The notes beneath the pieces are model-generated. The model was not told where the DNA came from. It ran no database searches and saw only the letters and a program-made list of their open reading frames with translations. From Bolinopsis microptera (taxonomy: Eukaryota > Ctenophora > Tentaculata > Lobata > Bolinopsidae): DNA of 64,000 nucleotides. Position 1 is the first letter of the stretch, and every line of letters starts with the position of its first letter. The stretch spans positions 1,650,312-1,714,311 of the forward strand of contig NC_087084.1 in NCBI RefSeq assembly GCF_026151205.1, read 5' to 3'. This document shows, piece by piece, positions 1-64,000 of the stretch. The position numbers and the translations under genes were made by a program.

Positions 1-3000
1 GACACGAAGAAACAGACTCTATGGATAGAAATGATTCTCAAGATCGATCCTTGGTTACGCGGACATAGAATGCGTGGACTGTAACGCGGTGAACTGTAAT
101 AACTTGGAAAAGAACCGCTTCTTAAGATGCCGGCTAATGCTTACAGCTCCCACACATTGGAAGCCATGGCCAGAAAAAGCCAAGACCTCTACGACCTCAT
201 TCAGAATAGACTGCTTCCTTAGGAGGAGTCTTGGCTTCTGCTCCGAATGTTCAAAAGAACAAACACACGCTCACTTCACCTCCCCAGAAACCTACCAAGA
301 AAGAAAACAGATAGTATTACAATCATCCAATATGAAAGAGGTTAATCTGGTGTAAGGGCGAGGAAACGACGATGAAGATGAAGATGAGGAAGAGGATGAA
401 GACAGGGAAAGCCCTAGAGAGGTAGACCATGATGATACCGCAAATAACACCCTGAAGGTGGCCGGGAATACACTATGTGGAAGTGCCCCACGGCCTCACT
501 GGCAACGTCTCATTGGTGGGAAGAAATGCTCATACCAGCCACCCCATCAGGTGCCGCCGCTTTACTTCCAATTTCGGAGAACGACAAACGCAGAGGATGC
601 AGGAATGGGAAGAAATGCACTTTTTTTTCCACCCCTAAACTGTGCCGTAATTCAGTTGCAATCACGTTATGGTTTTTAAACAGCGATTGTGGCTTTCCAT
701 CATCTTAAAGGAACGGGGTCCAAAAGACTTTTGAAAACGTGAATCTCACTGACAGAATCGCCTGCCTCACACGAGCAGCCCATAAGATACGAGAAGAATA
801 GAATCAACACAACAGAAGTCCTGGCCGCCTCCTGGTGGTTATGAATTGGACAGTCATGGGTAGTCTAAACACCCTCAACACCCCCAACCCCCACCCACGT
901 TTTGAATATCATAAACCCCTCAACAACGAAAGACAGTACATCTGAGAGGGATAGTGCGTTTTTTTAGAAAGCTCATGGAAAACATAAAAACGGAATTATA
1001 ACCCAGGATGAACTCCAAATGAGGAACTTCGAGCAAATTCCAGCCCCTTGTCCAAGAGACACAACGGACCAGATGGACCCCCGAGATACGCCAAACATCC
1101 TCTCAGCAAATCTCGACACATTTCCCACCAACCAGCACAGTTTCTCAGCCAAGGTGCCTCTCCAAACCAGCCATGCGGATCCGATGCCACTAAACTTCAT
1201 TCCCAACCTCGCAAGTATCTTGCTACTGAATGCAGCGGTCCATCTCCCAGCCGCCAACCAGCATGTTAAATGGAAGATTCCATTCATCCTAAGACCACAT
1301 ACTTGACGACCTAGGAAGACCACCGTCCCTATTCTCGCTATCACTGAATCATGGTTGAAGCCATATATCATTGATGCTCCAAATAGCTAGAGAAGGGTAC
1401 AACATCTTAGAAGACAGACCGTCATAGTCGAAAAGGGGTGTTGTGTGCTTTACTTTACAACTCGCTGCAGAGTATCAGATACTGTAAATTTTAGTGACAA
1501 ACACTGCGTAAATGGCTGCATTGTTTCATAGACTCTATGAACGCCCTTGTCTCCGTTATATACCGACCACCAGATCCTCCCCCGGATCCTCAAAGCAGTC
1601 CTGGACAGTTGCGGAGAAACTAAATACTTTAACATCGAACGATCGATCAACCTGACATCTACATTATGGGGATTTCAACCCTCCCAAATATAGATTGGGA
1701 CTCTTGTGCCAGCTTTACCTGGTCAACCCCTTTGTGACCAGCAAGCTTGTTCCGAACTAATTGATTTCATGGAGAGAAATTTCTTGAACACAAAGGATCT
1801 TAAGCCATCGAGAAATAACAACACCATCGCGTATCTCTGCCTAACAAATTAAACCACAGAACACAGTTAGACAAATATCCCGAATGCCAACTTATCTGAC
1901 CAACAGGCTAGTCGAGCTCGTTCTCGGGAATAACCCTCTCCTGCCCAAAAGAACATATCCTATATCTTTCGACAGAAACTCTTTTCGGGCGACTGATTTT
2001 CATAGAGCAGATTTGAAGCATTGAACCGTCTGTTATAAGCTGTTAACTGGATCTCTTTGAGAGAACTCGGTTATGAGATGCAGATGGAAGTGCCTTTCTT
2101 GTGCGGATAACGCCGAACTGTCCTCTCCAGATAACCCTCCTAAGAACTCGCCTTCTTAAAGACCCTACTGGAGTCTGGGCCCTTTCCCCCCCCGTAAAGT
2201 CCGCCAAGTCCTGAAAAATACACAATGAAGAGGATAAGAAGAAAACTCAATCCGCCAATAAAGTGAACTTACTCCAAAACAACCCAACTTCCGAGAAAAA
2301 TCGAAATGCTGAAAACCGAAGTGAAATCTCTTACCTTCGAAATAGAGACCTTGTGATCATGCACTAACGAAAAAGAAGTTAAAGCGTAAGTACAATAAAG
2401 ACGAACCCAAGATTCTTTTTATTCTTACGCTAAACGTGTTGCAAAGGTAAAATCATCCGTCTCCCCAATTAGAGATTAAAAACGGAACACTTAAATGGAC
2501 CCAGCGAAAAAGCAGAAATTCTCCCAGACTCAATATGTCCACATCTTCAGCAACCCACATTCTGCAAAAGGTTGAAGAATGCCTCGCCGGATTAGATCCT
2601 CTCCAAAAGAAGATCTCAACACATTCACCTTCACAGCAGACACATATCCGATGCCATAAAAGGAACTGGAGACCCGTATGCCTCCGACCCTGATGGTGAC
2701 ATCCCGGCCAAGATCCTAATAAATGTCGAAGGACAATCGCTGAACCAATTTATCTACTCTGTAAACGCTCATTGATAACGGAGTCAACATCCGGCATGAA
2801 GACACAGTACTTCACGCCGTGTTTCAAGAAAGGAACCGAACATCTGCCGCTAACTATCGCCCTGTCTCGATAACCTCTCACATTATTAAGATATTGAGAG
2901 AGTGGTCGAAATCATCTTGTGGACATATGGAGTCAAACAGCTTTCCTCCTCCTCCCCCCACAGCCATGGATTCCGCAAGAAAAAAGCTGCTTAAACTCAC

Positions 3001-4350
3001 TAATAGACCACGTAGATACCATCGCTGAAAACTCTCAACGACGGCAACGAGGTGATGTTTGTATACCTTGATTATGCCTAAGCGGTCGATAAGTAGATCA
3101 TCATATATTACTTGCAAAGGCAAAACGCTATGAAAAAAGGAAAGACACCTGCAATGGTGACTGAATTCCTAAGGATTGCCCTGCAAACTGTGGTCCGTGG
3201 AAGAACAAAATCATCCTTTCAGCTAGTAAGCATGGGTAACCCCAAGGAACAGTATGGGACCCATTATTTTCATTCTATTACATTGACGACCAACTTGATA
3301 CATTGGTTACCGCTCTGGGAAAGGTGTTCGCTTGACGGCACCAAGCTCATTGGTAAAAATCATGGCCTTAGCAACCAAAAGCCTACTTCAAGACACCTCC
3401 CTAAATGTAATCGCCTTGGGCCCTGACGAACAACATCAACTAAATGAGGCCAAATTCGAAATAATGGAATTACAGCTTGAACAATTCATTACTGTAAGAA
3501 ATTGCCCTTCACCAGTCAATATTCCTGTTAAATTTTATCAAATGAAAATAAAAAAGAAGAACTCTTGACCAGTCCAAAATGTGAGGACCTAGGGGTTTCT
3601 CCTGTCAAATGACTGCTCCTGGTCTTCTCACATACAGCAGATGGCTAAAACAGCAAGGAAGATGAAGTCATGGGTCCTTACGAGTCAAAAGGTCACGCTT
3701 CCTCAGCCTCACACTCTACAAAACCATGGTGAGAAGCAAACTCGAATACGCGGCCCCGGTGTGGAACCCTACAAGATCAGCGATTATCGAAGCTAATTGA
3801 AAGCATCCAACGAACAACTACACTCGTCGATATCAGTGGCTGCCAGCACCGTGTTACAGGAACGCCTGCAGATCCTGAATCTTCTCTCATTACGAAAGAC
3901 GCAGAGAACGATACACCCATAATCCATACATGGAAGATGATGAATTGATTAGCACCGAACGACATCACCATGCAGTTTCAAGAAAGCTCCCGACACGGTG
4001 TAAAGGCCACTGTGCCTGCATTAACAAACAAGGCACAATGCCTCAAATCTCGACCATATGAAAACTCTTTTGGATTAATAGCAAATACAAAAGCCAAACA
4101 TGGAACCCTGCTCCCCAAGGAAGTTTAAAAACACAATCCAAGTCTTGGAAACTTACAAATCCTCCCTGCAATTCCTGAAAGGCTTCCCGGACACCCCGCC
4201 CAAAAAAGGGTATACCGCCATCACAAATAAATCTCTTCTGGAATGGACTCTACAAAACGATCTAAGCCAGGAGTGATTGGAGACTTACTTGATACTGTTT
4301 GTCCAGAAGCGAATCCCTGCGAACCTAACCTAAAGTAACCTAAAGTAAGT
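1..4350 (+). mobile_element. Decayed non-LTR (LINE) retrotransposon, APE endonuclease plus reverse transcriptase
   Basis: A multiply frameshifted retrotransposon relic reads along the + strand. At about 470-720 there is a cysteine-rich stretch (GCRNGKKCTFF, then KLCRNS and a CGF-HHLKG segment after a frame change) like an ORF1 zinc finger. At about 1335-1800 lies an AP-type endonuclease (AITESWLKPYI; later a GDFN/NIDWD segment split by indels). At about 2810-3300 is the reverse transcriptase (NYRPVSITSHIIKIL, then a PQGTVWDPLF and YIDD block in another frame). At about 3600-4270 is the C-terminal region (KLEYAAPVWNP). The 3' end is a short repetitive AACCTAACCTAAAG / TAAG tail near 4320-4350. 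This domain order and tail match the CR1/Jockey group by general family knowledge; the exact clade is inferred. The left end may lie outside the window. No intact ORF remains, so it is inactive. Confidence 0.85.
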
Positions 4351-5811
4351 AAGTAGTTGTGACAGAATTTAACCTCATTTCACAATATACAAGTGCCTGT
4401 ATAAAGCTACTATTCGACACAACATATTTATGGCTATGATTGGTAGATCAACTATCAAATAATAGTTTAAAAGTTTTTTGAAGGACACCTCACAATAGAA
4501 TAAGTTTAGAAAAAAAATGCAACATTCCTCACATTCCGCTAACAACAGTCACGGCTCATTAAACGGCTGATGTGTTGCTTACACCTACAGTCCTACACCT
4601 AATAACTAATAATACAGCTAATTTGATTATATGTAGTATCTGGACGGGATACTATCTGACCTTTATAATGCAGATTAACTGGGTGACGGGTCAAGCAAAC
4701 AATAATAATATGCCAGTAGGTGAGTTCTTTAGGACGAACATTCTATCAACTCCAAATATGTAATACTTGTGATAATCGCAACTTCTGCCAGCTCATTTAC
4801 CAAATTTACAAGGTTACAGATACCCCCCCCCCCCCCCCCTACATCCCTACATGCTATGCTCTAGAGGAAAGGAGATTGATCACAAACCGGCAAACTTAAT
4901 ACATATATAATAATATATTATTATATTATTATATACACACACACAAATTTTAAAGTGACCAAATCCAATAAACTTAGTAACTTTAAAACTCCCTAAAATA
5001 TCTTCTTCAAGTAATTTTTTCGAAAAAATTGGGATCCGCTCGAGTAGCCTGGTGGTTAGAAATTTTGGCTAGGAGTACCGGACAGAAAAACACTTCTGAA
5101 AGGTAAAGCTGGGCACTAAACAGTGCATGCCCACGGTAATTGAGTGCAAATGTCACGAGATACTGATCCAGCAGCTTGTACATCTGCTGTTAGTACTTAA
5201 CGTACTCTAATGAACTGTAAATACAACATCTAGACAAACATCATTTCTTTAGTTAGTACGCAGTGTTAACTCTAACAAACTGTAAATACAACATCTAGAC
5301 AAACATCATTTCTTTGGTTAGTACGCAGTGTTAACTCTAACAAACTGTAAATACAACATCTAGACAAACATCATTTCTTTGGTTACCACATCATACAGTT
5401 TAAGGTTTGAATCTGCCAGGATAAACAACTCCCAACACTAATTGTGAAGTATACATAGTCACGAAATACAATAAGTAAATATATGGTGGATGATATCTCG
5501 TTGAATAACTGATCATTAAATCTTTACTAAACTTGCTCACGGGGGGGGGGGGGGGGGGGGGCAATGGCATAATATGCATATATGGCATAATATGGTATAA
5601 AATGGAGTCTTTTTCTATGCAGAAAATGGAAAAACCCTTGAGTAGTTCTCCATTTTATGCCATTTTATGCAATTGGCACCACCCTCCCGCCCCCCCCCCC
5701 TTGCTCACTGTTAAGAGTAACATTACAATGCTACAGTAGTGCCTACCCCCCCCCCCCCCCCCCCCTTGCTCACTGTTAAGTGTAACATTCCAATGCTACA
5801 GTAGTGCCTAC
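4351..5811. repeat. Gene-free stretch with homopolymers and small tandem duplications
   Basis: No coding exon was recognised. It contains a C-run at 4823-4839, a TATA-type AT dinucleotide block near 4900-4935, a 65-bp tandem repeat with nearly three copies at 5213-5395 (unit starting AACTGTAAATACAACATC), a G-run at about 5541-5561, C-runs around 5690-5700 and 5745-5765, and a ~60-bp duplication at about 5690-5810 (unit containing TTGCTCACTGTTAAG). This is probably intron sequence following the last visible EHBP1 exon. Confidence 0.6.
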
Positions 5812-5952
5812 CTCGGTCAGATGAACTTTACGAGCAACAGGTTTCATCCTGTACTTTCTTCTAGTCTCCTGAGGGTGAAGTGAGGGGTCTGCCATCTGGG
5901 ACATGTTGATCCTCTTAGTGGCCAGAGCTTTGTGCTTCCCATTGGGGCCAAT
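5812..5952 (-). CDS. EHBP1: EHBP1 coding exon 5
   Basis: 141 nt, 47 codons, from IGPNGKHKALATKRINMSQ to KPVARKVHLTE. Acceptor CCTCCCACAG/ATTGG, donor GTAGGC. The acceptor is the founding copy of the 29-bp array next to it (5953-6500). Confidence 0.88.
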
Positions 5953-8900
5953 CTGTGGGAGGTTCAAATAAGACGACTAATCTGTGAGAGGTCAAATAAG
6001 ACGACTAATCTGTGAGAGGTTCAAATAAGACGACTAATCTGTGAGAGGTTTAAATAAGACGACTAATCTGTGAGAGGTTCAAATAAGACGACTAATCTGT
6101 GAGAGGTTCAAATAAGACGACTAATCTGTGAGAGGTTCAAATAAGACGACTAATCTGTGAGAGGTTCAAATAAGACGACTAATCTGTGAGAGGTTCAAAT
6201 AAGACGACTAATCTGTGAGAGGTTCAAATAAAACGACTAATCTGTGAGAGGTTCAAATAAGACGACTAATCTGTGAGAGGTTCAAGTAAGACGACTAATC
6301 TGTGAGAGGTTCAAATAAGACGACTAATCTGTGAGAGGTTCAAATAAGACGACTAATCTGCGAGAGGTTAAAATAAGACGACTGATCTGTGAGAGTTTCA
6401 AATAATACGACTAATCTGTGAGAGGTTCAAATAAGATAACTAATCTGTGAGAGGTTCAAATAAGATAACTAATCTGTGGACTGTGAGAGGTTCAAGTTCA
6501 AACCCTTGATATGCGTCATAAATTAATTAAGTTACAAATTTTGGGTTTCAAATAAACCTGGTATCAGATTTAATTAAACTATTTGAATGAAAATGTCATA
6601 AAGGATACTTATATAATATATATCTAGATTAGATTAAATATCTAATGGAGTATTGTGATCTTCTCTCTTAGTTTCTGCATTGAAAGTAGAATAATTATCT
6701 TATTACTTATGTAAATAGATATACTAAATAACGTGCCAACATTAGAATTTTGTAATTTTAATTTGTGCCTCTCTAAACTAAGTGTGGAGAAAAATACTGC
6801 TAAAAATACTTGCTCTTGATTGAGAAGTTTTTTAAATATCAAAGATTTCTCAGAATATCGCCTAAAGTAAAGATTTCTGATCAGCAAATCTGGTTTAAAG
6901 AGATTTCTCAATAAGTAATTTCATGAAAAGCTTTCAATATAAGGCTTTGATCAGTGAATAGTAAAGTGGAGTTCATTTTAGATGAATTTCATCAAATTGA
7001 GAAAGAGAAACCCTCTAAATCAACACTGTACCTTGTGTTACATTCACAATAAATGTATTAGTTAGTATAGTAACCTGGGTAGGTGTTAGAATTAGATATT
7101 TATATTTAATTAAGGTTCACAATGTTCATTTTCCAGACGCTAGGTATACACTACGTACTATAGTACTAGGTCGCGCTTGAATGGCCTGGATATATTATAT
7201 CTTTTTGGGGTATGTTTTAATGTCGAAGCGTGGTTAAATTTAATTAACAATACAATTAATTAACAACACATTTAATTAACCTATTTAAATAACTCACATT
7301 CTCTACAATCAGAGTCCAGTATTTGTCATCGAACTTCTTCTTCTGGGAATTGGTATCCTGAAAAGCAGTAAAATAAGAATTATTGTTTTGTCTACTTTGT
7401 TTTTACATTCCAAGAGAATACGTTTGTAATAAATGTAAATGTCACTAAATACTGAAATTTTACTCGTGAATAAAGCCGATGCAATAAGTGGTTGAAGTGC
7501 AATTGACAGATTAGCTTACAATGTTACAAATACTGTGCGGTGTAAGTTAAGACTAAATATTGTTTGATCTACATTCTACACTAGTGTTATATGATGTAAC
7601 ATTGAGTAATTCAAAATATGTTTATTTCATTAGCGTCTCATAATATTCAAATGTTTGTCACACGTTCAGCATAATTATGATAATGATTTGTAATATTATT
7701 ACAATTACAAATCATTCTTAGAACCTGCTGCGCTTCAAATAAGTGGGCACCATCGTGCATATCATTATTATGTACTATGGTGTACAATATGTATCGTGTA
7801 TAATACATAGTGTATACAATGTATAATGTATATTACATAATATACATAAAATTTGACCCGCAACATCTCCAGATCGGAAAATTTAAGAATAAAAGCATTT
7901 AAAAATTTAGACCGATTATCATCAGTGTCTAAATAATAACTATGGCATTCATTAATATTTCTTTAAACTCCACAGTTGAATCCGGTGACCAACAACTAGG
8001 AACCTCTCATTCCGGCCTCCCACAGGTATCACATCACATGGCCCAATCAGTGACGTATCATTTGTGATGTGATCCATATTATTCACATGACAGTTTAGTA
8101 AGTAGTTGTGTATTATAAAGGATTTTAAGAAGTGTTTGAGCTCTCGGCATGTGTTCACATAACGGACGCGAGCCAGGTCCAAAATGGGCTGGTTCTCGTA
8201 TCCAAGGATGTTGAACCTGCTTCTTAGTAATACGAACAAAACACTGTAATAATTGTTCGACTTCTGTACTTGGAATTGATGTGAACTTGAAAATATTTTG
8301 CACATATTTCAAGGCTTCCTTTTGGCGTAACACGTATGTTACTGCTACAAAAGTAGAAAAGTTCATTACTACATTCCACACACTATAATATGTTGAACAA
8401 GATAGTCAACAAGTACTAGGATTAATACTGAAGTATTCTTAATATCAGGTTAAATTTAGGTATTTTCTGTTCTTAAAGTAAATCTTCAAATTATATTAAT
8501 TTCGCGCATCCTTGCAACTTCTATTTTTCTATACTACTATTCATTAAAATCTTCTGCAAAATAAGTAGAATTGCACCGAACAAAACAAACCAGTTTAAAA
8601 AAGTATTGTTTACCAATACAATCAGGCCTCTCTATTTGTATTTTGTAAACAATCTTAGTCAAGTGTAACATTGCATTCAAACCATCAATGATCAATCTTC
8701 AAAGTTTTTGAAGATTACAATCAGGCCTCTATATAATGTAAACAATCTTAGTCAAGTGTAACATTGCATTCAAACCATCAATCTTCAAAGTTGTTATTAT
8801 TCAACAAACCATGTAAAGTGTGATGGTTGCCTCCAGAGCGTGCCAGTTTACAACTCCTTGCGTGTCCTTCCCAGGTAGGGTTGTCCATGATGTTGCCTGA

Positions 8901-9430
8901 AATTTAGAAAATTCATCATATTATGTGCATATGTAATGCCTACAACACTGCTGATACCCAACAACTTATTCAATAGTGTACGATCATCAGGGTTAAGATG
9001 CTAAACAATTTAATTAAGCTATAATATGAAGATTAGGACAATATATCAAAAGTAACCAGAGCTAGACCCCCCCCCCCCCCCCCCCCCCGGCCACAACCAG
9101 AACTTACCTCAGTTCGAACCTTCCTCCCCCTTCTAACCCACAGCACTGACACTTGATTTGGAGTCCTGTAGAATAATGTTAGGTTAGCTGAGGAATAAGT
9201 TCAACATGGTGTCAAGGAAATCTTTTAAAGTATATTACAATCTTGAATTCTAAAGAAAACAAGAACTTCCCTCTAGGGAAAATTTGGGCATATATTTATG
9301 ATTATAAATAGAAAATAACAGCTTACCATCCAGAAACACATTCAAGAGTAACAGTGTGTACTTTTATGGTGAATTCAAACTTGTAGGCAGTTTTACCAAC
9401 ACGCTGCAGCCTTCTCCATACCTTGCTCAT
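5812..9430 (-). CDS. EHBP1: EHBP1 homologue, N-terminal part (five exons)
   Basis: Five minus-strand exons join in phase to 150 residues: 9327-9430, 9108-9165, 8810-8896, 7298-7357 and 5812-5952 (104, 58, 87, 60 and 141 nt). The protein starts MSKVWRRLQRVGKTAYKFEF and continues with WTPNQVSVLWVRRGRK, SWTTLPGKDTQGVVNWHALE, KFDDKYWTLIVENIGPNGKH and KALATKRINMSQ. This follows EH-domain-binding protein 1 (start xxxVWKRLQRVGK, later F-DKEWTFVIEN-P-GRRKALA), i.e. its NT-C2 domain. EHBP1 links EHD/Rab proteins to actin in endocytic recycling by family knowledge. All splice sites are GT/AG. The downstream exons (calponin-homology domain, coiled coil) are not seen; they lie left of the window or beyond the 1-4350 LINE. 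The gene could be intact or truncated. Confidence 0.85.
5953..6500 (-). repeat. 29-bp minisatellite of acceptor-like units at EHBP1 exon 5
   Basis: About 18 copies of a 29-bp unit. Read on the gene strand each unit is TTTGAACCTCTCACAG followed by ATTAG, nearly the same as the true acceptor GAACCTCCCACAG/ATTGG of exon 5, which ends the array. Copies are close to identical, with decay at the far end (6360-6500). The array sits directly against the exon. Confidence 0.9.
6501..7297. other. EHBP1 intron 4 remainder
   Basis: AT-rich intron sequence beyond the minisatellite. No repeat, gene or conserved motif recognised. Confidence 0.5.
7298..7357 (-). CDS. EHBP1: EHBP1 coding exon 4
   Basis: 60 nt, exactly 20 codons: DTNSQKKKFDDKYWTLIVEN. 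Acceptor TTTTCAG, donor GTGAGT. The DKYWTLIVEN segment is the strongest EHBP1 signature. Confidence 0.9.
7358..8809. other. EHBP1 intron 3
   Basis: AT-rich intron. 7952-8381 on the minus strand holds two overlapping open stretches (117 and 100 codons) with no recognisable domain; they may be a decayed insertion. 8620-8795 is a near-perfect ~85-bp duplication (AATCAGGCCTCT ... AAACCATCAA) close to the exon 3 donor. 7780-7860 is rich in ATGTATA-type simple sequence. Confidence 0.5.
8810..8896 (-). CDS. EHBP1: EHBP1 coding exon 3
   Basis: 87 nt, phase 0 at both ends, reading ATSWTTLPGKDTQGVVNWHA and on to TITLYM. Donor GTTTGT, acceptor TTTCAG. Confidence 0.85.
9108..9165 (-). CDS. EHBP1: EHBP1 coding exon 2
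   Basis: 58 nt. Acceptor CTACAG, donor GTAAGT. Its first G completes a TGG codon, giving WTPNQVSVLWVRRGRKVRTE, the C2-domain strand that in EHBP1 reads W-P-x-L-VVW-RR. A run of about 20 C (9067-9088) lies just inside the following intron. Confidence 0.85.
9327..9430 (-). CDS. EHBP1: EHBP1 coding exon 1
   Basis: Start codon at 9430-9428; 34 codons plus TG. Donor GTAAGC at 9326. The ATG lies 8 bases inside an apparent 5'UTR exon, because TTTTCTAAG/GATGT directly upstream looks like an acceptor. Confidence 0.85.
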
Positions 9431-9625
9431 TTTACATCCTTAGAAAATATAAGTTAAAAGAAAGTAGCTTAGAAAATAGAACCAGAGTTAAAGGAGCAAC
9501 CGCTTTAGTTAAATACATGATCTTTACCCTAACATCCTTAGAAAATATAAGTTAAAAGAAAGCAGCTTAGAAAATAGAACCAGAGTTAAAGGAGCAACCG
9601 CTTTAGTTAAATACATGATCTTTAC
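9431..9625 (-). repeat. 92-bp direct duplication at the EHBP1 start exon acceptor
   Basis: Two nearly identical copies (about 9436-9530 and 9534-9625), one base different in the core. On the gene strand both end in AACTTATATTTTCTAAG/GATGT, the acceptor-like junction eight bases before the EHBP1 ATG, so the presumed 5'UTR acceptor is duplicated. Confidence 0.75.
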
Positions 9626-9769
9626 CCATAACGTGAGACGTCATCTGTATTGTCATATATTGCAAATGTACTGGAAAATAAAAAGAGTTTATATATTGTA
9701 TATTATATATGTATGTATGCTTTGGGTGCAGTACTTGTCAATATCTATTTATCTATAACAGATAATTGT

Positions 9770-10330
9770 ATTTATCAAAGAATCTGGTTTTTCCATTATT
9801 GGTTATGCAGATGATCATCAAATCATGAAATCTTTCAAACCCTCAGATCAGGTCAAAACCTTAGCAAACCAACTTAAAAATTGCTTCGTGAGGATAGAGA
9901 ACTGGGAGTCTCAATACCATCTGCAGCTGAATCTGAAACTCAACTTATAGGCTTTGTGAAACTCAACTTATAGGCTTTGTGAAACTCAACTTATAGGCTT
10001 TGTGAAACTCAACTTATAGGCTTTGTGAAACTCAACTTATAGGCTTTGTGAAACTCAACTTATAGGCTTTGGACCAAGTAAAGTTCTCAATGAGATAGGA
10101 CTTCCAGGGTTGAAATCGTTCCTAACACATTGGTAATGATTGTGCCTACTGTTAATAACCTTGGGTTAGTTATGGACAATAAGCTGGTATTTGATAAAAA
10201 CAGATCGTAAGAAGACAGATCAAGAGACAGATCACTTAACCTGACTGTCTCAAGAAAATTTTCAAACCAATTTATTTTGAAAATAAAAGAAAGCGAGTTC
10301 TGCTGAAATTAATATTATAGCTGAAGAGGG
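9770..10330 (+). mobile_element. LINE reverse-transcriptase fragment
   Basis: A 5'-truncated, frameshifted piece of a non-LTR reverse transcriptase on the + strand. The catalytic box reads FSIIGYADDHQIMKSFKPSD, followed by QVKTLANQLKNCF, a tandemly repeated stretch, and a degenerate downstream region (NLGLVMDNKL-like). YADD is the metal-binding motif. No intact frame. Confidence 0.8.
9935..10072 (+). repeat. 23-bp tandem repeat inside the LINE fragment
   Basis: About six copies of a unit reading GAAACTCAACTTATAGGCTT followed by TGT, expanded from a single coding stretch of the reverse-transcriptase relic. It shows that minisatellite birth here also strikes dead coding DNA. Confidence 0.9.
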
Positions 10331-11218
10331 TGGACTAGTCCATGATGGGAGAAGAATGATCCAAAGAGCAAATACTATTTTATGATTTTGAATGCGTCAT
10401 AGCATATTAACATATTAAGCTGAATAAATCAATATCTTTATCAATCATGATCATAGTAGCATAGTACGCTATGCATATGTTTTATAATAGGTTAAAATTC
10501 TTCCAATTACTCAAGTTATAGTCGTCTAAAGATCTCTGAAATTGACCTAAAAGTTATAAAAAATATCTGAAACTACAAAAATCCTAAATTTGTCATTCAT
10601 AAACACAATTGACAATTAGAACTCTAATGAAGTATCAAATGTGCACAATCTTTTAATTTTTCAAAAGCACTCAGCATGTGTCTGTGTCTAAATGTTTTTC
10701 TGTCCTCTGGGAATAGAACAACAACACAATAAACGCGAGCACGTGATATTTGAAGATAAAGTGATACCAGGTTATCTTTTGTTGATAGGTCTACTATTGA
10801 ATGTGTCATCTCATGCAATACAATAACTATTGGCCACTCAGCTGAGTAACAATTCATACTGTCAAGTAGAGTTATTTTGTCTTTCGTAACGCATCGTTTT
10901 TCAAGAGTTTGAGAAACCAAGTTCAGTACATCGTCATCAATTAGACTATCATGAACTATGCATATATAATCAAAACTTTTACAAAGTTTATCCAATTCAT
11001 CGTTTGGCAGTCTCCAAGAAGCTCGACTGGTCCATGGACCAGTGGTCCATGGACCACTATAGGTGGTCCATGGACCACTTCACCAAGGTACAGTGGTCCA
11101 TGGACCACCATAAGTCAACTCATGAAGATTATATCTAATTTTTTATTATCAATTGAAATTGGCATCTTTATGATTGCAATATGTATAATAAGTATTACAA
11201 AAGTAAATAACATACAAT

Positions 11219-12025
11219 TTACATAGATAGAGGGAGAAGGTCGGAGCTCTTCCTCATCTCCTCTGTCTTTCTGAGAGAGGCAGAGTCCTCAAATAAACAG
11301 TATTTACATTGATCACACAGCTTGGTTCCCTTGAACTGATCAGCTAGGTGATGATAGTGTGAGGAGTCGACAAGCTTCATTTCTGCAACAAAACGCCACT
11401 TGTAGAACGTTGATCTGGGCATCTGAATCTGCTGAATAGCCTGCCTTGCGCTCGTCCCACTCTTCACCATCTCCAAAACAAGAGGATATTGTTGATGGAT
11501 TGCTGCTTCCATGTTCCTCCGTGTGGTATTCCTCCGTCTGATAGGTCCTGCCGAGCTCTCTGGTAGTGGTTGAGGAGGCGGTATCTCGATGAGGTTGAGG
11601 GGAGAGTCGACAGTTGGGGAGGTAGGTAGAGGAGAGGGGTCTCTAGGTAGCAGGTTCAGTGGATCGTCACCACTCTCTAATCTTTCGAGAATCTGCTCAG
11701 TGTGCACAGACAAATCCAGGTCTGTATCTGCGACTTGAGAAGGAGGAGCAGAGGACTCTGGAGCTATAAAGGTTGGTGGGAGTGGAGGAGAATCCGGAAC
11801 GTAGGTAGGGGAAGGAGGGGAAGGGGGAGGAGCAGTGGAGTCTCCAACAAGGTGGGTTGGGCAGAGCTTTCGTTCTGTGATAGTGACGGTTCTTTCGACA
11901 CCATCAAGGACTGTAATTGTAGGACCCGTTCTTTTCAGCACTGTGCAGTCGGGGCATCTGGAAGGAGGGACAGGGAGAGCTGTAGAATTAGTTGGGATAG
12001 GAGCGTCTATGTTGACAGGATCCAT
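11219..12025 (-). CDS. Transposon-borne proline-rich HTH protein
   Basis: 268 codons from ATG 12025, wholly inside the Merlin-like element. An N-terminal cysteine pair (SRCPDCTVLKRTGP; later ERKLCPTH) suggests a zinc-binding knuckle. Residues ~60-165 are proline/serine rich. A helix-turn-helix follows at about 172-215 (LEMVKSGTSARQAIQQIQMP, then RSTFYKWRFV), and a terminal KLCDQCKYC motif. The frame is open upstream of the ATG and reads NFCTHCGERHASISC, so the protein probably starts earlier. I do not recognise a characterised family; a DNA-binding accessory or transposase-derived protein is likely. Confidence 0.6.
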   Translation of the reverse strand: MDPVNIDAPIPTNSTALPVPPSRCPDCTVLKRTGPTITVLDGVERTVTITERKLCPTHLVGDSTAPPPSPPSPTYVPDSPPLPPTFIAPESSAPPSQVADTDLDLSVHTEQILERLESGDDPLNLLPRDPSPLPTSPTVDSPLNLIEIPPPQPLPESSAGPIRRRNTTRRNMEAAIHQQYPLVLEMVKSGTSARQAIQQIQMPRSTFYKWRFVAEMKLVDSSHYHHLADQFKGTKLCDQCKYCLFEDSASLRKTEEMRKSSDLLPLSM

Positions 12026-12053
12026 AGCAGCGCAGGATATAGAGGCATGGCGC

Positions 12054-12200
12054 TCACCACAGTGTGTGCAGAAGTTGGGGTGTGCAGCCAGGACAGGAAA
12101 GAGAGGACTTCAGAATACCACGTTGAAAGAGGAAATCCCTTGCATGCTCATCAGTATTTGTAATCCGATGGATTTCGTTGTGTAGTGAGTGGCTCATATT
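12054..12200 (-). CDS. Zinc-ribbon-like N-terminus of the transposon protein
   Basis: From an ATG near 12200 the frame reads MSHSLHNEIHRITNTDEHAR, DFLFQRGILKSSLSCPGC. This resembles the start of ISXO2/Merlin transposases, where a helix precedes a CPxC zinc ribbon. It stops at 12054, while the next cysteine pair (CTHCGERHASISC) is open in the neighbouring frame. A frameshift or small intron therefore separates it from the 268-codon ORF. Confidence 0.5.
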   Translation of the reverse strand, partial: NMSHSLHNEIHRITNTDEHARDFLFQRGILKSSLSCPGCTPQLLHTLW

Positions 12201-14448
12201 GAAAACACAGTAGTGGTGTACAAGTATCTGTCTTGTATATCGAAAACGACGATGGCTGTGTACCACAATTCATCTTATATATCTCTGCGACGTTTTTCGT
12301 AGTTAATACTGACATCTTGCAATCTTAGCGAAGAAGTCTACCGTATGATTGGATCATATGATAATGGAAGCTAAAGTGCTTGCTGATACCATGGACCTTG
12401 TTAAAGTGGTCCATGGACCACTTGTTCAGTGATAAGGTGGTCCATGGACCAGTGGTCCATGGACCACCTAGAGTGGTCCATAGACCAGTGGTCCATGGAC
12501 CAGTCGGGCTTCTTGTAAACTGCCCATCGTTTAGGATATTGACTATCAAGGATTCGTCATGGGTCTTCATGATGTGCACTACAGTTTTGGGGCCATGAAT
12601 GAAATGGCCTGGTCGCTGTTCAGGTAAAACCATGAGTAAAGCATCCAAACTGTGAGAACTGAGTCCTGGACTTGTGTAATATCCAACAAACTGACTTCTT
12701 AGTATCGTCAGAATATTTGATAGGTCACAAGTATTTCTTAAGTTTTTAGATAGAGTTTTCAGTTGACCCGACGAGAAATGTTTAGCTAATGAACTTGCTA
12801 AGTTGAAGATATCCGCGTCTTCAGTGACGAACCAATACTGTGCAATGTCGCAAGCTATGCAGACAGTTTTAGAACATGATAGATTCAGCAATGTATCAAA
12901 CAGATCATTGTATTGTTCTAAGTCTTCCATCGTATTCCATCAAAACTTGAATATCGTCAACAAACACGTGATAATCTTGCAGCAAGCGGAGTGTATAATT
13001 TGTGAACCATGTAAGATTTACATATCCCGTTATTCGTACGATGATGACATGAAATTTTGATTTCCCATCCGATATCTGGACATGTAGATTTCCACAACGG
13101 TTCCATTAGCTTGGACAATCTGTATAATCTTTCCACACAAGATTACGGTTTTGCCAGCTCCTGCGGGTCCATTGATCCAAAATAAATTTTCACTTGAATT
13201 AAACAAGCTGGTTTGCTGAGAAGTTAAGTTTGATACTCCAACACATTCCTTGATTACTGCAGGGGCTGAGATAACACTGGGGTTTTTACCTTCGAAAGTG
13301 AACTTTCCACTTCGTAATTTTTCGCTAATGGTGACTATACACTGGTCCAAACTACATTTTTCTTTGTCAAATTTGTCCTTATCAGTACACCAAATCGCAA
13401 GTAACATGTTTCTTGCTTTCTTATGTTTGTTGAGCAACTCCTCTTGTGCATCGTCTTCATCCAAAATGATAGATTTAATGTTATTCTTCCACCATACACT
13501 GAAACTGTTAATTTCTTTATCTGTTAGGAGGAAATCTTCTGTTGTTTCCTCATCAGAACTTTCTTCTTCACTTGTTTCCTCTTCAAAACCATCTTGTAAA
13601 CCCTCATTAACAGTTTCTTTTTCTGTTGTTTCTTCTCCAGTCATCTCCTCTTTATTTGCATCACTTTCTGTTTCTTCTTCTTCTGTATCTTCTAATGAGG
13701 TCCCTTGTTGATTGCAGTTAGTTTGTTCAATGTTGTACCACTCTCTTTGAGATACAGATCTACTGTTTGGTGGTGAATGTTGGTTTTCAGTTTTGACTTC
13801 CAATAGATCTGTAATGTAATTAACTGATTTTTCTTCAGCAAGTTTTATAAGATGCTCTTCAAAAATGATTGAAGATATTTTTGCATCCGCCAACTGAAAC
13901 TCATTCTGGAAGTGCCTGCTGAAATTTGGATATGCAGTGAAGTGAAAGACAGTCATATTTTCATCGATACAGTGAATCAGTTCCTCCATTTTTTTCCTCT
14001 GATCCAGTGATTTGTGAAAGGTTCCATTCAAAGCTTGCAGCTGCTGTACCCTGTTAATTTCACTCACCTCAACTTGGTTTAATGCGGATTCATTGACCGT
14101 ATCTTTCACTCCTAGTGATGCCATGTCTTTAACTTCAATGATAACAGCATAGTTTCTGCCCAAGATCAAAAAGTCACATTCCCCTTCTTTGTTTCCAGCG
14201 TTTTTCCCTTTACACTTTGGACATCCCTTCCGGACATGATTTTGGTCACACAAGCGATATTGGTGGTGTGTGTACTCGAAGTTATGGAGAACAATAAAAT
14301 GTTCGTCGAGTTTTTCTAGAGCACGGTAAACCCTGACTTCAGCCTCATAGTTTGACTGTCGTTGTCTGTCGTCCTTGAAATTAGCTCCTGTTTGATCGTC
14401 ATTGGGATATACATCAATATAAGTTTGTTCTGGGGCTCTAGGAAACAT

Positions 14449-15150
14449 GACTAACAGAAAGCTTCGAAGATTTCTTGTCCATTCTTTAGATATTTCTCCA
14501 TTTAATTGTCGGAAATCTAAAAGTAAAATTACATTGATTCAAGAAATTAAGAGATTTTCTAATTCTATTTGAAAATGAACGTCTTTCGTACTTGCATTGA
14601 AAGATTGAATGGCATAAGTAAACTTGTGCAAAACAACAAGACGAAGGAAATATTTCGTAGAAACAAGAATTTAACTGAAAATAGAATAATTTGACAAATG
14701 AAATATAACTTTTTAAAAACGAATACAATTTTTTTTTGAACAGTATACACATAAAAATGTAAATTATTCAAACAATATACACATAATTGTCACAATTACA
14801 GTATACACATAATGTCACAATGACCCTAATAAAGATAACCCTTCAAAAACTCAATATTTATATAATATCTCAAATATTGTGTATTGGAAGAAACATTTGA
14901 AAATCACCCTAATTGACCTTGTATGTGGCTCCAAGTTCAAATCTAAACTATCTATATTAACAAAGTTTTTTTCGCACCTCTGTATCCCAAATAAAATAAA
15001 ACTGAATAAATAAGCCGTACAGCGTACACAATTCGCTGAGCTAACTGTAGTAGCTCAGCAAATTGTAATTGTGTTGTGTATTGTGTAACTGGTTTACTAG
15101 CATTTTATTTGGTTTAAAGCACTTTGACATGTTGATGTGAAGTTAGTGGC
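14449..15150. other. AT-rich intergenic DNA
   Basis: No gene recognised. A short duplication of the type ATTATTCAAACAATATACAC (about 14740-14815) is the only structure seen. Confidence 0.4.
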
Positions 15151-15420
15151 TTTTACTAATTAGCTCACCCAAAAAGTATTACGTGAATTTGGTTTTATTG
15201 TTTTGCAGCCGAACAATACCAAATACGGTTTTACGTAAACCCCAATCCAAACCCTAACCCTAACTTTAATGTTTAATCCTGAATTGTATGACAACCTACC
15301 AGGACGCGCGCCGAGTTGGACTCGTCGACGGTCCTGGAACAAATATTTTACGAGTACCACCCGTTAAGGGCCGCGCCGCAAAATGCGCTACTGGGCCGGC
15401 CTTGTTTCACATAGCCATGT

Positions 15421-16480
15421 GTATACGCGTACTGCGCGACGCGCTTGTTTCACAAGTTGAATATAAACTATAAAGTTGAATATATCCTCCTTTGCGTTCG
15501 GCGGTCGCGCGCTACTGCAAGCGAGAGGGCTTTGGTTAGAGCAAGGGCCTTGCCGAGCTGCGAAGAATTGACATCGTCAATTAAAAAGCACTTTGATATA
15601 TTGATGTGAAGTTTGTTAAGAACCATATACTTTCTCATAAATGATTTTAAATAAAAATTAACATCGTTGATATGATAACAGTAGGGGGTGCACCATAAAA
15701 ATAAACTTGCTCGGATTTTAAATTTTTTTGTACCATTGTTTTCTAGAGACTGTGAGAATTTTCACAATACTAAATTTGTCATACCTTTTTTGGAAAGATC
15801 AGTGAGTTTCGCCTAGGTGCCATATTTGATGGTGCGCGGCTTTTGGAGCAAAATTAGCTGTAAAACTCGCGTAATTTGACCAAATTTGACCAAATTCGTT
15901 GATTTTTGTCGTATTATTTGGATATATCTTCAGTTCCTTGAATGAGATCATTTTGAAAATTGGCGAAGACCTTCCAATAGGGCTTTCACAACTGTCCGAA
16001 AAATTTGGTGGATATCGGAGTTGATATAGTGATCAAAATGGAGCAAAATACGCTGCTTTCAGCTGTAACATAATGTCTGATGGTTGGATATGCTTTAAAC
16101 TTTTCGGACACTTTCCTTGTAAGTCTATGAGTAAGCTTACCAATTTTTGTTGCAATCGGAGGTCGGGAACGATACTTAATATCTATTTGTTTGAAGAAAA
16201 TTGTGCTGGCCGAAATTAGCGCTAAAAAACCATCTTACAGTCGGCACGCGCGGCTCACTGTCGATGGCGCACTACCTAATAACAGAAAATATTCACAAAA
16301 TTATTTTTTTGTTTAATTCTATTTTATTATAGTCACTACGCAAAAATACATTTTAATATTTGTAAGCTAATATACAACAACAGCTTTTGCTTTGCTTTAT
16401 ATCCAAAGCCCTCTCGCTGGCATGCAGTAGGCGCGCGCAACCGCCGTAAAACAAGCGCGTCACGCAGTACTCGTAGACTA
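15421..16480. mobile_element. Inverted-repeat element enclosing MITE copy 1
   Basis: The left arm (about 15421-15536, containing GTACTGCGCGACGCGCTTGT by one base and GCGAGAGGGCTTTGG) is matched in inverse orientation by the right arm (about 16395-16480, CCAAAGCCCTCTCGC ... ACAAGCGCGTCACGCAGTAC). GC-rich arms flank an AT-rich core. Exact ends and target duplications were not resolved. Confidence 0.5.
15682..16278. mobile_element. MITE family A, copy 1
   Basis: 597 bp with imperfect inverted ends TAGGGGGTGCACCAT and (complement of right end) TAGGTAGTGCGCCAT. Perfect 7-bp flanking direct repeats ATAACAG lie at 15675-15681 and 16279-16285. The core is closely related, in opposite orientation, to 30631-31219. 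No coding capacity. Confidence 0.8.
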
Positions 16481-16599
16481 TTGTATCACGTCGTGACCCC
16501 CACGGTCGTAAAGACGTAAACAGAATGCTTCCCGAAATCAGCACAATGAAGGGAACAAGATACTGTTGGAATTTCAATTATTCATATTCCACCCGTAGT

Positions 16600-16645
16600 C
16601 CTTACCTGGGGACCCCAGGCTATTATCAATTATGTTCATAACAGA
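16600..16645. mobile_element. Single end of the ACCTGAGGACCCCAGG MITE
   Basis: TACCTGGGGACCCCAGGCTA followed by TTATCAATTATGTTCATA matches the inverted ends of the MITE at 34635-34829. No opposing end was found nearby, so it is a remnant. Confidence 0.5.
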
Positions 16646-16785
16646 ATAAAGATTCGGCGGAATGACAGGCTGAGCGCCGCCCAGTAACCGTAGTCCCTAC
16701 TCTAGATGTCCTGTTACAAAGTAAATTGTGTAAGGAGGAAGACAACTGTTTAGACTTTTTATACACTTACATAATGAAAAAGGAA

Positions 16786-17637
16786 TATTCAGTATATAGT
16801 ATTCAGTATTCAGTATTCAGTATTCAGTATTCAGTATTCAGTATTCAGTATTCAGTATTCAGTATTCAGTATTCAGTATTCAGTATTCAGTATTCAGTAT
16901 TCAGTATTCAGTATTCAGTATTCAGTATTCAGTATTCAGTATTCAGTATTCAGTATTCAGTATTCAGTATTCAGTATTCAGTATTCAGTATTCAGTATTC
17001 AGTATTCAGTATTCAGTATTCAGTATTCAGTATTCAGTATTCAGTATTCAGTATTCAGTATTCAGTATTCAGTATTCAGTATTCAGTATTCAGTATTCAG
17101 TATTCAGTATTCAGTATTCAGTATTCAGTATTCAGTATTCAGTATTCAGTATTCAGTATTCAGTATTCCGTATTCCGTATTCAGTATTCAGTATTCAGTA
17201 TTCAGTATTCAGTATTCAGTATTCAGTATTCAGTATTCAGTATTCAGTATTCAGTATTCAGTATTCAGTATTCAGTATTCCGTATTCCGTATTCAGTATT
17301 CAGTATATAGTATTCAGTATTCAGTATTCAGTATTGAGTATTCAGTATTCAGTATTCAGTATTCAGTATTCAGTATTCAGTATTCAGTATTCAGTATTTA
17401 GTATTCAGCATTCAGTATTCAGTATTCAGTATTCAGTATTCAGTATTCAGTATTCAGTATTCAGTATTCAGTATTCAGTATTCAGTATTCAGTATTCAGT
17501 ATTCAGTATTCAGTATTCAGTATTCAGTATTCAGTATTCAGTATTCAGTATTCAGTATTCAGTATTCAGTATTCAGTATTCAGTATTCAGTATTCAGTAT
17601 TCAGTATTCAGTATTCAGTATTCAGTATTCAGTATTA
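16786..17637. repeat. 7-bp satellite (AGTATTC)n, about 120 copies
   Basis: Roughly 850 bp of near-perfect 7-mer AGTATTC with scattered variants (CCGTATT, TATAGT, TTTAGT, GCATTC). As 7 is not a multiple of 3, the + strand reads a 7-residue periodic peptide; it is not evidence of a gene. Confidence 0.97.
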
Positions 17638-17924
17638 CTGCTGAAGGATTTAACCTTATCTTACACAAGACAATACTCCGCTCACAAAATACTAGGAAAC
17701 AAAACATCAATCGATGAACTGCTAACAGACACCAAGCAAATAATGTAGCAAAGTTCCAGCTGTTGTCCCGAAATGGTACCTACACTCTAGTTAAATTAAG
17801 TAAACACATTAGTCATTATCTCACTTTATCAGTGTGAACGTGTACACTATACATTAAACGACTTGTGCTGTGTAATGAATGTGTTAAGTTATCTGGTATA
17901 ACGTTAGATAAAATGATCTGGAGG

Positions 17925-18400
17925 TCAGCTGATGTGAAAAACGGTCACGTGACTCATCCAGCTCCACAAAACAACCTCATATAGAGCTGTGGAGAACTGG
18001 TCACATGGTTTCACAGAACAAGTCACAGCATCTGTTTGTTTAGCGGAGTCGTTTGATTGATACATGGTGTAGTTTGCTTCAACTTCAGCTGCTGCCAAGC
18101 TCCAGACAGGACGTTTGTAAATAGGGGTCTTCTTTACACGTGTCATTTTCTTCTCTGGTGCTGAACTACTGTTACCGGTATCAACAGTGGCAAGTGGATT
18201 TGTAGCAGCATTGCTGGTAGAAGGTTGATCACGGGAAGTAGCTCAGTAAGGATAATCGGTGAGCTGGAGCTAGGGTCTGGCGAATCAGGCACTGATACTG
18301 GTCTGTTCTCGGGTAAATTAATAACAACAACAAGGTTATCTTTATCTGCGTCAGCTGCTCGCGGCTGTTTACCCTTCCTTACTTTTTTAGTTTAACCCTC
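17925..18400 (-). pseudogene. Unidentified low-complexity coding relic
   Basis: The minus strand reads KVRKGKQPRAADADKDNL and VVVINLPENRPVSVPDSPDP in one frame (about 18250-18385). After a one-base shift it gives SRDQPSTSNAATNPLATVD, APEKKMTRVKKTPIYKRPVW and on to 17925. Composition is that of a disordered, basic/serine-rich N-terminal region, such as a retroelement ORF1 or a regulatory protein. No family recognised. It lies next to the LINE piece at 18497-19177 and could belong to it. Confidence 0.35.
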
Positions 18401-18496
18401 TGCATACGTTATTTTAATAACAATATAATTTACAACAATGTATATCGACAAGATTTGAATCATCAATTAATTGAGTCCATGGGACCTTACCCTTTC

Positions 18497-19177
18497 TTAC
18501 TCCGTTTGTAACATGGATTGTTGAAGGTGCATCTTCAAATTCAAATGGTTTATGTTACGCTTTGATTTTCTTAGTCCTGTTATACAAAATAACATGAAAT
18601 TAGGCCATTCGTCTTCGATGTTTTCTTTTTGCTGATCGATGAGTATAGTTTTTATACAAGTTTTGTAAATGTTCAGGTTAAATAGACTAGGTGGGGAAGT
18701 TGCTGCAACATTATATCGGTTTATTTCTAATAATGGACCTTTAAAAAATACTGAGTTGTTGTAAGGGTATTGACCATACTTTTCTGACCATTGTGTAGTG
18801 AGAATAGAATCCGGGTTAGTATTAAATAATGGTGCGCTTTTGGGAATTGTTTTCTTGAGAGACAATGGTACTACATTAGGAAAGTTTTTCAATTTATGCA
18901 TTAAAATGAGTGCGTTCTTTACAATGATACTGTGTACTGTCAATATTTTATGTGAGTGAAAACCAGACTTGGTACTTGATGGGGGGATACCCTCCGTGTA
19001 CCAGTAATTGACGAAACCAGGTAATACTGCTCGAAGGCCCATTTTCTGTTTTACAAAAAGTGATTCAATATGAGACTTGGCAGCAAAACCCCATACAAGG
19101 CTGCAATAATTAAGGTGTGACTGCACAAAACTTTGATAAATTTGAAGACGTGCCGTGACAAGTTTACTCTTTCCCAC
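18497..19177 (-). mobile_element. LINE ORF2 C-terminal fragment
   Basis: A 226-codon open frame reads QIYQSFVQSHLNYCSLVWGF, then KSHIESLFVKQKMGLRAVLP, typical of the region after the reverse transcriptase in Jockey/CR1-like elements (SHLNYC..VWG...). There is no polymerase core upstream; the element is 5'-truncated. The frame is intact over its length, so insertion was fairly recent. Confidence 0.8.
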
Positions 19178-19189
19178 TGCATTTTTTAA

Positions 19190-19440
19190 ACTATGTTATT
19201 TTGCTTAATTAGATCGTGGTAGCGTCTGGGTGGCTAAATGTAATTTGCAACGTAATTATAAAGTTTCTGCAAAATAATATCGGACAACATTTGTCGGTCC
19301 TTCAAATCATTGATCTCGAGCAGAATAAATTCGATTATGATATAAAGCAGATCAAGGTCACCGCAATATATCGAGGACCAGAATTTTTCAAATAACTTCA
19401 CAACTCAAAAGCTCTTAACTTTCGTCTGATGATGACCGTG
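19190..19440. repeat. 250-bp dispersed repeat, copy 1
   Basis: Module with ATTAGATCGTGGTAGCGTCT and GATCTCGAGCAGAATAAATT, also at 19910-20170 and 23150-23395. Copy 1 abuts the 5' edge of the LINE fragment at 18497-19177, suggesting it is an upstream part of that family. Confidence 0.85.
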
Positions 19441-19469
19441 TGCGCGTGAGTTGCCGAATTTCATTGTGT

Positions 19470-19905
19470 GTTTCTATTGTGTATGCGAGTACCCTTAACT
19501 TGATGCATTGTTCATCACAATACTTAGTTTGTTCTCAATCTGTGATTAGTTGTAAGCAACATCTATTCGTCATATTTTAATCTTTATTTGTAGCTAATGA
19601 TGTACAGCATGAATGTTTTTGTAATAGTTATTTCATTTGTTGCCAGTCTGGTAACCTAACTATTCGATGATCTACAAAAATATGACTGATTTTAAGCAGC
19701 ATTGCGCTGTTTTATTTAATATCGCATTCTGCCAACATTGGTATACCTACTTTAAATTCGTGTGTATATTTGGAACCTCTCGTTATTAGGGCAGTGTTTT
19801 ATATCAACAGTGGAATTTAAATAATGCCCCTTGACAAAACACAAGTTAAAAATTATGCAGGTAAACAAGTTTTGGTGCCGTCACAAGTTTACTTTATTAT
19901 TAGCT
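19470..19905 (+). repeat. 5' module of a repeat family, copy A (start MPLDKTQVKNYAGKQ)
   Basis: About 430 bp shared with 20860-21210 and 22675-23140. It ends with a conserved start codon and coding stretch MPLDKTQVKNYAGKQ (ATG near 19825). The preceding CATTGCGCTGTTTTATTTA and ACCTCTCGTTATTAGGG are near-invariant across copies, as expected of a retroelement 5'UTR/promoter. Function is inferred. Confidence 0.7.
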
Positions 19906-19909
19906 TTTT

Positions 19910-20170
19910 TCCGCTGTTATATTTTGTTAACTATGTTATTTTGACTAATTAGATCGTGGTAGCGTCTGGGTGGCTAAATGTAATTTGCACCGTAATTATA
20001 AAGTTTCTGCAAAATAGTATCGGAAAAATTTGTCGGTTATTCAAATCATTGATCTCGAGCAGAATAAATTCGATTATTATATAAAGCAGATCAAGGTCAC
20101 CGCAATATATCGAGGACCGGAATTTTTCAAATAACTCCACAACTCAAAAGCTCTTAACTTTCGTCTGATG
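19910..20170. repeat. 250-bp dispersed repeat, copy 2
   Basis: Same module as 19190-19440, few differences. The minus strand has a 63-codon open stretch (MELFEKFRSSIYCGDLDLLY) also found in copy 3. Confidence 0.85.
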
Positions 20171-20700
20171 ATGAAATAGTCACGCGTATTATATAAAGCC
20201 AAGTACATATTTGGAGGAGAGCTTACATATGAATGCAGTCACTAACTGGTAGAGAGCAGTGACTTTTAGCAGCATCGTACTCTGTTTTAGTTGTCACAAC
20301 ATTTCTACACGCATAAGGTAGTTTTTTAAATTTATTATCAGGCCGAGAAATTTTGTGTCTTTAATTAATTTTAAGAACTGTTGCATAACTCATTTTTGGA
20401 TACATTTATTCAAAATACAATAGTTTGATAATAGTTTTGCCACGCTTAGGAATATGACGGTCATGTTCAATCATATTTGGGAGGAGCCAAACTAGGAGCC
20501 AACTGGGAGCAGATTAGACATTTGGTCCGTTGACTGGTCCGGTCTGTTTTAATTAGCAATATCTTGCCCTGCCGAATTTGTTCCTTGAACAATCAGGATT
20601 CATTTTACATCATGTGTGTACATTAAAGTCGTTTTACATTTGGTTGTAATTAGTGAGCTTTGTTGTCAGCTGTTGTGAAATGGGCCACGAACTGGATGTT
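20171..20700. other. Intergenic DNA, nothing assignable
   Basis: AT-rich; a short GGAGCCAA repetition near 20480-20510 is the only pattern noticed. Confidence 0.4.
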
Positions 20701-20714
20701 AAGGAATACTGATA

Positions 20715-20830
20715 GGAACCGACCGGATATCCGGCTGAATCCGGATCTGGCCGGATATCTGGCCTAAATATCCGGTTCCGGTTCTGCCTCTGGTCCGGTT
20801 TCAAAAAATTTCGCCGGATATTTAAATAAA
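20715..20830. repeat. CCGGATAT-rich palindromic cluster
   Basis: Dense repetition of CCGGATATCCGG, ATCCGG and GGTCCGG motifs in both orientations. Such clusters occur in the ends of some hAT-type transposons by general knowledge; no transposase or opposite end was found. Confidence 0.5.
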
Positions 20831-20859
20831 AAATGTATCTTTAAAATCTTGAAATGCAT

Positions 20860-21210
20860 ATTTTGCGAGTATCCTTAATTTAATGTTATTCATAACAATA
20901 CTCAATATGTGATTAGTCATTAGTTGTAAGCAAAAGAGGAGGAGAATTTATATCTTTATATATATGAAACGTCAGTAACTAGTAGACAGTAACCAGGGGA
21001 CAGTGACTGATCAGCAGCATCGCGCTGTTTTATTTAGTATCGCATTCTACCAACATGGGTACCTACTCTAAACTCGTTTGTATATTTGGAACCTCTCGTT
21101 ATTAGGGTAGTGTTTTATATCAACAGTGAAATTTTAGTAATGCCCCTTGACAATAAACGAGTTAAAAGATATGCAGGTATACAAAATGGTAAGTTTAAGT
21201 GCGAGCCAGG
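20860..21210 (+). repeat. 5' module of the repeat family, copy B (start MPLDNKRVKRYAG)
   Basis: Copy of the 19470-19905 module. Its ATG near 21141 opens MPLDNKRVKRYAGIQNGKF. An internal ~100-bp segment is replaced relative to copy A. Confidence 0.65.
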
Positions 21211-21244
21211 TTTGGAAAGGTAATTAGACGGGATGACGCGGTGT

Positions 21245-21730
21245 GAGTTTACTCGAAGTCTATGTCACCACGGTCTGATCCACTTCCAGTTCGTCCGGCA
21301 CAATTAAGTGTTAGGTTTGCGAAATTGACAATCGTGGTGATGTGTTGGTTGTCGAATATATCATTGACAGACAGGTAATAGTCCTGGATATATTGCCATC
21401 TTATTTGGGCAATGGCCGGACACTGTCCGAGAAAGTGTGAGACAGTCTGCTCTCCGTCGAGGCACAAAGGACAAGCACTGGTGCTTGATTTGCAAATGGT
21501 GTGAAGTTGTTTGTTTAAGCTGCAGTGACCTGTAATGAGGTGAACTGCAGTTCTGTAATTTTGTTGTTGTTGTTGAGTGTAGTGTTAATATGAGGTTTTT
21601 GATGATGTTGACGTGATTGCGGCGGAATGTCAGTTTGGTGTGTCTGGGACCCTCAGTTGACCATCCTGATTTAGTCTGGTGACTTTATCGTGGATTTCAC
21701 GTTTGATATAAGATTAAATCATTATGGGAT
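21245..21730 (-). mobile_element. LINE ORF2 3'-end fragment with zinc knuckle
   Basis: The minus strand reads GHCSLNKQLHTICKSSTSAC then PLCLDGEQTVSHFLGQCPAI, the C-x2-C...H-x4-C knuckle near the end of many LINE ORF2 proteins, followed by IRWQYIQDYYLS. Frames change upstream. It faces the + strand copy B module head to head. Confidence 0.75.
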
Positions 21731-23145
<1,415 letters not shown>

Positions 23146-23149
23146 TACA

Positions 23150-23395
23150 TTTTGTTAACTATGTTATTTTGACTAATTAGATCGTGGTAGCGTCTGGGTG
23201 GCTAAATGTAATTTGCACCATAATTATAAAGTTTCTGCAAGATAATATCGGAAAACTTTGTCGGTCCTTCAAATCATTGATCTCGAGCAGAATTAATTCA
23301 ATTATGATATAAAGCAGATCGAGGTCTCCGCAATTTATCGAGGACCGGAATTTTTCAAATAACTCCACAACTCAAAAGCTTTTAACTTTCGTCTG
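23150..23395. repeat. 250-bp dispersed repeat, copy 3
   Basis: Third copy of the 19190-19440 module, following copy C of the 5' module in the same order as at 19470-20170. Confidence 0.85.
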
Positions 23396-23743
23396 ATTTG
23401 GAGATTCGAATATTTCAGACCACGCCCATTCAATATTAAAACATTCATATTGTTGTCTCGGAACGCCTTAGTTTTTTAGAAACAGTAGATTATTAAATTT
23501 TGCATCTGATCTGAAAATATGATGTTAAACGAATTTAAAATAAATGAGTTATCAAGTATTTAGTTTATCTAGTTAGCTTGGTGCTACCTTCAATATTCCC
23601 AGGGGCAAAATCTGATATCACGTGCTTTTAGCGTGAGAGAATTTTGGCGACAAACGAATAGTGAACCAAACTGTTGCAAAAGGAAAACTAAATTTAAAAT
23701 ATGCACACAATAATAAACAACAATAAATCTACAAATAATTCTA

Positions 23744-24470
23744 AATATGACCACCGTTCTTGTTTACCAACTTGCAGCGCCGTTTTACTGATCGGCACGC
23801 CCTAGCGAGGAACTCCACCGGAACAGTCTTCAATACGTCTTTATAATTCAGGGATGTCATGAGCAGTACCCTCCTTGTAGATTTGATCCTTAAGCCATCC
23901 CAGAAGAAGTAGTCTGGAGGTGTCATGTCAGGACTACGAGGTGGTCAAGGTTCAGCTAGTCCTTCGCCGATGGTTCTGTTATTAAATTTGAAGATATCCA
24001 CTGTCTGGCAGGAAGATGAGGAAAAGCACCATCTTGCTGGAACCACCAGTTGTGAGTGTTGGAGTCTCCAGGCGGCAGGCGATGGGAAGATGTGGATAAG
24101 TTCTGAATTGTTTAAGGTGTATTCCATTAGGTTGGGGTAGAACTTGTGGTAGAGGACTCTTGAGTAACGTTGTCCATTTACAGTAACAGTCTGCCCATTC
24201 TGCTCGAAGAAGTATGGTCCAAAGAAGCGGTGCGAGCAGATTCCAATCCATATGGTGACCTTTGGAGAATGAAGGGGACGCTGATGTACTTCTGCAGGCT
24301 GTTCTGTCCCCCAGTGTACCGCATTGTGGCTGTTGATGGTTCCATTCAGTTTACAATGGGCCTCGTCAGACCATATTATGATGAGTTCTTTAAGGAAAGG
24401 GTCTGTCTGGCATTTCTGATCGAACCAGTGGGATTGTATTACCACAGATGGCAAGAGAAGACCTGGAAGT
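23744..24470 (-). mobile_element. Broken Tc1/mariner-superfamily transposase
   Basis: The minus strand reads IIIWSDEAHCKLNGTINSHN, AVHWGTEQPAEVHQRPLHSP and KVTIWIGICSHRFFGPYFFE (first catalytic Asp in SDEAH). The second Asp, in WWFQQDGAFPHLP, is in a shifted frame (about 24000-24045), and DMTPPDYFFW (about 23890-23930) carries the third acidic position. The end reads RCKLVNKNGGHI, as the C-terminus usually does. The N-terminal DNA-binding half is missing and there are several frameshifts, so it is inactive. Terminal repeats were not identified. Confidence 0.85.
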
Positions 24471-24744
24471 CTAAAATGTGAACTCCCTCTTTTCGATGCT
24501 ATTCGATCCGTACCACACTAATCCCGAGCTGATCATCATGGCCCCCAAATATCCTGTCCCATATTAATTGGTAATTAGCTAATTGGTAATTATCCAACTA
24601 ACTGATCATCTGACGTAAAATTTTACAAAATTTCTCCCTGATAAGATTGACACCTTCGATTACTCTGCAACCTTCTACGATGTTCATAACTAAAGATATT
24701 TGACAAACAATAAAGGTGGCTAATCATAGTGGCCTTAAGACACG

Positions 24745-24800
24745 TGGAAAAGTTTGGAAAAGTTATGAAAAGTTAGGAAAAGTTAGGAAAAGTTGGTTAG
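24745..24800. repeat. GAAAAGTTAG-type short tandem repeat
   Basis: Five copies of a ~11-bp unit (GGAAAAGTTA with variants). Confidence 0.7.
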
Positions 24801-24930
24801 CCTTAAAGGCCTAAAGGGCATCTTATGCCAATGGGACTTAAAAACGTCAAAAATCCTAAAGAATCTTCTTGTGTCGATAGTTCGATTTTTGTATCGGTAG
24901 AATGATTTTTTAAGACGAATCTGTCTGTAC

Positions 24931-25900
<970 letters not shown>

Positions 25901-26069
25901 TTTGCAGCTCGAAAGTTGAAATTAAGATCGTTTTGTCACAATTACTTCTTGTCTTTTATAATGAACTAAAACACCCGTTGTAACAGTGATGAAGCTAGTA
26001 TTATTATATATTCTTTGGTAGTCATTTTTTATCGCATCAAAAAATATCCGTTACAATCAGTGTCGTAAC

Positions 26070-26097
26070 GGGGGGGGGGGGGGGGGGGGGGGGGGGG
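26070..26097. repeat. poly(G) tract
   Basis: A 28-G run, the longest of several G/C homopolymers (also near 4823, 5541, 5745, 9067). Confidence 0.95.
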
Positions 26098-26269
26098 TGG
26101 GGGAAGGCACCTTAGGAGGGCGCAAAATCGTCGTTTGAATGTGGGACAATTTTGAAAAACTTAACTGAGGTTCTAGCAAAACTGCACGTTTTTCTCTAGA
26201 CAGGCAACGTTACGCCACTGGTTACAACTCACAACCGAAGATGCAGCTGATGAAAATGTAACCGAAAAT

Positions 26270-26325
26270 GTAACCGATCAAAATGGCGCTCGCACGTGAT
26301 CAAAATGGCGCTTGCACGTGCGCAG
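26270..26325 (+). promoter_or_regulatory. Duplicated CACGTG-containing motif upstream of the ankyrin gene
   Basis: GATCAAAATGGCGCTCGCAC then GTGATCAAAATGGCGCTTGC ending CACGTG: a 21-bp direct duplication with two E-box-like CACGTG sites about 400 bp upstream of the ankyrin-XK coding start. AAAATGGCG also resembles a YY1-type core. Regulatory function is a guess from position and motif. Confidence 0.3.
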
Positions 26326-26710
26326 GGGCATGACTAAATCGTGCCAGTTTAGAGTTAGAATTGATATAATTAAGAATTAAGATAAGAATCCCTGGGGCAC
26401 GCGGAAAGTTCTGGGGCTGGCCGATGTGGCCCATATGAACCGAGAATATATTAGATTTCTGAGTTTCAAAACGAAAACAATATTATGAGGTCAATGGTAT
26501 ATTTTTATTCGCAAGAAAGGAATCTGTGTGAAAACGTTTTTCATTTTAGAGAGCTGTAACTTTGCAGATGGCATACGGTCGTAATTATTCAATCAGGGAT
26601 TTTGTCGTAATTATTCAATCAGGGATTTTTCTAATTTTGATCGTTAAAAATTATTAAATAATTGTAATTATGATCATTAAACATTGTTAATGTATTTTCC
26701 TTTGTCAGAC

Positions 26711-29700
26711 ATGGCAAACATAATCAGTGACCCGATATGGAGAACTATACAAGAAAAAGTAGAAGAAGGAAACTTGACTGAATTGTTGGATGTTTACACT
26801 GTCAACAACTTGGACTACAATGCTAAAGGTGGATATAAAAAGAGTGCAGTACTTCATGAAACAGCAGAACAAGATAAACAAGAGATTGTAGGGTATCTAA
26901 TAAAACACGGTGCTGATGTGAACACTACGGACAAGTTTGGGGAAACACCGTTACATGTAGCTGCAAGTGATAAGAGTGCAGTAGAGGTAGCTAAATTGCT
27001 GTTAGAACAGGGAGCGGAGGTGAACATTAAGGACTATGGTGGGGACACACCGTTACATGTAGCTGCACGTAAGAACAGAGTAGAGTTAGCTAAAGTGCTG
27101 TTAGAACAGGGAGCGGAGGTGAACACTAAGAACAGTAATGGGGAAACACCGTTATATTTAGCTGCAAGTAATAAGAGTGTAGAGGTAGTTAAATTGCTGT
27201 TAGAACACGGTGCTGATGTGAACACTAAGAGCAGTAATGGGAGCACACCGTTACATTATGCTATAGATCATAACAGAGTAGATGTAGCTAAATTGCTGTT
27301 AGAGCATGGAGCGGAGGTGAACATTAAGACCATGAGTAATGGGAGCACACCGTTACATGTAGCTGCACATAATAACAGTGTAGATGTAGCTAAATTGTTG
27401 GTACAACACGGTGCAGATATCAGTACTACAGATAAAGATAATGAGTCAGGTCTTCATAGCATGCAGAAGATATGGTCCAAAAATGACTTACAAGATACAT
27501 TCCGTGCTCTTCCAAATGGCGTAAATTATTCTACTCCTGCTATTATCGTTCAGGAATTAGAAATAAGGGAAGAGTTTGATGATGATGTCAAAAGCATCTT
27601 AAGTAATATTCTGAAAGAAGCGATCGACAAATTGCCAGGTATTATGGATGATCCTGAGCAGAAATTTACGTTTTATGGAGGAGATCTATATATTCCCCTC
27701 GTTAAAGAATTCTTGAAACGGTCAGGCGGGTCAGGAGAGACGACTCTTCTACACACCATATACATTGCTCTTCAAGCAAAAACTCTATGTAATCAGCCCA
27801 CAAGAGAAATGCTCGAGAATGGACTCGACTCCGAAATCTATATGAAATTTCGGAATAAAATTAAAGAATTGACAAAATATGACATAGTTAAAGGGAGACA
27901 ACCAGAAGAACTTAATGTAATTGCTCAACAAATTTACGCAGAATACATGAAGGATAAAAAAGGATTTAGTTGTAAAGTTAAGAAATGCTGCAGCGAAGCA
28001 TGGAGAAACACGCAAGATTACCTTAAACCCTCATTTCAACGAATGAAGTCGCGCTGTATGAAAATAAATTGTGGTCTGAAGTGTTGTTGTCGAAACGTTA
28101 ACTGTTTATTTTGCCTGCCAAATCCCTCAGCAGTATACCACAGCTGTTCTGCAATAGGAATGATGGGGAGATTCTTTTGTCTCTTAGGAATTGTCGTATA
28201 CATTTTAGACTTGTACACTGATTTAGTAGTTGGCATTTCAGATTTGAACGGATTTTCCAAAAAGCTAGGGATCTTTGAGATTGCTCTGGTGTCGTTCACT
28301 TTAATTCATGAAAACTACAGATCTGCTGAAAGTGTATACATAACGGAAAAAGAGGTTCTGAGGATAAAGTTTGGGAGATTCATGTTATCTGCCAAAGAAT
28401 GGAGCGAATCAAACTTATACAGGAGCAAGAATAAGTCTGAAATGTTCTTTTACAGGCTATGTTGGCCGTTCAAGCTACAGGGAAGTTTTCTGAGTAAGCT
28501 AAAAGCGACAATCTACAACCTCCTGACATGTTTCCAATTAAGGCCAGTCGTGGATAGGTTGGTAATATTCCTACACGAACCAATAAGCTTGCGTGAGTAT
28601 TACAGACGTCAAGCAGAACAGAATAGCTTGAAACAGTTTTACCTGATTTTGGAACAATTGCCGGAACTCCTGGTTCAGTTCTATACATTTCAAATAGTGA
28701 TCAATAACCTTTCCCAAAGAGATATTGAACAGTTTGCCGGTGAATGTTACCACTATTTCGATTATCATTCGATGAATACAAACATCACCAACGACACAAA
28801 CCTATTTTGTGAAAATCTCCCACTATCTGATACAGGATTGGGAACATGTGGCACTGTGTTTCGTATATTCTCAATGGCAATTCCATTTTTCAACATTCCC
28901 TCGGGAATTGCTTCTTTGGAAGATGGCTTTAGGAAATTGGACCCGCTGACTTCTCAAATGTCCACTTTTTCAAAGATCATTTTCCAAGCATCCTATACAT
29001 TGATGGTACCAGCCAGGTTGTTCATGTTTGCAGCAGTAATGCATGCTTTGTTTATAAAGGAGTATGTGTTTGGGTTCATCATCTTCAGAGTGATAATGGA
29101 ACTTTTGGTAAACCTTCATAGCTACAAAGCGAAGTTAGCGGAACTTTCCCTTTCAAAGCTATGGCGAAAAATTCTTTCAATCTTATGGCGAATGGTCCTG
29201 TTTAGTATCAGAGATGTGTTTCTAATATCGATAAGAAACCCTGATGCTTACCTCTCAAAACCCTCAGACGTTTCTTACAAGTCATTGAGAAAGAGGAAAA
29301 ATCTAGCTGTCCGTGCAATCCCATTTATCTGCGAGGGTTTGGTCGCTGCTTTGATCATCGAACAAAGATATCCGTGCGGTAAGCATTTCAACTATTTCAA
29401 ATATTTGGGCTGGTTTTGTATAATTCCTTTAGTGCTCTCGGTATCAGCAATAGTCATGGTTTCAGACCTTTTCCATCCATTAAAAGGAAGATCTTCGTCA
29501 CTAGGAAAAGAAACACAAAAGCTCCTTCTCGCTGTTTTCATCAGTATTATGGGGACTTTCATTGTTAGTCAGAAAAGAGGGTCAGTGGAACTTCTGGTCA
29601 TGGGTCTGGCAATTTTTCTTCATATCGTCCTTGTTGCTGGACTCTGTCTGTTTGTCAAGATGTCCAACAAAAGTAAAGAAAGTAAAGAAACTCCGTACAC

Positions 29701-29758
29701 ACCTTTAGCTACGTCAACCACATCAGTCGACCACCCTCAGTCGACTACACTAGTCTGA
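26711..29758 (+). CDS. Ankyrin-repeat protein with XK-related-like multipass membrane domain
   Basis: Intact 1015-codon single exon, stop TGA 29756-29758. I take ATG 26711 (MANIISDPIW) and not the in-frame ATG 26684, because CCTTTGTCAG at 26699-26708 is a good splice acceptor two bases upstream. Residues ~44-245 are six ankyrin repeats (xxTPLHVAAxxxxVEVAKLLLE). A linker contains a cysteine-rich cluster just before the membrane part (CCSEAW...CGLKCCCRNVNCLFC). From ~483 there are multiple hydrophobic segments: FFCLLGIVVYILDLYTDLVV, then LREYYRRQAEQNSLKQFYLI, LEQLPELLVQFYTF and FNIPSGIASLEDGFRKLD. The D-x-x-TD segment in the first helix and the LPxLLxQxY helix recall XK-related (XKR) scramblase-family proteins. 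The polar C-terminal tail is ~35 residues. Ankyrin repeats fused to an XKR-like domain are unusual. Ankyrin assignment is firm; XKR is inference (ion-channel-like is the alternative). Confidence 0.85.
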   Translation: MANIISDPIWRTIQEKVEEGNLTELLDVYTVNNLDYNAKGGYKKSAVLHETAEQDKQEIVGYLIKHGADVNTTDKFGETPLHVAASDKSAVEVAKLLLEQGAEVNIKDYGGDTPLHVAARKNRVELAKVLLEQGAEVNTKNSNGETPLYLAASNKSVEVVKLLLEHGADVNTKSSNGSTPLHYAIDHNRVDVAKLLLEHGAEVNIKTMSNGSTPLHVAAHNNSVDVAKLLVQHGADISTTDKDNESGLHSMQKIWSKNDLQDTFRALPNGVNYSTPAIIVQELEIREEFDDDVKSILSNILKEAIDKLPGIMDDPEQKFTFYGGDLYIPLVKEFLKRSGGSGETTLLHTIYIALQAKTLCNQPTREMLENGLDSEIYMKFRNKIKELTKYDIVKGRQPEELNVIAQQIYAEYMKDKKGFSCKVKKCCSEAWRNTQDYLKPSFQRMKSRCMKINCGLKCCCRNVNCLFCLPNPSAVYHSCSAIGMMGRFFCLLGIVVYILDLYTDLVVGISDLNGFSKKLGIFEIALVSFTLIHENYRSAESVYITEKEVLRIKFGRFMLSAKEWSESNLYRSKNKSEMFFYRLCWPFKLQGSFLSKLKATIYNLLTCFQLRPVVDRLVIFLHEPISLREYYRRQAEQNSLKQFYLILEQLPELLVQFYTFQIVINNLSQRDIEQFAGECYHYFDYHSMNTNITNDTNLFCENLPLSDTGLGTCGTVFRIFSMAIPFFNIPSGIASLEDGFRKLDPLTSQMSTFSKIIFQASYTLMVPARLFMFAAVMHALFIKEYVFGFIIFRVIMELLVNLHSYKAKLAELSLSKLWRKILSILWRMVLFSIRDVFLISIRNPDAYLSKPSDVSYKSLRKRKNLAVRAIPFICEGLVAALIIEQRYPCGKHFNYFKYLGWFCIIPLVLSVSAIVMVSDLFHPLKGRSSSLGKETQKLLLAVFISIMGTFIVSQKRGSVELLVMGLAIFLHIVLVAGLCLFVKMSNKSKESKETPYTPLATSTTSVDHPQSTTLV

Positions 29759-30419
29759 TGAATTACCTTTTTGTCCATTTAATTCATCCTCGGCTTTCCA
29801 GAGCCATAAAAACTGTGTATTTAAAACTATTTGCTGAGCAAATATCAATTTATAGACTGTATCAGTCTTCTCAAAGCAATAACAATGAAGCAAAAATCAT
29901 TTCATCAGCAAAATTTCCCGCTGTCTTTCCAAAATCATCTAAATGCTTTATTGAGTTGGATTTACGACACAGATAACTAGCAGCTGCAGGTGGACTTCTT
30001 AAATTCAACCTCGCAACAGCACATGTAAGTAAAATACATATTTCATTACATTTACATCATTTTCCTTCTTAAACTTATGAATTTAAAATACAGTGAAACC
30101 TCTATATAGTTATACCGGGCCTGTAGGAGTGTAGGGGGTGGGGGGGGGGGGGAAGAAAAGTGCACGATACAGAAAAAACCCGGTAAGTATGCATCGAAAA
30201 CAACCTGTCAAGTGTCTCATCTTTAAAATTAGGGCTTTGTATGCATGTACATCGTGTTGTATCGCGATGGAACACAGAGTAGTTACTCAAATCGCCACCA
30301 AGTGCGATATGACTTAATATGATAAATACGATTTCTTGCACGATTTCTTGTTGACAGTATCAGGTAAGACGCAGTAAGATGCAGTTAGCACCGAGTGGAA
30401 TGTGGGAACTGGGAACCTG
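29759..30419. other. Presumed 3'UTR and flank of the ankyrin-XK gene
   Basis: No convincing gene. A G-run lies at 30140-30151. The first AATAAA-like site on the + strand noticed is TAATAAAAATT near 30429, within the next repeat. Confidence 0.4.
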
Positions 30420-32370
30420 TTCAAGTGTAATAAAAATTACATTGTTAAAAAATTATAATTCACAAGTTGCAAATTTTTCTCGTAAAACTCTGTCCTATTT
30501 CAAATATTCAAATGTGAAAAGGGTAAAGAAATAACGCTCACATGGTTTTTCATCATCATGAATTTCAGAACTAAACTGCAAACCGGGGTGTCTCCAGTCT
30601 TTCCAAATGATGTCCGCTCGCTCATACTAGTAGGCAGTGCGCCATCGACAATAAGACGCGCGCGCTGACTATTGAATGGTTTTTTTGCTCTTATTTCGGC
30701 CAGCACATTATTTTGGAAACAATCGAAAAGTTATTATACTTCCCATATAACAATTTTGTTGAAATTTGGTCAGCTTACGTAAACACTTATGTTCTACTGA
30801 ACCTAATTTAGTTTGAGCAATTTCGATGCTCAGAGTTTGAGTTATCAACGAATTTATACCTATTTTGTCATTTTTAGACCTCTTAATCAAGGCCAATCTC
30901 TCCCAACTAAATTAGGTTCGGTAGTTAAGTATGATTGGAAGGTTCTGACAAATTTTCAGCATGATTTATGTTCAGGAACCGAAGATATGACAGAATAATA
31001 CGACAAAAATCAACGAATTTCGTCAAATTACGCGACTTTTACACCTAATTTTGCTCCAAAAGCCGCGCACCATCAAATATGGCACCTAGGCGAAATTCAC
31101 TGATCATTCCAAAAAGGTATGATAAATTTGCTACTGTGAAAATTCTCACAGTCTCTAGAAAACGATGGTACAAAAATTTTGAAAATCCGAGCAAGTTTAT
31201 TTTTATCGTGCACCGCCTAATACTAGTGCTACCTTTGTCCTTTAACCTTCTAACTCTACACCAATATTCAGGTTTGTTGGTAACAGTTTTCAAACAACTT
31301 ATAGTTTGAATTTAATTGGAAACAAGGTGTTTGTCAGTCTTTTCGCTGCACGATTTGAAAATAATTATCAAATGTAACTATTTGATCCAACAAAAATAAC
31401 GCCCTTGTATTACTGATATTCGGGTTTGAGTAGTTTTTTTAAACAAATTTTTAAATTTCGTATTTAAAGAGAGACAAACTGTTTATGATTATCAACGTGA
31501 CCGTAGAGTGGTTTAAATACAAATCAAAAATTCGAGCGTTATTAATTCAATCAAAATAACGCGAATAGAATGGGTTGAACGAACCAAACACATTATGTGC
31601 TAAAATCGGAAAATATAACTAAATAGGATGTATTTGCAAACTAATTCAACTACTTTTCTTTATTTTCAGATAGATCTACGACCTACGTGGTATAGCAAAG
31701 TGTTTCCTAAATCCAACATTTTACTGCTCTAATATAAAGGTACATGGTTTTTATTTGTCGTTCTATAGTCCAACTCAAAGTGTAATAAAAATTACATTGT
31801 TTATATAAAGTTATAATTCGCAAGTTGCAAATTTTTCTCGTAAAACTCTTTATTATTTCAAATTTTCAAATGTGAAAAGGGTAAAGAAATAACGCTCACA
31901 TGGTTTTTTATAAATTTCAGGACTAAACTGCAAACCGGGGTGTCTCCAATCTTTCCAACGGATGTCCAACCTTTCTCCTTTAACCTTCTAACTATACACT
32001 AATATAATATTCAGGTTTGTTGGTAACAGTTTTGAAACAACTTATAGTTTGAATTTAATTGGAATAGAATTGGCTCAACAAATCAAATGCATGATGGGCT
32101 AAAATTGGAAAGAATAACAAAATAGGATTTATTTGCAAACTATCAACGACTTAGACTTTTTTAATTTTCAGATGGATCTACAACGTATGTGGTGAATCAA
32201 AGTGTTTCCTAAATCCAACATTTTACTGCTCTATTATAAAGGTACATGGTTTTATTCCTCGTTCTATAGTCCAAGTGTAATAAAAATGACATTGTTATAA
32301 AGTTCAATTCACAAATGTTGCAAATTTTTCTCGTAAAACTTAAACTCTTCACTATTTCACATTTTCAGAT
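30420..32370. repeat. Tandem segmental duplication (2.3 copies) of non-coding DNA
   Basis: Three blocks recur in order. P (GTGTAATAAAAATTACATTG ... CCGGGGTGTCTCCA) is at 30420-30615, 31778-31975 and in part 32272-32370. Q (TTTAACCTTCTAACT ... ACAACTTATAGTTTGAATTT) is at 31240-31315 and 31978-32060. R (TTTCCTAAATCCAACATTTT region) is at 31620-31775 and 32100-32270. In the first copy, MITE family A lies between P and Q; the second copy is the empty site. Confidence 0.8.
30631..31219. mobile_element. MITE family A, copy 2
   Basis: 589 bp, inverted orientation relative to 15682-16278. Ends TAGGCAGTGCGCCAT and (complement) TAGGCGGTGCACGAT. Perfect 7-bp flanking repeats ATACTAG lie at 30624-30630 and 31220-31226. 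Confidence 0.85.
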
Positions 32371-33394
32371 CGATTTTCCTTTATCTAAACAATGTGGAGG
32401 GGGAATGCAAAGCCACGAACGTTAATTGATCAAGTGAGATCATAAATTTATCAAATCAACCGCAGATCGGAAATAAAAACTATAGAGCTTCTAATTTGTT
32501 GGCGAGGATAAATGGACTGTGGGAAATTTTATTAATGAATACTGCTATATTGCACTGACTTGAAAGAAATAATTTGTAATTTTATGTCGGTGCAAAATTT
32601 TGGATTTAAACATTTGATAAATTTCTCAAAGCCCAAACGTTTAGTTAATTACTTTAGAAGCTAAAACGTTTTGGGCGAATGATATTGTTAAAAAAGTATT
32701 TATATGCTTTATTTAAAATATAAATAGCATCACGTGCTGTTCGTGCTGATTTTTGTGAGACATTTCTGTTTTCATATTTTTGGGAGTTTTGCAACTTAGT
32801 TTTAAATTAATTGCAATAATGTTTTGCACTGTTCTACTTTTATTTTTAACTTATCTCTAACATTTTACTTTTGTCATTATTAGTCAAACCAAAAATGGAT
32901 TTACCTCATGAAAAAATGGGTCAGGCACGCATTTTGTATTTAAGACAGATTATCAAAGAGTCTTTAACCACATAAATTGACGGATGTTACTGATATTCGT
33001 CTAAATTTCTTCGAAGTAAGTTAACCATTAACGATGGGCAAGGCTTTTACTTATTCGCTCGCCCAAAAAATATCACGAGACTTTCGTCTTTATGGTTCAT
33101 GGTTTTGCACCTGAACAAAACTGTTTTACATAAACCCTAATCTGCAAACCCTAACCATAACCCCAAAGCTATTCATAACCATAACGGCAACCTTAACCCG
33201 AGCCCTAAACAATAAAATTCGCGTTTTACTAGCCTGTCAGTGCTACGCGACGAAAACGCCGTGATTTCATTTAATTGGTTAACCTGATGCCGCGCCGCAA
33301 ATCTCTATAAACACAAATTATTCATCGCACGTGCAATAAACTCAATTATTAAGTCCTAAATTGTTACCAAAATTATGCAGCTACATATGCAGCA
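32371..33394. other. Intergenic DNA with telomere-like CCCTAA traces
   Basis: AT-rich. 33120-33205 has several AACCCTAA-like words (CATAAACCCTAATC, CAAACCCTAACC), similar to 15235-15270. Both are preceded by a related segment (GCTC-CCCAAAAAxTAT), so they belong to a dispersed repeat and not to a telomere. Confidence 0.45.
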
Positions 33395-33665
33395 ATGGGA
33401 AAAAAGCGAGCCCCGTACCTCTTACCGTTTTCTTGATTAAGCTGCTCAACCCCTTTTATGTAACATTTGTGGTACAAAACCATCAATTAAACCACTTACC
33501 ACCGACCGATTTAAAAAAAATTGCTTATGGGCTTCGTCAGAGTTTTGTCGGCACTATGTCTACTGAAAAATTAGTTAAGTAACTCTTACCGTTTTAAAAA
33601 TATAACTGACCGGAAATTACACACGCACAGACAGACAAACATACGATCAGACACACACACATTTA
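33395..33665. mobile_element. Right-half copy of MITE family B
   Basis: Shares TAACATTTGTGGTACAAAAC, ATTAAACCACTTACCACC, GCTTATGGGCTTC, AGAGTTTTGTCGGCACTAT, CGGAAATTACACAC and a terminal CACACACA run with 25625-25880. The left arm is absent. Confidence 0.75.
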
Positions 33666-34634
33666 ATTTTATGTGATTTAACCATTAACACAAGCAGGGG
33701 ATCGAGCGTGCTAAATTAGTAGAGGCTCTTACGGGCATTGTCTGTTCGATACGCTAGGGACCCCAGATACACCTTACTAGACGTATTTTTGACCGTAGAA
33801 TCGATTAAAAGTGGTTTCAAGATGATTGGACTGAGTTAGCGCGGTTAAAATCGCAAAAAACCGATTTTGGGGCCAAAAATAGGCCAAAAAACCATGTTTT
33901 TTGATAATTTGGGCAAGTTAATTTTGTTGGCATGTCGGAAAAACTTGCATGAAGATAGCTAAAAGACAGCCGCACAAGATGGAATAAAAATAAAACAAAT
34001 CCCTCTATTTTAGCGCAGGTAAAAATCCAAAAAAGTGGTAAAAATGTTGACTTTTTTGCTTGAAGTTTGAATAAGTTTTTGCAGTTGTATTAAATCAACC
34101 CAAAAATAATCACATCGTGTTTGTCTAAATTTTTCCTTTCCGAGAAGTACCCACTTCATATACTTAATCGAAGTTTGAATATTGTCACTCCGCAAGCGTT
34201 TTTACCAAATTTTCGACGCGCACTACGCGCAAAAGCATTTAGTTGCTATCAATTGGCACCCGCGCGTTCATCATAAATTTCAAACAGCTATAACTCAGCG
34301 AGATTATGTCGGTTCTAGCTCATATTTTCACAACAAATAGAAAATTATGTGATCTTATTGCTGACAAAATATGAATATAATCACTTTATTTGCCTTAGAG
34401 AAATAGACTGTCAAAGTTTAAAACGCGCATTGGTATAGCACGTGACTAATAAGGCCAAATTTATACTTCTTAACATATTATCGATCCTTAGACATCATAC
34501 TATTGTGTTTAATTAGCGGTTAGGTCTCTAAACTCGTAGCAGAAAACACGTCTTTTTGCCCGTAAGAGCTTCTACTAAATCACTCTACAGTCGATTTTAT
34601 AAAGATAGCCGATAGGGCCCCCGATAGTTGAGAC
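33666..34634. other. Intergenic DNA, nothing assignable
   Basis: No gene or clear repeat recognised. Confidence 0.4.
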
Positions 34635-34829
34635 TTATTACCTGAGGACCCCAGGCTATTAATATTATATTCATAAACATAGCCTGGCGTAACTGAACCC
34701 TCTAAAACGCGCGAATAGGCGCGTTTATGCGATTTTACAATCAAATTATAAGATTTTACAATCTAACTCATCGCGCGGCTCTTGTAGCGCATACGTCATA
34801 TGAACATAATAGCCTGGGTTCCTCAGGTA
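34635..34829. mobile_element. 195-bp MITE with 9-bp target duplication
   Basis: Ends TACCTGAGGACCCCAGGCTA and (complement) TACCTGAGGAACCCAGGCTA. Direct repeats AGTTGAGAC lie at 34626-34634 and 34830-34838. The left end has four extra bases (TTAT). A 9-bp duplication is usual for Mutator-like elements; assignment is tentative. Confidence 0.7.
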
Positions 34830-34838
34830 AGTTGAGAC

Positions 34839-36205
34839 CAACTTGGATCGATGTAGTTTCGCACGCTGAATGCTGATTGAGTGATTCCAATTCACCCCGG
34901 CCGGCCCCCATGACATATAATATAATAGGGTTAAAATTCTCCTTTAGCGAGGTATTGGCGAAAAACTTACTCGATCACGTGATATGACCGTATAAGGAAG
35001 TTGATTTAATTTCTCGTTAGGGTTAGGGTTTCAGCATATGCTTTTGTTAAAGATTGGGTTAGGGTTAGTGTTGGGATCATTAGAGGGCTAGGATTTCGAT
35101 TAGTCATTCAGGGCCATCAAGAGAACGTGTTAAAAAACACGTGACAGTCGATCGAGTGTAGAGTAATTAATCATCAATCATCATCCAATGTGGCTCGATC
35201 TTGCTATGTGTTTGGTGTTGGTTCAGCCGAATTAATTATTTTATATTTGATATTCAAATTCATTTTTAGTTTTTAGTTTAGTTAGTTCATAGTTGCCATC
35301 CGGCCACACAGTATGCAACTTATATTGCATGCAGTACCATTTTTCCATTAATTTTGGTAATTTTGCATGGCTGAAACTGAAAGTGAAATGTAACGCTTGA
35401 TTTATAAATATAATTATTAATTGAATTTTCAAATAAAAAAGTAAAGGGATTAAGCCTATTATATTGTAATTGAGGAGGAAGTCATGTCCTCACTCTCTTC
35501 ACGTCCGACAATGGCGTTTCTCTTGTCGCTAGTATAATAATATTAATAATTATTTTTGTATCCTTGTACCTTTTTTTTGTTGTTGTATCATATGCAAAGA
35601 CTAAAAAACGCCAAATTATAGAAAATTTAAATTATCAACATCGAATTTTAATAAAAACAGTGCTATTGTTCCTTCGGAAATAAAATCATCAATAATTTCG
35701 AACAGATCAAGTTAGTTCAATTGTATTTTCAGTCATTAATTGATCGTTAATGTTGAATGAAAATTGTATACAAACTGAAATCGGTAAAATGAAAATATTT
35801 TTATACGTATGTGAAATAAATGCAAATAAAAGTAAAAATCATAATAAATTTCTAAAGTAAATCACTATAAAAACTGATTCTAATTTCTAAGTCATCAGCT
35901 CTTTGCAGTTCATTATTTTATTACAATCAATCTTGGCACATTACCACAGTCTCTAATAATTGGCATCGTCCGGGCTACCTTATTTCTGAATCTAAGATGT
36001 TGTGAAAAGTCTGATAGTTAGTGTTTAATCGCACACTACTTCCGTTTCATACGTAGTCACTGGGAATTTAACCGTTCTGAAAAGCAGTTGGGTCAGGTTT
36101 AAACTTACTTCTTTTTAAAAAGGTTACTTTAAGTAAAGCGCCTGCTGAAACTGAACGTAGTTCATAAGTTTGTGAACTATAAATCTAATTGTGCTGTATT
36201 TTGAG
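34839..36205. other. Intergenic DNA downstream of the CCP gene
   Basis: 35015-35080 has TTAGGGTTAGGG and GGGTTAGGGTTAG words (interstitial telomere-like). On the minus strand an AATAAA signal occurs near 35925, about 280 bases past the proposed CCP stop codon, and could be its polyadenylation site. Confidence 0.4.
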
Positions 36206-36384
36206 CTATACGTTTATATAACACATAAAATAACAAGTTGTTAGGAAGGCTCCGCTTGTTCGACAGTGCAACAAAAAGAAACAAATTGAAACTAACGTTT
36301 CCTCGGTGCATCTTCCTAGAATACAGTTTCCTGGTATTACTTTAGTGACATACGTTACCACTTCTTTCCTCCTCTCTTTGCAGG
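36206..36384 (-). CDS. CCP gene terminal exon 41 (proposed)
   Basis: 179 nt in the correct phase, open for 58 codons to TAG at 36206: CKERRKEVVTYVTKVIPGNC, ILGRCTEETL, VSICFFLLHC, then a short tail. Acceptor AATTTCAG. It lacks a recognisable domain, so this is the least certain exon; an alternative last exon could lie further left. Confidence 0.45.
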
Positions 36385-39300
36385 CTGAAATTATTTGTGC
36401 TTGTAAAAATGTTCCGGGTGATAAGTACAGGTAAAATCATTTTTTTTAAATATTTGATTGTGCTGCTGGGAATTAAGACAGACCAAATAAACGTACAATC
36501 GTTTTTATCAGTTAAGATTTAAAATTAAGAAACTAATCAGCTGAATATAAATAATTATCTTACAAGCACATGTCTTGTCCACATCACCCTCCCAGAGTCC
36601 ATCATCTCCACACTTGTAAACAAGCTTGTTCTGAAATAGTGTTTTGTTGAGAGATAATCATCATAATTATGCTAGTCATATCATTATTATCCTAGACATG
36701 TCAAAGCTAGACATGTCAATGCTAGGCATGTCAATGCTAGACATGTCAATGCTAGACATGTCAATGCTAGACATGTCAATGCTAGACATGTCAATGCTAG
36801 ACATGTCAATGCTAGACATGTCAATGCTAGACATGTCAATGCTAGACATGTCAATGCTAGACATGTCAATGCTAGACATTTCAATGCTAGACATGTCAAT
36901 GCTAGACATGTCAATGCTAGACATGTCAATGCTGCTAGACATATCATACTTATATTTGATCATACGGCTCTGATTTGCTGATTGTCAAATATTGGAAAGA
37001 GCGTGGTATAATTCAGGTATGGAAACTCTTATCTTATTTAAGAAAGTAAGAAGGTTTAATTTTTTTTTACTTTGTAAAATTATATTCTATATTCTACAAA
37101 AGTTGCACGTAGTCGGTGGAGAATGTTAGGACATGTTTTGCGGGGTCCCGTTGACGGACCAGTGTTTTTTAGACTTGGGCGTTGTTTTTAACTATCCCTT
37201 GTTTAGAACTTTGTTTTTAATAATAAATTCTACGAACTAAATTGTAACTGAGAAGTGAGTACTGTTAACTGGTAACAATTAACTAACCTTGTACGGCTCA
37301 CACACAAACTGCACTGTTTCCAGATAGTCGTACTATTAACTGGTAACAATTAACTAACCTTGTACGGCTCACACACAAACTGCACTGTTTCTAGATAGTC
37401 GTACTATTAACTGGTAACAATTAACTAACCTTGTACGGCTCACACACAAACTGCACTGTTTCCAGATAGTCGTACTATTAACTGGTAACAATTAACTAAC
37501 CTTGTACGGCTCACACACAAACTGCACTGTTTCCAGATAGTCGTACTATTTACTGGTAACAATTAACTAACCTTGTACGGCTCACACACAAACTGCACTG
37601 TTTCCAGATAGTCGTACTATTTACTGGTAACAATTAACTAACCTTGTACGGCTCACACACAAACTGCACTGTTTCCATAGGGCCTGTCGTGATATCATGG
37701 ATCGCTTAGGTTCCACCAGGATCTGGTAGTCCTCATAATTCTGCGGCCTCTATGTGTCGTCATCTCGCACAACTCCGAAAAACCGTTGTGAGTTTGGCAT
37801 GTGAAAATTTGCAGCCCTCCAGACATCGATTGGGTTAACGAGTTGTCGTACGTCACCTCAAGATCGGGTGACAGGGGGCTGAACAGGCCAGAACCCAATT
37901 GATTGGGTCGGAGGTCACGTGATTATGAGCCTGAGGTCACGTGACTATGACGTCACCAGAGCTGAGAGCTCGTTCTCCGTTTCCCGCTCTTTGGACCAGG
38001 TGAGCTTGCATGCTTGTGAAAGTGGGTGTAAGTACAGCTGTACTGTAAGTGTAGTTACATCCAATTACCCCTAATAGAACGAAGATTTATTTCTGACAGA
38101 AAGCTAGAAATTTACCAAAATATCGACTTTGTTCAAAATTTATTTTGATGACCACTCCTGACCTAAAATTGCACGAGAAATCGATTAAACTTGGTTTCAG
38201 AACTCAACAATGCTTCCTTATGCCTTAAAATCCATTTTTATCGATAAAATAAACATTTTGATCCTGTGGATTAATTAGTAACAGGTAACAAATGCACAGA
38301 AAAAACCATCGCACTTACATTGCATTCTTAACGGGTCGATTTCGAGTGACCAATAATCGTCGTGATGATATTTATACGTCATGCGTTCCTGATCATCATC
38401 AGCAATCAAGAGACAGGAGCGGCGATTGCTTTAAATCAACGGTTTACGTTATTTTTGTGAATTCGACCCCTGTTTTAACGGTTATCACACTTTGTAATTG
38501 AATGTATTGAGGATAGCTTTACAAATAAGAGGACCAGTAAATAAAATTGCCACAAGTGTTTCTCTCACTCACTTTCGATAAGATACAATGGAAATTCTTA
38601 CTTCCATAAGATTCGGAATTTTTTTAAACGCTGAAGAAAATCGGAATTTTATAAAATTTAATCACGCATCTTCTGGAACCCTAAGCTTCATAAGAACCCT
38701 TACAAGGCGAGGTTCATTGCAGGTGCCCGTTTTTGCGTTACGAAACAACTTAACGTCCAAGTTAACTGTTGTCTGAAACTTTTGAGGAAATACTTTAAGA
38801 AATACTGCGAGGCAATATACAACAACAGCGGTATAAACATGTTTTGGAGCATAGATTCCTCAAGTGAATTCCTTGAAGCTATCAAAAATAGCGATGTTTA
38901 TAATATACAAGTATATGATTTTACTACTCTTTATACCAGATTAGACTTGATTGAAGTAGAGAATATGATTAATGAAGTTGTTGATTTAATATTTTCAGAC
39001 CGTAATAGATATATTTGTATTTCTAAAAGAGACAGTAATACATGTTTCTTTTCCAATAAAACCTATGATTCTCATGCCTGCTTTAGTCAAGATGACCTAA
39101 AAGAGGCTGTTAAATTTATTATTTATAACACTTATGTCGTCTTCGGTGGGATTGTATTCATACAAACCAAGGGTATTCCTATGGGTGGAAATTCAAGTTC
39201 CCCTATAGCTGATCTCACTGTTGGCAAAAAGGAATTTAATTATATGAAACGTTTACTTCAGGAAAAGAAAATGGGATTAGCAAAGATATTATCCAATAAT

Positions 39301-42300
39301 AAACGATATGTTGACGATTAACCTTAATATGACTACAAGCACATACACAGTGGCCAATTTGGTAAGCTGTTTACAGCAGGGTTTTAGCGTAATAATCGAT
39401 CTTTTAGAATGTCCTCCTCCTCCTGGGTCTTCCTGATCCTCCTCCTCCCTCTCAGTCATCCTCCTCAGTCATCCTCCTCAGTCATCCTCCTCAGTCATCC
39501 TCCTCAGTCATCCTCCTCAGCCATCCTTCTCAGCCATCCTCCTCAGTACTCTTCAGTCTTCAGTACTCTTCAGTCCTCCTCCTTCTAGGCGGACATAGCT
39601 ATAGGCGGACATAGGCGGACATAGACGGACATAGGCGGACATATACGAACATTAATGGACACCTAAATTGCTAAATAAAATGTTCAATTTTTGCTGTTAT
39701 AGGGGGGATCATGTTTTTTGTCCGTTCGGTACCCTATATTTTCAAAACGGACAAAAAATAGAGCGGACAAAAATGGACAAAAACGGACAAAAATGGAAAT
39801 AACATTTAGATGCTTCCTCCTCCTACTCTTCCTCCTCCTCCTCCTGGGTCTTCCTGATCTTCCTCAGTCCTCTTCCTCCTCCCCTCCTCAGTCCTCCTCC
39901 TACTCTTCCTCCTCGTCCTCAGTCCTCCTCATCAGTCCTTAACTGTCCTCCTCCCCAGTCCTCCTCCTCCTCCTGAGTCCTCCTCCTTAAATTTAACACG
40001 ATTTTCCGCAAAAACGCGAATTAAATAGGTAATAATTTATTTAGTCTCTTGAGTCTTAAAACCACTCAGGGGTTAGACGGGTTCCTGCTAGTAGACTTTA
40101 ACCTGTCGACAATATTTCAGGAATGATTCCCGCAAGAAATTATATTCCTTCGTTTTGCTGTGATCCCTACTCTGGAACTAACTGCTGATGGAATTTCATA
40201 CGATTCGTTGATTTTTTGTAAAAATTGAACTTATATTTTATAAAATTCCGATATTCTTCAACGGTTGAAAAATTCCGAATCTTATGGTTAAGTAAGAATT
40301 TGCATTGTGTCTTATCGAAAGTGAGTAAGAGAAACACTTGTGACAATTTTATTTACTGGTCCTCTTATTTGTAAAGATATCCTCAATACATTCTATGACA
40401 AAGTGTGATAACTGTTAAAACAGGGGTCGAATTTACAAAAAATAACGTAAACCGTTGATTTAAAGCAATCGCCGCTCCTGTCTCTTGATTGCTGATGATG
40501 ATCAGGAACGCATGACGTATAAATATCATCACGACGATTATTGGTCACTCGAAATCGACCCGTTAAGAATGCAATGTAAGTGCGATGGTTTTTTCTGTGC
40601 ATTTGTTACCTGTTACTAATTAATCCACAGGATCAAAATGTTTATTGAATCGATAAAAATGGATTTTAAGGCATAAGGAAGCATTGTTGAGTTCTGAAAC
40701 CAAGTTTAATCGATTTCTCGTGCAATTTTAGGTCAGGAGTGGTCATCAAAATAAATTTTGAACAAAGTCGATATTTTGGTAAATTTCTAGCTTTCTGTCA
40801 GAAAATAAATCTTCGTTCTATTAGGGGTAATTGGATGTAACTACAGTACAGCTGTACTTACACCCACTTTCACAAGCATGCAAGCTCACCTGGTCCAAAG
40901 AGCGGGAAACGGAGAACGAGCTCTCAGCTCTGGTGACGTCATAGTCACGTGACCTCAGGCTCATAATCACGTGACCTCCGACCCAATCAATTGGGTTCTG
41001 GCCTGTTCAGCCCCCTGTCACCCGATCTTGAGGTGACGTACGACAACTCGTTAACCCAATCGATGTCTGGAGGGCTGCAAATGTTCACATGCCAAACTCA
41101 CAACGGTTTTTCGGAGTTGTGCGAGATGACGACACATAGAGGCCGCAGAATTATGAGGACTACCAGATCCTGGTGGAACCTAAGCGATCCATGATATCAC
41201 GACAGGCCCTACTGTTTCCAGATAGTTGTACTATTAACTAGTAACAATTAACTAACCTTGTACGGCTCACACACAAACTGCACTGTTTCCAGATAGTCGT
41301 ACTATTAACTGGTAACGATTAACTAACCTTGTACGGCTCACACACAAACTGCACTGTTTCCAGATAGTCGTACTATTAACTGGTAACAATTAACTAACCT
41401 TGTACGGCTCACACACAAACTGCACTGTTTCCAGATAGTCGTACTATTAACTAGTAACAATTAACTAACCTTGTACGGCTCACACACAAACTGCACTGTT
41501 TACAGATAGTCGTACTATTAACTAGTAACAATTAACTAACCTTGTACGGCTCACACACAAACTGCACTGTTTACAGATAGTCGTACTATTAACTGGTAAC
41601 AATTAACTAACCTTGTACGGCTCACACACAAACTGCACTGTTTCCAGATAGTCGTACTATTTACTGGTAACAATTAACTAACCTTGTACGGCTCACACAC
41701 AAACTGCACTGTTTCCAGATAGTCGTACTATTAACTAGTAACAATTAACTAACCTTGTACGGCTCACACACAAACTGCACTGTTTCCAGATAGTCGTACT
41801 ATTAACTAGTAACAATTAACTAACCTTGTACGGCTCAAACACAAACTGCACTGTTTCCAGATAGTCGTACTATTAACTGGTAACAATTAACTAACCTTGT
41901 ACGGCTCACACACAAACTGCACTGTTTCTAGATAGTCGTACTATTAACTGGTAACAATTAACTAACCTTGTACGGCTCACACACAAACTGCACTGTTTCC
42001 AGATAGTCGTACTATTAACTGGTAACAATTAACTAACCTTGTACGGCTCACACACAAACTGCACTGTTTCCAGATAGTCGTACTATTAACTGGTAACAAT
42101 TAACTAACCTTGTACGGCTCACACACAAACTGCACTGTTTCCAGATAGTCGTACTATTTACTGGTAACAATTAACTAACCTTGTACGGCTCACACACAAA
42201 CTGCACTGTTTCCAGATAGTCGTACTATTAACTGGTAACGATTAACTAACCTTGTACGGCTCACACACAAACTGCACTGTTTCCAGATAGTCGTACTATT

Positions 42301-45300
42301 TACTGGTAACAATTAACTAACCTTGTACGGCTCACACACAAACTGCACTGTTTCCAGATAGTCGTACTATTAACTAGTAACAATTAACTAACCTTGTACG
42401 GCTCACACACAAACTGCACTGTTTCCAGATAGTCGTACTATTAACTAGTAACAATTAACTAACCTTGTACGGCTCAAACACAAACTGCACTGTTTCCAGA
42501 TAGTCGTACTATTAACTGGTAACAATTAACTAACCTTGTACGGCTCACACACAAACTGCACTGTTTCTAGATAGTCGTACTATTAACTGGTAACAATTAA
42601 CTAACCTTGTACGGCTCACACACAAACTGCACTGTTTCCAGATAGTCGTACTATTAACTGGTAACAATTAACTAACCTTGTACGGCTCACACACAAACTG
42701 CACTGTTTCCAGATAGTCGTACTATTAACTGGTAACAATTAACTAACCTTGTACGGCTCACACACAAACTGCACTGTTTCCAGATAGTCGTACTATTTAC
42801 TGGTAACAATTAACTAACCTTGTACGGCTCACACACAAACTGCACTGTTTCCAGATAGTCGTACTATTAACTGGTAACGATTAACTAACCTTGTACGGCT
42901 CACACACAAACTGCACTGTTTCCAGATAGTCGTACTATTTACTGGTAACAATTAACTAACCTTGTACGGCTCACACACAAACTGCACTGTTTCCAGATAG
43001 TCGTACTATTTACTGGTAACAATTAACTAACCTTGTACGGCTCACACACAAACTGCACTGTTTCCAGATAGTCGTACTATTTACTGGTAACAATTAACTA
43101 ACCTTGTACGGCTCACACACAAACTGCACTGTTTCCAGATAGTCGTACTATTTACTGGTAACGATTAACTAACCTTGTACGGCTCACACACAAACTGCAC
43201 TGTTTCCAGATAGTCGTACTGTTAACTGGTAACGATTAACTAACCTTGTACGGCTCACACACAAACTGCACTGTTTCCAGATAGTCGTACTATTAACTGG
43301 TAACAATTAACTAACCTTGTACGGCTCACACACAAACTGCACTGTTTCCAGATAGTCGTACTATTAACTGGTAACAATTAACTAACCTTGTACGGCTCAC
43401 ACACAAACTGCACTGTTTCCAGATAGTCGTACTATTAACTGGTAACAATTAACTAACCTTGTACGGCTCACACACAAACTGCACTGTTTCCAGATAGTCG
43501 TACTATTAACTGGTAACAATTAACTAACCTTGTACGGCTCACACACAAACTGCACTGTTTCCAGATAGTCGTACTATTAACTGGTAACAATTAACTAACC
43601 TTGTACGGCTCACACACAAACTGCACTGTTTCCAGATAGTCGTACTATTAACTGGTAACAATTAACTAACCTTGTACGGCTCACACACAAACTGCACTGT
43701 TTCCAGATAGTCGTACTATTAACTAATAACAATTAACTAACCTTGTACGGCTCACACACAAACTGCACTGTTTCCAGATAGTCGTACTATTAACTGGTAA
43801 CAATTAACTAACCTTGTACGGCTCACACACAAACTGCACTGTTTCCAGATAGTCGTACTATTAACTGGTAACAATTAACTAACCTTGTACGGCTCACACA
43901 CAAACTGCACTGTTTCCAGATAGTCGTACTATTAACTGGTAACAATTAACTAACCTTGTACGGCTCACACACAAACTGCACTGTTTCCAGATAGTCGTAC
44001 TCTGCCTTGTCAGTTCCTGTTATTCTACTTCCTTCAGGAACTCTTCTTTTACATCTCACTCCTGTGAGAGAGATAACAAATAATATTAAATGATAACATC
44101 TAAAAGTAAGCTATAACATAAGTATCCATATTCCGTGCACACTTTGAAACCATTTATTTATTTATCTACGATATTATGTTTTTTTGTTTGGTTGAATAAC
44201 TTTCCGTTAACTGATTGGGATCTGACACATGTAATTTTGTAATGATCTTTCTAATTTCTAATTTCTAATTTCTAATTTCTAATTTCTAAATTTCTAATTT
44301 CTAATTTCTATAAAACACGAATGAACTATTTAGAAAACGTAAGACTGTATCGAATAGAAAAATCCATAAACAGATAAACGAGTTCATTATTTGCCAGTTT
44401 ACTCTTCCGTAGAAAAACTACCATTGAATTTTGAAAGTTCTCCAAGTATTTGAAATCCAAATATCAACATTGAATATTGCAGCTTAAAGGTGTCTTAAAA
44501 CAATGGAAATATGTGTGGTGATCTACTAACGTTCACATTTTGGAGAAATCCCATCCCATTCTCCACTTTCAAGGCATGTTCGGGTATTCCGACCTTCTGG
44601 TACCATCTTATAGCCTGGATTACACATATACTGCACCGACCTGGTAAAATGGTTTTATCACTTCAACAGCTCCTTTAAGGTAATAATTATATGTCTAATA
44701 TCCACCTGCAACCAAAAATATTAAAAGGCCGTTATTTTGAATCATTTAAATATTTTAAATCTTTGCTTTAAGATTATTTTAAACTCACGTTCCCACCACG
44801 TTCTCATCAGCAGTCTCTATAATTCCGTTAAGAAGAGATAGTACGGGACAGGAGACACATTTACACTCGGGTGGGGCATATGTCCACTGTTTGTTGTTTG
44901 TGCACGTTCTTATATCTTCCCCCATCAGGTGGTACCTGGGGGTTATTACTTAGTAATACTACCTTACCGGACTTTATTAAACCTGGGGGTTGTTACTTAG
45001 TAATACTACCTTACCGGAATTTATTAAACCTGGGGGTTGTTACTTAGTAATACTACTTTACCGGAATTTATTAAACGGAGAGATTAATTGCGTCCAATAA
45101 TGAACAACAACTAAATCTAAATCACATGAAAACAGCGTTGGAGGCCCTAGAGTTCATATTGAACAACAACTAAATCTAAATCACATGAAAACAGCGTTGG
45201 AGGCCCTAGAGTTCACATTGAACAACAACTAAATCTAAATCACATAAAAACAGCGTTGGAGGCCCTAGAGTTCATTGAACAACAACTAAATCTAAATCAC

Positions 45301-48300
45301 ACGAAAACAGCGTTGGAGGCCCTAGAGTTCATAATGAACAACAACTAAATCTAAATCACACGAAAACAGCGTTGGAGGCCCTAGAGTTCGTTGAACAACA
45401 TTTGAAACCAGCGCTGACCTGTCATCCTTGCACTTGTACTGCACTGCCGCCCCCGGAGTGTCAGCACCCCCCTCTAACCCACCACTAATCTGAGTGACAC
45501 TGCCGTACAGGATATCCCCCACATTGCCACAGTGTTTCACTTTGCAGGAGGTGGGCCCCGGCCCGCTCCACTGGGAGCCGTTCAGACAGCGCCTCACAGG
45601 GTCACCGTACAACTCGTACCCTTCATCACACACGTAGTGTACTTGCTGACCTGAAGTGTTGTTTAGTGTGTTGTTACTTTATTGTTGTACTTTCTGCTGC
45701 TACTTTGTGCGATTTTCAAAAGGATAGAGTGTAGTTTTATAACTAGAGTGTAGTTTTATAACTAGAATTTAGTTTAGGTCTTCTCACTGGTACCAGCAAA
45801 TAAGAAAATAACAGTAATTTCTGAATTCTGTGTATCGAGGTTAATATTTAAATACCAAATAATATAAAAGTATTCCTACTCTTAACTTTGTTATAATACC
45901 CCATTACCCTGTGGCCGTCCATTAACCTACCGCCATAAGTGTATTTAGTGTCAGCATTAGCGACCTCCTCCAACACAGGGCACACTTGCTCCACACACAG
46001 AGGGAACTTGTTGTCCCACTCTTCATCCTCACCACACCTCAACACGGCCTGACCCGTCAGAGCGTAGCTCTCGTCACATTTAAACGTTACAGAGCTCCCG
46101 CACTCGTACTTTACTCGTATTGTGTTTGCTGTGAGTCTACCGTTACCTACTGCGTGATCAGGCTTACTGCACTGCTTCACTGAGAGATGGGGGGTTTTTA
46201 TAGAAATAGTATTTGAAGTAATAGTGAGGATTGAAAAGGTTGATTATCATGATATTTCGGTCGAGGATCACCCGAAGGCAAAAGTAAGTATGACACAAGC
46301 TTGAGGAATAAAAAAGAAAAACTCTCATTTTGTTACAGACTGACTATAAATATAGAACTTGTATATTGACTACATACCTTCACACTCAGTAGGTTTAGGA
46401 GGACTCCACCTGCCGTCTATACACTGCAGTATCTCCGCTCCAGGGTTAGTCGGACCATAACAAGGATCACACTCTATTCTGCGCAGAATGTCTGATTCCT
46501 TGACTATCCTCCCGTGGGTAACGTTTGCAAGGGGCTCACACTCGCTGTGTTCACATCTTGGGACGTCTTCCCTCCAGGTTCCATCTTGCTGGCAGGATAT
46601 TATCATGCTGCCAACTAGTTCCCAGCCTGAGGAATGCTTACTGTCAGCAGTAGTATTTGGGTAGTTTATAATAAATCAACCATCATTAAAGGATAATGTT
46701 CTGGTCCCCTAGTCCTACTTGAATTTATCCATTTACCTTTTGAAAAAAATATAGTGAAAGGTTACGAATCGAGGGCAGCCGGCAGGGGGGGGGGGTGGGT
46801 TTGGTTCCTAGATTGAACCAAATTTTTTAGCACATTTTTTTTTAGCACAAACACTCGAATTTTATAAACTTAACTGCAAGTAAAATTACACATCTTACCA
46901 TCTTCACACTCATATTCTATCTCAGTGTACGGTCTGTATTTGCCGTCCGTAGCAGCAGGATCTGGATAAGTTGTAGTTTTCATGTGTTGAGCTACTTCCG
47001 GGTGGGGGCAGGTTACTTCCTCACAGGTAGGGATAACTGTGTCATACTTACTGCTGCTCGTGCACTTCAGTTGTTTGTCTCCTACTAGTTTGTATCTGGT
47101 ACAGTGAGCATGTGAGTAAAAGGTAGTTTGATATATTGTCATGTAAGTAAAGCGCAAAATAATATAGAGCCATCTTTCAAAGTTGGCATCTTTGCTAGAG
47201 CCATAATGTTTTCGTTTGAACTGAAAATTAATAAAAGTCTTTAGCACAATGTCAAATAATGTTTGCACAAATGTCATGAATTCCTAAATAATACCGACTT
47301 ACCCTAAATCACACTCAAAGCTAACGGTTTCTCCACACTTGGGTATATCCTCGACATCATGACCACTTGTAATTCTTCCTGCAATATCATCCACTTAACC
47401 GTGTAATACAATTTGCAAGCCTACTTTGTAATAGCATACTATAGTGTCTATAGTACTGCAGTAATTTCTTCTGGTCAGACAATCTACACAACGTTTGAGC
47501 AACGTTTGATGCTCCATTAGAGATAGCGGGCAGATAACAAAGTATTGGATTGCAGAGTATTGAACCTTACGGTTAGAAATAGCAGGCAGATAACAAAGTA
47601 TTGGATTGCAAAGTATTGAACCTTACCGTTAGAGATAGCAGGCGGATAACAAAGTATTGGATTGCAAAATATTGAACCTTACCATTAGAAATAGCAGGCA
47701 GATAACAAAGTATTGGATTGCAAAGTATTGAACCTTACCGTTAGAGATAGCGGGCAGATAACAAAGTATTGGATTGCACGTGGGCTCTGGAGATGACCAA
47801 GTGACTCCTTTATTCCCATCAAATACACATTGTCTTATTTGTGCGTCTCCTCCCTGCAACTCAGAGCACGTGTTGCACTGGTAGGTAATGTTAGCTCCGT
47901 ATAGGACACCTTTACCCTGCTCTTGCAGTGAAGGGAACACTGCTCCGTTAGTGGGATCGTCCTGGGGTCTACAGGACATCTTCACACATTTAGGAGGTTG
48001 TGGGAACCATGCAGTCTTGTCACATCTTATCCAGGGAGTCCCCTCCATCTTGTACCCTTCCTCACACGTATACCAATACTGCTGGTTACAATCAGTATCC
48101 TCTAGGTTTATCTTAGCCTTCTTCATGTTAGCATGAGGAACAAGAGGGGGAGCCGGGCACTGCTTCCTGGCACATCCACTGTGAGGGTACTCCCAGGTTC
48201 CATCAGATTGGCAGAGTGCCTCCTCCGGCTGGGGGACGTGGAAACAGCGTCTCTGTCTGGGGTTTACTCCGCAGGTGTATTCTACCTGGTGTAGTGTAGT

Positions 48301-51300
48301 GTTAGTGTTAGTTAGACGTTAGTATAGTGTTAGTATAGTGTAAGTGTAGTGTAGTGTTATAATTCTACCTGGTGTAGTTATGTGTTAGTGTTAGTTATAC
48401 TAGTTAGTTATAGTGTTAGTATAGTGTAAGTGTAGTGTAGTGTTATAATTCTACCTGGTGTAGTTATGTGTTAGTGTTAGTTATACTAGTTAGTTATAGT
48501 GTTAGTATAGTGTTAGTGTAGTGTTAGTGTAGTGTTAGTGTAGTGTTAGTGTAGTGTTAGTATAGTGTTAGTATAGTGTAAGTGTAGTGTAGTGTTATAA
48601 TTCTACCTGGTGTAGTTATGCTGCTTTAGTCAGGTTTATTAGTATGGCGTCATTATAATATTTACAATAAAAAAGAGGTGCAGGTTTTATTGAAGTTGTT
48701 GTAGTTTGAATAGAACTCATGATAACTAAGTGATAACTCATTGATAACTCATTATATGAGTAGAACTCATGAACTAATGATAATTAAGTGTTATCTTACC
48801 TCGTACCCATATAGAGTATCGATATACTCAGCTACCAGCGGAAGACTGACAGAAATGTCTCCGCAATCGATCGCCACGCACTCCGGCTCCGTCCCTGACC
48901 ATTTCTCTCCGTCACATTTTCGTGTTACTGTTCGGGAACTGCAATATTTTTTTAAAAATTATAGAGGGTGTACATTTTTTGGTTCTTATTTTTTGTTACA
49001 TCTTATAACAAAAATGACACAACGCACGATAAGATAAAACGAAGAATATGTCACGACCAGATAACACACTCGATCAAGGTCAAGTTCCAATCTACAACCC
49101 AAACAAATGTCAGTAAAACAAATCTAACCTTGTAGTAGTAAAGTGGTAGCCGGTGTTACACTCGTACGTTACACTAGCCTCACACTGGAAGTTCTGAGAA
49201 CTTGTCATTCTGCCGTTAGCTGGTGTCCCTGGGTTGGAGCACCTCTTCTCTGAGGAAGATTAGGAAGAGTTAGGGAGATACTACACCTCTTCTCTGTTAA
49301 TATTAGGAAGAGTTAGGGAGATACTACACCTCTTCTCTGTTAATATTAGGAAGAGTTAGGGAGATACTACATTACCTCTCTGGGAGATTATTTAAAAGAC
49401 ATTTAAGAAGTAAAGGGATGAACTGAGATTTTTAAAATAAAGAGTTGGCACTGACCCTGACAGACAGGGAAACTTCCGTTCCAGTTCCCAGTAGCTTCGC
49501 ACTTTAGCACATGGAACCTTGGGTAGATGCTCTCTGTTTCTTTTACACTGTAGGACAATTTTATTATTGGGGGGTTATTAGGAGAGCTTCTGAGGGTTTT
49601 ATTCCTTTGTTTATACAGGGGGTGCTTTATAAGGGGGAGGGGGGGGTACAGGGGGGCTGTATAGAGGAGCGGTGCTGTACTGGAGGACGAAAGTGCAAAG
49701 AAACTGCTGCTAACTGCTGCTAACTGTTGCTAACTGCTGCTGACTGCTGCTAACTGCTGCTGACTGCTGCTAACTGCTGCTTACTGCTGCTACCTGCTGC
49801 TAACTGCTGCTAACTGCTGCTAACTGCTGCTAACTGCTGATAACTGCTGATAACTGCTGCTGACTGCTGCTAACTGCTGGTGACTGCTGCTAACTGCTGC
49901 TAACTGCTGCTAACTGCTGGTAACTGCTGCTAACTGCTGCTAACTGCTGGTGACTGCTGCTAACTGCTGCTAACTGCTGCTAACTGCTGGTAACTGCTGG
50001 TAACTGCTGGTAACTGCTGGTAACTGCTGGTAACTGCTGCTAACTGCTGCTAATTGCTGCTTACTGCTGCTAACTGCTGCTAACTGCTGCTAACTGCTGC
50101 TAACTGCTGCTGACTGCTGCTAACTGCTGCTAACTGCTGCTAACTGCTGCTAACTGCTGCTAACTGCTGCTGACTGCTGCTAACTGCTGCTAATTGCTGC
50201 TAACTGCTGCTAACTGCTGCTAACTGCTGCTAACTGCTGCTAGCAGCAGTTTTTTTGCACTTTAGTCTCCCTAGGGGGGGGGGGGGGGGTGTACAGGGGG
50301 TGTACAGGGGGCTGTATTACTAGCTCAACATAGTTAAAATCATTGGTAAGATTAGTTTTGTATTCTATGTGGAATTCGAAAACAATCTTCATCTGTTCAA
50401 TCTAACTTGAAATTTAATCAAACCCATGGAAATTGGAAGTGTTTAGTGTTTACCTTTCGTTTTTGAAGGCACTATTAAACTTGTAGCAATCATCACACTT
50501 GAACGTGACAACAGTACCGTACTCGTGTGTGAGATCAGGGAAGTGGGAGCGATAAGGTGAGGAGTTTATTGAGGTGCAGACTTTAACTAAGGGTGGAGGT
50601 TTCAGTTAGAGAACTGTGAAACAAAAATATTTAGATATCATTTTAACTATCACTAATCCGTTCATTTATTCGAGGTTACGTGTTGGCGAATGTATAAATT
50701 GATGAATCTGAAGCAATAAGAAAATTGAAACAATTATCATTCAAAAAACCAAGTTAAATATTCAGAAAGGGCTCCATTGGAGGGCTTCATTGGTTTTAGT
50801 AGGTTTCATATTTTTTTAAATAAATTTTTTAATTAAAAAAAAAAATAAGTAAATAAAATTTTAAAATTGTCTTACTTGAGCAGACAGGGTGTTTGCCGGT
50901 CCATTTTCCCCACTCAGTGCAGTTCCGGACCAAATCACCGTCCGTCAGGTAATACCCTTCATCACACTTGTAAACAGCCTGGGTTTTCAGTTTTAGGATA
51001 CACACAATACTTTCTCACTATTGATAGGCTAATTTTATTAATAACCGCTAAATATTGTCTTTCAGTGTTCAGGGAGAACAGTATATAGCTGGTGTACGCA
51101 TGACAAGGTCCCCCCTCCCCCCTCTCTTCCTACACCCCTGGTACGCATGACAAGGTCCCCCCCCCTCCCCCCCTTCCTACACCCCTGGTACGCATGACAA
51201 GGTCCCCCCCCCCTCCCCCTCTTCCTACACCCCTGGTACGCATGACAAGGTCCCCCCCCCTCCCCCTCTTCCTACACCCCTGGTACGCATGACAAGGTCC

Positions 51301-54300
51301 CCCCCTCCCCCTCTTCCTACACCCCTGGTACGCATGATAAGGTCCCCCCTCTTCCTACACCCCTGGTACGCATGATAAACAAGTTTACTGAAGAGAAGTT
51401 TAAAGTAAAAAACCTATTCCTTAAATAAACTAACCGCTCCATCACAAGTCCCATCAATACTGACAAGACTGCCGTGAGTAGGGGGACTAGGTGGGGCCTG
51501 ACACGTGATCCTCTCACAAGTGGGCGCTGTCTCGTTCCACATCCCTCTAGTACAGTCCCCAGGGTCCGGTACACACTTCCTTCTCTCACAGAGACACTCT
51601 GAGTCGTGACTGAAGGTGTAGCACCTGTCACATCTGTAACGCGCCATGTCCCCACACCCTCGTCCCGTTGTGTCTACTTGTCCGTGCTCTATTTCCGGAG
51701 CCTCCTCACATTGTCTCACTGAACATATTAAGTGGTGTTGTTAGATCTTTAGATAAGTGATAGTTGACCAATAGTTAGTCGGTTGTAAATCAACTAAATT
51801 ATTGTGGTATATTCACTATATGAGATAAGAGAAGAGAGCCATTTTAGGACGCGAGGAGAGTTAGGACTCGACGGACTACATTAAATCAATTCCCTCCTTA
51901 ACGTCCTCAATAAATGTAATAGACTGGACTACAATCTGTAGTGTACAATAGTTATAAACTATTGTGAAAATATTTTGTAACTATGACACACTCATAGTGA
52001 TCAACTTCTAAGTCTAACTCCTCCAATGTTTTCAATGACTTACAGTTCATTTTAGGCTCTTTTGTTGTCCAAGACCAAGATTTATCGTAGTTACATTGCG
52101 CTTCCATGATTCCATCCGTCGACTGAAAGACATCATTATTATAAAACAGGATCTTACCGACAAAAATGATTCATAAAAATACCTTAATGCAGTAAACTGT
52201 ACCCTTGAAACAGATTTTCCCAACATTTGTCGCATGCAGCTATATCTTTGATTTCGTATAATTCATGTATAATTAGCAAGCCCTGAAAGACAAGGCTTGC
52301 TAATTATCAAGTCATATAATATCTGAATTGCTATCTACAAATTATTGCTTTATTACATATCAAAAATGATTGTTCCAATTCGCTAAATTTGCTTTTCCCC
52401 CTAAACTAAAATCAAATAATATTATATATTAACAAATTAAGCTAATTTATGATTCAAGAATTAATAAAGAAACCATTGTCTCTTCAGCACATGACTCCTC
52501 GTAGTAGCACTCATCACACTCAAGCTCCTTCTTGAAGTTGCATTTATTCTCTCCTGCTTTGTAGGTACAGTGTGGTACAGCTGGCGGGGTGGCGCACCTC
52601 GACCCTGATAATTAATTAGTTTTTAGTTATTTTCAACTGTATTTTGATTCATTTTTTAAATACTTATTGCTTTGATGGGTTTTCTTCCTTCGATTTACTC
52701 GTATACCTTTTTAAGAGTTTCATTTATCAGGATATCCCAAAAATTATTATTTAAATTTCCAACTAAAATGAAGATACAGTTTTACTGAGGTATTTATTGG
52801 TGTGCTAACTAATTAATTAATTATAAAGAAAAAAATGAAAAAATACATGTTAAGAAAAAAGAAAAAAATATATATATATAAAAAAGTATCTCTTACTGTG
52901 GCAAGTAGGGAGGTGATGTGACCAGGTCTTGTTTGTCTGGCACGTGTGAATCTGGGACCTTGAACCGTCAGGGAGCTCATAACACTCGTCACATGTCACC
53001 TCCACCTGACCGTTCAGTTATATCAAGGAGAGGGAAATGAGTATAAATAAAACAATAATATTATTTTTTAAATTGTTTATTGGATAGTGAAACAACAGTC
53101 TAGCCTAGTCTCTTTGCTCCCAATATTATCATTTTTTTATTTATTTTGTATCTACCTTCCTATACTTTTAACATCATATCACACTTCCCCTCACACATTA
53201 ATGACCATATCAGACCTGTATCTAATGTATCTGGAATTTGACGTATTGAAATACCACTTTTGACTCTATATCCACAGTTATTCACCATGGATTTGTTTGT
53301 TATTAAATAGTTTTTCATAAATTTTTGAATTTAGATTAATTCGATGTAATGGGTCCAAGTTACTGCGGACATAGTTCACTATGTGTTTACCGTGTTTGGG
53401 TGCCAATCATATTTTACAGATGGGGCGACATTTTGAACGATTCTACTTTATATTCATCTATTGCTGTACTCTGTAAAATTTGAAAAGTATTTAATAACAA
53501 AAAATAATATAAAACGCTCTTTGAACAGTACTCACAGTGCTCTGACAATGAGCAGGGTTATCTAGACTGTACTCTTGAGGGGAGGTGTATTGAAGGTGCA
53601 TGGTCTCATCTATATCTCTGTAGGGGCAAGTCTTTACTGAAACGCATTGTGGTGGTCAGACCTTGTGTAGTTAGCAATTTAAATTTAAAACATCAAATTC
53701 GAGTTCATTTAAATGCAATGTTGCTGTGTATAATGTTTAACATTGATTTGTTTGTAATATATAAGTGATTTGCTTATTAACTTAAACTACTCACACGTGC
53801 AGGACTTGTCTCTGTTAGTCCACTCTCCTATCTCTCCTATATCTGACTGTTTCTTAACACACTGTTTTACGGGCGGGTTCTTTATTCCGTCCACTACTGC
53901 TCCATCCTGCAAATATATGCAAATATTTGACAATATGCACTATGCAGATATGCAAATATGCAAATATGCAAATATGCAAATATACAAATATACAAATATG
54001 CAAATATGCAAATATGCAAATATACCCTGCTTAGTTTCGGGATCAATATTTTATTAGGTCCCCTATATTGATGTCTTCACTAGTGAACTAACTAACCTCA
54101 TCGTTGTACTCAAAGCAAGGTCCGCAGATAGGATCTATCTCCTGACACACATAGTCTCTGTCACATGTGGCAAAGTTCTCTTTAACAGTCATCTCACCCA
54201 GTTCCTGTAGAACCGTTCTGGTCCCCTTTCTGTAAACCAACTGTGTACTCTTCTCCTCAGTTATTGGGTCCACCGGCTCCTCCAGGTGCTCGCAACAGAT

Positions 54301-57300
54301 AGCTGCGGTGTTGTCAACATGTTACCATATTAGGGCATCACGTGGTACAACATACACTACTTGCCTTGAAGTTTTAATTCTGTTCTACATTAGAATCTGC
54401 AATAAGTCTCAAATACATAATGAATAATTTCCCTAAACTTATGACCTCCCCCCGCCCTTACTACTCACGTTCACAGACAGGAGGGTTGGAGCTCCAGCCA
54501 GCAGTCCCCGTGTTGGTGTTTTGGTTACAAGTCAGAGTCTCACTTCCAACCAGTCTGTAGCAGGGATCACACTCGTATCGTACTGTACCTGTTAGGAGAC
54601 GTTGTTAGTCTACACATCATCTACATATGAACAGATACAAAGAGGAAGGGAAACTAAAAGTTAAAAATAAATAGACTAATATGAATCAGCGGATGATAAT
54701 TAATTAGCGGATAATTAGCGGATAATAGTTAATTCTCACCGCAAGTGCAAGCAGACTCCGGTTCCACTGTTTTAAAACTTCCGTTATCAATAGTGACAGG
54801 CTCGGAGCAGGTGATGGGGACGCACTTTGGAAGGTCCTTGTCCCAGAACTTAGTGGGAAGACATTGCAGGGTGTCTGTTATAACATCGGCACTGATCTTG
54901 TGACAGCAGTCACATTCCACATCTATCTGTGGAGATGTGTTGAAAGATAAAGATGTTGAGACAAAGAGACAAGAGTATCCAGATGTTTGAAGCAGCAGTG
55001 CGTTTAGAACAAAATGTTAAAGTGAGATGGACTTACAGGCTAAATATCTAAAAGTGAGATGAACTTACAGGCTAAATATTTAAAAGTGAGATGGACTTAC
55101 AGGCTAAATATCTAAAAGTGAGATGAACTTACAGGCTAAATATTTAAAAGTGAGATGGACTTACAGGCTAAATATCTAAAAGTGAGATGGACTTACAGGC
55201 TAAATATCTAAAAGTGAGATGAACTTACAGGCTAAATATTTAAAAGTGAGATGGACTTACAGGCTAAATATCTAAAAGTGAGATGAACTTACAGGCTAAA
55301 TATCTAAAAGTGAGATGAACTTACAGGCTAAATATCTAAAAGTGAGATGAACTTACAGGCTAAATATCTAAAAGTGAGATGGACTCAGAAACCAAAAATA
55401 TAAAAGTGAGATGGACTTACAGTTTGGTTGCACTTCTTTGTACTGTGTACTACAGTGTAGTGAAGGTTGTTTTCAGCTGGGATCTCAGGAACGTTACAAT
55501 CTTTTCCTGTTTAAAGTTTAGGTTAATTCTAATCAAGTCATGATTCTGATCAACGTTCTGTATTAAATGTTAGTGAGGATAGGTCATCGTAAACTGTAAT
55601 ATTTTAAAGTTTATCTTGTTTTACTCAGCAACTAAAACAATAGTGTATATTACACATATATATAATATGTTTATTGTGTAAGTAAAGTGTAAGTAAGTGT
55701 ATCTTATTTTACCTTTTGCTACTAAAGCAAATTAAACAATAAAATACTCACTGGTACACATTCTGTCGGTGTTGGTCCAGTAACCTTCCTTACTGTTACC
55801 CTTCTTGACACACTTCCTCGTGGGTGCAGAGTCGGACTGAAAACATACCAAGTTACTTTGTTACTACTAGTTAATGTAACATAACAAGTTAATGTACTTG
55901 TTTTAAACAATCAATGTTTTTGAAGTTTTCAACGTTCTTTACAATTCTGGTTTAGTTTGGATCCAGTTTCTTTTCGAGAGTATTCCTTTTAATGAGTTTA
56001 TTAAACCTCAAACAAAACTAAAGGTTGGAAAGTAAAGCAGCCGTTATGAAACAAGTAAAACAAGTAGCGTACTACTACTGCTATAAGTAGCTAATTATCA
56101 GTAACCTACCACATCCCCCTCTGTTCTGTACTCATAGCACTCGTCACACTCAGCTGCTACCTCCTGGCACACGTAGTTGTCTCCACAACCTGCCGGGTTA
56201 GCGCCGTGTGTGTAACGTACCCCCGTAGATATTACCTGCAGGTTTAAATCTTAATACTTTATAAAGTGTGTGTATAAATACGCTATAACTAATTAACTAT
56301 ATATAACTAATAATTTGAGGATGTTTGAGGGTGGGATCTGCAACAATACTTGTAATTGTATGACGGGATCAAAACGGGATCAAAACGGGATCAATACAAT
56401 TTTACACAAGAATACAATACTTGTATAGATTGGCGATTTTTATAATTCTGGTCGTTTCATTGTTTCCTTCGTTCATTAAAATTATTGAAATATTTGTAAA
56501 GGAGTAAATGTGACCTGGTAGTGTGGTTACTTACTCCTTTATAAGTAAGATTATTACCTGGTAGTGTGGTTACGTACTCCTTTATAAATATTGTTATTAC
56601 CTGGTAGTCCTCATCCTCGCTGGGTACGGGTAGTAGTGCTGGGCAGCAAATAGCTGAAACGGAATATCAGTCAGCTATGTGTAATCATAGTTTATTGTTA
56701 TAAATTTGTTGAATTTATAACAATAAACAATAAATTCAATTTTTTGTTTTATTCTAAACATTTCTTGTTTCATTGAATAATAAAATCAAAATATTTTAAA
56801 ATTAAATGTTAACCATATGCACATTTTGCAAAACTGATAAAATGATAAAACGTACGTTGACAAGAGGGCGGGGTGTTACATTTTACAAAACTGATAAAAT
56901 GATAAAACGTACGTTGACAGGATGGAGGGGTGTTGACCCAGCTCGTGAGACTGAACTCCAAATCAGGCTGAGTACAGATCACCTCCTCGTTGCCTACTAG
57001 TTCTGTGCACTCGTTACAAGTGTACTTTAACTGCGGAGATCAGGTGCCTGTCACTATTTGGTGGCCCATGTAATGACAGTAACAGGTTTTTTTTTCGAAC
57101 AAAAATAATTATTTTGTCATTATTTTCAAAATTGTTTGTTTAAATTATTTTCTCAAATATTACCTTTCCACCGCAGGATAAAGCTTCCTTAGTAACTGTG
57201 GCGTTAGTGACAACAGGGATCTCATCGTCCGCACATGCCATTACTGAAATTATGACCTGATTAGAAAATTTAAATTCGAGTTATATTTAATATATGATAC

Positions 57301-60300
57301 ACAAATTCAAAATCACACCATAAAAACATTGTTTTAAGGCTGACATATAATCAAATTATCTGGACATTGATCAACATGTTTAATAATTGTCATAAACAAT
57401 TTGAGCAATTTGAGGAATACTCAAGTAAGGTAATGTTGCCATGGTTACATGACCATTATAAGGTACTCACTTTGACAGACTGGAGGTAGTCCACTCCACT
57501 GGCCCTTAGGGTCTTTCTTAATGTCTTTAGGAACACAAGATCTCTCCAGGTCTCCACTCACGTGTCTGTAGCACTTGTCACACTCCCATCTGAAGTGTGT
57601 GAGTGTCAGTAATTTAATATATAAGTATATACATTCCCATCTGAACAGTAACATATTATAGAGTGGCGTTTATTACATAGTGAGGTAGTTTATTACTAGC
57701 AGGAACCCGTATAACCCTATTTTTTCATGCTGATTTGGAGGACATTAAAGCATTTGACCCATTCAAAAAAAGGTTCAGTAATTTATTATAGAGTGATGTT
57801 GAGGAGATAAGGATGACTGAACTCTGCTTAATCTAATGTAAATCCAATTAGAAAGGAGGTAAAGAAAGTGGTTGAACATAATAAACAGATCAAGAGAAAC
57901 TGAAGAAAGTGAACAGGTAAAAACACTTTACCTGAGTGTGTTAGGTTGTGTTACCTGAGTGAAGAAAGTGAACAGGTAAAAACACTCTACCTGAGTGTGT
58001 TAGGTTGTGTTACCTGAGTGAAGAAAGTGAACAGGTAAAACACTTTACCTGAGTGTGTTAGGTAGTGTTACCTGAGTGAAGAAAGTGAACAGGTAAAAAC
58101 ACTCTACCTGAGTGTGTTAGGTTGTGTTACCTGAGTGAAGAAAGTGAACAGGTAAAACACTTTACCTGAGTGTGTTAGGTTGTGTTACCTGAGTGAAGAA
58201 AGTGAACAGGTAAAAACACTCTACCTGAGTGTGTTAGGTTGTGTTACCTGAGTGAAGAAAGTGAACAGGTAAAACACTCTACCTGAGTGTGTTAGGTAGT
58301 GTTACCTGAGTGAAGAAAGTGAACAGGTAAAAACACTTTACCTGAGTGTGTTAGGTTGTGTTACCTGAGTGAAGAAAGTGAACAGGTAAAACACTTTACC
58401 TTAATGTGGTGGTGCAGTTGTACTCGTGGTCGTCGTTCACTAGATAAGCGTTAGAGACTGGCTCAGGAGCATCACATGTCATGTCTGGAAACGATACAGC
58501 ATGTTACCGTGGTTACAATATCACACACCACTTGGTACCAGTAAAAGTCCCATTATTTTAAACGCAGTGATTGTGGGTGCGCACTAAAGAATTCACCAGA
58601 CTATTTTCCTATAATCTAACAAGCTAACAGAACCATCAGTTACAGAGTGTTTCACATGAAATGTGTCTATTTTAAATTTGTTGAAAATACAGTAAGTTCT
58701 TACAAATGCAGCTAGGAGTGTGTGACAAATACTGCAAGTTCTTACAAATGCAGCTAGGGATGTGTGACTTACAAGTGCAGCTAGGGATGCAACTTATAAA
58801 TGCAGCTAGGGATGTGTGACGATGAAATAATGTAAGTTCTTACAAATGCAGCTAGGGATGTGTGACGATGAAATAAAGTAAGTTCTTACAAATGCAGCTA
58901 GGGATGTGTGAGGATGATATGTTCCACGTTCCATCACTCTGACACATCAACCTGTCTTTGTCACATACGTGATAACAATCTTTAGATACTGCCTGAGTAG
59001 AGGGAGGTTGTAAATATTCTACTAATTTAATGTAAATATTGTTAAAAAGGATTTTTAATAGCTATAAGATATATTGAATAGTAAAGCTATAAGATATATT
59101 TAAGAGAGTGAATAACATTCTATTCAAAGAACAGCGATGTCACTGTTAAAAGAGTAAATAACTTACCTCTACGTCCATTATATCACCACAGTAGAATGTG
59201 TCATCTCCAGAAACCCTCTTTCCGTCTACTGAACTCTCAAACTGGCAACCACCTGGTTATATATTGATTACTGTTTTAAACAACAACAAAAGATCCGAAA
59301 TTTTGTAAGAGTGTCCTTCAGTACACACTTATTTAAGTTAAATTATTATTGTTTCGTGTATAATTTCTGGGGTTAACTTCAGCTCAATATAATGACTTTT
59401 GAGTCTTATCTCACCATTATGAGTCTTATGAGGTGGTCCTAATTCACACAATATCAGGTTTCCTCTCAACCATAATACCAATCTCCTTACCTGGCCACTC
59501 TACATCATAGTTATATTTCCTCTTAACCATAATACCAATCTCCTTACCTGGCCACTCTACATCATAGTTATATTTCCTCTTAACCATAATACCAATCTCC
59601 TTACCTGGCCACTCTACATCATAGTTATATTTCCTCTTAACCATAATACCAATCTCCTTACCTGGCCACTCTACATCATAGTTATATTTCCTCTTAACCA
59701 TAATACCAATCTCCTTACCTGGCCACTCTACATCATAGTTGTATCTCCTAGAGAACTCCGGTTGTCTCCATGGACACGTCTTCCTAGAGCAGGTTGGTAT
59801 CTCGTGATCCCATTCACCAGAACCGTCACATGACAACGTGGCCTCTCCGTTCATTTCATAACATCCTGGGATAACTTTAATTTACATTACTTACCCAGAT
59901 AACCAATGGAATTGCTTAGCATTACTGAACTAAATTGCATGCTACATTTCAAATGTATAGAAATATAAAGAGATAATGTTAAACTAGATCCCCTTACCAT
60001 CATCGCACTCCAAAGTCACAACACAGTTACACTTGAAGAGATAATGTTAAACTAGATCCCCTTACCATCATCACACTCCAAAGTCACAACACAGTTACAC
60101 TTGAAGTATAAAGAGATAATGTTAAACTAGATCCCCTTACCATCATCACACTACAAAGTCACAACACAGTTACACTTGAAGTATAAAGAGATAATGTTAA
60201 ACTAGATCCCCTTACCATCATCACACTACAAAGTCACAACACAGTTGCACTTACCATCATCGCACTCCAAAGTCACAACACAGTTACACTTGAAGAGATA

Positions 60301-63300
60301 ATGTTAAATTAGGGCCCTTACCATCATCGCACTCCAAAGTCACAACACAGTTACACTTGAAGTCATTGCTACAAGTCTCCTCCACAACCCGGATGTTATC
60401 CCTCAACACCAGCTCAGGGCACTCCATCTTCACACACGTTATCTCCACCCCGTCATACACACCGTCCACGTGGGATAAAGGACAGGTCTGGTTACTCGCT
60501 ACTTGTGTGCAACTTCTTGTGTTGTCTCCGCCTTCTTGTCTGTAACAGGTGTTGCAGGTTGCGGTTGAGGCTTCTCCGCATTGTAGTGCTCCTGGGGGAG
60601 GGTGAGGTATTAGGCTGGGCCCTGGGGTGGGTATTAGGCTGGAGGAGGGTGGGTATTAGGCTGGGCCCTGGGGTGGGTATTAGGCTGGGGGAGGGTGGGT
60701 ATTAGGCTGGAGGAGGGTGGGTATTAGGCTGGGGGGAGGGTAGGTATTAGACTGGGCCCTGGGGTGGGTATTAGGCTGGAGGAGGGTGGGTATTAGGCTG
60801 GAGGAGGGTGGGTATTAGGCTGGAGGAGGGTGGGTATTAGGCTGGAGGAGGGTGGGTATTAGGCTGGAGGAGGGTGGGTATTAGGCTGGAGGAGGGTGGG
60901 TATTAGGCTGGAGGAGGGTGGGTATTATGCTGGAGGAGGGTGGGTATTAGGCTGGAGGAGGGTGGGTATTAGGCTGGAGGAGGGTGGGTATTAGGCTGGG
61001 CCCTGGGGTGGGTATTAGGCTGGAGGAGGGTGGGTATTAGGCTGGAGGAGGGTGGGTATTAGGCTGGAGGAGGGTGGGTATTAGGCTGGAGGAGGGTGGG
61101 TATTAGGCTGGGCCCTGGGGTGGGTATTAGGCTGGAGGAGGGTGGGTATTAGGCTGGAGGAGGGTGGGTATTAGGCTGGGGGGAGGGTGGGTATTAGGCT
61201 GGGCCCTGGGGTGGGTATTAGGCTGGAGGAGGGTGGGTATTAGGCTGGAGGAGGGTGGGTATTAGGCTGGGGGGAGGGTGGGTATTAGGCTGGGCCCTGG
61301 GTGGGTATTAGGCTGGAGGAGGGTTGGTATTAGGCTGGGCCCTGGGGTGGGTATTAGGCTGGGGGAGGGTGGGTATTAGGCTGGAGGAGGGTGGGTATTA
61401 GGCTGGAGGAGGGTGGGTATTAGGCTGGAGGAGGGTGGGTATTAGGCTGGAGGAGGGTGGGTATTAGGCTGGGGGGAGGGTGGGTATTAGGCTGGAGGAG
61501 GGTGGGTATTAGGCTGGAGGAGGGTGGGTATTAGGCTGGAGGAGGGTGGGTATTAGGCTGGGGGGAGGGTGGGTATTAGGCTGGGCCCTGGGGTGGGTAT
61601 TAGGCTGGAGGAGGGTGGGTATTAGGCTGGAGGAGGGTGGGTATTAGGCTGGAGGAGGGTGGGTATTAGGCTGGGGGAGGGTGGGTATTAGGCTGGAGGA
61701 GGGTGGGTATTAGGCGGGGCCCTGGGGTGGGTATTAGGCTGGAGGAGGGTGGGTATTAGGCTGGAGGAGGGTGGGTATTAGGCTGGGCCCTGGGGTGGGT
61801 ATTAGGCTGGAGGAGGGTGGGTATTAGGCTGGAGGAGGGTGGGTATTAGGCTGGAGGAGGGTGGGTATTAGGCTGGAGGAGGGTGGGTATTAGGCTGGGG
61901 GAGGGTGGGTATTAGGCTGGGCCCTGGGGTGGGTATTAGGCTGGAGGAGGGTGGGTATTAGGCTGGAGGAGGGTGGGTATTAGGTTGGAGGAGGGTGGGT
62001 ATTAGGCTGGGGGAGGGTGGGTATTAGGCTGGAGGAGGGTGGGTATTAGGCTGGGCCCTGGGGTGGGTATTAGGCTGGAGGAGGGTGGGTATTAGGCTGG
62101 AGGAGGGTGGGTATTAGGCTGGAGGAGGGTGGGTATTAGGCTGGAGGAGGGTGGGTATTAGGCTGGGCCCTGGGGTGGGTATTAGGCTGGAGGAGGGTGG
62201 GTATTAGGCTGGGGGAGGGTGGGTATTAGGCTGGGCCCTGGGGTGGGTATTAGGCTGGAGGAGGGTGGGTATTAGGCTGGAGGAGGGTGGGTATTAGGCT
62301 GGGGGGAGGGTGGGTATTAGGCTGGGCCCTGGGGTGGGGGTGGGTATAAGGCTGGGGGGAGGGTGGGTATTAGGCTGGGGGGGGGGAAGAGGGTGGGGGA
62401 GGGTGCAGCGGAGGGTGTAAGGAATATTTAGAAATAGGTGGAACACTTGTTTATTACGTTTATTTTTTACGGAACCTCTAGGGCAAACAAACAAACAAAC
62501 AAACAAACAAACCCCACCTTTTTTGTTAGTGATGAGAGCGTTGGGAACGTTTCTCTGTCTGCACATGATAGGGGCACATTGTGGCTCGCTGTTGCTCCAC
62601 ACTGTGGCTGTTCCGTTCCATTTGCACGTGCGCTCGCACGTACTCGTGCATGGGAAACTGCAGCTGTTACATTGCACGTGCAGTGTGTCTCCGCACTCCA
62701 GGATTTCTCCTGATAGATATTAATATTTTTGGGTCATTTTATAAAACATCTATATTTGTGGGTACCGTAAAATTCATTAAGCTACATATTATTGTATTTG
62801 TTAAATATTCAGCCTGTATAGTGTATATTTCCGGTTGCATTTAATAGGAATATATTGTTCCTAATGTTCCTAATGTTCCTAATGTTCCTAATGTTCCTAA
62901 TGTTCCTAATGTTCCTAATGTTCCTAATGTTCCTAATGTTCCTAATGTTCCTAATGTTCCTAATGTTCCTGCTGTTGCGCCTACCTTGAGAAACCTCAGC
63001 ACCATTAAACAGATAGTTCCCATCCTCGTACGATGTAACAGCAGGACACTTCCTCTTCACACATGTTGGTAGCTCACCAGACCAGCTACCGTCTGGCTGG
63101 CAGGTTCTTGTAGCGTTACCTTCAATCTGGTGGAGTCTATGTTATTACCATGGTTACTGTGTTACTGTGGTTACCAGTAACTGTGTTACTGGCAGGTTCT
63201 TGTAGCGTTACCTTCAATCTGGTGGAGTCTGTGTTATTACCATGGTTACTGAGGTTACCAGTAACTGTGTTGCTGGACACCGGTTGGGAGGTGAGCGATG

Positions 63301-64000
63301 TCACGTATCGATATATATTATATATATAGCTCCTCGAAGTTAAAAATATAATAAACTAATAAAGAACAGTACCTCATAACAAGGACTGTCACAATAGTAG
63401 TTTATTTGGTAGGAGCAGTAGTGAGCTCCACCAGATCTGATGGATAAGTGAGCATCTCCGCTAGCTTCTACTTCCACTGCTGGGTCCGCACACTGTTTCA
63501 CTGTATAGGAGTTAGGATTATAATTAGCACACTATATGGTAGTACAATTAGCACACTGTATGGTAGTACAATTAACACACTGTATATTAGTATAATTAGC
63601 TTCTTCCATCGTTAAATATTGAATATTTTGTAATCAGGAGACTTAAAAGAGAGTACAAAGGAGAGTATAAGATGAGGAGAACTTTTTTTCTTTTCTTTTT
63701 TAAAGCCCCTCGTAAGGGGGTTGTCTCTAATGGACTAATTTATTGATTACAATCATAATAAGTAAAAAATAAAGACCCCAATGGGCACTCCTGAAGACAT
63801 AACTACTAGAAAATATATCAAAACTAAATAGAAAAAACTGAGGACAAATGTGATAAAATCGCATCAAACTGCAAATAATGGAAGATACATTTAGGATTCG
63901 TTATTTAATGGCACGCAGCAGATAATAAAAAACTAACGTCTGCACTCAGGTAGGGTCCCATCTCCCCACTTGTTGTTGCAGCACCCCACCTCCGGGGTCC
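36206..64000 (-). CDS. Giant multi-CCP (sushi) domain protein, 41 exons in window, 5' end beyond the right edge
   Basis: Forty-one exons from the right edge to a stop at 36206 join without a single phase conflict, giving 1985 residues. They form about 29 CCP/sushi modules (four-cysteine core, C-x-NG, V-Y-x-C, G-Y/C-Y, x-C-x-W-x-P-x-C), with no other domain seen. Most modules are split by an intron just before the second cysteine, as is common for CCP genes. Roughly half carry C-x-x-C-Y with added cysteines. CCP strings occur in complement regulators, adhesion and polydom-like secreted or surface proteins by family knowledge; the ligand here is unknown. The signal peptide would lie in exons off-window. 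The last exon holds a cysteine-rich tail with one hydrophobic stretch (LVSICFFLL), so secretion or anchoring are both possible. Confidence 0.9.
36564..36630 (-). CDS. CCP gene exon 40
   Basis: 67 nt; NKLVYKCGDDGLWEGDVDKT, CA. It completes the module begun in exon 39 across a 7.3 kb intron. Acceptor ATTTCAG, donor GTAAGA. Confidence 0.88.
36696..36945. repeat. 15-bp minisatellite ACATGTCAATGCTAG
   Basis: About 16 tandem copies in the intron between CCP exons 39 and 40. The unit is a multiple of three, so several frames stay open in both strands; these are not genes. Confidence 0.97.
36946..37259. other. CCP gene intron sequence
   Basis: AT-rich, nothing recognised. Confidence 0.4.
37260..37668 (-). 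repeat. 71-bp splice-donor minisatellite, distal part (6 units)
   Basis: Six units of the exon-39-derived repeat, cut off from the main array by the insertion at 37678-41211. Each unit on the gene strand contains CAGTTTGTGTGTGAGCCGTA, CAAG and the donor GTTAGT. Confidence 0.95.
37678..41211. mobile_element. 3.5 kb element with ~1 kb terminal inverted repeats and a reverse transcriptase
   Basis: Left arm 37678-~38660 and right arm ~40228-41211 are near-identical inverted copies starting TAGGGCCTGTCGTGATATC. Perfect 9-bp direct repeats CTGTTTCCA flank the element (37669-37677 and 41212-41220); the target is the 71-bp array. The core has a reverse-transcriptase pseudo-ORF (38700-39325), CT-rich simple sequence with a TCCTCCTCAG repeat (39410-39580, 39810-39990), a GGCGGACATA repeat (39590-39655) and ACGGACAAAA repeats. 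Long inverted arms plus a 9-bp duplication suggest a Mutator-like or foldback DNA element; a Penelope-type retroelement with inverted pseudo-LTRs is the alternative. Confidence 0.85.
38700..39325 (+). pseudogene. Reverse transcriptase (GIPMG type) inside the inverted-repeat element
   Basis: 180 codons open from ATG 38782, continuing a reading from about 38740 in the same frame without ATG (VNCCLKLLRKYFKKYC). Motifs in order: CEAIYNNSGINMFWSIDSSS, NIQVYDFTTLYTRLDLIEV, VFIQTKGIPMGGNSSSPIAD and RYVDD at the end, where a one-base shift produces a stop at 39319-39321. F-TTLYT, the GIPMG block and YVDD are polymerase motifs A, B and C. This type of RT (GIPMGTxxxPxxADL, RYxDD) is widespread in invertebrate genomes and is most often grouped near Penelope-like elements; I recall the family only in outline. 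The thumb region and any endonuclease are absent. Confidence 0.75.
41212..43998 (-). repeat. 71-bp splice-donor minisatellite, main part (~39 units)
   Basis: About 39 units, 95-100% alike. The last unit is the true end of CCP exon 39 (GACTATCTGGAAACAGTGC ... CCGTACAAG/GTTAGT). Every unit keeps the exon end, the donor and ~28 intron bases. Marker variants (CTCAAACAC, TTTCTAGAT, GTAACGATT) recur 639 bp apart (nine units), i.e. a higher-order repeat at about 41690-42960. Confidence 0.97.
43955..44061 (-). CDS. CCP gene exon 39 (donor end amplified)
   Basis: 107 nt; VRCKRRVPEGSRITGTDKAE, YDYLETVQFVCEPYK. Donor GTTAGT at 43954. The last ~41 bases of this exon with its donor are the repeat unit of the 71-bp array that follows. 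Confidence 0.92.
44062..44530. repeat. Intron with TAATTTC octamer repeats
   Basis: Intron between CCP exons 38 and 39; 44247-44310 has eight copies of CTAATTT. Confidence 0.7.
44531..44640 (-). CDS. CCP gene exon 38
   Basis: 110 nt; SVQYMCNPGYKMVPEGRNTR, TCLESGEWDGISPKCE. Donor GTTAGT. Confidence 0.93.
44789..44935 (-). CDS. CCP gene exon 37
   Basis: 147 nt; YHLMGEDIRTCTNNKQWTYA, PPECKCVSCPVLSLLNGIIE. Donor GTGAGT. The acceptor AACCCCCAG is triplicated upstream. Confidence 0.92.
44936..45078 (-). repeat. 47-bp acceptor duplication at CCP exon 37
   Basis: Three copies, each ending on the gene strand in AGTAACAACCCCCAG/G; the innermost is the functional acceptor of exon 37. Confidence 0.9.
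45095..45415. repeat. ~58-bp minisatellite next to the exon 36 donor
   Basis: Five copies of a unit with ACAGCGTTGGAGGCCCTAGA and CAACAACTAAATCTAAATCA, starting about 25 bases inside the intron. It does not include the donor itself. Confidence 0.93.
45419..45650 (-). CDS. CCP gene exon 36
   Basis: 232 nt; QQVHYVCDEGYELYGDPVRR, CLNGSQWSGPGPTSC, then KHCGNVGDILYGS to VQYKCKDD. Donor GTCAGC. The exon is GC-richer than its surroundings. Confidence 0.93.
45931..46179 (-). CDS. CCP gene exon 35
   Basis: 249 nt; KQCSKPDHAVGNGRLTANTI, SVTFKCDESYALTGQAVLRC, EWDNKFPLC (full module), then VCPVLEEVANADTKYTYG. Donor GTAGGT was chosen by phase over the downstream GTAATG. Confidence 0.93.
46378..46626 (-). 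CDS. CCP gene exon 34
   Basis: 249 nt; WELVGSMIISCQQDGTWRED, VPRC, then a full module SECEPLANVTHGRIV ... RRIECDPCYGPTNPG ... RWSPPKPTEC. Donor GTATGT. Confidence 0.94.
46899..47095 (-). CDS. CCP gene exon 33
   Basis: 197 nt; YKLVGDKQLKCTSSSKYDTV, IPTCEEVTCPHPEVAQ to IEYECED. The usual module tryptophan is replaced (SSKYDTVIPTC). Donor GTAAGA. Confidence 0.9.
47303..47378 (-). CDS. CCP gene exon 32
   Basis: 76 nt; RITSGHDVEDIPKCGETVSF, ECDL. Donor GTAAGT. Confidence 0.88.
47515..47738 (-). repeat. 56-bp donor minisatellite of CCP exon 31
   Basis: Four extra copies of the exon 31 end and donor (CAATACTTTGTTATCTGCC ... TCTAACG/GTAAGG), alternating G/A differences. Donor motifs are intact in most copies. 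Confidence 0.95.
47739..48285 (-). CDS. CCP gene exon 31 (largest)
   Basis: 547 nt, 182 codons without an intron, spanning parts of four modules: VEYTCGVNPRQRRC, KQCPAPPLVPHANM, WYTCEEGYKMEGTPWIRC, MSCRPQDDPTNGAVFPS, TWSSPEPTC and ILCYLPAISN. Donor GTAAGG. Confidence 0.95.
48286..48640 (-). repeat. Acceptor-containing repeats upstream of CCP exon 31
   Basis: GTGTTAGT-type simple repeats with ATTCTACCTGGTGTAGT recurring four times (48280, 48361, 48450, 48600). On the gene strand each is ACTACACCAG/GTAGAAT, identical to the functional acceptor of exon 31. Confidence 0.85.
48641..48799. other. CCP gene intron
   Basis: GATAACTCAT-type short repeats; no further structure. Confidence 0.4.
48800..48938 (-). 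CDS. CCP gene exon 30
   Basis: 139 nt; SRTVTRKCDGEKWSGTEPEC, VAIDCGDISV to TLYGYE. Donor GTAAGA. Confidence 0.9.
49129..49249 (-). CDS. CCP gene exon 29
   Basis: 121 nt; KRCSNPGTPANGRMTSSQNF, QCEASVTYECNTGYHFTTT. Donor GTTAGA. Acceptor plus AGAAGAGGTG repeats upstream. Confidence 0.93.
49250..49375 (-). repeat. ~43-bp acceptor repeat at CCP exon 29
   Basis: Three copies; gene strand AACAG/AGAAGAGGTGTAG mirrors the real TCAG/AGAAGAGGTGCTCC junction, so acceptor and exon start are duplicated. Confidence 0.85.
49456..49547 (-). CDS. CCP gene exon 28
   Basis: 92 nt; VKETESIYPRFHVLKCEATG, NWNGSFPVCQ. Donor GTCAGT. Confidence 0.87.
49690..50265. repeat. TAACTGCTGC decamer satellite bounded by inverted arms
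   Basis: About 54 copies of a 10-bp unit (variants TGACTGCTGC, TAACTGCTGG). It starts AAAGTGCAAAGAAACTGCTG and ends AGCAGCAGTTTTTTTGCACT, TT, an imperfect inverted pair, so the whole array could fold as one stem-loop. Intron between CCP exons 27 and 28. Confidence 0.95.
50454..50586 (-). CDS. CCP gene exon 27
   Basis: 133 nt; KVCTSINSSPYRSHFPDLTH, EYGTVVTFKCDDCYKFNSAF. Donor GTAAAC. Confidence 0.9.
50587..50875. other. CCP gene intron
   Basis: AT-rich; nothing recognised. Confidence 0.4.
50876..50978 (-). CDS. CCP gene exon 26
   Basis: 103 nt; AVYKCDEGYYLTDGDLVRNC, TEWGKWTGKHPVCS: a canonical CCP second half. Donor GTAAGA. Confidence 0.93.
51100..51372. repeat. ~46-bp GC-rich minisatellite with C-runs
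   Basis: Six copies of CTGGTACGCATGACAAGGTC followed by a variable C-run and TCTTCCTACACCC. Intron between CCP exons 25 and 26. Confidence 0.95.
51435..51718 (-). CDS. CCP gene exon 25
   Basis: 284 nt; RQCEEAPEIEHGQVDTTGRG, MARYRCDRCYTFSHDSECLC, one full module, then ITCQAPPSPPTHGSLVS of the next. Donor GTTAGT. Confidence 0.93.
51719..52043. other. CCP gene intron
   Basis: Nothing recognised. Confidence 0.4.
52044..52122 (-). CDS. CCP gene exon 24 (module lacking its last cysteine)
   Basis: 79 nt; STDGIMEAQCNYDKSWSWTT, KEPKMN. Donor GTAAGT. Where every other module ends P-x-C four or so residues before the next cysteine, this one has Met (ATG), so the expected disulfide partner is missing. 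Confidence 0.82.
52123..52473. other. CCP gene intron with inverted pair
   Basis: AATTAGCAAGCC at about 52271-52282 and GGCTTGCTAATT at about 52294-52305 form a 12-bp hairpin stem with a short loop; otherwise AT-rich. Confidence 0.5.
52474..52604 (-). CDS. CCP gene exon 23
   Basis: 131 nt; SRCATPPAVPHCTYKAGENK, CNFKKELECDECYYEESCAE, ETM. Donor GTTTCT is non-optimal. Confidence 0.85.
52897..53005 (-). CDS. CCP gene exon 22
   Basis: 109 nt; VEVTCDECYELPDGSRSQIH, TCQTNKTWSHHLPTCH. Donor GTAAGA. Confidence 0.92.
53006..53535. other. CCP gene intron
   Basis: AT-rich; nothing recognised. Confidence 0.4.
53536..53636 (-). CDS. CCP gene exon 21
   Basis: 101 nt; KTCPYRDIDETMHLQYTSPQ, EYSLDNPAHCQST. 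Donor GTGAGT. Confidence 0.87.
53795..53906 (-). CDS. CCP gene exon 20
   Basis: 112 nt; DGAVVDGIKNPPVKQCVKKQ, ending EWTNRDKSCT. Donor GTGAGT. The acceptor ATATTTGCAG faces a 9-bp array (ATATTTGCA). Confidence 0.88.
53907..54030 (-). repeat. 9-bp repeat GCAAATAT(A/T) at the CCP exon 20 acceptor
   Basis: About 11 copies; gene strand ATATTTGCA resembles the acceptor ATATTTGCAG of exon 20, which adjoins the array. Confidence 0.85.
54097..54302 (-). CDS. CCP gene exon 19
   Basis: 206 nt; ICCEHLEEPVDPITEEKSTQ to DPICGPCFEYNDE: an enlarged first half-module. Donor GTTAGT. Confidence 0.88.
54469..54588 (-). CDS. CCP gene exon 18
   Basis: 120 nt; TVRYECDPCYRLVGSETLTC, ending GWSSNPPVCE: the clearest C-x-x-C-Y variant module half. 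Donor GTGAGT. Confidence 0.92.
54740..54926 (-). CDS. CCP gene exon 17
   Basis: 187 nt; IDVECDCCHKISADVITDTL, QCLPTKFWDKDLPKC, then ITCSEPVTIDNGSF and ESACTC. Donor GTGAGA. Confidence 0.92.
55021..55420 (-). repeat. 32-bp donor minisatellite of CCP exon 16
   Basis: About 12 copies; each unit has gene-strand CCTGTAAGTCCATCTCACTT, copying the real donor ACTGTAAGTCCATCTCACTT. Units alternate GATGG/GATGA and TATCTA/TATTTA. Confidence 0.96.
55421..55506 (-). CDS. CCP gene exon 16
   Basis: 86 nt; KDCNVPEIPAENNLHYTVVH, STKKCNQT. Donor GTAAGT, copied in the 32-bp array. Confidence 0.9.
55507..55751. other. CCP gene intron
   Basis: AT-rich with a short GTAAGT-rich patch near 55675-55700. Confidence 0.4.
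55752..55836 (-). CDS. CCP gene exon 15
   Basis: 85 nt; SDSAPTRKCVKKGNSKEGYW, TNTDRMCT. Donor GTGAGT. Confidence 0.88.
56110..56235 (-). CDS. CCP gene exon 14
   Basis: 126 nt, phase 0/0; VISTGVRYTHGANPAGCGDN, YVCQEVAAECDECYEYRTEG, DV. Donor GTAGGT. Confidence 0.9.
56236..56505. other. CCP gene intron
   Basis: Short ACGGGATCAA repeats near 56360-56395; otherwise nothing. Confidence 0.4.
56506..56600 (-). repeat. Donor duplication of CCP exon 13
   Basis: Two extra copies of the junction (gene strand ACTACCAG/GTAATAAT and ACTACCAG/GTCACA), 47 bp apart. Confidence 0.85.
56601..56653 (-). CDS. CCP gene exon 13
   Basis: 53 nt micro-exon; ICCPALLPVPSEDEDYQ. Donor GTAATA. The exon end and donor (CTACCAG/GTAATAA) recur twice downstream. 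Confidence 0.85.
56822..56912 (-). repeat. Donor duplication of CCP exon 12
   Basis: A second copy of the exon end, donor and intron start (GTCAACGTACGTTTTATCAT) 57 bp downstream of the real one. Confidence 0.85.
56913..57030 (-). CDS. CCP gene exon 12
   Basis: 118 nt; LKYTCNECTELVGNEEVICT, ending SWVNTPPSCQ. Donor GTACGT. Exon end, donor and intron start are duplicated at about 56830-56870. Confidence 0.9.
57164..57243 (-). CDS. CCP gene exon 11
   Basis: 80 nt; MACADDEIPVVTNATVTKEA, LSCGGK. Donor GTAATA. Confidence 0.88.
57471..57589 (-). CDS. CCP gene exon 10
   Basis: 119 nt; WECDKCYRHVSGDLERSCVP, closing with GQWSGLPPVCQ. Donor GTGAGT. The acceptor TTCAG/ATGGGA has a second copy near 57637-57650. 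Confidence 0.92.
57590..57890 (-). repeat. Acceptor duplication of CCP exon 10 and intron
   Basis: TTCAGATGGGAATG near 57637-57650 copies the acceptor/exon start TTCAG/ATGGGAGTG. The rest is AT-rich intron. Confidence 0.7.
57891..58399 (-). repeat. ~59-bp donor minisatellite of CCP exon 9
   Basis: About eight to nine copies, each with gene-strand CTCAG/GTAAAGTGTTTTACCTG, matching the true TTAAG/GTAAAGTGTTTTACCTG. A second GTAACAC motif occurs per unit. Confidence 0.95.
58400..58484 (-). CDS. CCP gene exon 9
   Basis: 85 nt; MTCDAPEPVSNAYLVNDDHE, YNCTTTL. Donor GTAAAG is repeated about nine times downstream. Confidence 0.88.
58485..58689. other. CCP gene intron
   Basis: Nothing recognised. 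Confidence 0.4.
58690..58889 (-). repeat. ~45-bp donor minisatellite of CCP exon 8
   Basis: Four to five copies of the exon end and donor (gene strand CACATCCCTAGCTGCATTT/, then GTAAGAACTT), some shortened. Confidence 0.93.
58890..58992 (-). CDS. CCP gene exon 8
   Basis: 103 nt; AVSKDCYHVCDKDRLMCQSD, GTWNISSSHIPSCI. Donor GTAAGA, with exon end and donor repeated downstream. Confidence 0.9.
59167..59252 (-). CDS. CCP gene exon 7
   Basis: 86 nt; GCQFESSVDGKRVSGDDTFY then CGDIMDVE. Donor GTAAGT. Confidence 0.88.
59455..59718 (-). repeat. 57-bp in-frame donor minisatellite of CCP exon 6
   Basis: Four to five copies of exon end, donor and intron (TACAACTATGATGTAGAGTG, GCCAG/GTAAGG ...). The unit is 19 codons with no stop, reading YNYDVEWPGKEIGIMVKRK, so distal donor use would add 19 residues per unit in frame. 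Confidence 0.96.
59719..59865 (-). CDS. CCP gene exon 6
   Basis: 147 nt; CYEMNGEATLSCDGSGEWDH, IPTC, then KTCPWRQPEF and NYDVEWP. Donor GTAAGG is repeated in the array at 59455-59718. Confidence 0.92.
59990..60321 (-). repeat. ~60-bp donor minisatellite of CCP exon 5
   Basis: Five to six copies of the exon 5 end and donor (gene strand TTCAAGTGTAACTGTGTTGT, GACTTTGGAGTGCGATGATG/GTAAGG); some have CTGTAG for GGAGTG. Confidence 0.95.
60322..60591 (-). CDS. CCP gene exon 5
   Basis: 270 nt; ALQCGEASTATCNTCYRQEG to VVTLECDD. Acceptor CCCTCCCCCAG (parent of the 22-bp array), donor GTAAGG (parent of the array at 59990-60321). Confidence 0.92.
60597..62395 (-). repeat. 22-bp acceptor minisatellite of CCP exon 5 (~80 units)
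   Basis: 1.8 kb of CTGGAGGAGGGTGGGTATTA-type units, mixed with a CTGGGCCCTGGGGTGGGTAT type. On the gene strand each unit is TACCCACCCTCCTCCAG, a pyrimidine tract plus CAG, close to the genuine acceptor ATACCTCACCCTCCCCCAG that ends the array at exon 5. It is strongly strand-asymmetric (G-rich on +). Confidence 0.97.
62480..62515. repeat. (CAAA)n at the exon 4 donor
   Basis: Eight AAAC tetramers immediately inside the intron after CCP exon 4. Confidence 0.9.
62518..62709 (-). CDS. CCP gene exon 4
   Basis: 192 nt; EILECGDTLHVQCNSCSFPC, then TSTCERTCKWNGTATVWSNS: a module half with unusually many cysteines. Donor GTGGGG is weak. The following intron begins with a CAAA-type repeat and the 1.8 kb array. 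Confidence 0.88.
62857..62972. repeat. 9-bp minisatellite TAATGTTCC
   Basis: About 13 copies starting ~12 bases inside the intron after CCP exon 3. Confidence 0.96.
62985..63126 (-). CDS. CCP gene exon 3
   Basis: 142 nt; IEGNATRTCQPDGSWSGELP closes one module, then RKCPAVTSYEDG opens the next. Donor GTAGGC. The acceptor with exon start is duplicated at 63180-63240. Confidence 0.9.
63127..63260 (-). repeat. Duplication of CCP exon 3 start
   Basis: ~87-bp duplication carrying a second copy of the acceptor and first ~30 exon bases (gene strand ACCAGATTGAAGGTAACGCT). Confidence 0.9.
63373..63500 (-). CDS. CCP gene exon 2
   Basis: 128 nt; LKQCADPAVEVEASGD (first residue split) to YYCDSPCYE. Acceptor ATACAG, donor GTACTG. 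Confidence 0.88.
63501..63937. other. CCP gene intron
   Basis: Three TAGTACAATTAGCACACTGT-type repeats at 63535-63600; otherwise AT-rich. Confidence 0.6.
63938..64000 (-). CDS. CCP gene exon 1 of window (partial)
   Basis: Reads TPEVGCCNNKWGDGTLPECR, the end of a CCP module; donor GTTAGT. It continues beyond the window. Confidence 0.85.

Follow-up and report, generated by a model that had tools for sequence, protein, structure and literature searches.

Minisatellites across the exon borders of a ctenophore subtilase-CCP gene: duplication, coding constraint and likeness to amphioxus mirages

In one gene of the ctenophore Bolinopsis microptera, many minisatellites lie across exon-intron borders and repeat the splice site found there. 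Does this placement call for a duplication process tied to splicing, or would duplications that arise at random, and persist only where the protein is left intact, produce much the same pattern? The original prediction, made from a window of 64,000 nucleotides (C13:1,650,312-1,714,311; the assembly comprises 232 contigs and 264.65 Mb), had proposed either a mechanism tied to splice sites or selection that tolerates duplication only when splicing still works. Here, we weigh the two using a model of the whole gene, a second copy of the gene on the same contig, and a null model for the placement of duplicated units.

The gene and the arrays at its borders

The gene product combines a subtilase domain at the N-terminus with CCP/Sushi domains (one subtilase domain and 12 Sushi stretches matched by Pfam), and the CDS of 8334 nt is spread over 63 exons, with a single, terminal stop. 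Within the window, 41 exons (E0-E40; exon n of the original prediction is E(n-1) here) were marked on the minus strand by their GT-AG borders and form a stop-free model of 1955 codons; the last exon of the gene lies at 36025-36076. The 5' part, placed with the NCBI protein P0050 as guide, runs on to C13 about 1,726,304, and the subtilase domain is encoded outside the window. P0050 (2853 aa, named "sushi, von Willebrand factor type A, EGF and pentraxin domain-containing protein 1-like isoform") is identical to the model at 1955/1955 residues, save for one insertion of 76 residues, and agrees with it at the array junctions of the window except at E5. The JGI protein P0051 (2772 aa), from an 8851-bp contig that is probably a spliced transcript, shows 73% identity over aligned residues, and the Mnemiopsis protein P0052, which is without 41 residues around E35-E36, shows 72%.

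Using Tandem Repeats Finder (TRF), we found 14 arrays in the window that repeat a splice site, at nine donors and five acceptors (Table 1). Sixteen such junctions had been listed originally; all nine donors and the acceptors of exons 3, 5, 29, 31 and 37 (in the original numbering) hold up, while the acceptors of exons 10 and 20 do not. At exon 20, an 8-bp array ends 8 nt short of the splice site, and at exon 10 TRF reports no array, a single degenerate extra copy being visible by eye. It had also been claimed that the arrays begin exactly on the exon border. This is not general: the arrays reach 0-47 nt into the exon, with exonic parts of 37, 31, 28, 9, 22, 8, 2, 40 and 47 nt at the donors of exons 5, 6, 8, 9, 12, 13, 16, 31 and 39, and of 46, 0, 10, 7 and 2 nt at the acceptors of exons 3, 5, 29, 31 and 37 (again in the original numbering). 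Counting both gene copies, only 3 of 17 independent junction arrays come within 2 nt of the border. These 17 events comprise 11 donors and 6 acceptors (12 donors once the E17 array of the other copy, described below, is reclassified); their units measure 22-92 bp, and in 7 of the 11 donor arrays the unit length is not a multiple of three.

Table 1. Coordinates in the window of the exons and of the arrays that repeat a splice site (exons in the E numbering)
Feature	Positions	Strand	Remarks
In-window exons E0-E40 (41 of 63)	36297..64000	minus	gene model, P0050 and Pfam
92-bp unit x1.9, acceptor of E2	63081..63251	minus	46 nt exonic; one extra acceptor copy in the other gene copy too
22-bp unit x77, acceptor of E4	60592..62325	minus	0 nt exonic
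75-bp array, donor of E4	59960..60358	minus	six junction-motif copies; one in the other gene copy
57-bp unit x5, donor of E5	59459..59749	minus	five in-frame donors, stop-free
46-bp array, donor of E7	58685..58917	minus	one junction copy in the other gene copy
59-bp unit x8.7, donor of E8	57901..58408	minus	one junction copy in the other gene copy
57-bp unit x2, donor of E11	56821..56934	minus	one junction copy in the other gene copy
43-bp unit x2.2, donor of E12	56513..56608	minus	x4.4 in the other gene copy
32-bp unit x12.6, from 2 nt before the donor of E15	55019..55422	minus	one junction copy in the other gene copy
43-bp unit x3, acceptor of E28	49240..49371	minus	x6 in the other gene copy
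86-bp unit x3, acceptor of E30	48279..48530	minus	TRF
56-bp unit x4.7, donor of E30	47517..47778	minus	x3.9 in the other gene copy
47-bp unit x3, acceptor of E36	44934..45076	minus	x4 in the other gene copy
71-bp unit x39, donor of E38	41211..44001	minus	TRF
Rest of the 71-bp array (5.9 units), cut off by the inserted element	37259..37677	minus	TRF

Over the whole gene, 15 of 62 introns carry a junction-spanning array; one of these, at the donor of E4, was classed by hand, as a 114-bp TRF row spans the junction while the merged list shows the 75-bp row as internal. Numerous other arrays of the gene touch no exon border, and this richness in arrays by itself pushes up the number found at junctions. 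A scan for further copies of a 24-nt junction window (up to 4 mismatches), which is stricter than TRF, found extra copies at 7 of 62 donors and 3 of 62 acceptors here, and at 6 of 61 donors and 3 of 61 acceptors in the other gene copy. Two single extra copies outside the window, at the donor of intron u3 and the acceptor of intron u11 of this gene copy, were left uncounted. A further copy of the 24-nt window was present for 19/246 splice sites, 283/1230 random intronic points and 4/595 exon-interior points, the intronic control being uncollapsed and therefore inflated by long arrays.

A second gene copy with and without the arrays

A paralog lies on the minus strand at C13 about 1.492-1.535 Mb, about 190 kb from the gene of the window. 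The two copies differ at 213 of 5869 sites over 41 exons (3.6%), 1904 of 1955 residues are kept, and exon lengths are equal in all 62 exons compared (the last exon of the paralog was missed by the probe and seen by tblastn). The arrays do not share this constancy. At the donors of E4, E7, E8, E11 and E15, the junction is present in 6, 4, 9, 2 and 12 copies here versus one each in the paralog; likewise, the 22-bp array at the acceptor of E4 is absent from the paralog, whose intron measures 214 bp versus 1926 bp here. Conversely, the donors of E33, of u19 (in the 5' part) and of E17 are repeated in the paralog only. The E17 donor, single here, has ~45 further copies there, in poly-G-rich units of 43-46 bp (C13 about 1,514,200-1,516,400, minus strand); TRF rows had placed this array inside the intron and the junction-window scan recognised it, so that 10 of 61 paralog introns now count as carrying a junction array. 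Arrays are found in both copies at the donors of E5, E12, E30 and E38, at the acceptors of E28 and E36 and at one after intron u14, and the acceptor of E2 has one extra copy in both. The copy number is thus unstable between the gene copies, which are not alleles: 5 vs 12, 45 vs 139-161, 2-12 vs 1, and 1 vs ~46. The earlier suggestion that the arrays arose independently at each junction is borne out, as the units differ between junctions, and junctions repeated in one gene copy occur singly in its counterpart.

The largest array is that at the donor of E38. Its two pieces here contain 45 unit starts and 45 donor motifs, and in the paralog, where the intron measures 12.3 kb (C13 about 1,493,300-1,505,300, minus strand), it has 139-161 copies by two counts and 140 donor motifs per 139 units. 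The exonic part of the unit contains a stop in 2 of 45 units here and 7 of 139 in the paralog; a few stop-bearing units are expected if later units are non-coding. In the window, the array is interrupted at 37678-41211 by an element whose terminal arms are inverted copies of each other, identical (100%) over 370 nt and with more blocks at 99% and 94%. An ORF of this element on the plus strand (38662-39321) has no Pfam match at E 0.001 and contains motifs that resemble those of Penelope-like reverse transcriptases.

At the donor of E5, the 57-bp unit keeps the reading frame, giving 5 in-frame donors here and 12 in the paralog, and the run is open past the last donor. The insertion in P0050 consists of four extra units of 19 residues (76 residues), so that the annotated isoform uses the fifth donor; neither of the homologs P0051 and P0052 has an insertion at this border. 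The nine cluster members of P0050 may include isoforms that differ in length. By eye, the 57-bp duplication at the donor of E11 also appears to be in frame and stop-free, and there the annotated protein uses the first donor.

Short introns, protected exons and the remaining excess

How many arrays would span a junction if duplications fell at random? In our null model, a unit of the observed length is placed uniformly over the introns and their borders, with each intron collapsed to the shorter of the two gene copies and its arrays cut to one unit (median 190 bp, range 89-436); the straddling share is then set by unit length and by the length of the intron before the array arose. Collapsing is a substantial correction: the 62 introns of this copy total 31,635 bp, inserted element included, while 61 collapsed introns total 12,509 bp. 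Rows with a period below 20 bp or a score below 80 and the arrays of the element inserted in intron 38 were dropped, and the 38-event lists also omit the 488-bp and 118-bp units; in the 40-event list, secondary rows within two expanded introns were taken as internal. The 75-bp array at the E4 donor was curated by hand as spanning, pre-array lengths were set for introns 4 and 38, and the two arrays of intron 24 (44 and 47 bp) were counted separately, although probably homologous. The P values given below shift with these choices.

For both gene copies together, 17 of 40 arrays span a junction versus 12.1 expected (P 0.05), and the 38-event list gives 17 versus 11.6 (P 0.037). With the E17 donor counted, 18 of 40 and 18 of 36 are observed versus 12.1 expected (P 0.025), whereas another coding gives 17-18 of 38 versus 12.9 (P 0.10-0.054). 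This copy alone has 15 of 26 versus 9.2 (P 0.013), the other copy alone 10 of 21 versus 6.9 (P 0.11). Less collapsed nulls return stronger values: with each copy's own introns and the intron-38 element kept, 15 of 26 versus 6.5 here (P 0.0003) and 10 of 21 versus 6.1 in the other copy (P 0.05), and with uncollapsed introns, 17-18 of 38 versus 7.8 (P 0.0005-0.0001). We judge these nulls to be worse, since DNA of the arrays or of the element enters them as if it had been intron from the start. An excess of about 1.4-fold over the geometric null nevertheless remains and is not zero, with P 0.02-0.10 for both copies together.

The strong part of the statistics is the absence of arrays that lie wholly within an exon. 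None was found at a score of at least 80, versus 10.3 of 38 expected (P(0)=5.5e-6; with uncollapsed introns, 6.7 expected and P(0) 0.0006); below this threshold, there is one weak exon-only array (22 bp x2, score 54). Together with the equal exon lengths and the stops in later units, this supports the earlier idea that selection tolerates duplication only with splicing intact.

Explanations of the pattern

We suggest, with a probability of roughly 0.7, that the arrays are minisatellites of the mirage type known from amphioxus, and that random duplication together with selection on the coding sequence explains most of the pattern. Small tandem duplications, with units of ~20-90 bp, would arise at many positions in this minisatellite-rich gene. 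Those inside exons would be removed because they would alter the protein, while those within an intron or straddling one border would survive, as the same exon ends can still be spliced together, presumably by way of the first donor downstream of an exon and the last acceptor upstream of it. With collapsed introns so short for units of this size, geometry alone would place about one in three tolerated duplications across a border, and the duplicates would later gain and lose units, probably by slippage or unequal exchange. In the donor arrays with out-of-frame units (7/11), splicing from a later donor would put the following exons out of frame; that the first donor should be picked from tens of closely similar ones would be in keeping with exon definition. 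The proposed preference for exon-proximal sites has a counter-example in the annotation, namely the distal donor that P0050 uses at E5. Where the unit is a multiple of three and stop-free, as it is there, downstream donors would be usable without loss of frame, and one such protein is annotated.

There is no need to invoke a mechanism tied to splice sites, as the geometric null alone yields ~12-13 of the 17-18 junction arrays. Nevertheless, a duplication process coupled to splice sites, or to splicing during transcription (through breaks at junctions or templated repair, for example), could favour exon borders and account for the remaining excess, which is most marked in this copy. The 3 of 17 units that start within 2 nt of a border and the skew of acceptor units towards small exonic parts (KS p 0.02, n=6) point the same way. 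However, the exonic fraction of donor units is indistinguishable from uniform (KS p 0.27, n=11), their starts being spread across the exon end, the breakpoints of the two-copy arrays (E11, E33 and u19) lie 11-32 nt inside the exon, and the excess weakens to P 0.05-0.10 under other codings and to 0.11 in the second copy. On balance, we consider such a mechanism unlikely. A narrower form of the idea, to which we would give an equally small chance, is that the residual excess is real and stems from border-favouring duplication during or after splicing, with the E5 array as a by-product turned into a coding repeat set by splicing; if true, the gene would undergo splice-site-coupled mutation and carry a repeat with 5 possible lengths here and 12 in the paralog.

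Arrays sampled elsewhere, although few, also fail to support a link to splice sites. The gene's own arrays (n=28) are enriched in splice motifs (donor p 0.049, acceptor p 0.005), which is necessarily so if arrays span junctions. No such enrichment was seen in 12 arrays from eight 10-kb stretches, one on each of C1-C8 at the fixed position of 3.0 Mb, in the upstream region (20 arrays), in myosin regions (8) or in positions 1-36000 of the window (9). In aligned myosin introns, 0 of 35 carry a junction-spanning array versus 15 of 62 in the studied gene, a small sample in which the third locus has a few artefact introns (exons of 6-20 nt) and the second alignment is imperfect. These introns (15+9+11) come from three of six fetched loci aligned with P0180, P0172 and Mnemiopsis P0173; P0179 repeats the first locus and was left uncounted, and loci L032-L034 entered the TRF analysis only. 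One myosin array (48 bp x2) begins 1 nt inside a donor, its second copy, by reading, being without GT.

Two further features were observed in the first part of the window. A long single ORF with ankyrin repeats at 26711-29755 (plus strand), whose named matches are ctenophore proteins, contains a 99-bp coding tandem repeat at 26904-27408 and a part that looks multi-spanning. A 7-bp satellite, TATTCAG x121, occupies 16786-17636, with long open frames in three plus-strand frames.

Could selection instead maintain the arrays for a function, namely as ladders of alternative splice sites by which repeat number or the efficiency of splicing is tuned? The E5 donors fit this, being all in frame and stop-free in both copies, with the last one used by the annotated protein here, as does the near-perfect ratio of donor motifs to units in the 71-bp array. 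High identity among the units of an array is, however, expected from homogenisation alone. Moreover, most donor arrays (7/11) have units that are not multiples of three, the junctions of E4, E7, E8, E11 and E15 are single in the paralog with the same exons and frame, and P0051 and P0052 do without the E5 insertion. We thus regard a function of this kind as improbable.

Intron gain, in which tandem duplication of exonic sequence containing AGGT creates a new intron (the Rogers model), is very unlikely even though many units carry the AG|GT copies that it needs, since the array-free copy has its intron at the same place in the lineage-specific cases and exon lengths are unchanged (62/62). It is just as hard to credit that assembly has collapsed or falsely expanded the repeats to produce the pattern: long near-identical arrays (71 bp, 139-161 copies) and poly-G-rich units are hard to assemble and their copy numbers may be wrong, but substitutions differ among units, the same class of array occurs at shared junctions of two diverged gene copies, and several arrays are only two copies long in unique flanks.

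Relation to known boundary-spanning repeats

Contrary to the original view that no standard description of such arrays exists, excerpts of two reports on amphioxus (PMC3087553, PMC3902484) describe tandem repeats that span exon-intron boundaries, termed mirages, in Adh3, the globins BflGb6 and BflGb9, TnC and PGBD5. According to these excerpts, mirages occur at 5' and 3' boundaries, with many units carrying AG/GT signals, units of 10-160 bp and unstable copy number; on the basis of RT-PCR, regular splicing was reported to be unaffected, and somatic length instability is reported for the Adh3 mirage. The ctenophore arrays are alike in that they span and repeat the boundary, at donors and acceptors, with comparable units and copy numbers that vary between gene copies. 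They are unlike in belonging to another phylum, in offering paired gene copies with and without the array, and in including one in-frame array annotated as exonised. They also affect 15 of 62 introns of a single gene, whereas the amphioxus excerpts mention a single boundary for each of the two globin genes and two exons for PGBD5, and at their extreme they comprise 139-161 tandem donors.

Two other systems invite comparison. Intron gain by tandem duplication with AG|GT, as outlined in parts of PMC3443670 and PMC4974935 (the latter citing a 24-bp case in fission yeast), similarly leaves duplicate splice sites, but the introns studied here are already in place in the array-free copy and differ by growth alone, and no new intron position was seen. 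Human segmental duplications, as portrayed in excerpts of PMC2812944, contain variable internal tandem repeats, some at exon-intron boundaries, with transcripts often retaining the repeat in an exon; minisatellite expansion in recent paralogs is thus common to both cases, while about half of the human repeats lie in coding sequence and none in the ctenophore gene is wholly exonic at the score used. As to other ctenophores, a part of the Hormiphora genome report, which makes no mention of junctions, gives 13% of that genome in TRF repeats (PMC8527503), and among the open-access literature matches listed, we found no ctenophore report of mirage minisatellites.

The arrays thus belong with the amphioxus mirages, and what is new is the phylum, the scale and the paired states; mirage minisatellites are extended from lancelets to a ctenophore. 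The striking bias towards junctions mostly shrinks once the null model takes account of how short the introns are and how exons are protected. At a given junction, one donor in one gene copy can face 2 to ~46 in tandem in its near-identical counterpart, and these natural pairs lend themselves to tests of how an animal spliceosome selects between almost identical sites.
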